DNA of 64,000 nucleotides from positions 565,249 through 629,248 of the forward strand of contig BCGQ01000004.1 of assembly GCA_001599355.1 (NCBI GenBank). The letters are read 5' to 3'. The stretch is from Nakazawaea peltata. Lineage: Eukaryota > Ascomycota > Pichiomycetes > Alaninales > Pachysolenaceae. How positions within the stretch are numbered: position 1 is the first letter of the stretch; each line of letters starts with the position of its first letter. Positions 1 to 64,000 of this stretch are shown here, piece by piece. The notes under the pieces are model-generated. The model was not told the DNA's origin, did no database searches, and saw only the letters and a list, made by a program, of their open reading frames with translations. The position numbers were made by a program, and so were the translations under genes.

Positions 1-41
1 GTAAATCGACTAAGCCAGAATTGAAACCCACAAGAACCATA

Positions 42-593
42 ATGAGTGCCTCTACTATTTCCCCAACTTTAAAGCATGAATCTGGCGATGAAATTATGAC
101 CATTGCCGCCGGATGTTTCTGGGGTGTCGAACACATCTACAGAAAGCATTTTGCTGACAAACTCAGAGATCTTAAAGTTGGTTACGCCAATGGAGCTACT
201 CTGAACCCAACTTACACAGCTGTCAAGACTGGTACTACAGACCATGCTGAACTGTTACAAATCTCTTTTGACCCATCCAAGGTTACTTACCAAGAGTTGA
301 TCAAGTTCTTCTTTTTGATGCACGACCCAACCACTTTGAATTATCAGGGTCCAGACGTTGGAACTCAATATAGAAGTGCTATTTTCACCGCCTCAGATTC
401 TCAACTGGAGACTGCCAAGGCTGTATTTGAAGATATTCAAAAGAACTGGTATCCTAACCATAAGATTGTCACTGCTATTGAACCAATCAAGAACTTTTGG
501 GATGCCGAAGATTATCATCAATTGTATTTGATTAAGAACCCTACTGGATATGAATGTCCATCGCATTTCATCAGAACGACTCCTAAGATTTAA
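42..593 (+). CDS. MXR1: Peptide methionine-S-sulfoxide reductase (MsrA)
   Basis: This 183-aa enzyme reduces methionine-S-sulfoxide in proteins and free methionine, using thioredoxin, in the cytosol. The MsrA signature GCFWG is at residues 24-28 with catalytic Cys25. The family blocks YRKHF, KVGYANG, HDPTT, GPDVGTQYRS and AEDYHQLYL follow in order, and the length is normal for the family. Translation is open upstream to base 21 only through a TTG, so the ATG at 42 is taken as the start. The CTG at 252-254 (residue 71) lies in HAE-x-LQ, where relatives mostly have Ala, which fits CUG-Ala decoding. The promoter lies mostly outside the window. The next gene, ESA1, is on the same strand 267 bp downstream. 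Confidence 0.95.
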   Translation: MSASTISPTLKHESGDEIMTIAAGCFWGVEHIYRKHFADKLRDLKVGYANGATLNPTYTAVKTGTTDHAELLQISFDPSKVTYQELIKFFFLMHDPTTLNYQGPDVGTQYRSAIFTASDSQLETAKAVFEDIQKNWYPNHKIVTAIEPIKNFWDAEDYHQLYLIKNPTGYECPSHFIRTTPKI

Positions 594-652
594 TAAATGA
601 TAATATGAATATAGAAACTGTAAGAGTTAAGTGTCTGGGTACTGAGCTTACT

Positions 653-746
653 CAAATGCCTCTTTCACCTCGTCTCCATCCCCTCCGTGTCCATCCCCTT
701 CCCCCTCGTCTCTCCCTCTCCATCTGCCTCTCTCCTCCCATCCCCA
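653..746 (+). promoter_or_regulatory. C/T-rich tract upstream of ESA1
   Basis: Almost every base on the plus strand is C or T across this stretch. It ends just before the motif AAGTCGTGCACA (747-758) and about 100 bp before the ESA1 ATG. Similar sense-strand pyrimidine tracts precede several other genes here. It is probably a promoter or leader element; its function is inferred. Confidence 0.5.
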
Positions 747-860
747 AAGTCGTGCACAAAATACAAATCAAATTTTTTCCCTAAATTTCTCCTTTATCTC
801 AACCTTCAAACGGCGGTTAATCAAACCCTTCATAATCCGACCCATCTAATCCATCCCAAA

Positions 861-2204
861 ATGACTGATCACGGCGATGACGCTGTGCCAGTTAAGGTCC
901 CCGTGCCTGAAAAGTCCGACTCAGAACTTTTCAAGGTGGAAGACATCATAAATGGTGCCAAATGTTATGTAAATAAAGAAGACCAAGTGAGGCTCCTGGA
1001 GATCTTGTCTGTACACACCAAGAAAGGCCGTAAAGTGTTCTACGTGCACTATGAGGACTTCAACAAACGTTTAGATGAGTGGATAGAGCTTGATAGGATC
1101 GATTTCTTTAGACCCATCACGTATCCTAAGCCAGATGTCAGTAAGGATAATAAGAAGAAACAACAGAAGAAGAAAAAGACACTGGAATCTCTGTCGGCCA
1201 CACCGAAGCCAGAGGATGGTTCGGGTGATGTTATGGATTTGGATAATTTGAATGTCCAAGGTATTCAGACAGGTGTCACGAGGGAAGATGAGATCAAGAA
1301 ATTAAGAACTTCTGGGTCGATGAGTCAAAATAACAATTCACATGAAGTCTCAAGAGTTCGTAATTTAACAAGAGTTATTATGGGAGATGCCATTATTGAA
1401 CCATGGTATTTCTCTCCATATCCAGTGGAATTGACAGAGGAGGATGAAATATATATCGACGACTTCACCTTATCATATTTTGGATCCAAGAAACAGTTTG
1501 AGAGATTCAGAGCTAAATGTACATTAAGACATCCTCCAGGTAATGAAATATACAGAGATGAGAAAGTTTCATTCTTTGAAGTCGATGGACGTAAACAGAG
1601 AACATGGTGTAGAAATTTATGTCTATTTTCAAAGTTGTTCTTGGACCACAAAACATTATACTACGATGTCGATCCATTCTTATTTTACTGCATGACCACA
1701 AGAGATGAATTAGGTCATCATTTAGTGGGCTACTTCTCTAAAGAGAAAGAAAGTGCTGACAACTATAACGTTGCCTGTATTTTGACATTACCACAATATC
1801 AACGTCATGGTTATGGTAAATTGTTGATCCAATTTAGTTACGAATTATCAAAGAAAGAAAATAAAGTTGGATCCCCAGAAAAACCATTATCAGATTTGGG
1901 TTTATTATCTTATAGAGCATATTGGTCAGATATTTTAATCAAATTCTTGATGGAGAATGGAACAGAAACATCCATCGAAGAGATCAGTAATAAAACTGCT
2001 ATGACTACTACAGATATCCTTCATACGTTACAAACTATGAATATGTTAAGGTATTATAAAGGTCAGCATATCATCTGTTTGACAGAACAAGCCGAGCTGA
2101 AGTATGAAAAGATGCAAAAGAAACTGAAACATGTCTTGGATCCGAATAATTTAATATGGAAACCTCCGGTATTCACTGCCTCGCAGTTGAGATTCGGATG
2201 GTGA
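861..2204 (+). CDS. ESA1: MYST histone acetyltransferase, catalytic subunit of NuA4
   Basis: This 447-aa protein acetylates histones H4 and H2A in the nucleus as the catalytic subunit of NuA4/piccolo NuA4. An N-terminal chromo-barrel (about residues 20-85) is followed by a lysine-rich linker and [12 protein letters not shown]. Next come the MYST C2HC zinc finger ([13 protein letters not shown] onward) and the acetyl-CoA loop QYQRHGYGK. Catalytic Cys is at about 306 and Glu at about 340 ([10 protein letters not shown]). The C-terminus [15 protein letters not shown] is the family ending. The frame is open to 687, but the upstream part is a translated C/T-rich leader, so the ATG at 861 is chosen. 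CTG at 996-998 (residue 46) lies in RL-x-EIL, where S. cerevisiae Esa1 has Ala. It is convergent with the RRD gene, with 34 bp between stops. Confidence 0.97.
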
Positions 2205-2238
2205 ATGTCGCTATGTATAATATGAATGAATTTTAATT

Positions 2239-3276
2239 TTAATCAAATGGTAATGGTTTAGCTTTTTGATGAGCTCCAAAAGCTGCCGGAACTTTGATCC
2301 CACAACAATCTCCAAAATGTTGATGAACAGGTTTCGTATCGTCGTAACTATCAGGAGCTTGTCCTACACCATCAGGAGCCTTAATTAATGATCCAAATAA
2401 GAAATGCTGAATAATTGGAAGCTTATTGAGAACTTCACCTTTGAACATCTTGAACATTCCTTCCTCCACTTTTCTCCAGGACTTAACAGCACTGATATCA
2501 TCAAGCATAGGTGAGTGCCATCTCAATGACTCGGTCTTCACACTATTAATAAAGAATATACATTCAAAATAGAAGTAATCCTTAGCAAATTCCTCCACTA
2601 CCTCGGCATTATGAATAGATTTAGGTTTCAAATATTCATGGTTGGAAAGTTGTGATGCTCCGAATAAAAATGGTAAGAAATGATAGTCATCCAATCCCCA
2701 TACTCCATGAGATCCCAGAGGTTCTAACCAATATTCGGTCTGAAGTGATCTCATGATCTTCATATACTTATTGAATACTTTTAAGACTAGGGCTTTATAA
2801 TCTGAATGATCGAAGATACCAAGTTTGGTCAAACATAATAAAAAGCAGATGAAATTCAATTCATGACCTGATCCATAATCAATTCTTGTCTTATTACCCC
2901 AACTTTCTTGTAAATATACCGAGATTTCCATCAGATCTTCCTCTTTTAACTGCTGGAAATTCAGTCTCAACAACCCTGGCAGTTGTTCACTTACTTGGTT
3001 GTAAAAGTCACGGAATTCGAATTTCCCGAATCTTGAGATCTCCTTGTCTTTAGTTACGGGATTCAGCCTGAAAATCGCAACGATTTCATCCATAACTTTC
3101 AAAAGTGATTCAACCTCATTACTAATTTGTACGTCTTGATCTGAGATTTTGGAGCCTTTGACGGAGCTGGCCAAATCGGTCACAAATGACACGATCTCAG
3201 AATATGTTTCGGATTCCTTCCATAATTCCATGTCATGATCTGATACGATCTTCCTACTAGGCATTGTAAACGACAT
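2239..3276 (-). CDS. RRD2: PTPA-family peptidyl-prolyl isomerase, PP2A activator (Rrd1/Rrd2 type)
   Basis: This 345-aa phosphotyrosyl phosphatase activator is a prolyl isomerase that helps assemble and activate PP2A-type phosphatases. Family blocks are RIDYGSGHEL (about 131-140), SHGVWGLDDYHFLPF (about 189 on) and FGDCCGIKVP near the C-terminus. The conserved EPAGSHGVWGLDD core has a CTG codon (2716-2718) at the invariant Ala, one of the strongest single indications of CUG-Ala decoding in this window. The ATG at 3276 starts the protein. Length is closer to Rrd2 than to the longer Rrd1, but the paralogue assignment is uncertain. The 430 bp upstream are rich in G and A on the plus strand, so pyrimidine-rich on the gene's own strand. 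Confidence 0.9.
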   Translation of the reverse strand: MSFTMPSRKIVSDHDMELWKESETYSEIVSFVTDLASSVKGSKISDQDVQISNEVESLLKVMDEIVAIFRLNPVTKDKEISRFGKFEFRDFYNQVSEQLPGLLRLNFQQLKEEDLMEISVYLQESWGNKTRIDYGSGHELNFICFLLCLTKLGIFDHSDYKALVLKVFNKYMKIMRSLQTEYWLEPLGSHGVWGLDDYHFLPFLFGASQLSNHEYLKPKSIHNAEVVEEFAKDYFYFECIFFINSVKTESLRWHSPMLDDISAVKSWRKVEEGMFKMFKGEVLNKLPIIQHFLFGSLIKAPDGVGQAPDSYDDTKPVHQHFGDCCGIKVPAAFGAHQKAKPLPFD

Positions 3277-3706
3277 GGTGAGTTGACTGTGATTGCCACT
3301 GTAGTGAAGGAAGAAATTGGGTGATCTGGAGGAAAAAATAGGCTGAATAGGGAGAGGTGAGCGAGGTTTGAAGGGAAAATGGGCGGAAGGTGGGTGGACA
3401 AAGCTGGCGGACCCTGGAAGGAAAATGAGCGGACTGTGTGGAGAAGGAAGATCTGGTGGACTTTGCCAAGGCGGGCCTTGCCTAAGTCGACGCTCTCTTG
3501 GCAGGCCCAGCTAGTCCCATCTAACTTCAACCGGCAAATCAACATTTACACATCTACAATCTACACATCTACTCATTCACACCCTACACCCCTACACTTA
3601 ATAATGCTTAATGTAATAAATTAACGAATAAATAATCTCAACTAATATATGATAAATCAGGTCATGAAACAAACGGTATAAATGCAAATATCCAAACCAA
3701 ACACTC
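3277..3706. other. Intergenic region: RRD promoter and Pet20-like 3' flank
   Basis: Both flanking genes read leftward, so this holds the RRD promoter and the end of the Pet20-like gene. The plus strand is purine-rich at about 3310-3460 (C/T-rich for RRD) and carries GCGGAC/GCGGAA repeats. Short open frames here have no family features. No RNA gene is recognised. Confidence 0.5.
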
Positions 3707-4447
3707 CTAGTCTTTACGGCCTCCCCTCTTCTTGTATTGAAGCTTTCTTCTTCCTCTGAATCTCTTACTTTCAACAATATTAGGTAATCCCTTATGACTA
3801 TCAGTTGAAAGAAGATCTTCTTCTTTGGCCAGTTCCAACTTTGACTCATATAACTCTCTCTCATATTGCTCTTTCTTCAAATCTTCCTCTCTCAAAGATT
3901 TATGTGAATGGTCAAACCTTGTGCTAGTCTGTCTTTCGATATCTTCAACCGTATTATTACTCATCATATCTGGACTACCAAATGTCTCCTTCAAGTCATC
4001 GATGAAGTCTAAGTTGTCATCGATCTCAAAGAAAACAAGTGCTCCAGTGTTCGAACCTGGTTTACCAAACCCTTGTTGTAACCTGGAAGGTGGTTTTGGT
4101 CCAGCAGGCAAAATAGGTAACGTCATCGGTCTATATCCGCTGAAGAAATGATCAAGTAAAATGTCTTTAGGGTTCAAATTATAGGTAGATGGCACTTTAG
4201 GTAAAGAACTGAATCCCTTCTTTTGAATAACTTCCTCACTGCGTACCACCTTGCCAGCATCACTCTTCATTTTTTCCTCATCACTCTTTTTGCTCTCGTT
4301 TAAAACGGTATTATTAGCGCCGTTGGCCTTCATCTTAACCAAGACCGGATTCATACTATTAAGGTTCAAATTCTTCTTAGATGAAGACTGCATTCTTCTT
4401 TGAGTCATATTAAGCCCTTTTAAGAGCCCATTTCTACCTCCAAACAT
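3707..4447 (-). CDS. Pet20/Sue1-like protein, probably mitochondrial
   Basis: This 246-aa basic protein starts MFGGRNGLLKGLNMTQRRMQ, which is rich in basic and hydroxylated residues without acidic residues and fits a mitochondrial presequence. The middle has YNLNPKDILLDHFFSGYRP, resembling the SGYRP block of the fungal Pet20 family. S. cerevisiae Pet20 and Sue1 belong to that family and are tied to respiration and turnover of unstable cytochrome c. The C-terminal third is charged and probably helical (LREEDLKKEQYERELYESK), ending in a basic tail (RGRRKLQYKKRGGRKD). The match rests on one short motif recalled from memory, so the family is only moderately supported. The ATG at 4447 is the first Met. 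Confidence 0.55.
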   Translation of the reverse strand: MFGGRNGLLKGLNMTQRRMQSSSKKNLNLNSMNPVLVKMKANGANNTVLNESKKSDEEKMKSDAGKVVRSEEVIQKKGFSSLPKVPSTYNLNPKDILLDHFFSGYRPMTLPILPAGPKPPSRLQQGFGKPGSNTGALVFFEIDDNLDFIDDLKETFGSPDMMSNNTVEDIERQTSTRFDHSHKSLREEDLKKEQYERELYESKLELAKEEDLLSTDSHKGLPNIVESKRFRGRRKLQYKKRGGRKD

Positions 4448-4727
4448 CTTTGATGAATCTCTAATTTATCCCTTACGTCCATGTTTATAATTTAAATTAC
4501 TCATGGCGCTTTGATTTTTTTTGCCTTTTTTTGATGAGCAGGCGATTACTTTAAATGGAAATTGGGGGTACACGACTATTTGGAGGGGTTATCCCTAAAA
4601 TGGTAATGGTGTGGGGGAGGGGTGAGACAGGAGGGGTGATCACAGGGGGGTGGACGTCATAGCACCATAGTCAGAACACAAACTCTCTAGAGACAACTAC
4701 ATTAGAGTCAAATATATATATCGTTTA

Positions 4728-6362
4728 TTACTTTCTCAGATTTACAATCACTTTAGCTAATTCAAGTCCCTTCTCTTCTTCATATCTTCTAGTAAGCATT
4801 TGTATAGAGACAGGAGCTCCCTTCAAAAGATCAAGATTATAATATTTATGATTAGTCTCGTCTCTTGGATTTTGAGGTTGGTAATCCCAAATGTTGACAT
4901 CCACAGAATCATCAACTGTCGACACAGGAATAATCACTGAAGTATAATCAACAATATTGACCCACCTGGTATACGTTGAAGGAGAAGTCTTCGGTTTCAT
5001 CAGTTCAAAAGAAGTTGAACCCCAAGCAGGACATATAATTGCATCGACTCGTTTACCACATTTGGTCAATTTACTCGTCTCTCCCCAATACTTGTCATAT
5101 TTCTGTTGACATTCATACTTTTTGAGAGCTATTTCAAAGTACTCAGTACAAGAAATTACTTCACCTTTAGTAGGAATCACATCTTTATAAGAATCGGTTA
5201 ATGGTTCTCCAGATTTCAGAATCTCTTTCTTGAATGACAGGGACAGTTCCGAAGAATAAAATCCCAAAATGACATCCAAAATGGACTGATGATCTTGAGG
5301 TTCAAGCTCAACTACTTCGTGCCCCAGCAGGATTAACAGACTACTCACTTCCTCCAAAGCTCTTGTAATTGGAGGATGAGGTTGAACAATGCCATCCCAT
5401 TTCAAAACTCCGAAAACAATAGGCTCTTCTGACTTAGGCAAGACTTCTCTCTTCCAAGGAATAGGCAATGTTCTTGCATCATAATCCCAAGCTTCGGCTC
5501 CTACTAAGATTTTACAAACCAATTCAATATCACCCAAGTCTTGACCTAAAGCTCCAATTACACTGAGAAGACCAACAGATCCAGAACCTAAATCACTACA
5601 ATTTCTAGCTGGGATTCTACCTGTGGTTGGTCTAATTGAGTAAATTCCATTGAAAGCTGCCGGATTACGCAATGATCCTCCAATATCACTTCCAATTCCA
5701 ATTATTGATCCCCTTGCAGCGATCAATGAAGCCTCTCCTCCTGAAGATCCGCCTGAAGCCAATTTCCGGTTGATAGCATTGTAAGTGTATCCACAAAGAT
5801 TGGAAGTTGTCTCGTAAGACATCATCCCCATTGGAACAGTGGTTTTAACGTAGAAAATGGCACCATTGGCCCTCAAGATCTTAACTACATCCGATTCCTC
5901 TTCACTGGTAATGAAATGGCCGAGTCTACCAATGAAACCCTGACAAGACTCCAATCCTTCGACGTTAAACTGATCCTTGAGTGATACGGGAATCCCATGC
6001 AAAGGTCCAACTAACTCTCCCGTCTTCTCGTAATACTCATCTTGTTCTTTGGCCGTTGCAAATGCATTGTCAAAGCAAATCTCAGACAAACAATTGGTCA
6101 ATTGATGGACCATGCTGGCTCTTTTACAAAAAGCTTTAGTGATCTCCAACAGAGTCAACTCTCTCAGTCTTATCTTCTCTTGTAATTGTGGTATAGTCAA
6201 GTACACAATCAGGACCTCTTCTTTAGGCAAAACCTTATCCAAATAAATCAAAGCATTAGGCTCTTCCTCAGCAGCAGGGACACTCTCCAAGACCCATTCT
6301 TTAGGAATGAGTTTATAGAGAGATTCTCTCTTTTCTTTAGCTCTCACTTCCCAATCTGACAT
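4728..6362 (-). CDS. Amidase-signature-family amidase (Amd2/acetamidase-like)
   Basis: This 544-aa cytosolic amidase would hydrolyse a small amide to acid and ammonia. The amidase-signature triad is visible: Lys129 in VSLKDQFNVEG, cis-Ser207 in SGGSSGGE and nucleophile Ser230 in GSDIGGSLRNPA. The N-terminus (ESLYKLIPKEW) and HQLTNCLSEICFD resemble fungal general amidases such as S. cerevisiae Amd2 and Aspergillus AmdS; the substrate cannot be told. The frame is open ten codons further only through a TTG, so the ATG at 6362 is chosen. Only 144 bp separate it from the stop of CAC2. That gap contains GATAAG (6448-6453), a site for nitrogen-responsive GATA factors, which suits an amide-using enzyme. 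Confidence 0.9.
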   Translation of the reverse strand: MSDWEVRAKEKRESLYKLIPKEWVLESVPAAEEEPNALIYLDKVLPKEEVLIVYLTIPQLQEKIRLRELTLLEITKAFCKRASMVHQLTNCLSEICFDNAFATAKEQDEYYEKTGELVGPLHGIPVSLKDQFNVEGLESCQGFIGRLGHFITSEEESDVVKILRANGAIFYVKTTVPMGMMSYETTSNLCGYTYNAINRKLASGGSSGGEASLIAARGSIIGIGSDIGGSLRNPAAFNGIYSIRPTTGRIPARNCSDLGSGSVGLLSVIGALGQDLGDIELVCKILVGAEAWDYDARTLPIPWKREVLPKSEEPIVFGVLKWDGIVQPHPPITRALEEVSSLLILLGHEVVELEPQDHQSILDVILGFYSSELSLSFKKEILKSGEPLTDSYKDVIPTKGEVISCTEYFEIALKKYECQQKYDKYWGETSKLTKCGKRVDAIICPAWGSTSFELMKPKTSPSTYTRWVNIVDYTSVIIPVSTVDDSVDVNIWDYQPQNPRDETNHKYYNLDLLKGAPVSIQMLTRRYEEEKGLELAKVIVNLRK

Positions 6363-6436
6363 TATCTTGCTTAATCGCTTAATAATACTCAACTTTAAGT
6401 TTTCACCTCATCTTTAAGTTTCTCCGAGGCTCTCGT

Positions 6437-6474
6437 TTATCGGCATAGATAAGCCTAAAAATTACCGTTTTAGG
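6437..6474 (-). promoter_or_regulatory. GATA sites and CCTAAAA/TTTTAGG inverted repeat in amidase promoter
   Basis: The 144-bp space before the amidase holds GATAAG (6448-6453) and a GATAAA on the other strand (6436-6441). A 7-bp inverted repeat CCTAAAA/TTTTAGG (6454-6460 and 6468-6474) sits around a 7-nt centre. GATA sites are targets of Gln3/Gat1-type factors in nitrogen repression. The hairpin could also serve 3'-end formation of CAC2. Function is inferred. Confidence 0.4.
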
Positions 6475-6506
6475 AAATAGATAGCGGAAATGTTATTTAT
6501 AAGTAT

Positions 6507-8303
6507 TTATTGAGAGGTGATAGGGGCCGGAGGGTCATATTTCTCAAACTCATCAGTGAAGTTGACAGAAGAGCAGAACCCATCTGTAGAACTGATAATT
6601 AAGGTTTGACCATCTGCGGACCATGCCAAATCAGTCAAAGTCGAGTAGTGCAAATTCGAAATGTACGATAATGGCTTGACAGACTCGGTATCGTAGATGA
6701 TAATGGAGTCCTGGGTCGCCACGGCAAATACCATTCTGTATGGGAGCTTGAAGAATGGTTTATTTATGCCGGTTCCAGTTGCTGGTCTGATAGTAGGCAG
6801 TTGTGATTCTTTTGGTGGTACCTCCTTGAGACCTTCGTCTACCTTGAGCTTTTTGGATGGGGTTCCACTGGTGGAGTTTGGACCTTTTTTCAATTTATAT
6901 AAAATAGGACTGAATCTGATCACAATAGAAGGTTTTTTCAACCCTGGAAGATGAGCAATTGGAGCTCTATTCAATCCAGATCTCGAATATATGTAAACAG
7001 TGTTAGTGAAGTTGTCTGTAGTGTTATCGGTAGACAATTTGAATACTCCGGAAGGTGTAAGAAGTAAGCTTCCATCTGGAGAGAAAGTAAGTCTTCTGAA
7101 GAACGATTGTAAAGTCTCGCTGTGATATATTTGCCACGTCTTCATCGATGGAGGTTCCATAGGTCTGATGGCAGGAAGAGGTGTATTATGTCTGGAAGGA
7201 GACATCATAGCTGACGGTTTCAATTCTCCTGTGTTTGCAGGGGTTGTTGAACGAGGTGGCACCGTTGTAGCTGGTGCAGGTGCCGTTGATGTTGATACAG
7301 CTGTAGATGTAGAGGAAGTAGAGGCTGAGCGAGCATTTCCAGGACCCAGGAGTGAAGCATGGGCCAAATTAGGGGAAGGTGATTGATGACGATTGGTAAA
7401 GACACTAGAAGTAGTAGATCCATTTGAAGAACTTGACAATTTTCTCTTATGTGATGTAGGAGGGTTCATAGCAGTAATATTGGATGTGGTCAAAGGTGTG
7501 ACAGATATAACATTGGTAGGCAGATTCCTCTCCAGTTGAGAAGAATTAGGAGTACTTGGGCTCATACTTATAGATTCAGGGAACTCTGACAGTTTCATGC
7601 GAGGAGAGTGGGGCACTCTTCCAACCGGTAACTCGGCTCTCTCAATCTTGTAAAAAACTGTAGGCAGCAAAATCAATTCTCCATTTACTTCACTTTGGTT
7701 CAATTTGTAGATATTGACGGTTCTATCCAGAGATTGAGTAGCAATGAACTCATTCTTAGGGTCCCAAGCAACTCCTTGAACGTAATGAGAGTGACCCAGG
7801 ATCTGTTTCAACTGTTGTCCACTGATCACGTCATAAATTCTAGTAATATTGTCCATAGATCCAGTTAAGATCTTCTTGGAATCAGGAGACCAAGCCAAAT
7901 CGTAAATTTCCGAGTTGGAAGAACGACATGCGTGTTTTAAGATCCAACTCTCCTTAGCATCAGGATCATCATTAGCAAATTCCTTAACAATATGATCTGA
8001 TAATTGCCATATAAAAATAGTTCCATCGTCACCAGCAGTAGCAAGCAAGTCTCCTTTTGGACTGAATCTCACAACATTGACAGCTTGAGTATGCTTCGCC
8101 AATGTACAAAGGTATTCAACGCCCTTGATACTGCGATCCTCACCATAATTCAACTTCCAAATTCTCACGTTATTATCACCTCCACCAGTAGCTAAGCGCT
8201 CGGAATTCTCGCCCTCTCTTTTCAGCGGTTGGAAATCTACACTGTATACGGGATAATTCTCGTCGTGCCAATGCACAGTGATCGTTGAAGCGTGAATGGC
8301 CAT
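6507..8303 (-). CDS. CAC2: CAF-1 chromatin assembly factor, p60/WD40 subunit
   Basis: This 598-aa nuclear protein is the WD40 subunit of CAF-1, which deposits H3-H4 behind the replication fork. It opens MAIHASTITVHWHDENYPVY, with the family's start (an early HWH and YPVYSVDF). WD repeats follow (GGGDNNVRIW, GDDGTIFIWQ, GSMDNITRIYD, SLDRTVNIYK). A long Ser/Thr/Pro insertion at about 230-380 precedes the last blades (FFRRLTFSPDGSLLLTPSG, VFAVATQDSIIIYD, LAWSADGQTLIISSTDG). That layout is typical of Cac2/CHAF1B. The ATG at 8303 is the first codon. An MCB element ACGCGT (8381-8386) 78 bp upstream fits G1/S expression. Confidence 0.93.
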   Translation of the reverse strand: MAIHASTITVHWHDENYPVYSVDFQPLKREGENSERLATGGGDNNVRIWKLNYGEDRSIKGVEYLCTLAKHTQAVNVVRFSPKGDLLATAGDDGTIFIWQLSDHIVKEFANDDPDAKESWILKHACRSSNSEIYDLAWSPDSKKILTGSMDNITRIYDVISGQQLKQILGHSHYVQGVAWDPKNEFIATQSLDRTVNIYKLNQSEVNGELILLPTVFYKIERAELPVGRVPHSPRMKLSEFPESISMSPSTPNSSQLERNLPTNVISVTPLTTSNITAMNPPTSHKRKLSSSSNGSTTSSVFTNRHQSPSPNLAHASLLGPGNARSASTSSTSTAVSTSTAPAPATTVPPRSTTPANTGELKPSAMMSPSRHNTPLPAIRPMEPPSMKTWQIYHSETLQSFFRRLTFSPDGSLLLTPSGVFKLSTDNTTDNFTNTVYIYSRSGLNRAPIAHLPGLKKPSIVIRFSPILYKLKKGPNSTSGTPSKKLKVDEGLKEVPPKESQLPTIRPATGTGINKPFFKLPYRMVFAVATQDSIIIYDTESVKPLSYISNLHYSTLTDLAWSADGQTLIISSTDGFCSSVNFTDEFEKYDPPAPITSQ

Positions 8304-8380
8304 GTCTAACAGGATTGATTTGTCTAACCGCCGTTACAATTCAATTTGAAAAGATGATTAATTTTTTTACTATGGAAAAG

Positions 8381-8386
8381 ACGCGT
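8381..8386. promoter_or_regulatory. MCB element (ACGCGT) upstream of CAC2
   Basis: A perfect MluI cell-cycle box lies 78 bp before the CAC2 start, in the space that only CAC2 can use as promoter because the next gene ends there. MBF binds this site in S. cerevisiae to drive G1/S genes, including chromatin assembly genes. Confidence 0.6.
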
Positions 8387-8568
8387 TTGATGATCTGTTG
8401 AGCGGAATACGAATATTGTAAAGGGGTGGGAGGGGGTGGTGAAGTCACGTGCAATATTGGATGCTTATTGGTAGAGAAGGATTAATGTTGTTTATAAAAT
8501 ATATAGTAAATTGAATGCAATGCTTAGGGTGACAGCTCGTGTGATGATTAGTCCATGCCCAGCCAATC

Positions 8569-9351
8569 CTATCTAGACCCCTTCTTACGCTGTACTATCT
8601 CATACTGATACCCGCAGTTAGATATCTCAAATTTATACATCACTTTAGGATCATCACTCTTATTATTCAGATCGATCCACAGCCGCACTAATTCCAACTC
8701 AGTCTCCAGATCCACATAAGAATATTGCGGGGTCACCGCAATAAGATTGTACCTAAACCGAGGTCTCATCTGCATGAAAAAGCGACGGAAAAAACGAATT
8801 TGCTCAATCCGGTCATCGTATAGTACAAATTCTCTGATAGAGGAATAGTGATCGATGAAATCACTGAATACTTGTACCTTGTAGTGAGCAGTGTTAACTT
8901 TGTCAAGATGAGGTCTTTTCAATATCACTGCATCAAAATGTAATCCTTTACAATTCAAAAATTCATTCACAAGCTCCTTGAAGAATCGTTCTTTCCTTCC
9001 TGTCACAAGTAAAGTTAATACCTGTGGGTTCTCTATAGATTTATGGGCCAGTTGGACTATTTTATCAACCCATAACGATTCCCATTTGTCTCCTAATTTC
9101 TCGATCTTGTAGCCTTTCCCACATTCTTTCAAGAAACACGTTTCAGTCCACCATGATGATCCATTGATCGAGGCATGTTTAAGCCGTTCCTGACTCTTCT
9201 TCTCCCACAACTGTTCACTAGGCAAAGGTGACCTAAATAGTGTGTTATCAAAGTCATATACATGTATCAGAGTGATCAGTTTAGGCATAGGTCGTACTGT
9301 CCCATCACCACAACTCCATTTTTCTATCGGATGGACCCGTTTTTCGTTCAT
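8569..9351 (-). CDS. HAD-superfamily 'Swiss Army Knife RNA repair-like' protein
   Basis: This 260-aa protein has the HAD phosphatase motif I VYDFDNTLF (Asp33, Asp35) and a motif-II-like block LLVTGRKERFF. It also has SSWWTETCFL and FVLYDDRIEQIRFF (an acidic motif III/IV). That pattern matches the fungal HAD domain annotated as Swiss Army Knife RNA repair-like (HAD_SAK). The biochemical role of the fungal family is not established to my knowledge. The frame extends eleven codons upstream only to a GTG, so the ATG at 9351 is chosen. It is divergent from TRM732, sharing a 178-bp promoter with RRPE-like and PAC-like motifs, which hints at co-expression with RNA-modification genes. Confidence 0.7.
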   Translation of the reverse strand: MNEKRVHPIEKWSCGDGTVRPMPKLITLIHVYDFDNTLFRSPLPSEQLWEKKSQERLKHASINGSSWWTETCFLKECGKGYKIEKLGDKWESLWVDKIVQLAHKSIENPQVLTLLVTGRKERFFKELVNEFLNCKGLHFDAVILKRPHLDKVNTAHYKVQVFSDFIDHYSSIREFVLYDDRIEQIRFFRRFFMQMRPRFRYNLIAVTPQYSYVDLETELELVRLWIDLNNKSDDPKVMYKFEISNCGYQYEIVQRKKGSR

Positions 9352-9455
9352 TTCACTCCTATTCAATCCAGGTATTTCTTCCACCTTTTCAGTAAACTTC
9401 CCCTTCTTAAGTCTTCCCCTAACAAAATTATCCCTCTTTATAACGGCTGGTAAAA

Positions 9456-9494
9456 AAAAATTTTCCAGGCCTCGAGATTTTTCAAGCTCATCTC
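9456..9494. promoter_or_regulatory. RRPE-like and PAC-like motifs in the divergent HAD/TRM732 promoter
   Basis: AAAAATTTT (9456-9464) matches the RRPE core, and CTCATCTC (9487-9494) is one base from the PAC core CTCATCGC. In yeasts the RRPE/PAC pair marks ribosome-biogenesis and RNA-processing promoters. A role here is inferred from motif and neighbours. Confidence 0.35.
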
Positions 9495-9529
9495 ATGGCT
9501 TAAGATTTCGAGAAGAGGTGTAGACAGAG

Positions 9530-12500
9530 ATGCAGGAAGACGCTATGGACCGTGAGTCTGTATTGGAACTCCAAAAGTACCTCATAAAGAATAAAAGCGT
9601 CGAGTTGGAGGAGTTGGAGACGACTTTTCCTAAGATTTTACGCTGCTTAGAGACCGCTACAGGAGTCGGCGATTACCGAGTCATCAGTTCAAGTACATTG
9701 GTGATCTGGTTCACTAGGGCAACACCTCATTTGTCGGATGAAAACAGTTTACAGAGGCTTCAAAAGGTTCTTACTCTGGAATACGCAAGTTTTCTTTTCC
9801 ACTATGTCATTGATTTTTGGAATGAATCTGGTGCTCCATTGGGTAACTCTTTGAGAGACTTGTTTGTTAAGTTAGTTGGATTTTGGAGTAAATTCCCTGA
9901 CCCGGAACCTTTATTAAGGGGATGGTTACTGCATTGTCTTGAGAATTCTCCTTTGACTCTGAGAGTCTTATATTTCATGGTAGAAAATTTGGTAGGAAAT
10001 ATCAGTGATGGAGGTAGTATTGTAGTCACCAAATATTCCAGTTTTGTTCACAACTCCATGTCTTATATGTGGTCCACTGCATTGGGTCATCCTATAGGTA
10101 AGGCTTTGAAGAATGTGTTCAAATGTTATTTTGTAGAATTGGGAGTTGAGCAAGAGAAGATTTGGTTCGAATCTTGGGAGAGATTGATCATCACTGGTAT
10201 GAGAAATGAATTGCTAAGAAAGAATATCCAGAATTATTTATTACCATATTTGTTGAAGATCTCGTCTAACTGTTTCAAGTTATTTATTACAAATTTAAAT
10301 AAAAGTGATAACCCAGATGACTTGTCAATTATGTTGATAAGTTTGAATATCGGTCGTGATGCTGGGATAATATCTGGCGAACCTTTCGAAGGAGAAGATA
10401 GACTCATATCACCGGAACTTCTCTCGGAGTTACTTGGTAGCGATAATGACTTTTATAGATTAGAATCTCTTTCGTTATTAGTTCAGTCTCCTAAAGGATC
10501 TCTGCCTGTATCTAAAGAGGTTCTTGACATGTTCTTGTCTAAATTAGATGTGTTCTTCACTGAAGTTGATTTGGAGATGAGAAACGAGTTTGTATCATTA
10601 TTCAAGAAATTCATCTTACGGTTAAGAGATTATACTTATTCGGTCAATAGGACTGCTATGAAGTTGCAAAGTAAAAATAAATTCCCAGAAGAAGTAGAAC
10701 ATTGTTTGAATGTTGTTGAAACCAACAGACAATTCTTAGTCTCGCTTCTTGCTTACTGTTGTGACAACTTGAATCCTGGTTTGTCCTTCCAAAGATGCAA
10801 TATGGCTTTGAAAGTCATTATTATATTGTTGAGATCCGGATTGGATAAGTCAGTTGACCCGAAGAACTACGAGAAGTTGCATATGGACTATCCATTTGAC
10901 ATCACTATCTTGTCTGATCAGAAAATATTGAGACTTTTGATAGATAATATGACACATGACTTTGAGGAAGTGAGAGAATTATGTGTTTCTGTAATATCCA
11001 TGTCTTCTGTGTCTGTTACACAATTACTCACACCTGAGCAGATAAATCTTATTTTAGACAGAAGTTTCATCATGTTAGGTGACTTGAAGGGTAGAAAGGC
11101 CGATGCAAGTGCAAAGATTTTACAATTCTTGTTCTCTAACAGTGATCAGAAGGAGATTTTGATCCCTAAAATTGTAGACAATTTAGTAAATCGAGTCAAT
11201 TTGGCTAAAGAGAACATGGTAAAGGCTGTTTATGAATATAATGTGCATGGCTTTTACTTGGCTTTAGCCACTTTATTACAAGGTATTAAGACCAATGGAG
11301 ACTTGAAATATTTTAACCCCCATTTAAGTAAAATTCTCCAAACAATTTTTGATATCTGGGAATTAACTAAACCTATTTTAAGTCATGACTCTCCTGAAGG
11401 TAATCTCCCGGAGGAATTACAGAAGCTGATTGAGCCTTCCAGAAAGCACTTAGAGACCAAATTCGGTCCTGCTACCCAAGTAATTTTAAGCTATTCTTGG
11501 AGAGCTGTCAAAGAATCTACTTCATTGTTGAGTCGTATGTTAAATAGATTTGATGATGGTGTATTATTTATTGACACCGATATAGATGCTGTTGGTGAAC
11601 TCATCATCGACCAGCTTTCAAGTATCCGTCATCCAGGTGCATTTTCCTCTGTATATCCTACATTCTTATCTTGTTGTAACAGATGCTTCAGATTGAACCA
11701 GAGTGCTCATGCTGAAAAATGGTTGAATAAAAATATCGGATTTATTCAACAGAAGACCCACTCCATCACAAGAAGATCTGGTGGGTTACCTTTCTTGATC
11801 ACTGCTATATTGACAGCTGAGTTCAATTCCGTAAAGAAGAAGAACCTGAAAAACTCAGTACCCCCTTTGTTTGCTCGTACCTTTGATAATCTTTATGAAA
11901 TTGGATCTACTCCATTTAATGAGAGTTCAGGTGAAGAAACTTTGGACTTACCTCAAGTTCATGCTTTGAACAGTATCAAGTCATTATTCATCGAGTCTCA
12001 ATTATCTGAGCTCTGTAATTTCTATGTAGACAAATCCTTAGATTTGGCCCTTTCCAGATTCTCTACTTCCCACTGGTCAATTAGAAATGCTTCTGTAATG
12101 TTGTTTGCCGCATTACAGAACAGATTATTTGGAACAAAGAAGATCGATAACAATCATCTTTCCACAATCCCTGCCAGGTTGTTCTTCTCTCGTTATAAGA
12201 AAGTTCACTCTGTCTTATTAAAGAACTTTGAACTTGCTCTTGAGGATGAGAAGGAAGTAGAGAATTTGTTCCCTATTTTGACTATTTTATCTAGACTTCA
12301 CACCACTCTGGGGTACAACCCATTATTAGAATTCAAACCATTACTTTTAGAGAGTTTACAGAATAAGAACTGGAAGGTTAGAGAAATGGCTCTGAGAGCT
12401 TTACCATCTACGACCATTGAAGATTCGTTTTATGAAGAGCTGAAGTATTTGATTGACAATACTAACTTTGGAAATAACAACCAAGTTCATGGACATCTCT

Positions 12501-13876
12501 TGGCTATCAAAGAATTGTTTGTAAGACTCCAAAACAGAAAAGTGAAGGAGGATAATGATGTTGTTCCTGAGTTCTTATGTGAGTTGATATTCCGGATCTG
12601 TGGATCTGTGATGAGTAGTAATGAACCAGCATGTATCACATATATCCAAATTTTGGATATGTTAATGGATAAAAACTATGGCTATAAAGATGTTCCTGAA
12701 TATGTTGTGAATAGATTGGGCAACTTCTTTGTGGAGAGAAACAAAGTGGAAACTTTAAAGGGCTCCAAACAGTTGATGATGAGTAGATTATTGACCTTGT
12801 TATGTCAAGTCTACAAGAATTCTGAGTGTCAGGATGAGTTACACAATTTAGTTTCACTTGGACTTTTGTCTGACTTATATGAGTGTCAGCTCTCTGCAAT
12901 TAAATTCATCTCTGATAATGTAGACTCCTTTGACGAAGATTCCAGAGCCGATTTCACCAGCATTTTATGGTATATTTTAGGCTCTAAGGACTCTTGGATT
13001 CATGTTAGAGCTGCAAGTTTAATTCTTTTGAAAGATTTGTTAATTTCTTCCGAACAAAGACCTTCTGATTTATCAGCTAAGCTTTCCATCTTGTTTGAGT
13101 TCGTTAATGACCCAAGTGAGGAAGTTAGAGCTACCGCTTTGGAGTTCTGTGGATCCTATATTGCTCATAGTGAAGAAGATCTTTTCGACAAATGGAATCA
13201 ACTTGTCATTCAGAACAGCAAAGATGAAGTTCCTTATGGATTGAGATTCTCTGCTTTGAAATCTTGCATTTCGTTCTTACAAGTAAAGAAGGATGTTACT
13301 GAACCCAAAAGACTCCAACTGATCATGAATGCATTCCAATTTTTATATGATGATGACGAAGAAATCAGAGGGGTTTGTTCATCTTTCATCTCCAAGTACT
13401 TATTGAATCTCAAACATAGTATGATCTCTGTTGAGCTGGTGAGTCTTTTTGCTGCTTATTTACATAGAGATTTCACCCCATCCGTAGTTCAAGAGGTATT
13501 ATTCGAAATATATTGTCAGAAATTGAGACAATTAGACGTTGAAATTATCGAGGAAACTTTCTTGTTCAACGTCGAGAAGGATAATTTCTACAAAAACATC
13601 GTCGAAGAGTTTAGTTTCTACACCTCAAATTTGAAAGATCTTTCTGATAGTCAATTATCCATTTTACTGGAATTAATCGAATCCAAATATCCAAAGCTTG
13701 AAAAACTCTTGTCCTTAGAGGATGACATTTTAGGGGTGTTTAAAGAAGAAGAATACTTTAACTACGCATACATCATTTTGATGAGTATCAACTATTTCGG
13801 ACTTAAATTTGATCCGAAGACAAAGATCGTCTCTAAAGATAATTTCCATCCAAGCTTAAGACTCCTTCTCAAATAA
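9530..13876 (+). CDS. TRM732: Trm732/THADA-family tRNA 2'-O-ribose methylation partner
   Basis: This 1448-aa, largely alpha-helical HEAT/ARM-like protein belongs to the DUF2428 THADA family. S. cerevisiae Trm732 (about 1420 aa) is the partner that lets Trm7 methylate the ribose at position 32 of the tRNA anticodon loop. The diagnostic stretch lies in the middle: RSGGLPFLITAIL near 750, then HALNSIKSLFIES, WSIRNASVMLFAALQNRLFG and LLESLQNKNWKVREMALRAL. No membrane segments or signal peptide are seen. ATG 9530 is used; a Met five codons later is an alternative. It shares a short divergent promoter with the HAD protein and is followed by the FAH-family gene on the same strand. Confidence 0.88.
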   Translation: MQEDAMDRESVLELQKYLIKNKSVELEELETTFPKILRCLETATGVGDYRVISSSTLVIWFTRATPHLSDENSLQRLQKVLTLEYASFLFHYVIDFWNESGAPLGNSLRDLFVKLVGFWSKFPDPEPLLRGWLLHCLENSPLTLRVLYFMVENLVGNISDGGSIVVTKYSSFVHNSMSYMWSTALGHPIGKALKNVFKCYFVELGVEQEKIWFESWERLIITGMRNELLRKNIQNYLLPYLLKISSNCFKLFITNLNKSDNPDDLSIMLISLNIGRDAGIISGEPFEGEDRLISPELLSELLGSDNDFYRLESLSLLVQSPKGSLPVSKEVLDMFLSKLDVFFTEVDLEMRNEFVSLFKKFILRLRDYTYSVNRTAMKLQSKNKFPEEVEHCLNVVETNRQFLVSLLAYCCDNLNPGLSFQRCNMALKVIIILLRSGLDKSVDPKNYEKLHMDYPFDITILSDQKILRLLIDNMTHDFEEVRELCVSVISMSSVSVTQLLTPEQINLILDRSFIMLGDLKGRKADASAKILQFLFSNSDQKEILIPKIVDNLVNRVNLAKENMVKAVYEYNVHGFYLALATLLQGIKTNGDLKYFNPHLSKILQTIFDIWELTKPILSHDSPEGNLPEELQKLIEPSRKHLETKFGPATQVILSYSWRAVKESTSLLSRMLNRFDDGVLFIDTDIDAVGELIIDQLSSIRHPGAFSSVYPTFLSCCNRCFRLNQSAHAEKWLNKNIGFIQQKTHSITRRSGGLPFLITAILTAEFNSVKKKNLKNSVPPLFARTFDNLYEIGSTPFNESSGEETLDLPQVHALNSIKSLFIESQLSELCNFYVDKSLDLALSRFSTSHWSIRNASVMLFAALQNRLFGTKKIDNNHLSTIPARLFFSRYKKVHSVLLKNFELALEDEKEVENLFPILTILSRLHTTLGYNPLLEFKPLLLESLQNKNWKVREMALRALPSTTIEDSFYEELKYLIDNTNFGNNNQVHGHLLAIKELFVRLQNRKVKEDNDVVPEFLCELIFRICGSVMSSNEPACITYIQILDMLMDKNYGYKDVPEYVVNRLGNFFVERNKVETLKGSKQLMMSRLLTLLCQVYKNSECQDELHNLVSLGLLSDLYECQLSAIKFISDNVDSFDEDSRADFTSILWYILGSKDSWIHVRAASLILLKDLLISSEQRPSDLSAKLSILFEFVNDPSEEVRATALEFCGSYIAHSEEDLFDKWNQLVIQNSKDEVPYGLRFSALKSCISFLQVKKDVTEPKRLQLIMNAFQFLYDDDEEIRGVCSSFISKYLLNLKHSMISVELVSLFAAYLHRDFTPSVVQEVLFEIYCQKLRQLDVEIIEETFLFNVEKDNFYKNIVEEFSFYTSNLKDLSDSQLSILLELIESKYPKLEKLLSLEDDILGVFKEEEYFNYAYIILMSINYFGLKFDPKTKIVSKDNFHPSLRLLLK

Positions 13877-13935
13877 ACTTTATAAAATCTAAGAAACCTT
13901 TTTCGAACCCCCCTCGTAGCCCCCCATACAAAAAA

Positions 13936-14037
13936 ACTGCGGCTATCAACTGCGGCAATTTTTACGCCATAGCGTGGGGAAGGAAAATCAACCTTACCCG
14001 CTCGGTGAAATATTTAAGCGGGGTGTCTTGCCGCAGT
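13936..14037. promoter_or_regulatory. Three ACTGCGGC sites upstream of the FAH-family gene
   Basis: ACTGCGGC occurs at 13936-13943 and, as ACTGCGGCAA, at 13949-13958. The exact reverse complement TTGCCGCAGT is at 14028-14037, about 28 bp before the ATG at 14066. This makes two direct copies and one inverted copy in 102 bp. It looks like a transcription-factor target, identity unknown. Confidence 0.4.
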
Positions 14038-14065
14038 AATTGGGTGGAGAAAAGTCAAGAGCAAG

Positions 14066-14935
14066 ATGGGATTCAAAAGATTAGTGAGATTTGTTGCCAA
14101 GAACGGCAAGACTTTCTATGGAGACCTGATCTTACCTAAAGGTGTTAGCGACATTTCACAAGCTAAGAAAGCCAATGTCATCGTAGGCAATATATTTGGA
14201 GACTATGTGATCAGTGAAGAAGAGCAGGAGATCGCCAAGTTCTTATCTCCATTGAGTGCAGAAGATATTCAGAGTGTCAGATTATTGGGAATGAACTACA
14301 CCAAACATGCGATTGAGATCAAGAAACCAATTCCTGAATACCCTGTTTTGTTCTACAAACCAAAGACTGCCATCACCGGACCTTTTGACCCAGTCAAAGT
14401 CCCTCTCGTTGCCCAAATCACCGATGCTCAGGTAGACTATGAGGTGGAATTGGTCATTGTGATTGGTAAGAAGGGTAGAGACATCTCTGTTGAAGATGCT
14501 CAAAATTACATTCTCGGTTACACTGTTGGAAATGATGTCTCTCAAAGAACTTGGCAGATGGATAGAGGTGGTTCTCAATTCTCTACCGGAAAGATGTTCG
14601 ACAGCTGGGCTCCTCTTGGTCCAGGCATTGTCTCTAGCAGCCTCATTAGTGACCCAGGGAACTTGAAAATCCAATCTCGTATCAATGGCGAATTGAGACA
14701 AAACTCCACTACCAAGGACTTGATCTTCGGTGTCTACGAATTGGTCTCCTTCTTATCTCAAGGTACCACATTGATGCCTGGTGACTTGATTTTCACAGGT
14801 ACCCCACAAGGAGTGGGAACTGGATTCGAACCCCCAAGATGGTTACGTCACGGAGACAGATCTACCTTCTACATCGAGAATATCGGAACCATTTCTAATG
14901 AATACATTTTCGAGAAGAGCTTATATAAGTTATAA
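14066..14935 (+). CDS. Fumarylacetoacetate hydrolase-family protein (FAHD type)
   Basis: This 289-aa protein has the FAH catalytic fold. The family metal-binding acidic residues are visible: Glu126 and Glu128 in DYEVELVIVIG and Asp157 in YTVGNDVSQR. It also has RTWQ, SFDSWAPLG-like KMFDSWAPLGPG and FTGTPQGVG. FAHD proteins act as acylpyruvate hydrolases, oxaloacetate decarboxylases or tautomerases; which applies here is not readable from sequence. It is somewhat longer than S. cerevisiae Fmp41, with an N-terminal FAHD2-like beta region, and shows no clear mitochondrial presequence. Three ACTGCGGC motifs lie in its promoter. Its stop is only 7 bp from the stop of the convergent BUD31 gene. Confidence 0.85.
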   Translation: MGFKRLVRFVAKNGKTFYGDLILPKGVSDISQAKKANVIVGNIFGDYVISEEEQEIAKFLSPLSAEDIQSVRLLGMNYTKHAIEIKKPIPEYPVLFYKPKTAITGPFDPVKVPLVAQITDAQVDYEVELVIVIGKKGRDISVEDAQNYILGYTVGNDVSQRTWQMDRGGSQFSTGKMFDSWAPLGPGIVSSSLISDPGNLKIQSRINGELRQNSTTKDLIFGVYELVSFLSQGTTLMPGDLIFTGTPQGVGTGFEPPRWLRHGDRSTFYIENIGTISNEYIFEKSLYKL

Positions 14936-14942
14936 TCAAACA

Positions 14943-15422
14943 CTAATCGCTACTAGCACAACCTCTACAACCACATGTAACACATTGCAAAGTCTTTGTC
15001 TTCTTCTCTCCCTCCTCTCCATCACCTTCTCTTTTCTTGAGCACCAGTTTCGGCACCCTACAAATACATGTTCCTCCTTGTGTCGTTTCAGCCGAAGTGA
15101 TACAACTTACGCAACAAAGATGCTCGTAGCCCTGTTTTTTCCATTTCAGGATCAAATTACCATCCGCGTACCTATTTTTTAACAAATATTGATAGAGCTC
15201 ATGACTTATCAGCTTTTTCTTGTAATATAAATCGTACACATATCTTGAACGCTGGTGATGTATTCTATAGATGGGCCATAATGACTCCTTTTTATTGGAC
15301 TGGAGGGTCTTAGCAGCCTTCTGGGCGTCTTTTAACTGGTCTTCAAATTCTCGAAGTGTCCCTTCTATCTCCTTGAACCCCTTTGGTTTCACTCTTGACG
15401 CCTTGGTTGTCGCCTTCGCCAT
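14943..15422 (-). CDS. BUD31: Spliceosome-associated G10 family protein
   Basis: This 159-aa nuclear protein matches the G10/Bud31 family, part of the activated spliceosome (NineTeen-complex-related). It has a basic N-terminus (RVKPKGFKEIEGTLREFE), the block RIHHQRSRYVYDLYYKKKLISHELY and a Cys-rich C-terminus binding zinc (CCVSC, TCICRVPK, CVTCGCRGC). Family members are about 145-160 aa, so it is complete. A short linker rich in E, G and K (LKKREGDGEEGEKK) separates two Cys clusters. ATG at 15422. Its 3' end almost touches the FAH gene, so the two transcripts must overlap at their 3' ends. Confidence 0.95.
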   Translation of the reverse strand: MAKATTKASRVKPKGFKEIEGTLREFEDQLKDAQKAAKTLQSNKKESLWPIYRIHHQRSRYVYDLYYKKKLISHELYQYLLKNRYADGNLILKWKKQGYEHLCCVSCITSAETTQGGTCICRVPKLVLKKREGDGEEGEKKTKTLQCVTCGCRGCASSD

Positions 15423-15558
15423 CTTCCTATGCCCCCCTTTTCGTTACTTCTCATCTCCTTTTAATTTGCCTTTATAAATTTTTTTCTATATGAAAAAAAG
15501 AGATGATTTTTGGGGAGGAGTTTGAAGATTCACTGAGGTGAAAAGGGCTGTTGAAGAT

Positions 15559-16911
15559 ATGCTTTTCAGGAGGTTTATATCTTCTAGTGGGGCCGCTCGT
15601 GGTGCGCTGACAAGTAATGTGTTAAAGCGCCCAGTCTTGAATTACAAAGGGTTCATTGAAAATGAAGATCTGTACCTCAATAGTATCAGACGAAGAGAAC
15701 TCGGAGATGAACTGGTGGATAGATATTTGAATATCAAGCCATTATACAAGAGATTCGTTGATCTCGATAAGGAGATCCGTGACTTGAAGTTCAAGAGAAG
15801 GAATATCGAGCTGGAATTCAAAAATTCAAACGCCGATAAGTCTGTTTTGAAGGATTTGAAGGACATCAAAATTCATTTGAAGAATATTGAGACAGAATTA
15901 GTAAAGGTCAAGGATGAGTTATATGTAGCGGGAGAGTCATTACCCAATTTGATCCATGAATCTGTACCTGATTCAGAAGATATCGTGGAGATTATTCACC
16001 CTGATAAATCTCAGCCAGCTAATGAAAAACTCGATCATAAATCTATTGGTGAAAAATTGGGAATTTTCAATTTTGAGAAAGCTTCTCAAGTTTCAGGTAC
16101 TTCTTGGTATTATCTTGTAGGAGATGGTGCTTTATTAGAACAGGCTCTTGTTCAATATGCTCTCAAATTAGCGAGACAATGTGGTTTCAAAATGTTAACT
16201 CCACCATCAATAGTAAGATCTGAGATTGCAAATGGATGTGGATTCAAACCAAGAGATCAAAATAATGAACAACAAGTTTATGAATTACAAAATGAGGGAC
16301 TTTGTCTCACCGGAACTGCGGAAATCCCGATTGCTGGATTCCATCTGAATCATGTTTTTGATTCTCTTGAACAACCAGTGAAGTATGCTGGTGTTAGTAG
16401 AAGTTATAGAGCTGAGGCAGGTGCTCGTGGAAGAGATACTAAGGGACTTTACAGGGTACATGAATTCACCAAAGTTGAGCTCTTTGTATTTTGTGAGAAC
16501 GATGAAGCCGTCTCTTCAGAACAGTTACATAAACTCGTCGACTTCCAGACTAAATTCATCACTTCTTTAGGGTTACATGCCAAAGTGTTGAATATGCCAG
16601 CCAATGATTTAGGAGCTCCTCTGTATCAAAAATATGACATTGAGCTGTTTATGCCTGGACGTGGCAAGTATGGAGAGCTCACTAGTTCTTCGAATTGTCT
16701 TGAATACCAATCTAGAAGATTGAATATTCGTTACAAGTCTCAAGACCAATCTTTGAAATACGTTCATACTCTTAACGGGACTGCCGTAGCTGTTCCAAGA
16801 TGTATCGTGGCTATTATCGAGAATTTCTACGACCCTGCTACGAATTCTGTACTTATTCCTGAACCGTTAAGGGTATATATGGATGGTAAGGAACGTATAA
16901 CTCAACAATAA
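15559..16911 (+). CDS. DIA4: Mitochondrial seryl-tRNA synthetase
   Basis: This 450-aa class II synthetase charges mitochondrial tRNA-Ser. The start MLFRRFISSSGAARG is a mitochondrial targeting peptide. Next come the N-terminal coiled-coil arm (about residues 50-120) and the catalytic core with motif 2 SYRAEAGARGRDTKGLYRVH and motif 3 HTLNGTAVAVPR. In-frame CTG codons at 16621 and 16645 fall at the Ala positions of AP-x-YQKYDIE-x-FMPGRG, two more supports for CUG-Ala. The open frame begins seven codons earlier with GTG; the ATG at 15559 is chosen. A cytosolic-type tRNA-Ser(CGA) gene lies 140 bp downstream, probably by chance. Confidence 0.93.
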   Translation: MLFRRFISSSGAARGALTSNVLKRPVLNYKGFIENEDLYLNSIRRRELGDELVDRYLNIKPLYKRFVDLDKEIRDLKFKRRNIELEFKNSNADKSVLKDLKDIKIHLKNIETELVKVKDELYVAGESLPNLIHESVPDSEDIVEIIHPDKSQPANEKLDHKSIGEKLGIFNFEKASQVSGTSWYYLVGDGALLEQALVQYALKLARQCGFKMLTPPSIVRSEIANGCGFKPRDQNNEQQVYELQNEGLCLTGTAEIPIAGFHLNHVFDSLEQPVKYAGVSRSYRAEAGARGRDTKGLYRVHEFTKVELFVFCENDEAVSSEQLHKLVDFQTKFITSLGLHAKVLNMPANDLGAPLYQKYDIELFMPGRGKYGELTSSSNCLEYQSRRLNIRYKSQDQSLKYVHTLNGTAVAVPRCIVAIIENFYDPATNSVLIPEPLRVYMDGKERITQQ

Positions 16912-17051
16912 TGTATATAGTAATAAATTAGAACGACAGAAGTGCTCGATGTATAAAAAGCGAACCAAATTATTGTTCCATTTTAGTGATTTTTGGTAGA
17001 TTTTCCCTACGACATCTGTACCTGTGATCGGCCAAAACCTATAGGCTAATA

Positions 17052-17133
17052 GACACTATGGCCGAGTGGTTAAGGCGGAAGACTCGAAATCTTCTGGGCT
17101 CTGCCCGCGCAGGTTCAAATCCTGCTGGTGTCG
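17052..17133 (+). tRNA. tRNA-Ser (anticodon CGA)
   Basis: This 82-nt class II tRNA has a 7-bp acceptor stem GACACTA/TGGTGTC (one G-U pair) and discriminator G, the usual serine base. The anticodon stem-loop GAAGA-CTCGAAA-TCTTC gives anticodon CGA (reads UCG). There is a long variable arm (GGGCTCTGCCC). A box TGGCCGAGTGG and B box GGTTCAAATCC are perfect Pol III promoters. There is no intron. A run of 11 T (17139-17149) terminates it. It is not the CUG-decoding tRNA. Confidence 0.96.
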
Positions 17134-17138
17134 TCAGC

Positions 17139-17149
17139 TTTTTTTTTTT
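17139..17149 (+). terminator. Pol III terminator of tRNA-Ser
   Basis: Eleven T residues begin six bases after the tRNA 3' end; runs of T on the sense strand end Pol III transcription. A second and third T-run follow within 40 bp as likely back-up terminators. Confidence 0.85.
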
Positions 17150-17658
17150 GTGTTTTTTTTTGCATTTTTGTGTTTTTTTTCCTGTGTGTGCTTTGTTTCA
17201 GTACGCATAACGGTTTTCGGGGCGTTAGTCACTGATGATTTAAGTTTAGTAGAACCGCATGTATGTACATTTCTGATACATACAATGGGTGACCTTAGTC
17301 CAGAAAATTACCTTCTAATGATCAAGGCGGGGGACAAATAATTCTCGAAAACCTCATTTCGGTGAGAGTTCAAACTGTAATATATGCCATATAAAATATA
17401 ATTTGGGGATACAGTTTATGGGGATTCATAAAGCAAGAAAGTGCATAAATCTTGAAAAATAAAATCTATCTAGGTACGAACTATTTTGGATCTTAAAATA
17501 ACTTACATCAATGAATATGGTAAACTATAGTACATAAACTCAAATTAATAAAGTAAAAAGCAAAGGACCAAACCAGAAAAGCGAGTGAAGTTATATAAAA
17601 AATGATCGATAATGTCCTAATCAATGATCTAAATAAGTAAAAAAGAGAGAAGAAAATA
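17150..17658. other. Intergenic: tRNA 3' flank and HCM1 3' flank
   Basis: This A/T-rich stretch lies between the tRNA terminator and the HCM1 stop. The only open frame of note begins inside the tRNA and is a shadow. I see no LTR-like ends, target-site duplications or further RNA gene. Confidence 0.5.
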
Positions 17659-19758
17659 CTAATGCTTCTTAGTATCCTTCATTGGAGAACCAAAGCTTCT
17701 CAAACTAGACACAACAATATCCTCTTCTGCAAATGGAATACCCTTATTAACTACTGGAGAAGTATAAAAGTCGTCCAAATATGAAGGTGAGTTCCAGATT
17801 TTCTTCATAACTGAGGAACCTGGAGTCTTCATAGATAAATTATTTCTTGTGAATGGAGTCTTCAACACAGATGGTGTAGCAAGAGTATTTAAAGTAGAGT
17901 TAACACCTTCGTTATTGAAATTACTAGTCACAAGTTGCAGTTGCGAAGCATCCAGGTCGTTTTCCTTATTCTCCAGTCTATCATCTGTATGATTATCCAG
18001 ACGTTCTGATCTGTTTGGAGTAGTAGCAACATTGGACGATGCATCAGAACGACGTCTATTCATGCGAGCTGGTGTGCTGAAAGTATCACTCGACAAAGCG
18101 GAATCACTCTTATGATGAATCAGTTGTTGGAATGACTTTTCAGGAGAAGAATAATGACGACCTGGAGTAAGAGGAGCTAATAAAGGACCTGTCTCGGTAC
18201 CCTTCAGTGGAGACAAATCAAAATTGGAGATACAACTGAATGATGATGTGAATTGATGGTATCTGGATGCCAGTTGTGGTTTCCCATTACCATGATGAAC
18301 CAGAATTTGACCATTGTGGCCATGATGAGCCGGCAATGGAGAATCAAAGAGCGAAGACTGAGATGTCATATGTGACATTGAAGAATCCAATTTAGTAGGG
18401 GTCTTCAATAAACCAAATATGATCTTATCTCCGCTAGCAGAAGCAGCCCATGTTGGAGAAGGAGGCTGTAAATTAGGAATCATATCAATACTGAGGTGTC
18501 CAGCACCAGTGGATGATTGACGTTGATGGAATTGACGCTTTTTAGAAGGATGTTGATAATCATCAGAAGCGAGTAATCTTTTGTTATTATTGCTAAAGAT
18601 GTCACCCACGTCCAAGTCCTCATTATGATCCCTGATTATTTTTGATCTAGGAGTCTGTTGTATTATACGAACAGTCTCATCGGCTTCATATTCATCATCA
18701 TTCTCGTTATCGTATTCGTTATCATTACCATCAAACTCTTCCCCTTCATCAAAAGAACTCATATGAGAACCATGAGAGATGATGCTATCATCCAGATACA
18801 GGAAAGAGCTGTTGGATGGAGCGAATGCAGATGACGAGATGTTGTTGTTGTGGTATTGAGCGTACTCATGGTACTGTTGCAGTTGCAGTTGTTGTTGCAG
18901 TTGTTGTTGCAGAAGCAGTAATTGTTGCAGTTGAGCTTGTTCAAGTTGCTGCTGACGCAACAGAATTTGCAGTTGTTGATCCGCATGTATAGGCAGAGCA
19001 CCTTTTCCGAGATAGAATTGGTACTCAAATCCTTTAGCAATATGCCAGAAGTGACCCTTTCTGTCTTTTGATCTAGCACTCTTAACAAACAGCTTGTTCA
19101 ACGACAAGTTATGTCTCACAGAATTCTGCCATCCAACGTCACCTTTCTTATAATATCTAAATGTGTCAGAAATCCAGTTGTAGATCTGAGATAATGTAAG
19201 ACGTCTGTTTGGAGCTCTTAAGATCGACATTCCGATCAACATGGCGTAAGAATACAGAGGTTTCTTAGTAGGATCAGTAGAGGTGTCGATGACTTTAGGC
19301 ATCAACTCTGGAGGTGGAACTTGTCTGTTCAACTCATCGATATCTGCTTGAGATTTCTCCTTTCTTGTAGACAGTTTGATCTTTGTAGGCTTTGTTTGCA
19401 CGAATTTCGGCAGTTCCGGACGCAGTGGTAAACTGTTAGATTTGGCCGCCAGAATAGGAGGCGACGAGAATGCCGGAGACAATAAAGAGGTGGCAGTGTC
19501 AGAAGTGATCTGAGCAGCCCTCTTCTTATTCTTTCTCTGGCTCTTCATTAAATCCAGATTCACTGGAACACCTAAATTCTGATGCTGTTGCAGATCTTTA
19601 ATAGAATTACCGCCCCTTACGGCGCTTGTCGAAACGGATCTGGTAATAGTCTGAGGAGGTGTAGTTAACGTTGGTAATCTGTCTCCACCAGACATCGGTT
19701 GGTTTGGTGATGTGGTGATAGTCACCTTTGGAAGTGCTGCTGAGTTATCGAAATCCAT
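17659..19758 (-). CDS. HCM1: Forkhead transcription factor, Hcm1-like
   Basis: This 699-aa nuclear regulator has one forkhead domain at about residues 165-249 (KKPLYSYAMLIGMSIL through KGHFWHIAKGFEYQF), with recognition helix WQNSVRHNLSLNK at about 210-222. No FHA domain is seen, which separates it from Fkh1/2 and Fhl1 and favours Hcm1, the S-phase activator of spindle, chromosome and budding genes. A poly-Gln stretch (about 262-298), an Asp/Glu/Asn block (about 340-365) and many S/T-P sites in the C-terminal half suggest activation and CDK control. ATG at 19758. ACGCGT (19780-19785) sits just upstream, with more MCB and SCB sites about 580-660 bp upstream, as expected for a G1/S gene. Confidence 0.85.
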   Translation of the reverse strand: MDFDNSAALPKVTITTSPNQPMSGGDRLPTLTTPPQTITRSVSTSAVRGGNSIKDLQQHQNLGVPVNLDLMKSQRKNKKRAAQITSDTATSLLSPAFSSPPILAAKSNSLPLRPELPKFVQTKPTKIKLSTRKEKSQADIDELNRQVPPPELMPKVIDTSTDPTKKPLYSYAMLIGMSILRAPNRRLTLSQIYNWISDTFRYYKKGDVGWQNSVRHNLSLNKLFVKSARSKDRKGHFWHIAKGFEYQFYLGKGALPIHADQQLQILLRQQQLEQAQLQQLLLLQQQLQQQLQLQQYHEYAQYHNNNISSSAFAPSNSSFLYLDDSIISHGSHMSSFDEGEEFDGNDNEYDNENDDEYEADETVRIIQQTPRSKIIRDHNEDLDVGDIFSNNNKRLLASDDYQHPSKKRQFHQRQSSTGAGHLSIDMIPNLQPPSPTWAASASGDKIIFGLLKTPTKLDSSMSHMTSQSSLFDSPLPAHHGHNGQILVHHGNGKPQLASRYHQFTSSFSCISNFDLSPLKGTETGPLLAPLTPGRHYSSPEKSFQQLIHHKSDSALSSDTFSTPARMNRRRSDASSNVATTPNRSERLDNHTDDRLENKENDLDASQLQLVTSNFNNEGVNSTLNTLATPSVLKTPFTRNNLSMKTPGSSVMKKIWNSPSYLDDFYTSPVVNKGIPFAEEDIVVSSLRSFGSPMKDTKKH

Positions 19759-21266
19759 CGTGGAATTGATACAAAAAATACGCGTCTGAGATTCGATTCA
19801 AATCAAATATAGGTCATAAACAGTAACAGAATGCTTGCATCTATATCAAGATGAGCTATATGATCGATCTCTATTTGGGTAATGGAATCTGTTTCGATTT
19901 TAAAACTGACTTAATTAAAAAAATGACACGTTAAATTTGAAACGTAGCTCTCTTGAGTGAATTCCCCCCTTTTTTCCCGTGTTTTTTTCTTTATGGGCGG
20001 TTAGCAGAGGTTTCTGGATAGTGAGCTGGTGATAAAATTAATATCCAAACGGATGAATAGCTTGTTCGTGGAGTAGTATCTATACTTTGAATGGTGATAA
20101 AAATCTGAGTAGTCTAAAAAAGAGTAGGAATATGATGCTCTATTTAAGACCGCCAAATGATGTGAAATTGACGGAAAAAAAGCAAAAAAAAGGGGATCTC
20201 GACTTACGGTAAAAGAAATTTTTTCTGTTTCCATTGCAGCAAAATACAACAAAGAGGAGTTAAAATTACTTGATTTGGAACAAAATTTCCTGATTCGGAA
20301 ACCCAAACAATAGAGCCACGCAGCACAAGATACGCGTTTCGCGTTTTTTTCTCTAGGATTCATTGCTGCTCATACGGTGAAACAGGGTAGCATAATAAGA
20401 AGATGAGTAGACTGGAGTCGCGTTTTTTTGACGATGATCAACAAATATCTGAAATTAGATGTGCGGGTGTGAGAAGGATCCGTTGAATTCCTGCTACCTC
20501 AAAATTAGAGGCTTTTTATGAAGATTGGGGATAATTTTGTAGTGGATTTGGTGCTAATGGGGTAAATGCTTATTGGAAACTGAAGAGTGAGGGATGGGAG
20601 TGGGAGAGAGGGAGATATGTAAGGGGAGGTGGTGGATGTGGAATGGAATACAGAGAGTGTTGATTCATGAGTGAGGGTAATTAACATGGAGGATTAGAGT
20701 GATTATGAGAGGAATGGAATTAGAGAGGGATGGAATTAGAGTGGGAGAATTGGTAGAGAAAGGAGAAACTAAGAGCGAAAATAGAGCAACTTCGAGACAC
20801 AGAAAAGGGAAAAGCAAAGAAATCAAAGAGGAGCCAAGTAAAAAAAAGTGAAGAAAACTTTAGGAAAAAGTATAGGAAGAAAGTAGTGTAAAAGTAGAGG
20901 AAAAGTAGACTTCCACTCAAGGAAAAAGTTAAGGAAACTTAAGGAGACTCATTAAAACTTATGGAAAAAGTAATACTACAAAACTGTGGCACAAACGAAA
21001 AAAACGCAAGAAAAAACTCATGCGTTTATCAGATGTTTTTTTCTAACCAAAACCTAAAGTAATAAGCGAAAGGAGAGAACAAGGCGAGAAGAAAAAAAAT
21101 TACAGCAAATTAATAGCGGTTAATTGCACATAGTGAAAAAAATCAATTAGCTCAGACCTTAAGAAAAAAATAAGAGCGAAAATAAACGGTACAAATCGAA
21201 AAGATAACGAGAGATAAGGTTAATCTAATCATTGATTGTAGGACAGTGATAGTGAGATTAGTTAAG
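19759..21266. promoter_or_regulatory. 1.5-kb divergent promoter of HCM1 and pyridoxal kinase
   Basis: The HCM1 side has ACGCGT at 19780-19785 and 20332-20337, TTTCGCG (SCB, CGCGAAA on the other strand) at 20337-20343 and TCGCGT (MCB-like ACGCGA) at 20418-20423. The plus strand is strongly purine-rich at about 20560-21000, so it is C/T-rich on the HCM1 strand. Many A/T runs follow toward the kinase. No supported gene lies inside; the open frames at 20001-20920 are low-complexity. Confidence 0.55.
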
Positions 21267-22223
21267 ATGACACTACAGGAGAAAGCCGGAAAGATATTAT
21301 CCATTCAATCCCATGTTGTCCATGGTTATGTCGGGAATAAACTGCTGACTTTCCCATTACAATACAAAGGATGGGATATTGACCTGTTGAATACGGTGAA
21401 CTTCTCCAATCATCCAGGATATGGTCAATTCAAAGGATCTAAAATGAAAGTAGATGATTTGGAAGACATTTATAATGGTTTGATGGAGATTGGTTGTGAT
21501 TACGATGTGATTCTCACAGGGTATATTGCGGATCTGAACTCACTCGAAAAGGTAGCTCAATTGTGTAAGCAGTATATCAATTCAGAAGCCTCCAGGTCAT
21601 CCAAATGCATATGGGTTGTCGATCCTGTTTTAGGAGACAATGGGAAATTATATGTGAGCGAGGACATTTTACCAATCTATAAGAAAATGCTTGAATCAGG
21701 AGCAATTACATTGGTCACACCCAATCAATTTGAGATGGAGTTATTAGTAGGTATGAAAATTACATCTTTAAATGACATCAAGTCACTGATTGAAAAGTTC
21801 CAGAAACTTTATCCAAAAGTCCCCAATTTAGTTATTACATCTATCAGTTTTGACTCTCAATTATTTTGCTGTGGCTGGACTCAGCATGACAAGCAAAACA
21901 TATTCTATTACAAAGTTCCAATTATTGATGCCAACTTTAGTGGGAGCGGCGACTTGTTCAGTGCGATTCTCACAGATGCATTCTATGTGAACTGCATAAA
22001 GAATACGATCGAAGATTTTTCAGCGGGATTAATTAAACTGTTAGGGGAGACTTTAACTACAGTTGAGAAAGTATTGAAGATCTCTTACGAGATATACAAG
22101 ATCGAATCTACCACAGTTGCAGCTGGATCGGCCAAATTGTACATTAAAGATTTGAAGATTATACAGCTGAAACATGTATTCTCGGAGAGAGAAATTTTAT
22201 ACGATGCTGCATTTCTAGTCTAG
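21267..22223 (+). CDS. BUD17: Pyridoxal kinase (Bud16/Bud17 family)
   Basis: This 318-aa ribokinase-fold enzyme phosphorylates pyridoxal, pyridoxine or pyridoxamine to make PLP in the cytosol. Signatures are SIQSHVVHGYVGNK (about 12-25), TFPLQYKGWDIDLLNTVNFS, WVVDPVLGDNGKLYV, TPNQFEMELLVGM and the ATP/anion-hole motif ANFSGSGDLFSA, which contains the catalytic Asp. Two consecutive CTG codons (21342-21347) fall at the conserved AA of NKAATFPLQ, strong evidence for CUG-Ala. The frame opens earlier at a GTG; the ATG at 21267 is used. S. cerevisiae has two paralogues (BUD16, BUD17); the choice between them is tentative. An inverted repeat starts three bases after the stop. Confidence 0.9.
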   Translation: MTLQEKAGKILSIQSHVVHGYVGNKLLTFPLQYKGWDIDLLNTVNFSNHPGYGQFKGSKMKVDDLEDIYNGLMEIGCDYDVILTGYIADLNSLEKVAQLCKQYINSEASRSSKCIWVVDPVLGDNGKLYVSEDILPIYKKMLESGAITLVTPNQFEMELLVGMKITSLNDIKSLIEKFQKLYPKVPNLVITSISFDSQLFCCGWTQHDKQNIFYYKVPIIDANFSGSGDLFSAILTDAFYVNCIKNTIEDFSAGLIKLLGETLTTVEKVLKISYEIYKIESTTVAAGSAKLYIKDLKIIQLKHVFSEREILYDAAFLV

Positions 22224-22225
22224 TG

Positions 22226-22294
22226 AAATGTGGGTTAGATAACGGAAGGGTTTTTTCACCCACATTTGATTGGCAATTTTTTTTTCACCCACAT
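22226..22294 (+). terminator. Inverted repeat just after pyridoxal kinase stop
   Basis: AAATGTGGGT (22226-22235) pairs perfectly with ACCCACATTT (22258-22267) across a 22-nt spacer. A second ACCCACAT (22287-22294), preceded by another T-run, offers an alternative partner. A hairpin this close to the stop may act in 3'-end formation or mRNA stability; this is inferred. Confidence 0.35.
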
Positions 22295-23708
22295 AAAAAT
22301 GTACAGAGAGATAAACTTAACAAAGACGTATAGAATAAAACAAAGGTGAAAAAGTAACTTTAATGCGTGTAATACATGTAAAATTCCCTAACATATACGA
22401 TGCATTGCGTTTTGTAGGAAGTACATTAATAGTGACGAGCGAATACAATTGTGAGGTAGGAGTCCTGCTTCAATGGACATCGTAAATGTGTTTGCAGGGA
22501 CTACTGGATAGAGATCAGCACACAAATATTAAATAGGTGGTTTGATTTTATCGGTCAGCTCACCGCTCGTTGCCGATCATTTTCACCAGCCTGCAAAATA
22601 CTCCTGCTTTGTGCTGGGCGTTTTTGTTCAACGTTTTTTTTCTTTTTCTTTAGAGCCCCCTAACGCCCTCATATTAATTTCTTCTGCGCTTCCCTGAAAA
22701 TTGTTTATGTAGAACCTGCAGCGAAGGCAAATTCTTATTGAGATATAAATTTCTTTTTGCATACTGGCTTAAAACACAAACGCCCGAGAATTGGAAGTGC
22801 AGTGAGAGGATGAAATGAGGTTTTCTAGAAGCATTTAAGGCCGAGCAGGAAACATGAGGTTATAGGGCGGGAGGCGGTATGTGCGGGTTGAGGCATGAAT
22901 GGGGAGGAGAAAAATTTTCCTCTTGTGGATAACCGGGGAAGAGTTAATTGTGGTCGAAGGACCCTTTAATAAATAAACTTAACGAATCTGATCAAGGGAG
23001 ATGAAGTACGAGTGCAAATATTATGACAGGCTCGATGGTCACTCCACAAATCATAATCAACGACTCAACCCCACCGAATGGGGCTTGTCTTTCTGTAATA
23101 TTCAAAACAATGTCCCGTACATCGAATCACCAGACCCTATTTGTTTAGTGGAATTACATCGCTCTTCAGGCATACATCAGGCGTCTCCGAAGAATATGCG
23201 TAGTGCGCATTTTGTTAGCGCCTGGTTTTTTAAGTATGCGACGTTCGAGGCGACTGCGCAAGATTTCTTAAAGCGGTATGAGTAAATTGCGTACATACGG
23301 AAAAAGAAATTTACTACCGTAGAGAAGCCTCACAGCATACAGAACAAGGCGAGGGAAGATTATGAGGAGCTGGCAATTGTGCTTCTCAACTGCCTTGTAG
23401 ATGCGGGTTGAAAGCATGGAGTATCTGTACGCATGAAGTCCTCAATTTACGCAAAAACTTGTGCATCTCGTCCCCAATTACTTCCCCAACCCCTAATGTA
23501 TATATATCTAATCTCCCGCTTTCAATCATTTAAATCTAATCACATTCTTATAGACCGTTTGACGTTTTAAATTCACATTTCATCTCCCCTTTGCAAAAGC
23601 AATCCTAAGGTTTGACTCTCAACTCCAATTGATACCCATCTAAGAGAGATCATCCGGATTCAATTAACTACATTAGATTTTTTATTATAGGGCGAGTCGA
23701 ATAACAAG
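22295..23708 (+). promoter_or_regulatory. 1.4-kb upstream region of the giant adhesin gene
   Basis: This long gene-free stretch precedes the adhesin. It has a TATA element (TATATATAT, 23499-23507) about 200 bp before the ATG, CCCCT stress-type elements (23490-23494, 23586-23590) and ACATTCTT (23542-23549), a possible Tec1-type site. Long promoters are usual for flocculin/adhesin genes. A 94-codon frame at 23001-23285 has no recognisable features and is not called. Confidence 0.45.
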
Positions 23709-26700
23709 ATGAGAAGTATAATTCAAACGTCTCCTTTCCTCGGATTGATACTCCTTTGGATCAGTGCTTTGCTCACGCAATCTCTGTATCTTCCAGGTTA
23801 TGATCTGTTGGTCAAGAGACATAATGGTAACGACAAGTCTTCCACTTCAACTTGTAAGTATCCGCTGCGAAAAACTTTCCGGGTTTGTATCCGAATCCGC
23901 ACCCTCCCAACGCTGCGCATTTTTCACTCTGCGTCAAGATCGATGAGAATTTTTTTTTTCCTCCACACTCAAGCACATGATTTTTTCACTCGCTTAATCT
24001 TTAAATTTCAGATCTTATGCAGAGCCTGAATTGGGAAGTGGTTCCTCTGTGTGAAAATTTTTACTAACATGCTCAAGGCTTTACAACGTCTACTAAGGCA
24101 TCTGTGACGACTTCGAAATCTACTGTAACGGTAGAACCATCGTCATGTACTGCTTCAGTTACTTGTATTACATCTACGGGGACATTGAGTAGTTCTAGTT
24201 CGAGCTCTAGTTCTAGTTCTAGTTCTAGTTCTAGTTCTAGTTCTAGTTCTAGCTTGAGTTCTAGCTCTAGTTCTTCTACTACTTCCCCTATCTGGCAAAC
24301 AACTACTGCTCCAACCAGTTCTAGTTCCAGTTCCAGCTCCAGTTCTAGCCCAGTTTACACTGCTCCAACAGTTGTTTCTAGTTCTAGCTCCAGCTCCAGC
24401 TCTAGTTCTAGCCCTGTATACACCGCTCCAACTACTAGTTCTAGTTCTTCCTCTTCTGAGGTCGAGACTAGCTCTAGTTCTAGTTCGAGCCCTGTTTACT
24501 CTGCTCCAACTACCAGCTCTAGCTCCAGCGAGGACACTTCAGTTGCTACTACTCCATATATCACTACCACATCAAGTGAAACTCCAACAACTTCGAGTTC
24601 TCCAGCTGAAGAAACTTCTAGTTCTTTGAGCAGCATTCCAACCAGTGCTACTACTTCTTGTACTACTACTTTGACTGTTTCTAGCACTTTGACTCCATCG
24701 ACTGTTACTGTTTCTGTTCCAACTACTAGTTCGAGCGAGACTACTCCAGCTGAGACTACTCCAGCTGAGACTACTCCAGCTACTACTCCAGTTGAGTCTT
24801 CTGTTGAGACTACTCCAGCCGAGACCACTCCAGTTGAGTCTTCTAGTTCTTGTACTACTACTTCTACTATTAGCTCTACTGAAGTTCCATCTACAGTTGT
24901 TACTTCTGTACAAACCTCTTCTAGTTCTAGTTCTTCTAGTTCTTCTGAGGTTTCTACTTTGGAATCTGCAACTCCTGAGTCTACTGCTGCTTCTAGTACC
25001 GAGGTATCTAGTTCTGAAGCTACTACTGCTCCAACTTCTAGTTCTTCTTGTACCACCACCTCAACTATTAGCTCTACTTTGACTCCTTCTACAGTCACTG
25101 AATCTTTGAGTACTTCTAGCTCTAGCTCTAGCTCTAGCTCTACTATTGGATCTTCTAGTTCTGAAATTCTGACTCCAGCCTCTTCTACCGAGTCTTCTGT
25201 CTCAGTTTCTACTGTTGAATCTTCTACTGAGTCAAGTGCTTCTAGTGAAAGCTCTTCTTGTACTACTACTTCTACTATTAGCAGTACTTTGATTCCATCT
25301 ACTGTTTACAGTAGTGAGTCTTCTAGTGCTGCTACTAGCGAGTCTTCTGTCGAGTCTTCCAGTGTTGCTACTAGCGAGTCTTCTGTCGAGTCTTCCAGTG
25401 TTGCTACTAGCGAGTCTTCTGTTGAGTCTTCTAGTGCTGCTACTTCTAGTGTTCCATCTGAGTCTTCCAGTGCTATTTCCTCAGTTGTTCCAACTTCTTC
25501 TGTTCCAACTTCTGAGTCTTCTAGCGCTCCATCTGAATCTTCTAGTGCTCCATCTGAGTCTTCAGTTGAGTCTAGTGCTTCAGAAAGCTCTTCTTGTACC
25601 ACTACCTCCACTATTAGCACCACTTTGACTCCATCTACTATTACTCATTACCCATCGACTTCTGAGTCTTCTGTTCCATCTTCTGTTGGTCCATCTTCTG
25701 AGTATTCTATTGAGTCTAGTTCTGCTCCATCGAGCTCTAGCCTGGTCTCAAGCTCTAGCCTGGTCTCTAGTGAAACTTCTTCCAGCTTGATCTCTACCAT
25801 TGGTTCCTCAAGTGTTCCATTATTGAGTTCTTCTGGTTCTAGTTTGGAGTCTTCTACTTCTTGCACCACTACCTCGACCATTAGCTCCACTTTGATTCCT
25901 TCAACTGTTTACTCTGGTTCCTCAAGTGGCCCATCAACCGGTCCTTCTAGTGCTCCATCTTCAGTTGAATCTTCAGTTGGATCTTCTAGTGCTTCATCCA
26001 GTGCTCCATCTGTTGGATCTTCTAGTGCTCCATCCAGTTCTGTAGTTGGACCATCCAGCTCTGGACCATCCAGCTTAATCTCTAGCTCTGCTCCATCTTC
26101 TGTTGGTTCTTCTAGTGCTTCTACTGTTGGTCCATCCAGTGCTTCAAGCTCAGGTTCTTCCTCTGCTTCTTGTACTGTCACTTCCACCATCAGCACTACT
26201 TTGACTCCATCCACCACTACAGTTTACCTGAGTACTAGTGCTCCATCTAGCTCTGTTCCATCTAGCTCTGTTGCCTCTTCTGAGGCTCCATCTAGCTCTG
26301 CTCCATCTAGCTCTGCTCCATCTGCTGGTTCTTCTATTCCATCGTCCATCCAATCTTCTGTTGGTTCATCGACTGTTCCATCTAGTTTGAGTTCATCGCT
26401 TGTTGGTCCATCTTCTGGTCCATCCAGCTCTGCCTCTTCTACTGGTCCATCTTCTGTTCCATCTAGTTTGGTTTCTTCGACTATTGGTTCTAGTGTTCCA
26501 TCTTCCGTTGAACCATCGAGCTCTTTGCCAGCTGGATCTTCTAGCGTCGAGTCTTCTAGTGCCGCTTCATCGATCGAATCTTCTGTTGGATCTTCGGCTC
26601 CATCTAGTCTGATCTCTTCGACTTCATGCACCACTACCTCGACCATCAGCACTACTTTGATTCCATCTACTATTTACAGTAGTTCGATTGAATCATCTGC

Positions 26701-29700
26701 TCCATCTAGTGTTCCATCTTCTGTCGGACCATCTAGCTCTGTTCCTTCTGTTGGACCTTCTAGTGCTCCATCCGGATCTTCGATCGTTCCATCTAGCTCT
26801 GTTCCTTCCGGTTCTTCTAGTGCTCCATCTGTTGGATCCAGCTCTGCTCCTTCCAGCTTGAGCTCTTCTATTGTTGGCCCATCTAGCTCTGCTCCATCAT
26901 CGATTCCATCGTCTGTTGGTCCATCTACTGTTCCATCTAGCTTGAGTTCTAGCTACGGATCATCTGTTCCATCATCAATTGGATCATCTAGTGTTCCTTC
27001 TGTCGGTCCATCTAGTGCTCCATCGAGCTCTGCTTCCTGCACTGTCACCTCCACCATCAGCACTACTTTGATCCCATCAACTTCTACAGTTTACTTGAGT
27101 TCAAGTGCTTCATCTGTTGGACCATCTAGTTCAGTCGGACCATCTAGTTCAATTCCATCTGGACCATCCAGCTCTGTTGCTTCTAGCTCTGTTGCTTCTA
27201 GCTCTGTTCCATCTGCTGGTTCTTCTAGTGCTCCATCTTCGGTAGCTCCATCTAGCTCTGTTGGTCCATCCAGCTCTACTGCATGTACCACCACCTCTAC
27301 TATCAGCACCACCTTGATTCCATCGACTATTTACAGTAGTTCAATCGAGTCTTCTGGTGTTCCATCTAGCTCTGGACCATCTTCTGTTCCATCATCTGTT
27401 GGACCATCTTCTGTTCCAGCCAGCTCTGTTCCATCTAGCTTGATCTCCTCTGGTGTTCCATCTAGTTTGAGCTCCTCTGTTGGTTCTAGCTCTGTCGTTG
27501 GCCCATCTAGCTCTGTTCCATCTGGTTACAGTTCTTCTGTTCCATCTGGTGTTCCATCTAGTGCTTCTTCTGGTGTTCCATCTTCTGTTGGTCCATCTAG
27601 TTCTGGATCTGTTGAGTCATCTTCTGTCCCATCAAGCTCTTGTACTACCACTTCTACCATCAGCTCTACTTTAATTCCATCAACTGTTTACTCCAGTTCG
27701 ATCGAGTCTTCAGTAGTTCCATCTAGCTCAATTGTTTCTAGCTCTGTTCCATCTGGTCCATCTAGTTCAACTGTTTCTAGTGTTGGTTCCAGTGAGGTAT
27801 CCTTGAGTTCTTCGATTCCAGCTAGCTCTGCTCCATCCGTTGGACCATCCAGTGTTCCATCTTCCGTTGGACCATCCAGTGTTCCATNNNNNNNNNNNNN
27901 NNNNNNNNNNNNNNNNNNNNNNNNNNNNNNNNNNNNNNNNNNNNNNNNNNNNNNNNNNNNNNNNNNNNNNNNNNNNNNNNNNNNNNNTTGGACCATCCAG
28001 TGTTCCATCTTCCGTTGGACCATCCAGTGTTCCATCTTCCGTTGGACCATCCAGTGTTCCATCTTCCGTTGGACCATCCAGTATTCCATCTTCAGTCGGA
28101 CCATCCAGTTCTATCGTCGGACCATCCTCTAGCTTGATCTCTTCTAGCTTGATCTCCAGTTCTGCGCCATCCAGCTCCATTGTTGGACCATCCAGTTCTG
28201 CTCCATCCAGCTTGATCTCTAGCTCTGCTCCTTCTACTTCTGTTGGACCATCCTCAAGCTTGATCTCTAGCTCTGTCCCATCGAGTATCCCATCAAGCTT
28301 GAGCTCTGCTCCATCTACCTCTGCTCCATGCACTGTCACTTCTACTATCAGTACCACTTTGATTCCATCAACTTCTACTGTCTACTCAAGTGGCTCTAGC
28401 TCTGGACCATCTAGTGTTCCATCATCTGGATCATCCACTGGACCATCCAGCTTGATCTCCAGTGTTCCATCCAGTGTTCCATCCTCTGCTGGACCATCTA
28501 GTTCTATCCCATCTGGACCATCTAGCTCTGTCGTTGGACCATCTAGCTCTGTTCCTTCATCTGTCGGACCATCTAGTGCTCCATCTTCAGTCGGACCATC
28601 TTCTATTCCATCTAGTGTTCCATCTAGCTCTGTCGAGTCTAGCTCTGTTCCATCCAGCTTGATCTCTTCTAGCTTAAGCTCTGGTGTTCCTTCTTCTGTC
28701 GGTCCATCCAGTGCTCCATCTAGTTTGATCTCATCTAGCTATGGATCATCTGCTCCATCTACTTGGAGTTCTAGCTTCGGATCTAGCTCTGTTCCATCTA
28801 GCTCTGTTCCATCCAGCTCAGTCGTCGGCCCATCAAGTTCTGCTCCATCTAGCTCAACTTCTTGTACCACCACTTCTACCATCAGCACTACATTGACTCC
28901 ATCTACTGTCTACAGCAGTTCAATTGAGTCATCTGGTTCTCCATCTTCTGTTGGACCATCTAGTTCTGTTGTCGGACCATCCAGCTCTGTTCCATCTAGT
29001 TTGATCTCCAGCGCTCCATCTAGCTCTGCTCCATCTAGCTCTGTTGCCTCTTCTGAGGTTCCATCCAGCTCTGCTCCATCTAGTTCAGTCGTTGGTCCAT
29101 CTTCTGGTCCATCTTCCGGTCCATCTTCTGGTCCATCTTCGGTCGGTCCATCTACTGTTCCTTCCTCTGTTGGTCCATCTAGTGCTTCTTCTGGTTTGAG
29201 TTCTTCTACTGTTCCATCTAGTGGTCCATCTTCTGCTCCTTCATCGGTAGCTCCAAGCTCTGTTCCATCTAGCTCTGCTCCATCTGCTGGTTCTTCTAGT
29301 GTTCCATCTTCAGTAGCTCCATCTAGCTCTGTTGGTCCATCTAGCTCTGCTCCTTCGTCGATTCCATCTTCTGAAGTTCCATCTAGTGTTCCATCCAGTT
29401 CTGCTCCATGTACTACTACCTCCACCATCAGCACTACTTTGATTCCATCTACTTCTACCGTTCACTTGAGTTCTGGAACTCCATCTAGTGCTCCATCTAG
29501 TGCTCCATCTAGTGCTCCATCTAGTGCTCCATCCAGCTCAGTAGGTCCATCTAGCCCAGTCTCATCTATTGAGTCTTCTAGTGTTCCTTCTAGCTCTGTC
29601 GGACCATCTAGCTCTGTCGTTGGACCATCTAGCTCTGCTCCTTCCGGACCATCTAGTGTTCCNTCTAGCTCTGTAGGACCATCTAGTGTTCCATCTGGTC

Positions 29701-32700
29701 CATCTAGTGCTCCATCATCTGTCGGACCATCTAGCTCAGCTCCATCTAGTGCTTCCTCTATCGGATCCTCTAGCTTGATCTCTTCTAGTGCTCCAGCCAG
29801 CTCTGTAGGACCATCTAGTGCTCCATCTGGTTCTTCTAGTGTTCCATCTTCTAGTGTTCCATCTGGTCCTTCTAGTGCTCCTTCAAGTTTGAGCTCTGTC
29901 GAGTCTTCTAGCGTTCCATCTTCTGTTGGTCCTTCTAGTTACTCTTCTGTTGAGTCTAGTGTTCCATCCAGCTCTGCTCCATCCAGCTCTGCTCCATCCA
30001 GCTCTGCTCCATGTACCACTACCTCTACTATCAGCACCACCTTGATTCCATCTACTATTTACAGTAGTTCAATCGAGTCTTCTGGTGTTCCATCTAGCTC
30101 TGGATCTTCTAGTGTTCCATCCTCTGTTGGACCATCCTCTGTTCCATCCTCTGTTGGACCATCTAGCTCTGTTCCATCATCTGTCGGACCATCTAGTTCT
30201 GTTCCATCCAGCTCTGTTCCATCTAGTTTGATCTCTTCTAGTGTTCCATCTAGTTTGAGCTCCTCTGTTGGACCATCTAGCCCTGTTGGACCATCTAGCT
30301 CTGTTGGACCATCCAGCTCTGTAGTCGGACCATCGAGCTCTGCTCCTTCTAGTTTGATCTCTAGTGTTCCATCTAGTGTTCCATCTAGCTCTGTTGCCTC
30401 TTCTGAGGTTCCATCTAGCTCTGCTCCATCTAGCTCTGTTGTATCCTCTGAGATTCCTTCTAGCTCTGTCGTTGGACCATCTAGTTCCACCCCATGCACT
30501 ACCACCTCTACTATCAGTACCACTTTGATTCCTTCATCTTCCACTGTTCACAGTAGTACCATTGAGGGATCTAGTTACACTGAGTCGAGTTCTGTTCCAT
30601 CTGGACCATCTAGTGCTCCATCTGGACCATCTAGCTCTGTTCCTTCCGGACCATCTAGCTCTGCTCCATCTAGCTTGAGCTCTGCTCCATCTAGCTCTGC
30701 TCCATCTAGCTCTGCTCCATCTAGCTCTGCTCCTTCCGGATCTTCTAGTGTTCCATCTAGCTCTGTTATTCCAAGCTCTGCTCCATCTTCTGTTGGCCCA
30801 TCTAGCTCTGTTCCTTCCTCTGTCGGACCATCTAGTGCTCCATCTTCCGTTGGACCATCTTCTATTCCATCTAGCTTGATCTCTAGTGTTCCATCTGGTG
30901 CTTCTAGTGCTCCATCTAGTTCTAGCTTGATTTCTAGTGCTCCATCCAGCTTTAGCTTGATCTCTAGCTCGGTCTCTAGCTTGGCTTCCTCTGAAGTCCC
31001 ATCTAGCGTCCCATCTAGTGTCCCATCAAGCTCTGCTCCTTGCACTACCACTTCAACTATCAGTACTACTTTGATTCCATCAACTTCTACTGTATACTCA
31101 AGTGGATCTTCTAGTTCTGGACCATCTAGTTCTGCTGTTGAATCCTCTAGTGCTCCATCATCTGGACCATCTAGTGCTCCATCATCTGGACCATCCACTG
31201 GACCATCCAGTTTGATCTCCAGTGTTCCATCTAGTGTTCCATCTTCTGTTGGTCCATCTAGTGGACCATCTAGTTTGATTTCTTCTAGTGTTCCATCTAC
31301 TTTGATCTCTTCTAGTTATGGTTCTAGTGCTCCATCTAGCTTGATCTCTAGCTCTGTTCCATCTAGCTCTGTTCCATCCTCTGTTGGTCCATCCTCTGTT
31401 GGTCCATCCTCTGTTGGTCCATCTAGTGTTCCATCTAGCTTGGTCTCTAGTTTGATCTCTAGCTCTGGTCCATCCAGCTCTGCTCCATCTAGCTTGGTCT
31501 CTAGCTCCGCTTCTAGTTTGATCTCTAGCTCTGTTCCATCTAGCTCAGTTGAGTCTAGCTCTGTTCCATCTAGTTTGATCTCTTCTAGTTACGGATCTAG
31601 TGCTCCATCTTCTGGTCCATCTAGCTCTACTCCATGCACTACCACCTCTACTATCAGCACCACCTTGATCCCATCTTCTTCTACTGTTCACAGTAGCACC
31701 ATTGAGGGATCCAGTTACACTCAATCTAGCTCTATTCCATCTGGACCATCTAGCTCTGTTCCATCTGGACCATCTAGCTCTGTTCCATCCGGACCATCTA
31801 GCTCTGTTCCATCCGGACCATCTAGTGTTCCATCTGGTTCTACCTTGAGTTCTGTTCCTTCTAGCTCTGTTCCTTCTTCTGTCGGTCCATCTAGTGCTCC
31901 TTCTACCTTGAGCTCCATCGAATCTTCTAGTGTTGCTTCTTCTGTACCATCATCTGAAGCTCCATCTAGTGCTTCTTCTTTGATCTCTTCTAGTTACGGA
32001 TCTTCTGTTCCATCTAGCTTGATCTCTTCAAGCTATGGATCTTCAGCTCCATCTAGTTTGATTTCTAGTTCAGCTCCATCTAGTTCTGCTGGTCCAAGTT
32101 CTGTTCCATCTAGCTCAGCTCCATCTAGCTCAGCTCCATGTACCACCACTTCCACCATCAGCACTACTTTGATTCCATCTACTATCTACAGTAGCTCCAT
32201 TGAGTCTGTTCCATCTAGCTCTGCCTCTTCAGTTTCCTCTGAAGTTCCATCTAGCTCTGTTCCATCCTCGGTAGTTTCTGTTCCATCTAGTGTTCCATCT
32301 GTTCCATCTAGCTCTGTTCCATCTAGTTCGATCGTTGCTCCTTCTAGCTTGAGCTCATCTGTTCCATCCTCTGTTGGATCTTCTACTATCCCATCTAGTT
32401 TGGTATCTTCATTGATCTCATCTAGCTTCGGTTCTAGTGCTCCATCTAGTTCTGCTACTTTGATTTCATCTAGTTTCGGATCTTCAGCTCCATCGAGCTT
32501 GATCTCTAGTGTTCCATCTAGTGCTCCATCTAGCTCTGTCGTCTCTAGCTCTGCTCCATCCAGTGCTCCTTCCAGCTCTGTCGGTCCATCTAGTGCCCCA
32601 TCTAGCTCTTGTACTACTACCTCAACTATTAGCACCACTTTGACTCCATCGACTATCTACTCTAGTTCGATTGAGTCTTCAGTTCCATCTGCTTCTAGTT

Positions 32701-35700
32701 ACTCATCTAGTGCTGTTCCATCTAGCTCTATTCCATCTAGCTCTGTCGAGTCTAGCTCTGTTCCTTCCTCTGGTTCCTCTAGTGTTCCATCGGTAGGTCC
32801 ATCTAGTGCTCCAAGCTCTGCTCCATCTAGTGCTCCATCTAGTGCTCCATCTAGTTTGAGTTCTGCTCCATCTAGTTCGGTCATTGCTCCATCTTCTGGA
32901 TCTTCTGTTCCATCTAGTGCTGCTCCATCTAGTTCCATCGAGTCTAGCTCTGTTCCATCTTCTGTTGGACCATCTAGTTCTGTAGTTGGACCATCTAGTT
33001 CTGTTCCATCTAGCTTGAGCTCTGCTCCATCAAGCTCTGCTCCATCTAGCTCTGCTCCATCTAGCTCTGTCCCATCTAGCTCTGTTGCCTCTTCTGAGGT
33101 TCCATCTAGCTCTGTCCCAACTAGTTTGATCTCTTCAAGCTTCGGATCTTCAGCTCCATCTAGCTCTGCTTACAGCTCAGCTCCATCTAGCTCTATCGAG
33201 TCTAGCTCTGTTGCCTCTAGCTCAGCTCCATGCACTACTACCTCTACTATCAGCACCACCTTGATTCCATCTACTATCTACACTAGCTCGGTCGAATCAT
33301 CTGCTCCATCTAGTTCAGCTCCATCTAGTGTTCCATCCTCTGTTGGACCATCTAGTTCTGCTCCATCTAGTTCTGCTCCATCTAGCTCTGTTCCATCTAG
33401 CTTAGTCTCTTCTATTGAGTCTTCTAGTGTTCCATCTAGTGCTTCTAGTGCTTCTAGTGCTTCCAGTTTGATCTCTAGCTCTGTTCCATCTAGCTTGATC
33501 TCCAGCACTATCTCCAGCTCTGCTGTTTCTAGTACTCCATCTAGTTTGAGCTCTTCTGTCGTTGCTTCTAGCTCTGCTCCTTCTTCGATTCCATCGTCTG
33601 GTCCATCTAGTTCTACTGCTCCATCTAGCTTGAGTTCAATCGAGTCTTCTAGTGCTCCATCTAGCTCTGTTGGCCCATCCAGTGCTCCATCCAGTGGTCC
33701 ATCTAGTGCTCCTAGTGCTTCTAGCTTGATCTCTTCAGTTCCTTCTAGTCTGATCTCCAGCTCTTTGAGTTCTGTCGAATCTTCAAGTCTCCCATCTAGT
33801 TCTACTCCATGTACTACTACTTCCACTATCAGCACTACTTTGATCCCATCATCTTCTACTGTTCACAGTAGTACTATTGAGGGATCTAGTTACACTGAGT
33901 CCAGCTCAGCTCCATCCAGCTCAGCTCCAAGCTCAGCTCCATCCAGCTCAGCTCCAAGCTCAGCTCCATCCAGCTCAGCTCCAAGCTCAGCTCCATCTAG
34001 TTTGATCTCTTCTAGCTCTGTTCCATCTAGTTCTTCTAGTGCTCCATCTAGTTTGATCTCTTCTAGTTACGGATCTAGTGCTCCTTCGAGTGCTCCATCC
34101 AGCGCTTCTAGTGCTCCATCAAGTGCTCCATCTAGCTCTGTTGCATCTTCAAGTGCTCCATCTACTTTGAGTTCTATTGAGTCCTCTAGCGTTCCATCTA
34201 GCTCTGCTCCATCCAGCTCTGCTCCATCCAGCTCTGCTCCATCCAGCTCTGCTCCATCCAGCTCTGCTCCATCCAGCTCTGCTCCATCCAGCTCTGCTCC
34301 ATCCAGCTCTGCTCCATCCAGCTCTGCTCCATCGAGTCATCTAGTGTCCCATCTAGCTCTGTTGGTCCATCTTCTAGCTTAGTTTCTAGCTCTGCTTCTA
34401 GCTTGATCTCCAGTGCTCCATCTAGCTCTGTTGAATCTTCTAGCTTAATCTCTAGCTCTGTTGAGTCTAGCTCTATCCCATCTAGCTCTATCGAGTCTAG
34501 CTCTGCTCCAAGTGCTTCCAGCTCTGCTCCATCTAGTTTGATTTCTAGCTCTGCTCCATCTAGTGCTCCATCTAGTCTGATCTCTAGCTCTGCTGCTTCA
34601 AGCTCTGCTCCTTGTACCACCACCTCCACCATCAGTACCACTTTGATCCCATCTTCTTCGATCGTTCACAGTAGTACTATCGAAGGTTCTAGTTACACTG
34701 AGTCGAGTTCCGTTGGTTCTAGCTCTGTTCCATCTAGTCTTCCATCTTTAGAAGGACCAAGCTCTACTCCATCTAGCTCAGCTCCATCCAGCTCTGCTTC
34801 CAGTGTTGCTTCCAGCTCCGCTCCAAGCTCCGCTCCAAGCTCCGCTCCATCCAGTGTCGCTTCCAGCTCTATTGTAAGCTCGATTGAGTCTTCTAGTGTT
34901 CCATCTTCTGTTGGTTCTTCTAGTGCTCCATCTCGTGCTCCATCTAGTGCTCCATCTAGCTCTGTCGTCTCTACTGTTCCATCCAGCTCTGTTCCTTCAT
35001 CTGTTGGTTCTTCTAGTGCTCCATCTAGTTTGAGTTCTATCGAGTCTAGCTCTGCTTCGTCTAGTGTTCCATCCAGCTCTACTCCATTGAGCTCGAGTGT
35101 TCCATCTAGCTCTGTCGCTTCTAGCTCTGTCGCTTCTAGCTCTGTCGCTTCTAGCTCTGTCGCTTCTAGCTCTGTCGCTTCTAGCTCTATTCCATCTAGT
35201 TTGATCTCTTCTATCGAGTCTTCTAGTGCTTCTAGTGCTTCCAGCTCTGTCCCATCTAGTGTTTCATCTAGTTTGAGTTCTATCGAGTCTTCTATCGCTT
35301 CTAGCTCTGCTCCAAGCTCTATCGCTTCTAGCTCTGCTCCAAGCTCTATCGCTTCTAGCTCTGCTCCAAGCTCTATCGCTTCTAGCTCTGCTCCAAGCTC
35401 TATCGCTTCTAGCTCTGCTCCAAGCTCTATCGCTTCTAGCTCTGCTTCCAGCTCCGTCATCTCTACTGCTCCATCTACCTCTCCATCATCTGCTTCTTCT
35501 AGCTCTTTGATCGAGTCTTCTGTTGGTTCCTCTAGTGCCCCATCTAGCTCTGTTGCTTCCTCTAGTGTTCCATCTAGTTTGAGCTCTAGTGCTTCCTCTA
35601 CTCCATCCAGCTCTGAGTCTTCTAGTATTCCATCTAGTTTGAGTTCTGCTTCTAGTGTCGCTTCTAGCTCTGTTGAGTCTTCAAGTGTTGCTTCCAGCTC

Positions 35701-38470
35701 TGCTCCAAGCTCTGCTCCAAGCTCTGCTCCAAGCTCTGCTCCAAGCTCTGCTGCTCCAAGCTCTGTTGTTTCTAGCTCTGTTGTTTCTAGTGCCGCTTCC
35801 AGCTCTGTTCCATCTACTCTCAGCTCTACTGAGTCCTCTTCTGGTGTTCACAGCTCAACTATTGAAGACTTGAGCACCTCTCTGAGTTCTTCTGCCAGCC
35901 CATCTTCTGCTGCTTCTAGCTCTGCTCCATCCTCAGCTTCTGCTTCTAGCTCAAGCTTAGTTTCTAGCTCTGCTTCTAGCTCTTCTTCTGCTTCTGCTTC
36001 CAGCTCTGCTTCCTCTTCTGCTTCTGCTTCTAGCTCAAGCGTAGTCTCTAGCACTGCTTCTAGCTCTGCTCCTTCTTCTACTCCATCTGAGTCATCTTCT
36101 GCTCCATCCAGCTCTGCTCCATCCAGCTCTGCTCCATCCAGCTCTGCTTCCAGCGTTGCTTCCAGCTCCGTTCCAAGCTCCGTTGAATATTCGACTTCTC
36201 CAAGCTCTTCATCTTCTGAGTCTTCGAGTCTGTCGTCTTCTGTTCCAGTTAGCTCGAGTCTGAGTTCAAGCTCTGCTCCAAGCTCCAGCTCTTCTGCCGT
36301 TTCATCTACTCCATTGAGTTCTTCGGTTGAATCTTCAGCTTCTACTCCAGCTTCTAGCACCGAGTCCAGCTCCGCTTCTAGCTCTGTTGAATCCTCTTCT
36401 GGTGTTCACAGCTCCACTATTGCTGATTTGAGTACTGTAGAGAGTTCTACCGCTTCTTCCAGCACTGCTTCCAGCACTGCTTCCAGCACTGCTCCAAGCA
36501 CTGAGTCTTCCTCTGAGTCTAGCTCTGCTTCCAGCTCTAGCTCTTCTGTTGAGTCTAGCACTGCCTTTAGCTCTGCTTCTAGCAGCAGCTCTACTGTTTG
36601 CCCAACCTGTACCGAGTCGAGTTCTAGCTCTACCGTTTGTCCAACCTGTACCGAGTCGAGTTCTAGCTCTTCTGGTGTTCACAGCTCCACTATTGCTGAT
36701 TTGAGTACTACTGAGAGTTCTACCGCTTCTTCCAGCTCTGCTTCCAGCTCCGCTTCAAGCACCGAGTCTTCCTCTGAGTCCACTTCTGCTTCAAGCACTG
36801 CTTCTAGCTCCAGCTCTGAGTCTACTTCTGCTTCTAGCACCGAGTCTAGCTCTGCTTCCAGCTCTAGCTCTTCTGCTGAGTCTAGCACCGCTTCTAGCTC
36901 TGCCTCTAGCAGCAGCAGCAGCAGCAGCTCCAGCTCTTATGTTTGCCCAACCTGCACTGCTTCTAGCTCTAGTACCGAGTCTAGCTCTTCTGCTTCTAGC
37001 ACCGAGTCTAGCTCTTCTGCTTCCAGCTCTGCTTCTAACACTGAGTCTAGCTCTGCTTCTAGCTCTACCGCTTCTAGCACCGAGTCTAGCACCGAGTCTA
37101 GCTCTGCTTCAAGCTCCAGCTCAGCTGCTACCTCTTCTACTGAGTCTAGCTCAAGCTCCAGCTCTGCTTCCAGTTCCAGCTCCACTCCAAACACTGTTTC
37201 GACTACAGTCTCTACTGAGTCTTCAACTCTGAAGTCTTCTTCTATTGCTGACGAAAGTACTACTGCCAGCTCGACTGTCTGTGAAACTTGTACCGAGTCT
37301 AGCTCCAGCTCTACTGTTTGTCCAACCTGTACCGAGTCGAGTTCTAGCTCCAGCTCCACCCCAGGTTACTACACAACCACCACCACCGAGTCTTCTGCTC
37401 AACCAACCACCGAAAATGACTCTACTGGATACATCTCCACTGTCACAATCACCGAGCATGGAACTACTTACACCACCACCACTTTCTGTCCTCTTACTGA
37501 GACTGACCACACCAAGACTAACCATCTGACCACCATCACTACTAAGTCTAATGGTCACTACACCACCATCACTACTACTGGTCACCCAGAGACTACTGGT
37601 CACCCAGAGTCCACTGGTAAGTTGACCACCAAAGAGACTGGTTACATTTCTACCGTCACCATCACCGAGCATGGAACTTCTTACACCACCACCACTTACT
37701 GCCCAGTTACTGAGACTGGTTACGTCTCTACCGTCACTGTTACTGAGCACGATACTTCTTACACCACCACTACATTCTGTCCACTTACTGAGACTGGTCT
37801 GACCGAGACCGAATGTACTGGTCTGGATTGTGGTAAGGAAGTTAAGACAGCTACTGGAACTTCTCCAGCTGGTGCTGCCACTGGTACTGAAGGTGCTGCC
37901 ACCAAGGCCACTGGCACTGCCACTGGTGCTGCTCCAGGAACTGCTCTGACTGGAACTACTAAGACTGCTGGTTCCCCAGCCACTGAAGAAACTGGTGCTA
38001 ATGGTAATGCCACCGGTACTGCTCTGACTGGCAATGCCACCAGAACTGCTACTCCTGTTGCCAACACCACTTTCACCACTAAAACCGCTACTGCTACTGC
38101 TACTACTGCAGCCAACAGTGGAAACGGATCTAACTCTGGATCTAACTCTGGATCTAACTCTGGATCTAACTCGGGATCTAACTCTGGATCTAACTCTGGA
38201 TCTAACTCTGGATCTAACTCTGGATCTAACTCTGGATCTAACTCTGGATCTACTGGTTCCGGTTCTAACTCCGGTTCTAACAGTGGATCTAATTCTGGAT
38301 CTACTGGCTCCGGCTCTACTGGCTCCGGTTCCACTTCCTCCGGTTCCTCTGGTTCCGGCTCCTCTTCCGTCCCAGCTGCCGCCGTCTACGAAGGCCTGGG
38401 TTCAAACCTTAAACCTTCCAAATCAATCTTGGTCGGTTTCATCGTCCTCTTCGTAGGTCTTTACGCCTGA
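23709..38470 (+). CDS. Giant Ser/Thr-rich GPI-anchored cell-wall adhesin/flocculin-like protein
   Basis: A spliced gene of roughly 4.8 thousand codons. Exon 1 (23709-23853) encodes a signal peptide (ISPF-type hydrophobic core, residues 1-25) and a Kex2-like site (LLVKR). Exon 2 starts at 24078. The body is Ser-rich repeats (SSVPSSVGPSSAPSS types) divided by about 23 copies of a Cys-bearing cassette (CTTTSTISTTLIPST). Five CPTC-type motifs follow, then three TEHGTxYTTTTxCP repeats like flocculin type-3 repeats and a (GSNS)n stalk. The C-terminus has a GPI signal (GSNLKPSKS, then ILVGFIVLFVGLYA). No folded ligand-binding domain is recognised, so it may be a wall spacer rather than a lectin adhesin. 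The frame crosses a 100-N gap and changes near 34.34 kb, probably an assembly error. Confidence 0.85.
23854..24077 (+). other. Spliceosomal intron in the giant adhesin gene
   Basis: The 224-nt intron has donor GTAAGT (23854-23859), branch site TACTAAC (24062-24068) and acceptor CAAG ending at 24077. It splits a Cys codon (T|GC) and joins exon 1 in frame to the serine-rich body, which otherwise has no ATG near its start. Branch A to acceptor is about 10 nt. Confidence 0.88.
24188..24282 (+). repeat. Hexanucleotide (AGTTCT)n-type poly-Ser tract
   Basis: Near-perfect repeats of AGTTCT/AGCTCT encode an uninterrupted serine run at the start of exon 2, alternating AGY and TCN serine codons. Such tracts readily change length. 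Confidence 0.85.
27841..28090 (+). repeat. Near-identical 27-bp array containing the assembly gap
   Basis: The unit TTGGACCATCCAGTGTTCCA plus TCTTCCG repeats about twice before and four times after the N run, encoding VGPSSVPSS. Its identity explains why the assembly stopped here; the true copy number is unknown. Confidence 0.85.
27888..27987. other. Assembly gap of 100 N
   Basis: Exactly 100 N replace sequence inside the repeat array. The round number suggests a placeholder, so neither gap length nor reading frame across it can be trusted. A further single N is at 29663. Confidence 0.97.
34201..34335 (+). repeat. 15-bp tandem array with frame change at its end
   Basis: Eight perfect copies of GCTCTGCTCCATCCA (34201-34320) plus one with a mismatch encode SSAPS. 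Directly after it the repeat frame moves to another frame, which stays open for 1355 codons to the GPI signal. The new frame equals that used before the N gap. Confidence 0.85.
36590..37345 (+). repeat. Five CPTC-type Cys-pair repeats in the adhesin
   Basis: The motif STVCPTCTESSSS and variants (YVCPTCTAS, TVCETCTES) occurs five times, near 36595, 36640, 36937, 37270 and 37313, among Ser/Ala/Thr-rich sequence. CxxC pairs in a wall protein could form disulfide cross-links; this is inferred. Confidence 0.75.
37420..37800 (+). repeat. Three flocculin-like TEHGTxYTTTTxCP repeats
   Basis: Three copies of a block reading STVTITEHGTTYTTTTFCP (with HDTSYTTTTFCP and HGTSYTTTTYCP variants), each followed by LTET or VTET, lie close to the C-terminus. 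They resemble the flocculin type-3 repeats of Flo-type yeast adhesins. Confidence 0.7.
38122..38260 (+). repeat. 12-bp minisatellite encoding (GSNS)n
   Basis: AACTCTGGATCT repeats with almost no variation about eleven times and gives a flexible Gly/Ser/Asn stalk just before the GPI signal. The array is likely to vary in length between strains. Confidence 0.85.
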
Positions 38471-39108
38471 TTTCCTCTAAGGTTATCACCCTGCATTCAT
38501 CAAAAAACAACATTTTGAATTTCTTACTCGAACGCTTATTTTCACCCCACACTCTTTCCAAGCTGTATCCCTTTTTTTTGTTGGAGTTAAAAAGGGGATA
38601 CACGGACTGAAGTTTTGTATTTATTAATATTTAAAGGGAGGGTTAAAAACCCGTGCCCGACTCCCTGGTCTGGATTCGGATCAGGGCTTGCAAGTAATGA
38701 TAGGTTATGGAATCATTCTTGCTTTTCTGCTTTTTTTAGTGTTGGCTATTAGTTGAATAAAATGATTTAATATAAAAAATTGTAGAGGCTAAGTAATAGA
38801 TTAAGGAAATAGATGAGGAGTTAGTTAGGCAAGAGTTGGAGGAAATCTTTACTTTCAGACTGCGAGTAAGCTAAGCAAGTTAGCGGTACTTACAGTGCCA
38901 TTAAAGAGCTGAACTGCCATCTAAATATCGAATGTACCTACCCCCAACTCTTCAATCATCTTCTTGATAAAAGTCGTGCACACCCAATTTTAATTTTAAT
39001 AATTCCATAAAACTGCTTACATAATCATTACCCATCCCCACTAAGACTGCTTACATAACCCCTAAATACTCTAAATATTAATTCAAATATATACAAGATA
39101 GCAACTAT
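38471..39108. other. Convergent intergenic region between the adhesin and CYM1
   Basis: No gene is seen. It holds two small potential hairpins (GGGTT/AACCC at 38640-38652, CCCTG/CAGGG at 38663-38686), one copy of AAGTCGTGCACA (38971-38982) and a 13-bp direct repeat ACTGCTTACATAA (39012-39024, 39046-39058). These probably serve 3'-end formation of the two facing genes. Confidence 0.4.
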
Positions 39109-42100
39109 TTACATCTCACCCAATTCAATCACTTTCCAATCCTTAATATCCTCAGGTCCAACTACACAACTACTTTCAACCTCCAGGTTAATAAGATATT
39201 TCTCTCCAGCCAGTCTAAGGTCTCCTAAACTAACCCCCAATAATTCTTCTCTTCTTTTTTGTCTCATTTGATCACTGATTCCACTGATGAAATAAGAGAG
39301 TCCCTCACTACGAATCCCAATTGGAGCATCAACTTTCTGGAAAATCGACAATTTAGCTTGATCCAAATCAGCCTGGCTGATTCCATCATCACCAATTACC
39401 TTCTCAGTAATTGGTACAATTGAGTCAAACAGGTCATCAATATTTTCAACCAGATACTCTCCAGACTGTTTGAATACCTCCAAAGATTTTAATGGATTAG
39501 GATCTCTATAAGAATAGTAGTTGAAAATACCATTTACAGCATCATAATTGGCTCCACCTCCATAAGCCCCACCCTTCTCACGGATAAGTTTGTGTAATCT
39601 CTTGAAGGTTAAGATTTGAGAGAGAACTTGTAAGGAAGCACCATCTTCATGAGTGTATGGAACACCTGGGATAGATAAAGAAGAAAATTGGACTTGACTT
39701 GGAACTTTGATCAATTGGTTGAAATTAGAATCCAATTGAGGGATCGAAATGTTAGAAATAGTAGTTTCAGATGGTAATTTACCAATGAACTCTCTAGAGA
39801 GTTTCTGTTGTTGGTCCAAATTCTCACTATCACAAGTCAACATGATTTTGAAGTCATCATTACTAACTAAAAGTTTCTGTAACTCGATCAATTTTGGAAT
39901 CACCTTCTCCAGCAATTGTCCTTGCTCATTCCATTTAGCCAATTGACTCAAAAATTGCACCTGTCCAACTCCACTTAACATCTCGTCGTATAATGCTCTT
40001 CTGTTGAAGGAAGCACTACTCATGGACTTAGCAAAGGAATGTCCATTACTAATAATTCCATTCAAATTATCAGCATTAAGACTCTTAATCAAAGTCGTAA
40101 GTTTCTCCTGATTATTGAAGTTAGTCTCGGTCAATAATTCTTGTAAAAGTTGATACATTTTCTCGGAATTTTGAGATAAAGCGACACCTGAAACGGTGAA
40201 TCTCAAACTAACATCCCCAAGATCGAATGGAGAACTTGAACAACCCACATTAGCAGATATTCCACCAGTATACAACTTAATCTCTTCATCTAAATCAGCC
40301 ATCTCACGAGCAGATGTACCTAAATTGGTCAAACATTCTGTGAAAAGAGGTAAAAATGGAATAAGCTCAGCCGGAACCAATTTGGAAATCTCCCTCTTAG
40401 CTCTAAAGTACACTAAACCATTGGCTCTAGAAGAGACTCTTACAAACATGTCATCTCCAGGGGTCTGTACATCGACAAACTCTCCACGTTGTGGGATATC
40501 TGTGATCTTAAGCGACGGTAATACCGACATATCTTCCTTCTCATTCTGTTTTTCCTCCAATTTCAACCCCCTTTGGAATACCAGTTCTTTATCTTGCTCA
40601 GAGAGAGGCTCAACCTTGCGCTTCAACCTACTTTTTTCTTCCTCAACAACTTTTTCTTGGAAATCCGGGGTGGGGTCCATAGTGAATTTGAATGAAGGTT
40701 TAGCCAATAACTCATTTTCAATCAAGGTGGTGAATAATTGAGATCCCTGTTCGGAGTACTCTTTCTTGAATCTCAGAAGAGTCTCCTCAAATTTCAACAT
40801 CTCAAACGGATCAACATCACTCAACCACAGCGGCGTAACCGAATACAAGATATTCATCCCGAAATCGGCATTCTCCAATTTCTTCCCCAATTCTAATTGA
40901 TGAATTAAAGCCTCAACCCTCTTAGATTCAAATCCTTGAGCCGCGGCCTTGCCGAGGATATCCTTAACGATCTCTCTGAACTCATCACTTTTCTCCTTCG
41001 TTAAACCCTGCGCACCAATAGTGAACATGTTCTGCGCACTAATCGATTCAAAGCCTGTATTGACCGAGAAGTCATCCCCAATTCCAGACTCAATAAGACC
41101 TTGGTACATTGGAGCAGAATGACCGTCGATCAACAAATTCAGAAGAAGTTTGTAGACAAATGATGAGTAGACGTCTTTTGGATCTCCAAGGTACCATGTA
41201 AGCGATGTTTTGTACTGCTTATCCAGTGGAGCCATTGGATCTACTGGACCCTCACAGCTGACATCTTTCGGCTCGCTTAAAACTAACGGTTTCTTAATGA
41301 TATTGCGAGCACCTCTCTTGCCAAAAGTGACAAATTTCTCATTAATCTTTTCAAGGGTAGAAACTAAGGGGAAAGATCCATAAGTGAACATTCTAGAATT
41401 GGAAGGGTGGTAATTTGAGGCATGGAAATCTAAAAGATCCCAATATTCCAACTGAGTCATTTTTGAAGGATCACCTCCAGAATTATTTAAAGAGGGATAA
41501 ATCGATTCCTGGAATTTGATCCAATAATAATATGAACTATTAGAAACCTGTCCCTTCATTTCATTATATACAACACCTTTAAAGATCAATGGGGACGATT
41601 TGTCGTTGGTGACTTCATTTTCCAATCTCCAACCTTCTTGTTGGAAATCTTGCTCACTTAATAAAGGTTTCAACGTAGCATCAAGGTAAACGTCAGTCAA
41701 ATTTTCGTAATCACTGAGGTTTGTAGTGGCAAAGGGGAAGAAAGTATAATCATGACCGGTCATGGCGTTCATGAAATTGGCCAAACTTCTATTCAACATC
41801 TTGAAAAATGGGTCTCTAACAGGGTATTTCTCCGATCCACAAAGAGTGGTGTGCTCCAAAATATGAGGTACACCAGTACTATTGGGAGGGTTAGTCTTGA
41901 AAGAGATACTGAAGACATTGTTTTTGTCATCACGATCAATATGTAAATGACGAGCACCAGTCTTCTCATGTTTCAATTCCACAGCTGTCATTTTGAATTC
42001 TGGAACCGCCATCACTCTTTCGATTTCAAAGCCATGAACTTTAGCACCAACAGGGTACTTTCTCTGCATTCTTTCGGCTGAATAAACCGACGCATACTTC

Positions 42101-42156
42101 CGGATAGCATTTCTGACCGTATTGGTCTTTTGAATCTTGCTGTATCTAGCCAACAT
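39109..42156 (-). CDS. CYM1: Mitochondrial presequence protease (PreP/pitrilysin M16C)
   Basis: This 1015-aa matrix metalloprotease degrades cleaved presequences and other short peptides after import. The N-terminus ([22 protein letters not shown]) is a basic targeting peptide. The inverted zinc motif HxxEH is HILEH at residues 98-102, in the family block [20 protein letters not shown]. The distal Glu ligand lies in [16 protein letters not shown] at about 198. The second half has the degenerate M16 repeat and the [11 protein letters not shown] block. Length equals S. cerevisiae Cym1. ATG at 42156. The divergent promoter shared with PTM1 carries Mcm1-type boxes. No CTG is apparent in the most conserved block. 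Confidence 0.97.
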   Translation of the reverse strand: [1015 protein letters not shown]

Positions 42157-42225
42157 GGTGGTTACTTGAGGTTGAATATGAACAGGTGATTTTCAACGGT
42201 GAAAAGTTTAATAATAGAAGAGATT

Positions 42226-42261
42226 CCTAACCAGGGAATGTGGTGTATTCCTAATTAGGAA
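42226..42261. promoter_or_regulatory. Two Mcm1-type boxes between CYM1 and PTM1
   Basis: TTCCTAATTAGGAA (42248-42261) is a perfect palindrome and matches the classic Mcm1 P-box CC(A/T)6GG. A weaker copy, CCTAACCAGG, lies at 42226-42235, 24 bp away. Either divergent gene could use them. Confidence 0.55.
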
Positions 42262-42464
42262 GTCAAACTACACAGCTCTCTCAGCTCACCCCGATCCGAC
42301 CTCGCCCCTGAGTTTCTTGGCTTTGTCTTGATTTGGTCTCGACTTCCTATTCCAGTAATTCCCTTCCTTCCTGTTGTAGTAAGGCTTAGCTTGAAAAGAC
42401 CAACTAACTCAAAAGAAGACCCAAAGAAGAGCTCAACTTACAAACTCTATTCAACACAACCGCT

Positions 42465-44210
42465 ATGAATTGGAAGAGAATTGCCTTGGCAACATGGGCG
42501 CTCGGTATCACCACCGTGTCCGCCAATAAAGCCTTCATCACTCAGGACGATTCTCAAGTATGTTCCGGGATGTACTCCAAACAAGACTGGAGCGGCAAAG
42601 TGGATCCGTATATTAAGTTGAACTTGAATAGCTTCAAGAAGTATCATTCGACCAAAAATGAGGATATAGACGTGTCAATTGTCATATTTGAGTACCGTGA
42701 CATCGACAATTTGGGTGTCGAGTTGAGCACCGGAAAGTACAGGTATATCTGTGATGATAGACTTATTTCTATGGGAAGTTGTAATGAGACTCAGCGTGAT
42801 ATGTTTGTAGTCAGCGGGAACACCACCATTCATCAAGTCATTAGTACCAAATTGACCGATTTAGGTGATAATAACATCACTTATCATGTCAGAGACACAG
42901 GTTATTACTGTGTAGCATCATATTCTTCCACTACACTGAACTCTGTCAATTATTCAAATGATTATAAGATTTTGGTGAACTTCCAGAATGCTTATGGAAG
43001 TTTATCGGCTGCCGAGATCCCTAAGCTTCCATTATACGGTTTATTACTGATCATCTATGCCACCAGTTTGTGTATATATCTCTTCCAAATCTTCAGACAT
43101 AGATCAGAATTGTTGTTATTACAGAAGTATTTAGCAGGATTCTTTGTGTTTTTGACAGTGGAAAACATCTTGATTTGGTCATTATATGAGGTTCAGAATA
43201 ATAATAAGAAGTATCCATTACCGGGAGGAATCAAATTTTACATCTTCTTTGTCAGTATCTTGAATTCCTTCAAAGTTTCATTCTCATTTTTCTTATTATT
43301 GATCATTTCTTTGGGTTATGGAATTGTGTACCCTAAATTGAACAAGAAGTTGATGACTAGATGCAAGATTTTAGGTGGGGTTCATTTCATATTTGGTGTT
43401 CTCTACTTAACTGTCAACTATATCAGTCAAACTAATGGAATGAACAACCCATCGACTTCCACTACAGATCAAGGTACTACTGGAGGACAATCATACTTGA
43501 CTTTCTTAAGTACTATCCCAATGCTGGTCACTTTGGCCGTATTTTATTTCTTGATCTTGTCGTCATTATCTAAAACTGTCAAATATTTGACCGAAAACAG
43601 ACAGGTAGTCAAGTTGAACATGTACAAGAGATTATTCAAGTTGATTTTCAGCTCACTTTTAGTCATGTTCTTCGCCCTTATCATCACGGTTTTGTTATTC
43701 TTTAATGATTCTGTCACCAATGCCATTGAGAGATTCTGGAAATTCAATCGTGTCTTGATGGACTTCTGGCCTTCCGCCTTGTATTTTGCCGTCTTCTTAG
43801 GCATTGCCTTTATTTGGAGACCAACTGACACCTCTTACATGTTGGCCGTATCACAGCAACTTCCAACTTCTGATATCGAGACTGGCAACAATAATAATGC
43901 GGTCCAACAGTACGGAGTGGAATTTGAATTGGATGATTTACTGAGTGACGAAGAAAGAGGTAACCCATTTGCTGATCCAAAATCTAAAGATCCAAATAAT
44001 ATTCCTGATGATGTTGACAGTATCGATTTTGGTTCGGATCAAGAGGAAGAGACTCCTCAAACACAATCGTCGTCTAAAAAGGTGGACACTTTACCAAAAT
44101 CTGACCAAGAGACAGCTTTTCAATTAGAAGCTGATGATGATAATGATGGATTTGAAGAGTGGGAAGAGACTGATTTGAAAAAGAAAAGTAAGGGTTCTAA
44201 AGATGAATAG
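42465..44210 (+). CDS. PTM1: Ptm1-like seven-transmembrane protein (GOST/LU7TM family)
   Basis: This 581-aa Golgi/endosome membrane protein has a signal peptide (residues 1-20, ending VSA). A luminal domain (about 21-185) carries N-glycosylation sequons (NETQ, NTTI, NITY, NYSN) and Cys pairs. Seven membrane segments lie at about 190-450, beginning PLYGLLLIIYATSLCIYLF and ending LYFAVFLGIAFIWRPT. An acidic cytosolic tail follows (about 455-581: LDDLLSDEERGNPFADP, DDDNDGFEEWEETD). This is the layout of S. cerevisiae Ptm1/YHL017W. Molecular function in yeast is not well defined; relatives act in retrograde Golgi traffic. ATG 42465, with a C/T-rich leader upstream. Confidence 0.9.
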   Translation: MNWKRIALATWALGITTVSANKAFITQDDSQVCSGMYSKQDWSGKVDPYIKLNLNSFKKYHSTKNEDIDVSIVIFEYRDIDNLGVELSTGKYRYICDDRLISMGSCNETQRDMFVVSGNTTIHQVISTKLTDLGDNNITYHVRDTGYYCVASYSSTTLNSVNYSNDYKILVNFQNAYGSLSAAEIPKLPLYGLLLIIYATSLCIYLFQIFRHRSELLLLQKYLAGFFVFLTVENILIWSLYEVQNNNKKYPLPGGIKFYIFFVSILNSFKVSFSFFLLLIISLGYGIVYPKLNKKLMTRCKILGGVHFIFGVLYLTVNYISQTNGMNNPSTSTTDQGTTGGQSYLTFLSTIPMLVTLAVFYFLILSSLSKTVKYLTENRQVVKLNMYKRLFKLIFSSLLVMFFALIITVLLFFNDSVTNAIERFWKFNRVLMDFWPSALYFAVFLGIAFIWRPTDTSYMLAVSQQLPTSDIETGNNNNAVQQYGVEFELDDLLSDEERGNPFADPKSKDPNNIPDDVDSIDFGSDQEEETPQTQSSSKKVDTLPKSDQETAFQLEADDDNDGFEEWEETDLKKKSKGSKDE

Positions 44211-44419
44211 ATGATAAGAGATTTAGTATGAAGAGTAGATGTAATTGAGGTGATATGGAGTCATCTACACCTTGTAAAATATACCTTCTGAATTGAGTAA
44301 ATATGCACGACCATTTAACATATATCCGGTTGATCATTGTTACACGACCTTTTCATAAATATTTTTTGATTGATCATTTTCCCACTACCTTTTCTCCTCG
44401 ACTTTTAAATCAAGCGCCG

Positions 44420-44428
44420 TTGCCACTT
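44420..44428 (-). promoter_or_regulatory. PACE-like site upstream of RPN9
   Basis: TTGCCACTT reads AAGTGGCAA on the other strand, sharing the GTGGCAA core with the Rpn4 site GGTGGCAAA that controls proteasome genes in S. cerevisiae. It lies 30 bp before the RPN9 ATG. The match is incomplete. Confidence 0.3.
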
Positions 44429-44457
44429 AACTATACACCACCTCAAATAAACACAAG

Positions 44458-45666
44458 ATGAGCGATCAAATGGAAGTTGATAACGACGTAACCAATGTAT
44501 TGGCTACTTTAAGAGAAGAAGTCGATGAGGAATTCGGTGGTGTTTTCTATGAATTGGAAGATTTATATGAACGTAAATTATGGTACCAATTGTCGATCGC
44601 CTTAGAGCAAAACTTCTTCAGAAATGAGCTGTCAAAAGGGATCAGATTGAAGATGTATGATCGATTTGTATCAAGTTTCCTGAATAAGATTAATCAATTG
44701 AAGTTGATGGATTTCTTGCTTCTGTCATTTGATGAGATCGAGACTGTAGAGGAGAGATTGGGTTACTTGGACACTTTACAACAGAAATACACCAAGGAAC
44801 TTGAGAGTGAGAATAGAGGAAAGAAAACGAATGAGGTGGAATTGGAACAACTGTTGATCTTTGTTTCAAGTGAGACTGCCAACCTTAAGTTGCAATTGGG
44901 TGATACTGCTGAGGTGGACAAACTGAAGAACCTTATTGATGAAGTTCAAAAGAAGATCGATGCTTTGAACAGTGTCAACAATAGAATAAATGCCAGTTTC
45001 TATAAGACTTTGTCCAATTACTACAAACTGCAATCTGATTACACCAACTTCTACAAGAACAGTTTGTTGTATTTGCTGTGCATACCAGACTTGGCTCAAA
45101 TTGAGAAACAACAAAAGTTCAATATCGCGTATGAGATTAGTATCAGTGCATTGTTGGGAGATCGGATCTATAACTTTGGAGAATTGATCATGCACGAAAT
45201 CTTTGACGAATTAGATGCTGATCCAGTTTTGAAGAAGTTATTGTTAAGCTTGAATGCTGGAGAGTTGAAAGAGTTCACCTCTTTATTGGAGAGTTGTAAA
45301 ATTGCCGAGATTCAAGAAGCCAAGTCATTCCTTAGACAAAAGATTTGTATTATGTCGTTGATCGAATTGATCTTTTCGAAGCCATCTAATGAAAAGACTT
45401 TGGCATTTGAAGAGATTTTGAAACTGATTCCTTTACTTGCTGATACTAATGAAGTTGAATACTTAATTATGAAGTGTTTATCTTTAGGTTTAATGAAGGG
45501 AAATATCAACCAAGTTGGACAAGAATTAGAAGTCAGTTGGGTTCAATCTCGTGTCATGAATGCTGAACAAATTGGTAAGATGAAGGAGAAATTGGTTAAC
45601 TGGAATCAAAAGGTTGTTAAATTGACTTCATTTATGGATGCTCATGGTAAGGAGGTTTGGGTATAG
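44458..45666 (+). CDS. RPN9: 26S proteasome lid subunit Rpn9 (PSMD13)
   Basis: This 402-aa PCI-domain subunit of the 19S lid supports lid assembly and ubiquitin-protein degradation. The helical-repeat N-terminal two thirds contain YYK-x-QSDYTNFYKNSLLYL-x-CI, where both x positions are CTG codons (45028, 45076) and homologues have Ala. The PCI domain (about 240-370) has NFGELIMHEIFDEL, RQKICIMSLIELIFSKP, LAFEEILKLIPL and VEYLIMKCLSLGLMKGNI, then VSWVQSRVM. Length is that of S. cerevisiae Rpn9 (about 393 aa). ATG at 44458 follows the usual CACAAG context. Confidence 0.96.
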   Translation: MSDQMEVDNDVTNVLATLREEVDEEFGGVFYELEDLYERKLWYQLSIALEQNFFRNELSKGIRLKMYDRFVSSFLNKINQLKLMDFLLLSFDEIETVEERLGYLDTLQQKYTKELESENRGKKTNEVELEQLLIFVSSETANLKLQLGDTAEVDKLKNLIDEVQKKIDALNSVNNRINASFYKTLSNYYKLQSDYTNFYKNSLLYLLCIPDLAQIEKQQKFNIAYEISISALLGDRIYNFGELIMHEIFDELDADPVLKKLLLSLNAGELKEFTSLLESCKIAEIQEAKSFLRQKICIMSLIELIFSKPSNEKTLAFEEILKLIPLLADTNEVEYLIMKCLSLGLMKGNINQVGQELEVSWVQSRVMNAEQIGKMKEKLVNWNQKVVKLTSFMDAHGKEVWV

Positions 45667-46515
45667 ATAGAGAAGTAGTTTAATATAAGTAAGATAGAGA
45701 GGATGTAGGGAAGTGAAGTGATGTTGAGTAAGCTGTGTGTCTGTGCTAAGTATCAGGTATAGTGTTCTTCAAGAAATTTCCAGTTAAGTGATATCTCTCA
45801 GATGGTGTGCCGATGTTGTACCCCTCTCAAATGTTCCTGTCAGGTGTTCTGTCAGGTGTTCTGTCAGGTGTTCTGTCAGGTGTTCTGTCAAGTCGTGCAC
45901 ACTTTACAAATCTCTAATTTTTATATGAAACTCGAAATCGAACTTTTCTTCGGATTGTCCACAACATATCCGAGCGCGCGGCATCGCACAGATAAAGAGG
46001 CAAAATAGGGAAAGAACGGGAATGGGGCGGCGCTGTGGAAATAAACAAGATAATTAAGGGGGGAGGAAATAGATCTGGACAAGTAACAAAGACCCAATCG
46101 ATACGAACATAGTAAGTCAGTCTGATAATCTGGTTGTCTCTGAGCTGGTCTCTTCCATTCACCTCCAATCATCTCCTTCTGCCATCTCCAACCTTCCTCC
46201 AACCTTCTCCCTTTCCAACTTCTCTTCCTCTCTCTCTATCCCCCACCTATTTCGCTCCCTCACCCCCCATCTCTCTCTATTGTCCTCAGGGCAACAGAAA
46301 ATAAAAAACATCCTAAAACGAAGCAAAGAGGCAAAAAAAATTAAGCAGGAAACGAAGGCAAAAATTCAATCTACTGAAGGCGGCGCTCGGGGGGCACAAA
46401 AAAAAAAAAATAACGATTATTAATAAAGAAGACAAGCCAAGGCGGGATAAGGTACACAGTATATTGAAAGATCGAAACTAATTCTGTATCATAAGGGTGA
46501 AGAGGTTATAGCGCT
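45667..46515 (+). promoter_or_regulatory. 850-bp RPN9-MUB1 intergenic region
   Basis: Presumed MUB1 promoter and long leader. It holds a 12-bp minisatellite (45841-45888), the motif AAGTCGTGCACA (45890-45901), a strongly C/T-rich block on the sense strand (about 46145-46290) and a poly-A run (about 46399-46411). Short open frames here show no family features. Confidence 0.5.
45841..45888 (+). repeat. 12-bp tandem repeat, four perfect copies
   Basis: CAGGTGTTCTGT repeats four times without a mismatch and is followed at once by CAAGTCGTGCAC. It is non-coding. A diverged half copy precedes it. Confidence 0.9.
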
Positions 46516-49188
46516 ATGAGAGACTCGAACTATCGCTCTATCACGGCAAACAGGGCAGCGCTGACAATATCCACCACACTCTATGACCGTCGCGCCCTTG
46601 ACTGCACATCGGATAAGCCTTTGGTCAACTCTTTGAATCATTTGACGTTTCTTGCGTCTTCAAGTGGGAAGGTTCGTGAGACTTTGGCTAATGATGGCGG
46701 TTTAGAGCGCTTAGTCGACATTTTATATGAATGCCGCCTTGACGAGAATAGTGAGAATCCTGATGAGAACCCACTTGTGGCGTGGAAATGGTCATTACTG
46801 TTCCAATGTTTAGTGTTAGTTGGTACAAGAGGTACTGAGGCTATTCGGAAGAAGGTTGTCGATTCAGGTATGATTCCTGTTATTGCTACAGTATTAGATA
46901 ATTATTTACTGATCAATGGAGATCCACATTTACTGGGCAGTTCGGCTACCACCGCAGGTGCAACAGCCGCGCCTTCCATAACAACAACCACAACAAATGC
47001 TGCAGAGGCTTTCCAATCGGATTTAGATACACCATTCAGTAGCCAACCTGATCCTAATGATCCTACAGCTGCTTTCAACCCAATAATAAGGACAACTACA
47101 AACAATAACCCTGCTAATAATGGTACTACCAATATGGACCATTTGGAGACGGCATCCACAGTGACTGCCGCAACCACCTCGACTTTCAATTCAGAAGATA
47201 TCCTCGAGACTCTTTCGCAGTACCAGAGGAAACGTATTGCCAAGTCTTTGTGTCATCAACCAGATCATCTTGCTCAACTTAAGGACAAGATCCACCTTGT
47301 AAATAATCTTGTACAACTCATGGGAGAAGGTCAATCCCAAGATGATGACCTTTTCTTGAGTAAAATGGTTGATTTCATAGAGGATCAAAACTGTACTTTT
47401 GATGAATTTAATAAGAAGAAGTTTAACAAATTCAAGCGCAGCCGCAGGCAGTTGGTCGACTTGACAGCACCTAGAAATTTCATTAACGGTGTACTTGTAC
47501 CCCGTGAGGATGATGTTTTATGGTCCCTTCAGTTATTAGCTTTCATTTCCAAGTACTCATACTTAAAGCCAATTCTTTCACAAACAAATATCATCACAGG
47601 CATGTCGTTACGTTCTCCTCCACAGGATGACCTTCTTTCGTTCAAAGGTAACTTCTCTAACTCGGTTCCTCTGTTAGAGAATGATGATAATGATAACGAT
47701 AATGAACTTGAGGAAGTTATCAGTGTAGATAGTGATGAGAAATCACAAGGTGAAGGTGATGAAATTATGATAGACGTTGGTGATTCTTCTGGAACTGAAA
47801 GACCTAATCCACCTAGTCATTCTCATTCTCATCACCACTCTCATGACTCAGTTTCTGATGCCGACAAATTAGATCTTCTGTTACCTTTGGATGTCAAATT
47901 AAGCATCAGACAACAACGCACTTCGGAGCTCAGACTCTTTCATACACTGATTTGTGCCGAGGAATCTAACTTATGTAAATTGAACGCATGTTTAGAACAC
48001 TTGGGTACTAATGAAGACAAACTTTGTCGGGCTAAAGACTACGTCAAGTTGAGTATGATGATCAATAAAGATTTGAAATTTGAGAGCTTGAAGTTCAAGA
48101 ATTTGAAACTCAAATACAACTCTCTGCAAACTAATAATTTGAAATCCAAATGGAATTACAAGACTTATCCATACTATGGAAATTTGTCCGAAGATCAAGA
48201 TCAATCTATCAAAGCTCTTGAGATTCTTAATATCTTCCCATTAGTTGAGAAATTCACTGTTAAATCCAACCATAGTAAAGAAATTCATTATTGGGCAGGA
48301 GTAATTATGAGAAATTCATGTCGTCGTGATGAATCGAAAGGTGGAGTTAGACAATGTGCATGTTTCGACTGTGGTCGTTGGGAAGCTTATCCACGTCAAT
48401 TTGCCAAATGTCGTCGTTGTAAAAGAACAAAGTATTGCTCAAAAGAGTGTCAATCCACTCTGTGGGAATACCATAGACATTGGTGTGTTCAAACAGCTGT
48501 GACAAGTAGTTCTAATGGTGCTAGTGCCAATGCGTCTGCAAATGCTTCTGCTAACGCTTCAGCTAGCGCTATTGGTCTTGCATCTGTTAACACCAATACT
48601 AATGTTGCTACTCAGGCCATCACTGGTACAGCGCCTCCCCTTGGGATGGCTGCGTCCATGGCATCTCCAACAGAAACTATTGCTCTGTTAGCAACTAATC
48701 AGCATATCCCACTGCCACAGCAATACCTGGTTCAACAACTTCTGTCGGAACAATTAGACGACACCGAAAGTGTTAGTTCCTCAGTCAATACATCTACCAC
48801 AGCCATGCTAAGGCTGCATCAACAACAAATCCAAACTCATCAAGAAACTCCTCTTACCAACTTTATGAATGCAGGACAGTTGGCTTTGAATAGCGGTGAT
48901 CATTCACTCACAAGAGCAACTACTCCGGTTAGTGGTCAAGAAAGACCAATAGTAAGGGCAAATAACACTCCAGTGTTGGCACCTAACACATACCGTAGTG
49001 TCAATTTTGGTACAATTCTGTTCCACAACGCTGTCAATGCCACTTTAGCTGCCACTAACGAAAACAATAACGGTACAAATAGAACATTTGGTACTTTTGG
49101 GAATAATAATAACAACAATAGAGGTTTCAACCCTGGGCCTTTCGGGAATAATAACAACAACAACAACTCGAGGGATGGAAATATTTAA
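46516..49188 (+). CDS. MUB1: MYND-type zinc finger protein Mub1 (SamB homologue)
   Basis: This 890-aa protein starts MRDSNYRSITANRAALTIST, the conserved Mub1/SamB start. An ARM-like helical region (about 30-130) follows, with an Asn/Thr-rich insertion, RNFINGVLVPREDDVLWSLQ (about 315-335) and the MYND finger at 614-657 (CACFDCGRW, FAKCRRCKRTKYC, HRHWC). The C-terminal 230 residues are low-complexity (ASANAS repeats, Gln and Asn runs). In S. cerevisiae Mub1 works with Ubr2 and Rad6 to ubiquitinate Rpn4, so it tunes proteasome gene expression; here it directly follows the proteasome gene RPN9. CTG at 46798 lies in WSL-x-FQC, fitting Ala in relatives. Confidence 0.95.
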   Translation: MRDSNYRSITANRAALTISTTLYDRRALDCTSDKPLVNSLNHLTFLASSSGKVRETLANDGGLERLVDILYECRLDENSENPDENPLVAWKWSLLFQCLVLVGTRGTEAIRKKVVDSGMIPVIATVLDNYLLINGDPHLLGSSATTAGATAAPSITTTTTNAAEAFQSDLDTPFSSQPDPNDPTAAFNPIIRTTTNNNPANNGTTNMDHLETASTVTAATTSTFNSEDILETLSQYQRKRIAKSLCHQPDHLAQLKDKIHLVNNLVQLMGEGQSQDDDLFLSKMVDFIEDQNCTFDEFNKKKFNKFKRSRRQLVDLTAPRNFINGVLVPREDDVLWSLQLLAFISKYSYLKPILSQTNIITGMSLRSPPQDDLLSFKGNFSNSVPLLENDDNDNDNELEEVISVDSDEKSQGEGDEIMIDVGDSSGTERPNPPSHSHSHHHSHDSVSDADKLDLLLPLDVKLSIRQQRTSELRLFHTLICAEESNLCKLNACLEHLGTNEDKLCRAKDYVKLSMMINKDLKFESLKFKNLKLKYNSLQTNNLKSKWNYKTYPYYGNLSEDQDQSIKALEILNIFPLVEKFTVKSNHSKEIHYWAGVIMRNSCRRDESKGGVRQCACFDCGRWEAYPRQFAKCRRCKRTKYCSKECQSTLWEYHRHWCVQTAVTSSSNGASANASANASANASASAIGLASVNTNTNVATQAITGTAPPLGMAASMASPTETIALLATNQHIPLPQQYLVQQLLSEQLDDTESVSSSVNTSTTAMLRLHQQQIQTHQETPLTNFMNAGQLALNSGDHSLTRATTPVSGQERPIVRANNTPVLAPNTYRSVNFGTILFHNAVNATLAATNENNNGTNRTFGTFGNNNNNNRGFNPGPFGNNNNNNNSRDGNI

Positions 49189-49241
49189 TATAATTGGAGT
49201 TCTACATCTCTTCATTACAATGTAATATCTATTAAATAATA

Positions 49242-50248
49242 TTAATTCCCAAAGATCTCTTTTCTACCATACAAGACCCATTTGGATGTTTGTTCCATGA
49301 AGGTCAAACATAAGATGGTGTGTGGGGCCATTCTCATCAGTTGGGCGACGAAACCTTTGTATAAAGCACCTGGACCCTCGATCTTGACGGTCTTGATGAA
49401 ACAGTCGACTGGGCCCTTATATAAATTACCGGTCTGATTATAAACTCTGGTGAGAATAACATCCCAAGGATTACAGATAATACTGACACCGATACCAGAT
49501 AACAGAGATGAGGTCAAATGTAATGGAGTACCTTCCTTCATGTAACCGTGGTTTAATAAATAGTTCTTGACAGAGTTGTAGATTGGTAATTGAACAGAGG
49601 AGGCAGATCCTGTTCTTAAAATAGCAGCATCTACACCACGGAACCAACCTTTGAACCCTTCCAGTTTATACACCTTGGACAACCCGTCAAACATATTATG
49701 ATATTTGGTCTGTTGCCCCACCTTAAGTACCTCAGAATAAGACTGCATTCTAGTCTTGACCAAATATAATGGAGACAGTAAGACAGCTCCAAAAATACCT
49801 GAGAGAGTACCTGCAGATACATTAACAGCGAGATTTTGGTGCTCGAGGTAGTCGGCTTCTGGAAATACCAACTTGTTCAATTCTTGCCGCACAGGCTCAT
49901 ATAATCCCAATCTCGATCCATTCAACAGTACTTGGTACAGATAAGCACAACCCAACCCATTTTGTAATCCACGAACACCTTCATTTTTGTATATTACCAC
50001 CAACAGTTGTAAAGGATTCTTGTAGATCCTCTTAGTAGCATCTTTAGCTGTCAATTCTCCTTGTAATTGCATACGAGTCTTCACCAACTCAATAGGATTG
50101 GTGAAATTTACAGCCAAACAAGCTGCCAAACTGGCTGCTGTTAAAGATCCAGCCAAACCAACTACAAATGTTAGTGTACACACTTCAGATCTGACTCAGC
50201 ACTCTACTTACGCTCTTTCTTAGGGTCTCTAACCTCAGTTTTCTCCAT
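49242..50248 (-). CDS. OAC1: Mitochondrial oxaloacetate / alpha-isopropylmalate carrier
   Basis: A spliced inner-membrane carrier: exon 1 50212-50248 (MEKTEVRDPKKER-), exon 2 49242-50161, 318 aa. Without the intron the frame lacks its true start. Three mitochondrial-carrier repeats show the signatures NPIELVKT, SPLYLVKT and NPWDVILT. LAACLAVNFTNP, YNQTGNLYKGP and RMAPHTILCLTFMEQT match S. cerevisiae Oac1, which moves oxaloacetate, sulfate and alpha-isopropylmalate and links leucine synthesis between compartments. A CCG-N4-CGG site about 100 bp upstream matches the Leu3 core, and OAC1 is a Leu3 target in S. cerevisiae. Convergent with MUB1 (53 bp between stops). Confidence 0.93.
50162..50211 (-). 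other. 50-nt spliceosomal intron in OAC1
   Basis: On the minus strand the intron has donor GTAAGT (50211-50206), branch CACTAAC (50176-50170) and acceptor TTTGTAG ending at 50162. The split codon C|TT keeps frame and supplies an ATG 13 codons upstream. Branch A to acceptor is about 9 nt. Confidence 0.88.
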
Positions 50249-50345
50249 CCTTAATCTATTAATGATCTATCTACTCTATACACTCACCCTAAATATGGTC
50301 GTTTAAGTTGAAGTGAAAAATTGCACACAAAATTTTTCACCCCAG

Positions 50346-50355
50346 CCGAAACCGG
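50346..50355. promoter_or_regulatory. Leu3-type site upstream of OAC1
   Basis: CCGAAACCGG fits the everted CCG-N4-CGG core bound by Leu3, 98 bp upstream of the OAC1 ATG. A further GC-rich CGGAACGGGCCG follows at about 50368-50379. OAC1 is a known Leu3 target in S. cerevisiae. Confidence 0.5.
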
Positions 50356-50440
50356 CGCGCACTCCTCGGAACGGGCCGTTCTGACTTGTTTATTTTTTCC
50401 CTCCCGGAGAAGACATCATAACACCAAATGAGATGCCAAT

Positions 50441-52552
50441 TCAGCTCTGATGAGTAGATGTATTGGCAGATACAATATAAGACGAATCCGACGAAAGAGA
50501 ATATTGATCTTCGACTGGTGGAACTCGATTTGAAGTAAGCTCGTTCTCCTGTCTGGCCAAATGAGGAATCACAGCTTCAAGATTACCCAACCCTAAAGGT
50601 ACAAAAGTGTCTGTATCGATTTGAGGGATCTTTTTGGGACCTGCAGTAAGGGAAGAATTCCGAAGAGTACCTGAGCTGGAACTTATCGATTGTTGGTCTT
50701 CAAGTGTATCTAAAGCTTTCTTGCTTATTGATCTATGACGACCCAGCAAATCGTGTCTCAATGATCGACGGAATGGATATGCAAAGTCCCTTCTGAACAC
50801 CCTAACAATACCAGTCTTGTCAGTTGTGACAATGATGGCATATTCTGGATGTAAGTCAGCTTCGGCATTAGGAATAGGAGCTTGTGGTCTTATCGAATGA
50901 ATTGGACATAAGGTATGTTCACATGCCGTTGGAGCATGAGGTGTCACACTACCTGATTGTGATTGAGTAGAAGACGATTCAGACGATTGGTATTGTTCGT
51001 AATTGCTGTATAATTCGTACAAAGGGTCATTTGAGAGTTCAATCAATTTTGATGTAGCCACCGGGGCAAACATAGCAGATGTAACTTCTGTGTGATGCAG
51101 ATGAAATACTAAATAGTTGGAATTTTTCGGTACAGATGTGGCATTATCATGGTCTTCTTCTACTTTGTGTCCTGGTCCTGGTGCAAATAACTTCTTCAAT
51201 GTTTGTTTCAGTTTCAGAGCTCCACTGAGCTTACCTTCATCTAACATATTCCAGATATAACACCAATGATTCTCGCTTCCCGATATCAAAAAAGTGTGAT
51301 CTTCATTTAAGCGAGCAGTTACTTGAGAATAATCATTAGTCAGGCCCTTGAATTTCATCTCCACTTTATTGGTGGTTAGATTGAATTTACGAATCTTCGA
51401 GTCATTAGAAGTAATTATCACTTTGAGATTATCATGAGGATCTCCAGCTTCATAATACAGTTCGATTCCAGTAATTTTAGGACCTACCACTGGAGAATTT
51501 TGGGATCCAGCTCCATGTTTGATGAAAAAATCATATTTCTTATCAAGACCTCTTGTTTCCAACACAGAACACCAACCTAATCCACCTGCCAAACAAGTTT
51601 CCCCATCAGGAGTGAATGAAATCAGAGTAATAAGTCCCATGAGTTCCTTCTGGTAACTCACCTCTTTATCGAGAATCGACCATAATCTTACATGGGCATC
51701 CATACAGCCTGTCAAAATGAAACGATCATCAGTTGGGTGGAAATTCACACTAGTTACCATCTCATCATGTATGAATTCCTGAAGACAATCCTCACGCTCG
51801 ACATGCCAGAGCTTGGCACTACCATCCATTGACCCTGTGACCAAGAAATTGTTTTTTGACCAATCTAGCGATACAACTCCACTAGTATGCAGTTGATGAA
51901 GTTCAAGAATCGGTTTCTCTTCGAAAACCGGAGCAAATACCTTATTATTTACAGAATATGATGAATCTGGGCATGCTAAAATGCTTTTATCTGGGCCAAT
52001 ATCATATTTGGTGGTTCCATTAGCACCTGGACTAGATACAGAGCCATTATTTGTACTAGTCCTACTGACAGATGCCGAAGTGACAGCAGTAATTGTACCA
52101 GATGTGACGTTGGGGTTGACACTACCTGAGGATTTGGAATGTGAAAGAGTCGAACTATCAAAAGTGGATTGTAATGAAGAAGCTCGGGACCTATTACGAG
52201 TCCTTGTAGTAAGATGATTAAAAGGGGCAAACTCTGATGTTTGCACTTCCAACCTACTCAAGGGGGATGATATCACTTTCCATACAAATACAGAGCCATC
52301 TTGTTTACCAACAGCATAGTATTTTCCATCCTTTGAGAATTTCGATACCCAAATAGGAGACTCATTGCGACTGTTCAACTCTTGAGCTAAGAAAAGATGA
52401 TGAAATAACCTTGTTGACTGTTTGCTCTTTCGGAACACCTTGACGTATTTGGGTTGTTGTAGCAATTGTGAAAGCCGGGACAGGTCTGTCAGTATTGGAA
52501 TACTCAACGGTTCCTGTTGTCCCGCCACACTACTACTATACACCGATGACAT
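50441..52552 (-). CDS. DGR2: WD40-repeat protein, Dgr2/YMR102C-like
   Basis: This 703-aa WD40 protein has a start region SIPILTDLSRLSQLL and then the first blade SPIWVSKFSKDGKYYAVG (about 70-90). A Ser/Thr-rich loop (about 115-200) precedes VVSLDWSKNNFLVTGSMDGS, FILTGCMDAHVRLW and later blades. The C-terminal region has more disordered Ser-rich sequence. The pattern of a short WD propeller with a long inserted loop matches the S. cerevisiae pair DGR2/YMR102C and human WDR44; their role in yeast is poorly known (Dgr2 is linked to 2-deoxyglucose resistance). The frame continues to a GTG upstream; ATG 52552 is chosen. Paralogue identity is tentative. Confidence 0.75.
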   Translation of the reverse strand: MSSVYSSSVAGQQEPLSIPILTDLSRLSQLLQQPKYVKVFRKSKQSTRLFHHLFLAQELNSRNESPIWVSKFSKDGKYYAVGKQDGSVFVWKVISSPLSRLEVQTSEFAPFNHLTTRTRNRSRASSLQSTFDSSTLSHSKSSGSVNPNVTSGTITAVTSASVSRTSTNNGSVSSPGANGTTKYDIGPDKSILACPDSSYSVNNKVFAPVFEEKPILELHQLHTSGVVSLDWSKNNFLVTGSMDGSAKLWHVEREDCLQEFIHDEMVTSVNFHPTDDRFILTGCMDAHVRLWSILDKEVSYQKELMGLITLISFTPDGETCLAGGLGWCSVLETRGLDKKYDFFIKHGAGSQNSPVVGPKITGIELYYEAGDPHDNLKVIITSNDSKIRKFNLTTNKVEMKFKGLTNDYSQVTARLNEDHTFLISGSENHWCYIWNMLDEGKLSGALKLKQTLKKLFAPGPGHKVEEDHDNATSVPKNSNYLVFHLHHTEVTSAMFAPVATSKLIELSNDPLYELYSNYEQYQSSESSSTQSQSGSVTPHAPTACEHTLCPIHSIRPQAPIPNAEADLHPEYAIIVTTDKTGIVRVFRRDFAYPFRRSLRHDLLGRHRSISKKALDTLEDQQSISSSSGTLRNSSLTAGPKKIPQIDTDTFVPLGLGNLEAVIPHLARQENELTSNRVPPVEDQYSLSSDSSYIVSANTSTHQS

Positions 52553-53015
52553 CTTGATTATCCGTTTCACCAGTCACTTGACGCCTTGAAGTGGTAAATA
52601 AATTTCGTATAGTTTTAGATGAGCAAGCGCAGAGGTCTGCGCAGAGGGCGTTTTGTTTAAAGGGGTTTCGGGAAAAGATTCGGAAGCAAAGGCGGAAGGA
52701 GAAGGAGGTACGAAGTCCGGGGAAGTACGGGGAATGAGGGATTAGATTACAATGATGATGCCAAGACTATTCACAGATCTGCATTCCTACAGCATTAGTT
52801 AGTGGTATTCACCGAATGATCAGACGACTCCCGTCTAGTCCGGTGAACGAATGCGAGATCTTCTTAGTTAAATGCGCTGCAAAAACGACTCAAACGACGC
52901 ACTAATTGAAAAATATGCTGAATTAAGAAGTAGTTTGCGCGCAAACGAGCATATTAATAATATTTTACAAAAGACATCTACAGAGCATTATACGAATATT
53001 CATATTATTACAAAG
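52553..53015. other. Intergenic: DGR2-like promoter
   Basis: The plus strand is purine-rich at 52680-52740 (C/T-rich for the leftward gene). A nested hairpin can form at 52808-52847: TTCACCG/CGGTGAA outer stem (7 bp) and AGACG/CGTCT inner stem (5 bp). No open frame has family features. Confidence 0.45.
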
Positions 53016-56000
53016 CTAGTCATCCAAATCAAACCACTTCAACACCTTTTTACCGAACGATTTCTTTGACTTTGGTTTCTTCTTAGAATCTGTCAGTGTA
53101 GATGATTGTTTGCGGTAGTACAGGTCTTGAGCACGTTGAGGAGACTTGCCAAAATTAGTTACCTGTTTATTAATCTTCTCATACAGCAGGTAGTGTAATT
53201 CTTTACCATTCTGATCATCGAATTCTTCTTCGAGAGTTTTTGGTTCGGAAGAGTCATCTAAATGTTGGTTGGAGATTGAGAGTGTAGGAGTGTGGGGGGT
53301 ATCGAAATCCATAGGTTTGGAAACGAATTCTGGTTCTGGGTAATGGTTGTTTTGAATTGCGTTATTGGAAGGTGAATGGAGGGGTTGTGTTTGGAGGTAT
53401 TCTGGGATGTATTCTGAGGAATATTTTTGGTTCAGAATGTGTTCTGGCTTCAGAACATACTCCATTGGAGTATCAGAGTGGAGATGTGATTCAATTTCTT
53501 GAAGAACCATCGGCTCAACCATTGGCTCGACCTCTGGCTCAACCTCTTGCTCAGCCTCTGGTTGGAACTCAGGCTCAGCCTGTGGCTGGACCTCTGGCTG
53601 GATTTCCGGCTCCATCAGATCTTCGTAATGAACTATCTCCAAATCAGGACTCAGATATCCCTCCTCAATCTCTTCCTCCCCATTCATCTCATCAAATCTA
53701 CTATTCTGTTCAACTACCGGAGAACTACGAGGTGGCTTACCTGGTGTAGTCATCTCAAATGGAACTGCTTGGAAAGTATCTTCCCTCACAACCTTCACAT
53801 CCTCACTACTTGAATTCCTTCCAATCAACAATCCTCTCTTCAGTTGTTTTGGAGATCCCATCTCCGAACTTCCATCAACTGGAGTACTTGGTTCCTTCAT
53901 TTTTTCACGACTATTTTTCTTTTTCACTAAGGGGGCTTCTTTTAAAGCGGCTTTACCATGTGCAATATCATCCAATTTCCTGATCATCTCAGGAGCAGGA
54001 ACTGGACTACTAGGATTATTAATAAGAACAGGCTCAGAAATCGTCTTAGTAGGTGTACTCTTGGTAGGTGTAGTCTTTGTAGGTTTACCAAAGATAGACA
54101 TTCTAGTCTTATTTGCCTTAGGAGTAGTATCCTTCTTCTGTACTAACCCACTCAGCAATTCGGCAGCTTGTTTCCTCTCATTCTCCAACAGCTTCAAATT
54201 CTCCTTACGCTGTTTCTTATCCAGTTTTTTATCAACTTTAGCTACAACTGGAGGATTTGAAATAGGTGCCGAGATACTTGCCGAAAAAGGGGGTTCAGAT
54301 TTATTAAGTCCGAACAAACTGCTGAATCTGTGGGGTTTTTTCAGGGGCTGCTGCGCTTCGGAACTTTCTCTCATTGACAACTTATTGAATTTGGTGTTCG
54401 AGTTGTCTGGAGGTGGGGCTGAAATAGATGATAATGACATTGTTCTGCCAGTATTGGTGAAACTGTTATGACGACCACTCCTACTGGTCAATGACATGGC
54501 TCTATAACCTCCACTACTGGTCATACTTCCACGACTGGAGACTGCTGGACGGTTCAGTCCATCCCTTAAAGAGAGTAATCTACCACTGGTTGTATCAACT
54601 TCAACAGAAGCTCTGGAATATTCTCTTCTGTATGAGGAATCACTAGCATAACCTTCATCTTCATCCTCAGCCAGATTCGTTCCATACACTTTAACACGAG
54701 CAACTTCCAAGGCCTTCAAATACATTTGCTCAGGGGTGAGTTCCTCCTTTTGTTTCTCTCGTTGCAGGTAAGGATCAAGTTTGGATTTCCGGCCGGCATG
54801 ATCCACGACCGGTTCAGGTTCTTCGATTCTCACGGATTTACGAGTGACAGAAGAATTCAATGAATTGAGACGAGGACTCACCAAAGCAGCAGGTGCTGGT
54901 TTAGATGGTAAGAGATCAAATGCATCTGAATAAACTGAATCTCCCGAATCTGAAGCATTATCTGGTAACACTTTCCTGTGAGTCCTTTTGATAGTAGCAG
55001 GAGCTCTTGGTTTGGCAAAATTCTCAATTGGCTGCGATGGAGGTGATCTATTCTTAAGAATAGATCTAACTGGAGAAGAAGTTTCTCTTGTTGGTTTTGG
55101 TATCTTTGGCAGCAGAGCTTGCAGCAGCAGTCTCAGGGGAGATTTGACTGCTGGCAGTCTTCTCTGCAGTGTATTCGGCAGCTTCGCTGGATTCAGTCTT
55201 GTTGTATTCAAACTCTCATACTCCTCTTCCTCAGGGAAACTTTCAAATTGCTTCTTACTCTCTTCAATGTAATAATCCATATCGAATTCTTCGGCTATTT
55301 TATCCAACTCTGATTCTCCACTCAGAATACTACCTTGATAATGAGCTGATGGAGCCACTGGAGGTGAAAATGACGAAACCCCATCCAAATCTGGACTATT
55401 TCCATATTGGTCATCAGTAGGTTTAATAATAGTAGTAGTTTTGACCACCTCGAATGATCCCATCTTGGAGATGGTTTCTTTTGTGAGAGTTCTTGTACGA
55501 CCATCGAATCCAATTTCACGGGAAACCCTTATTATTGTGTTTGGATCCTTACCTTGTTTCGTTGTCACCACTCTCTGAGCTACTCCATCAGCCTTCTTCG
55601 GCCGTCTTTGAGAAGATGAAACAGACGAGAGTGAAGCAGTTCTCTGTGGTACATAAGGTGAAGCATTATTCGGATATGACATAAGTGATGAGGCCCGTTG
55701 ATGTGGTTGATAAGAGGAGTTTCTGAAACTTCTAGCAGTGAGGGAATTTGACCTCGAATTCCCTGTTAAAGGTTGAATATTATGATTAGTCCGAAGAGCA
55801 GCCAGCAGCAGCAGTCCTGATAAACTCGTCATAGAAGCAGATCTTCCACCATATCCTCTATTAGCCCCAGACACCGGTGGACCACTTTGTTGGAATGACG
55901 AACTACGATAGCTCATTCTTTGCTGCTGTTGTTGTTCTGCATATGATAAAACAGGTGGAGCTACATAGCTCGACTAAATAAATAGTTAGTAAGCAACATC

Positions 56001-56079
56001 TTTATATACCATTCTGATAAAACTAACTCACATTTCTATTTCTACTCTTGCTCTTAGAGCTTCCAAATCCCAAAACCAT
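53016..56079 (-). CDS. Large disordered protein with spliced N-terminus; possible eisosome Seg1-like
   Basis: Spliced 1001-aa protein: exon 1 56032-56079 (MVLGFGSSKSKSRNRN), exon 2 53016-55973. Most of it is predicted disordered: Ser/Arg-rich at 30-130, a conserved-looking block (IIRVSREIGFDGRTRTLTKE, then MGSFEVVKTTTII) at about 170-215, Lys-rich coiled segments (KVDKKLDKKQRKENLKLLEN) at about 590, an acidic PE/QPE repeat stretch (EIQPEVQPQAEPEFQPEAEQ) at about 815, and a basic-aromatic C-terminus (FGKKVLKWFDLDD). I cannot name it with confidence. Size, disorder and the TRT/TT block recall fungal Seg1-type eisosome proteins, but this is a guess. Sixteen in-frame codons and a phase-0 intron support the extended start. 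Confidence 0.65.
55974..56031 (-). other. 58-nt intron near the start of the unidentified 1001-aa gene
   Basis: On the minus strand the intron has donor GTGAGT (56031-56026), branch TACTAAC (55991-55985) and acceptor TTTATTTAG ending at 55974. It joins ATG-containing exon 1 (48 nt) to exon 2 without breaking frame. Branch A to acceptor is 12 nt. Confidence 0.85.
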
Positions 56080-56574
56080 CCTTACTACCTTCTATCTTAC
56101 TTCAAATCTACCAATACTCAAACAAATACCTCATATATCTGACTTGAAATTCACCACTATAAGCGACTGTAAATTGCTCTGATTATATGCTGCCTAATTA
56201 GTTAATTTATTTACTTTCTGCAGGTATCAGCGATGGCTAAGCGGAGTTGCTGGGGGATGCGGTACGGGCTATATTTCGGGTCTGGATTTGATTTGAGCTC
56301 ACCATTTATCATCTGGCAAACCTTGCTATTTATATTGTGACTTGTTTGAACCCTTAGATCCACTGCCTCGATTCCTCGAACTGCAACGTGTTTCAAGTGG
56401 GCCTTCTATTTTAGGCCATTTTTTACATCCTCGTTATGACATCTCAATTAGGCAATAATTTTACCCTTTTCGTCGTACATCGCCATTTCCGGTATTTTTT
56501 TGACTATTTTGGGCGTTTATAATGCTCTACAATTTCCTACTATATAAAAAGAAGCTTTCAAATGACAGGTGGTT
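56080..56574. other. Intergenic: upstream of the 1001-aa gene, 3' of PCF11
   Basis: Both neighbours read leftward. The stretch at about 56215-56420 is richer in G and C than the rest but has no ATG-started frame of note and no recognisable tRNA or snRNA. Nothing else is supported. Confidence 0.4.
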
Positions 56575-58173
56575 TTATTCTTTCTTAATATTAACAAGAT
56601 CTTTAAGTAAATTGAGATCAAAGTTCAAACCAAGGTTGGGAACATTTGTTTGAGTTTGAGTTTGAGCTTGGCTTTGTAAATTTTCATTATAACATGCCCA
56701 ATGATAAATCTTAGTACCTGAAGATCTTTGCTTCACTTCGATACAATCATCCCATATCCATTCGTTGATATCATCATCGTATTTACCTCTAATAATCTCT
56801 TTGCAAACACTACATTTAGCATCCATGTTGTCCGTATCTATAATAACGTAATGTCTTTGTTGCAGATCTGCCGTCGTTGTAGCCTTAATATCGGTCAGTT
56901 CCTGAGTTTGTCCATTAGTTGATTGACCTGATGATCCAGCATATCCGACAATATCCACCTCTCTGAATTTCACGAACTCCGCATCATTGATATAATAGTT
57001 TCTAGATTGGATATTCTTACTTAAATTAATTTTCAAATTCTTATTATTCCTGAAATGCCAGTCTAAATGCGGTTGAATTTGAGACGTTGTAGGGAACCTT
57101 TTACCACATACCGAACATTTGAAATGCTTGTGTTCGAAAAATAACTCCAACACATCGTCTGAGACGTTGTCATTCAATATAAACTCATCATCAACGTCAT
57201 CATATTTACTCAACACTTCTTCAATAGGTTTAGCTTGTACTCTTATACTTCTTAAAATAAATCTCAAGTTCTCCACTGACACATCGACAATTGGAGTAGG
57301 TGTAAGATCAATGTCCAGAGATTCCAATTCCAGTAACAGTTCCAATGTAGTCTTTGGTTTTTCTGGTTGTAACAAACTAGTCAAATCTGAAATATTAAAT
57401 CCAAGATTGAGCCCATTGTCCGGTATAAAATTCGATTGTTGATGATTCTGTTGCTGACTCTGTTGCTGAAGCATCAGCAACTCCTCTTGTCTTTTCTTCT
57501 CAAATTCCAATTTGTCGATAATCAGTTGCTCTTCCAGCCTCACAGACTTGAAATGATCCATAATGTAATTCAACTCATCTTGACTAGGACGACTACTTGT
57601 AAGAATATTAAGCAAATCGTTTAATGCATCGATCTTATTCTGAATCTTGGCTATATTCAGTGGATCCAAACGACGTCTTTTGTCGATTAACTCCAATAAA
57701 TTCAGACAGTCTTTAATAAGAAAGTTCTTATCCACTTTATTACTAGAAGTGGCTTTGATTAAAAATTGTTCAATCTTATCTGTTTCTTCTTGAGGGAACA
57801 ACCTCAGTCCCGCCAATGTACGTCCATCTTTCCATGTCTTGAACAAGCTGATCATCTTATTACGAACTGGATCCGACACCACACTATATACAGAGGAGAA
57901 CGTATGATACAACTTGTTCCCGAACAAAACATTATATGGATTTCCGATATTTTTGCAAATCGAGTCCATCAAATACAATGCAAATAACTTGTAAGCTGGA
58001 AGACAGTTCTTGATTCTTAATTCTACTGCCTTGGTGATCTGATCAGCATACAGAATATTCTCATTTGCCATCTCGGTTAAGTTGGTGATAATAGGTCTTG
58101 AGTTCTCCGAGAGATCAAGTAAATGTTGGTAATAATCATCACCAACGGTTTTGGGAGTATCATTAGAAGACAT
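56575..58173 (-). CDS. PCF11: Pcf11, CID-containing subunit of cleavage factor IA
   Basis: This 532-aa nuclear protein couples pre-mRNA 3'-end cleavage to Pol II termination. The N-terminal CTD-interaction domain (about 10-140) has SRPIITNLTEMANEN, ALYLMDSICKNIG and IEQFLIKAT. A Gln-rich linker (about 238-252) follows, and then two zinc-binding segments flanking the Clp1-binding region: CSVCGKRFPTTSQ...HLDWH starting at Cys353, and CSVCKEIIRG...HWACYNE near 453-495. NIQSRNYYINDAEFVKF sits between them, as in S. cerevisiae Pcf11. ATG at 58173. Divergent from GGC1. Confidence 0.95.
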   Translation of the reverse strand: MSSNDTPKTVGDDYYQHLLDLSENSRPIITNLTEMANENILYADQITKAVELRIKNCLPAYKLFALYLMDSICKNIGNPYNVLFGNKLYHTFSSVYSVVSDPVRNKMISLFKTWKDGRTLAGLRLFPQEETDKIEQFLIKATSSNKVDKNFLIKDCLNLLELIDKRRRLDPLNIAKIQNKIDALNDLLNILTSSRPSQDELNYIMDHFKSVRLEEQLIIDKLEFEKKRQEELLMLQQQSQQQNHQQSNFIPDNGLNLGFNISDLTSLLQPEKPKTTLELLLELESLDIDLTPTPIVDVSVENLRFILRSIRVQAKPIEEVLSKYDDVDDEFILNDNVSDDVLELFFEHKHFKCSVCGKRFPTTSQIQPHLDWHFRNNKNLKINLSKNIQSRNYYINDAEFVKFREVDIVGYAGSSGQSTNGQTQELTDIKATTTADLQQRHYVIIDTDNMDAKCSVCKEIIRGKYDDDINEWIWDDCIEVKQRSSGTKIYHWACYNENLQSQAQTQTQTNVPNLGLNFDLNLLKDLVNIKKE

Positions 58174-58480
58174 TTTTATAGTTTATAGATCAGTTTCCAC
58201 TCCCCTCGACTACACCTTGCCACCTGATACTTCTCAATTATAATGGCATTTGGAAAGGTGTAATGGATTTTGTTATATGAACATTTAACTTCCTATTATG
58301 GCAATCTCTATAATAGGTATCTCGCTCGATATCGTTTTATCGTGCACCCCCAATTTCCATATCGGGTAACGCGCTAACGCAAAGAAAATTTTTCAGTGAT
58401 GACTCTCCCTTCTGCCTTGATCAATTTTAATCTGAAAAATAGATTGGAGAATTGATAAAGAAACCATCATTAAAGTATAA
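58174..58480. promoter_or_regulatory. Divergent PCF11/GGC1 promoter
   Basis: The 307-bp spacer contains TCGTGCAC (58340-58347), the core of a motif seen in three other intergenic regions, and GGTAACGCGCTAACGC (58365-58380), which includes an MCB-like ACGCG. No RNA gene is seen. Confidence 0.4.
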
Positions 58481-59377
58481 ATGTCTCATAACGATAAGAA
58501 ACAATCTGGATCAGCCAGAGTCTTGGGATCAGCTTCTGCTGGTATTTTGGAAATCGGTGTCTTCCACCCTGTTGACACCATCTCCAAGAGATTGATGAGT
58601 AACCACACCAAGGTTGCCTCTGTCTCCGAATTCAACAAGGTTATCTTCCGTAATCATGCCAATGAAAGTCTCGGAAAGAGATTGGGTTCTTTATTCCCTG
58701 GTTTAGGTTATGCTGCTTGTTACAAGATCTTGCAAAGAGTTTATAAGTATGGTGGTCAACCATTTGCCAATGAATTCTTGAACAAGAATTTCAAGGGAAC
58801 TTTTGAGGATCTGTTTGGTGCTAAGAAGGGTAAACTGTTGATGTCTGCTGCTGCTGGTTCTTTGATCGGTATTGGAGAAATCGTTCTTTTGCCATTGGAT
58901 GTTTTGAAGATCAAATCTCAAACTAACCCTGAGCTGTTCAAAGGTAGAGGTTTCTTGAAGATCATCAAGGATGAAGGTCTTGGATTATATAGAGGTCTGG
59001 GTTGGACTGCTGCTAGAAATGCCCCAGGTTCTTTCTCCTTGTTTGGTGGTAATGCTTTTGCCAAGGAATATATCTTTGGTTTAGAAGACTACTCTCAAGC
59101 CACTTGGACTCAAAACTTTGTCGCTTCCATCTTTGGTGCTTCTGCTTCTTTGATTGTTAGTGCTCCATTGGATGTTATTAAGACCAGAATTCAAAACAGA
59201 AACTTCGACAACCCAGAGAGTGGTGTCACCATCTTGAAAAATATGTTGAAAAACGAAGGTATTTCCTCTTTCTTCAAAGGTTTGACTCCAAAATTGTTGA
59301 CTACTGGTCCTAAATTGGTCTTCTCGTTCGCTTTGGCCCAATCTTTGATTCCAGCTTTCGACAAGATCTTGGGTTAA
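58481..59377 (+). CDS. GGC1: Mitochondrial GTP/GDP carrier
   Basis: This 298-aa inner-membrane carrier exchanges GTP and GDP and is needed for mitochondrial DNA and iron balance. Three carrier motifs are seen: HPVDTISKRL, LPLDVLKIKS and APLDVIKTRI. Long blocks match S. cerevisiae Ggc1 (ASAGILEIGVFHPVDTISK, KYGGQPFANEFLNK, GSLIGIGEIVLLPLDVLK, RIQNRNFDNPESG, TPKLLTTGPKLVFSFALAQS). Four in-frame CTG codons (58811, 58835, 58934, 58997) include GK-x-, NPE-x-FKGRGF and YRG-x-GWTAARN, positions where relatives often have Ala; the one at 58811 aligns with Leu of S. cerevisiae. ATG 58481. Codon use is strongly biased, suggesting high expression. Confidence 0.96.
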   Translation: MSHNDKKQSGSARVLGSASAGILEIGVFHPVDTISKRLMSNHTKVASVSEFNKVIFRNHANESLGKRLGSLFPGLGYAACYKILQRVYKYGGQPFANEFLNKNFKGTFEDLFGAKKGKLLMSAAAGSLIGIGEIVLLPLDVLKIKSQTNPELFKGRGFLKIIKDEGLGLYRGLGWTAARNAPGSFSLFGGNAFAKEYIFGLEDYSQATWTQNFVASIFGASASLIVSAPLDVIKTRIQNRNFDNPESGVTILKNMLKNEGISSFFKGLTPKLLTTGPKLVFSFALAQSLIPAFDKILG

Positions 59378-59462
59378 TTCAAGTTTTTTAATTCTCCGTG
59401 TAAATAATAGATATATAACTACAACTTTCTTTAATTATAACTTTCTCTTGTTATACAATAAC

Positions 59463-61038
<1,576 letters not shown>

Positions 61039-62835
61039 CTAATACAACGTACTAAACGGATCATTGAATCCAGTTGTTCTGTTGATTGTAAATGACTTTT
61101 GTTGATTGTCTTGATAATTGATAATAGGAGTCAAAATATTGTTGGCATTATTATTAGGATTAGCCTTGTGTTTGAAAGTGAAGCCAACAAAATTGTTACT
61201 CATTCTGGCTGTTCTCAAACTTGCCATCTTCTCATCATTCTCCTTCTTCTTCATCACATCTTTGTAACGTTCCATATTCTCTTCATTGTTGAAATCGTCA
61301 AAGTAACCGGCATCTTCCTCATTATCCAATTCAGGAACGAAAGGAGGAGATCTATCTTTAAGGTGATCGAAATCTACCTCGCTGAAATAAGCAGCTTGGG
61401 TGATTTGTTTGAAAGATCTGTATCTGGCAGTTGGTGAGGCAATCAATTTAGTAATGAAATTCCAAGTACGATCACTGAAGACATAACGACCGTCTTCATA
61501 ACGAGGACGTCTTAAAGTTTCCTTCCATCTTCTCAAGTTATGGTAAGTCTCATCGGTAGAAGCACCGGAGAATGGCGTATAACCAGCTAAAGTCTCGAAC
61601 AAAATACATCCAAGAGCCCAGTAATCAATGGTGAAATCATAAGGTCTTCCCTCGACAACCTCAAGAGCCATGTAATCTGGAGATCCGACTACCGAATTGG
61701 CTAATTGTACATCTTTCAGTCTCAAATTTCTGTATAACAGTTGTCTCTCCAGGACGGTTCTCTCCTTTGGTTTGTACTCCAAATCTTTGACTTGGTTCAA
61801 TCTCAATTTCATACTTTCGATTCTCTCGTTCGAAACACTACCAGCAGCTAAACCGAAATCAGTCAATTTAATATGACCTTTGTTATCGATCAAGAAGTTC
61901 TCAGGCTTCAAATCTCTATGAGTGTATCCCAACTCATGCAAAGCATTAACAGCTGCAAACATCTCACTGGCGTAGAATCTGGCATGAGGAGGAATAAGAA
62001 CACCTGTGCTGAACAACAAGGTTCTGTAATCACCACCAGGAACAAACTCCATAGCCAAGAACAAACTGTCATTGTTTTGGAACAGATATAATAACTTGGT
62101 CAACCAATCACTTCTAGTGTGAGTCAAAATGTCTCTCTCGGTTAAAACATGTTTAGTTTCATCCATCTTTAACAAAAGATTCTTACTCAACACTTTCAAA
62201 GCAACAATTTCTCTGGTGTCCTTCTTTCTGGCCAAATAAACCTGACCATAACCACCTTGACCGACCTGAGTGATGATATCGAAATCATTGTTTCTAGGCT
62301 TTATTCTTCTCTTACGTAAGAGCGCCCTTTCTCTTCCAGTATAATCTCTCCAATTCATCATGGCTTGATGAGGATCAGACATGGTTGAAAGTGTCAGCTC
62401 AACTTTCTGGCAACGCTCCTTTCTGCTAATAATGTAATCGAAATAATCACAATAATAGTCCAAAAAATACATCTGGGCCACAGTCACCAATCTCTTAGTA
62501 GCTGGCTTGTTGGCCTTCAAGTAAAAGTCTTTGTTCAATCTGGACAGTCTGGATGGAGAAGAAGGTGGAGAAATGTTCATCTCATCTTGCATAGGAATAT
62601 TCTCCTTATTAAGAGCAACTCTCTCCATTGGTCTCATTGGTTGTTGGAAATAAGGATCCAACTGGCTGTTTCTCTTGGAATTTGGTGATGGCTCAAAAGT
62701 GAAGCGCTCAGTAAAAGACTTGGATGGAGATGAAGTTGGTGTGAAATTGGTACCAATCTCAAACGTTTCGATCTCTCTACTCAAATTCTCGACATCTTGA
62801 GTCGGATTCAGTCTACTAGTTCTAAAGAAGTTCAT
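61039..62835 (-). CDS. DBF2: NDR/LATS-family mitotic exit kinase Dbf2/Dbf20
   Basis: This 598-aa Ser/Thr kinase acts in the mitotic exit network with Mob1. The order is an N-terminal disordered segment (1-110) and the NDR Mob-binding region (KRLVTVAQMYFLDYYCDYFDY onward, about 113-160). The kinase domain follows, with GQGGYGQVYL (about 192-201), Lys214, HRD at 306-308 and DFG at 326-328. The NDR insert and T-loop are present (NSVVGSPDYMALEV). The C-terminal hydrophobic motif is FVGFTF. All catalytic residues are present. The frame reaches a GTG upstream; ATG 62835 is chosen. Its promoter has an Mcm1 box next to a forkhead site, as for S. cerevisiae DBF2 in the CLB2 cluster. Confidence 0.95.
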   Translation of the reverse strand: MNFFRTSRLNPTQDVENLSREIETFEIGTNFTPTSSPSKSFTERFTFEPSPNSKRNSQLDPYFQQPMRPMERVALNKENIPMQDEMNISPPSSPSRLSRLNKDFYLKANKPATKRLVTVAQMYFLDYYCDYFDYIISRKERCQKVELTLSTMSDPHQAMMNWRDYTGRERALLRKRRIKPRNNDFDIITQVGQGGYGQVYLARKKDTREIVALKVLSKNLLLKMDETKHVLTERDILTHTRSDWLTKLLYLFQNNDSLFLAMEFVPGGDYRTLLFSTGVLIPPHARFYASEMFAAVNALHELGYTHRDLKPENFLIDNKGHIKLTDFGLAAGSVSNERIESMKLRLNQVKDLEYKPKERTVLERQLLYRNLRLKDVQLANSVVGSPDYMALEVVEGRPYDFTIDYWALGCILFETLAGYTPFSGASTDETYHNLRRWKETLRRPRYEDGRYVFSDRTWNFITKLIASPTARYRSFKQITQAAYFSEVDFDHLKDRSPPFVPELDNEEDAGYFDDFNNEENMERYKDVMKKKENDEKMASLRTARMSNNFVGFTFKHKANPNNNANNILTPIINYQDNQQKSFTINRTTGFNDPFSTLY

Positions 62836-62953
62836 CTTAACTCTTGTCTTCCTCACTTAAAACTAATTCAATTCATATTATGAAATTTTTAAAACTGCCT
62901 TTTTCTCCCTCTTTTTGTTCCCTCTTCCCGTCTCTTCTCTCGCGGCTTTGATG

Positions 62954-63014
62954 TGTTTACATATTTCCCAATTAAGGAACAGAGCTTTGGGGAAGTAATG
63001 ATTTCCTAATTGGG
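62954..63014 (-). promoter_or_regulatory. Forkhead-Mcm1 composite and second Mcm1-like box upstream of DBF2
   Basis: TGTTTAC (62954-62960; GTAAACA in the DBF2 direction) lies 3 bp from TTTCCCAATTAAGGAA (62964-62979), which contains a CC(A/T)6GG Mcm1 core. A second Mcm1-like CCTAATTGGG is at 63005-63014. This order and spacing resemble CLB2-cluster promoters. Confidence 0.6.
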
Positions 63015-63188
63015 ACTAATTGTGCTTCACATGCACGATCAGATCTAAAGAGTGCGCTTAAATAAAAAAAAGTAAGATAGGGGTAATAATTACCGTTTTG
63101 GGTAACAAAAAGCCGCTACTATATAAGAACGAGAGGGAGAGATGTTAAATCAAGTTTAATATTATAGCAACTTTAATTGAGAAGAAAT

Positions 63189-64000
63189 GGTTGGTGTTCA
63201 AAAGTTCTATAAATTGGCCTCTGGTCAATCCTTACCAACAGTTGGACTTGGAACTTGGGAAATCCCAAGATCAAAAACTGCCGAAGTCGTCTACGAAGCC
63301 TTAAAGGCAGGTTATAGATTGATTGATTGTGCTGTTTTGTATGGTAACGAGAAGGAATGTGGTGAGGGAATTGCCAAATGGTTGGCTGAGGATAAATCTC
63401 ATAAGAGAGAAGATATCATCTACCAAACCAAATTATGGAATTCTGAATGTGGTTACTCCAATGCTAAGGCTGCTATTGAGAGATGTTTGAATAAGGTCAG
63501 TTCGATTGGGTATATTGATGTCTTATTGATCCATTCACCATTGTGTGGTCCTAGACAACGTTTGGAGACTTGGAAAGCTATGCAAGAGGCTGTCGATGAA
63601 GGTTTAGTCAAAACCATTGGTGTTTCTAACTACGGAACCCTGCATATCGACCAATTACTTAACTGGGATGGTTTGAAATATAAGCCATCCATTAACCAAA
63701 TTGAGATTTCTCCTTGGTTGATGAGACAAGAATTGGCCGACTATTGTGTTTCTAAAGGTATTGTCGTGGAAGCCTATGCACCATTGGCTCACGGAGGTAA
63801 GATTAACCACCCAACTATCTCTAAGATGGCCAAGAAATACGGTGTCTCTAATTCTCAAATCTTATTGAGATGGTCTATCCAGAAGGGTCATGTTCCATTA
63901 CCAAAGACTCAAACTGTCTCAAGATTGGCTCCAAATGTTGATGTATACTCTTTCGACATCTCTCCAGAAGATATCGAAGCTATTTCTCAACCTGGAGCCT
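63189..64000 (+). CDS. Aldo-keto reductase (partial, cut by window end)
   Basis: The first 270 codons of an NADPH-dependent aldo-keto reductase; the C-terminus lies beyond the window. The catalytic tetrad is seen: Asp47 and Tyr52 in LIDCAVLYGNE, Lys82 in QTKLWNSE and His116 in LLIHSPL. GVSNYGTLHIDQLL and VPLPKTQTVSRL (cofactor binding) follow. It belongs to the AKR group of small-aldehyde or xylose/glycerol reductases and to the Gcy1/Ypr1-like fold; substrate is not predictable. ATG 63189 follows an AAGAA context. An AGGGG stress element (63079-63083) lies about 110 bp upstream. Divergent from DBF2 with 353 bp between starts. Confidence 0.88.

Follow-up and report, generated by a model that had tools for sequence, protein, structure and literature searches.

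Evidence for an alanine reading of CTG codons in a nuclear DNA segment of Nakazawaea peltata

How is CTG translated in the 64,000-nucleotide stretch of contig BCGQ01000004.1 analysed here (the window)? The codon is frequent, accounting for 206 of the 12812 codons in 25 window open reading frames (ORFs), and an initial annotation of the segment had proposed that it specifies alanine (translation table 26). This proposal is supported by protein alignment columns, by Pfam scores and by an alanine-type CAG tRNA. Judging from sequence, we consider it very probable (roughly 0.97) that the window derives from the nuclear genome of a budding yeast in the CUG-Ala clade (Alaninales), with Nakazawaea peltata the likeliest species, and that tRNA(CAG) would insert alanine at CUG there. 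That CTG can encode alanine is already known and is not a new finding. The codons, ORFs and tRNA genes concerned are as follows.

2716..2718, minus strand: CTG at the conserved alanine of PTPA EPAGSHGVWGLDD; in frame, alanine in 5/5 printed alignments
996..998, plus strand: CTG in ESA1 RLAEIL; alanine in 2/2 printed alignments, with a Tudor-knot Pfam score
21342..21347, plus strand: CTG pair in pyridoxal kinase GYVGNK(AA)TFPLQ; Ala-Ala in 3/3 printed alignments
16621..16623, plus strand: CTG in DIA4 (mitochondrial SerRS) GAPAYQKYDIE; alanine in 119 of the best 120 homologues
16645..16647, plus strand: CTG in DIA4 DIEAFMPG; alanine in 100 of the best 120 homologues
6150..6152, minus strand: CTG in amidase ELTALEITKAF; weighted frequencies Ala 0.63, Ser 0.36
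58835..58837, plus strand: CTG in GGC1 GKALMSAAAGS, absent from the initial annotation; alanine in the top PDB hit, which is a mitochondrial GTP/GDP carrier
4728..6362, minus strand: amidase ORF with 11 CTG codons; part of the codon test
15559..16911, plus strand: DIA4 ORF with 7 CTG codons; part of the codon test
39109..42156, minus strand: CYM1 ORF with 10 CTG codons, of which 9 were scored; part of the codon test and of the tree
17052..17133, plus strand: tRNA-Ser(CGA), the sole window tRNA found by ARAGORN
G000:C4:81426-81498, outside the window: tRNA(CAG), which would read CUG

Codon meaning was scored blind against homologue profiles of amidase, DIA4 and CYM1. The best 120 matches were taken for each gene, and six database proteins (from Pachysolen and one relative) were left out before counting, giving 118 homologues per gene and 27 CTG columns; one CYM1 CTG column was excluded for low occupancy. 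Alanine was the best reading of the 27 columns (+0.78 bits per column), serine came second (+0.12) and leucine ranked 11 of 20, yet leucine was top for each of TTG, TTA, CTT and CTC (CTA was absent from the scored columns). The same scoring recovered the standard residue for 56 of 60 sense codons, and none of 5000 random draws of 27 non-alanine columns reached the alanine score of the CTG set. Bootstrapping returned alanine as the best reading in 4572 of 5000 replicates and serine in 412. The Ala minus Leu interval ran from 1.9 to 3.8 bits per column; the preference for alanine over leucine is decisive. Alanine over serine is the weaker result of the three-gene set, with an interval (-0.24 to 1.59) that crosses zero; that distinction is carried by the Pfam scores and the tRNA. 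Four of the 27 columns had one residue at 60% or more: alanine in three and glycine in one, leucine and serine in none. The glycine column (75%) lies in CYM1, which taken alone (9 scored CTG columns) has no alanine preference (Asn -0.04, Ser -0.16, Ala -0.24). The six database proteins all lacked leucine at alanine-majority columns, an observation uninformative about the code there.

Pfam families were scanned in 20 of the 25 counted ORFs with CTG read as A, S or L. Among the 33 family matches tallied, 23 were informative, and A scored best in 17, L in three (PreP_C, PCI and one carrier) and S in two (CAF1B and HAD_SAK_1), with one A/S tie. Summed over these matches, the advantage of A was 32.9 bits over S and 76.2 bits over L; the Tudor-knot of ESA1, for example, scored 76.8 (A), 74.0 (S) and 71.3 (L). 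The tally omits PfkB, PK_Tyr_Ser-Thr, ABC1, VHS and zf_PCFS4 as weak or overlapping, and keeps Seryl_tRNA_N, which falls slightly below the cut-off. One family each was kept from the many that overlap in two WD40 proteins. Outside the tally, overlapping WD40_Prp19 at 50441-52552 scored A 80.6, S 81.4 and L 74.3, and overlapping WD40 at 6507-8303 scored A 114, S 114.4 and L 111.7.

All 13 CTG codons named in the initial annotation are CTG and in frame. The further claim that they occupy conserved alanine positions holds for six of them (PTPA 2716, ESA1 996, pyridoxal kinase 21342 and 21345, and DIA4 16621 and 16645); the others are non-alanine, mixed or unscored. In RPN9 the three printed alignments give Phe, Phe and Ala at 45028 and Ser, Ser and Ala at 45076, a mixed result at both sites. 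The alanines proposed at GGC1 58934 and 58997 proved to be Ser and Trp in the mitochondrial GTP/GDP carrier, and that at MXR1 252 is Val in 3/3. GGC1 58811, described at the outset as neutral or contrary, indeed faces Leu in the carrier. The PDB matches give molecule names only; the species of the aligned chains, including a yeast origin of the carrier that matches GGC1, are our assumption. Elsewhere, the CTG of a kinase Y-x-FQ motif faces Ser in 2/2, and two forkhead sites face Pro at one and Cys or Tyr at the other in 5/5. Because only six of the 13 named sites face conserved alanine, the per-site evidence is weaker than originally claimed, and several of the proposed sites (GGC1, MXR1) were wrong.

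The adhesin repeat (about 24-38 kb) had likewise been called neutral or contrary. At position x of its S-x-I-S-S motif, TTG occurs 35 times, CTG three times and GCT once, so CTG shares the position with TTG. We give the repeat little weight as code evidence in either direction, because a single transition separates CTG from TTG and the repeat is of low complexity.

The tRNA that would read CUG gave a single BLAST match in the genome, 484 kb away from the window. The initial annotation had proposed inspecting the CAG tRNA for alanine identity; it is of alanine type, with the identity pair G3:U70 and A73 and without a long variable arm, and is not of Leu or Ser type. (ARAGORN labels it 'tRNA-Leu(cag)', a name assigned by anticodon only, which we rejected as an identity.) Its cloverleaf contains one T.T mismatch in the acceptor stem, common to the tRNA-Ala genes of the genome, and is followed by a T-run; G37 lies 3' of the anticodon. 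No CAG tRNA of Leu or Ser type turned up in pattern searches of the genome. An A-box search returned 16 class II tRNA genes, with Leu (CAA, TAA, AAG, TAG) or Ser (AGA, GCT, CGA, TGA) anticodons and none with CAG, and a combined class II pattern had no matches. An anticodon/B-box pattern had 70 matches: the first 19 were the CAG gene, Leu(AAG) and, with the intron option, an intron-bearing Leu(TAG) (L040), and the remaining 51, in 50 stretches, contained tRNA-Asp only and no tRNA-Leu(CAG). A 'tRNA-Val(cac)' called by ARAGORN at L064 is, by eye, an intron-bearing tRNA-Leu(CAA). The tRNA family search scored 63 of 608 candidates, an inventory that is not exhaustive. Alanyl-tRNA synthetase needs no particular anticodon bases. 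Since tRNA(CAG) bears G3:U70 and A73, this enzyme would be expected to charge it with alanine, and CUG would then be translated as alanine in the cell; the leucine tRNA that ancestrally read CUG seems to have been lost.

Three other readings have to be weighed. A mixture, in which CUG is mainly alanine with some leucine inserted through wobble reading by tRNA-Leu(UAG), is very unlikely. The gene for that tRNA is present in the genome, and G37, found here in tRNA(CAG), is tied in PMC5951914 to some leucine mischarging of the Candida albicans tRNA-Ser(CAG); against this, recognition of an alanine-type body by LeuRS would be unexpected, and the placement of CTG at six named conserved alanine sites suggests low ambiguity. 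A serine reading like that of the Candida (Ser1) or Ascoidea (Ser2) clades is less probable still. Its second place at CTG columns and its two Pfam matches are outweighed by the summed Pfam deficit, by the near-invariant alanines of DIA4 16621 and PTPA 2716, and by the missing tRNA-Ser arm in the sole CAG tRNA found. The phylogeny also disagrees with serine: in a CYM1 tree (one gene, 27 rows) the window, one relative and Pachysolen group together (100/99), in keeping with the proposed Nakazawaea-type placement, next to Pichia/Ogataea/Komagataella and apart from both Babjeviella/Priceomyces and Saccharomycopsis/Ascoidea. The standard code, with CUG as leucine and the conserved-alanine sites there by chance, is the least probable of the three, given the rank of leucine at CTG columns and the failure of the patterns used to find a Leu-type CAG tRNA, despite GGC1 58811, the three Pfam matches and the shared adhesin position.

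With CUG read as alanine, table 26 is the appropriate choice for nuclear CTG codons throughout this genome, and standard-code predictions would place an erroneous leucine at every CTG.

The comparison with known codes is as follows. In the CUG-Ser2 yeasts (Ascoidea, Saccharomycopsis) the same codon was independently reassigned, and four of five species there retain tRNA-Leu(CAG) according to PMC5951914, whereas none was found here. The CUG-Ser1 yeasts (Candida, table 12) share the reassigned codon and, by the same source (PMC5951914), the loss of the ancestral tRNA-Leu(CAG), but their tRNA is of Ser type and the residue is Ser. The hallmark of both, a tRNA-Ser(CAG) with a long variable arm, was absent from the class II and pattern searches. 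This genome instead resembles Pachysolen tannophilus, Nakazawaea and Peterozyma (Alaninales, table 26) in its alanine-favouring CTG columns, its alanine-type CAG tRNA and the lack of a tRNA-Leu(CAG) by the patterns used. This CUG-Ala clade (Pachysolen, Nakazawaea and kin) is already published (PMC5951914), with the reassignment in print since 2016-2018; PMC5951914 reports LC-MS/MS of 18 species and derives the CAG tRNA of the clade from tRNA-Ala by anticodon mutation. The code here shows no difference from that of the clade, but within this genome the D arm of tRNA(CAG) is nearer to tRNA-Val(TAC) than to tRNA-Ala(AGC) (14/17 versus 10/17 positions), as is the anticodon stem (7/10 versus 3/10), whereas the acceptor stem with position 73 (11/15 versus 9/15) and the variable and T arms (19/22 versus 16/22) are nearer tRNA-Ala(AGC). 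The U6.U67 mismatch was rejected as a mark of alanine ancestry, as tRNA-Val(TAC) has it too and it is not diagnostic. It is conceivable, though unlikely, that tRNA(CAG) is not a simple anticodon mutant of tRNA-Ala and instead arose as a Val/Ala chimera, or from a tRNA-Val without its Val anticodon that gained G3:U70 and A73. This mixed Ala/Val appearance is a testable detail that bears on how a new decoding tRNA originates.

The initial annotation had claimed, naming 13 CTG sites, that CTG is read as alanine here (table 26). All 13 codons are in frame, and the claim is real and well supported. The genome comprises 11,631,020 bases in 11 contigs, of which the 64 kb window carries approximately 25 long open genes; CTG is frequent in them, with 206 of 12812 codons against 614 GCN codons across 25 ORFs.

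Codon meaning was assigned blind by masking CTG as X in DIA4, CYM1 and the amidase gene and aligning 118 homologues per gene. Six database proteins (Pachysolen and one relative) were removed before counting, and every column was scored for all 20 residues. The standard residue was recovered for 56 of the 60 sense codons present, the exceptions being CTG, AGC (4 columns), CGC (3) and TGC (1). Alanine scored best at the 27 CTG columns (+0.78 bits per column), followed by Ser (+0.12), and Leu ranked 11th. Column bootstrapping (5000 draws) returned Ala as best residue 4572 times, Ser 412, Lys 15 and Asn once; Ala exceeded Leu by 1.9 to 3.8 bits and differed from Ser by −0.24 to 1.59. None of 5000 draws of 27 non-Ala columns matched the Ala score. 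Taken singly, amidase and DIA4 favour Ala; the CYM1 columns on their own show no clear preference for it. We also translated 20 window proteins with CTG as Ala, Ser or Leu (tables 26, 12 and 1) and scanned them against Pfam. Selection among overlapping families left 33 tallied matches, 23 of them informative (differing by at least 0.5 bit). The Ala reading scored highest in 17 of these, the Leu reading in 3 and the Ser reading in 2, and Ala and Ser tied in one. The summed margin was 32.9 bits over Ser and 76.2 bits over Leu.

Site by site, alanine columns were borne out at six of the 13 positions. Among the matches listed, Ala occupies PTPA 2716 in 5/5 alignments, ESA1 996 in 2/2, and pyridoxal kinase 21342 and 21345 in 3/3; DIA4 16621 and 16645 align with Ala in 119 and 100 of the best 120 homologues. 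The alanines proposed for GGC1 58934 and 58997 are Ser and Trp in the best match, and that proposed for MXR1 252 is Val in 3/3 alignments listed. RPN9 45028 and 45076 are divided, each with Ala in one of three alignments listed and Phe or Ser, respectively, in the other two. GGC1 58811, already flagged as neutral or contrary, is Leu in the best match; 58835, a further GGC1 CTG, is Ala there. The remaining four PTPA CTGs face Lys, Ser, Ser and Leu in the best match. Among matches listed, the kinase Y-x-FQ site is Ser (2/2), one forkhead site Pro (5/5) and the other Cys or Tyr (5/5), none being Ala. PDB chains are identified by molecule name.

The forkhead protein (17659-19758, − strand) has 27 CTG codons, many inside a glutamine-rich stretch, so that an Ala reading breaks up the polyglutamine tract. 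Elsewhere, 24068-38470 (+ strand) is a repetitive coding region rich in Ser/Thr/Pro whose product, judged by composition, is probably a cell-wall adhesin. It is split into three open frames, at an N run (27888-27987) and near 34.2-34.4 kb; these breaks may be assembly errors within the repeat. A repetitive 255-aa ORF antisense to it (34693-35460, − strand) is probably not a gene.

An anticodon CAG plus B box pattern gave 19 matches genome-wide. ARAGORN found tRNAs at two: a tRNA-Leu(AAG), whose CAG sits in a stem, and one with a CAG anticodon, on a contig (C4) of the searched assembly (G000), 484 kb from the window:

G000:C4:81426-81498: tRNA(CAG) gene, from pattern and ARAGORN

The ARAGORN intron option added a third, an intron-containing Leu(TAG) (stretch L040). 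Stretch L061 (G000:C4, about 804.5-804.7 kb) holds a tRNA-Leu(UAG) with a 120-base intron, which is long for a yeast tRNA. By BLAST, tRNA(CAG) matches only itself in the genome. A class II A-box pattern recovered 16 genes, none with anticodon CAG (Leu CAA, TAA, AAG, TAG; Ser AGA, GCT, CGA, TGA; one, an intron-bearing Leu CAA, assigned by eye), and a combined class II and CAG pattern gave no matches. Two broader patterns yielded 51 further matches (50 stretches), where the only tRNA was tRNA-Asp. As the set of patterns was limited and 63 of 608 candidates were scored in the general search for tRNAs, an unusual CAG gene could escape detection.

The check proposed for the CAG tRNA points to tRNA-Ala identity: it carries G3:U70 and A73, as do Ala(AGC) and Ala(TGC) of this genome, and lacks a long variable arm. 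It also has T33 and G37, and a T-run lies shortly downstream of its 3′ end. G3:U70 is the chief identity element for AlaRS, and a tRNA combining it with a CAG anticodon would bring alanine to CUG. AlaRS is described as needing no particular anticodon bases (PMC5951914). We infer charging of tRNA(CAG) and translation of CUG as alanine. A region-wise comparison, in which the loops were aligned manually, puts the D arm and anticodon stem closer to Val(TAC) than to tRNA-Ala, and the acceptor, and variable plus T arms, closer to Ala(AGC); identities over the variable plus T arms are 15/22 for Ala(TGC) and 16/22 for Val(TAC). Over the whole tRNA, 52 of 74 aligned positions are identical to Val(TAC), against 49 of 73 for Ala(AGC). 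Drift or gene conversion could account for this mixed appearance, as could descent from a tRNA-Val. One published account derives new CAG tRNAs from tRNA-Ser or tRNA-Ala through anticodon mutation (PMC5951914).

In the CYM1 tree the window protein forms a group, supported at 100/99, with a relative from the database (65% identical) and with Pachysolen tannophilus (58%); Kuraishia, Komagataella, Ogataea, Pichia and kin are neighbours. NCBI taxonomy places Nakazawaea within Alaninales, an order named among those with reassigned CTG (PMC11540330). The clade of Pachysolen, Nakazawaea and Peterozyma is described as reading CUG as Ala (PMC5951914); the reassignment seen here is already known.
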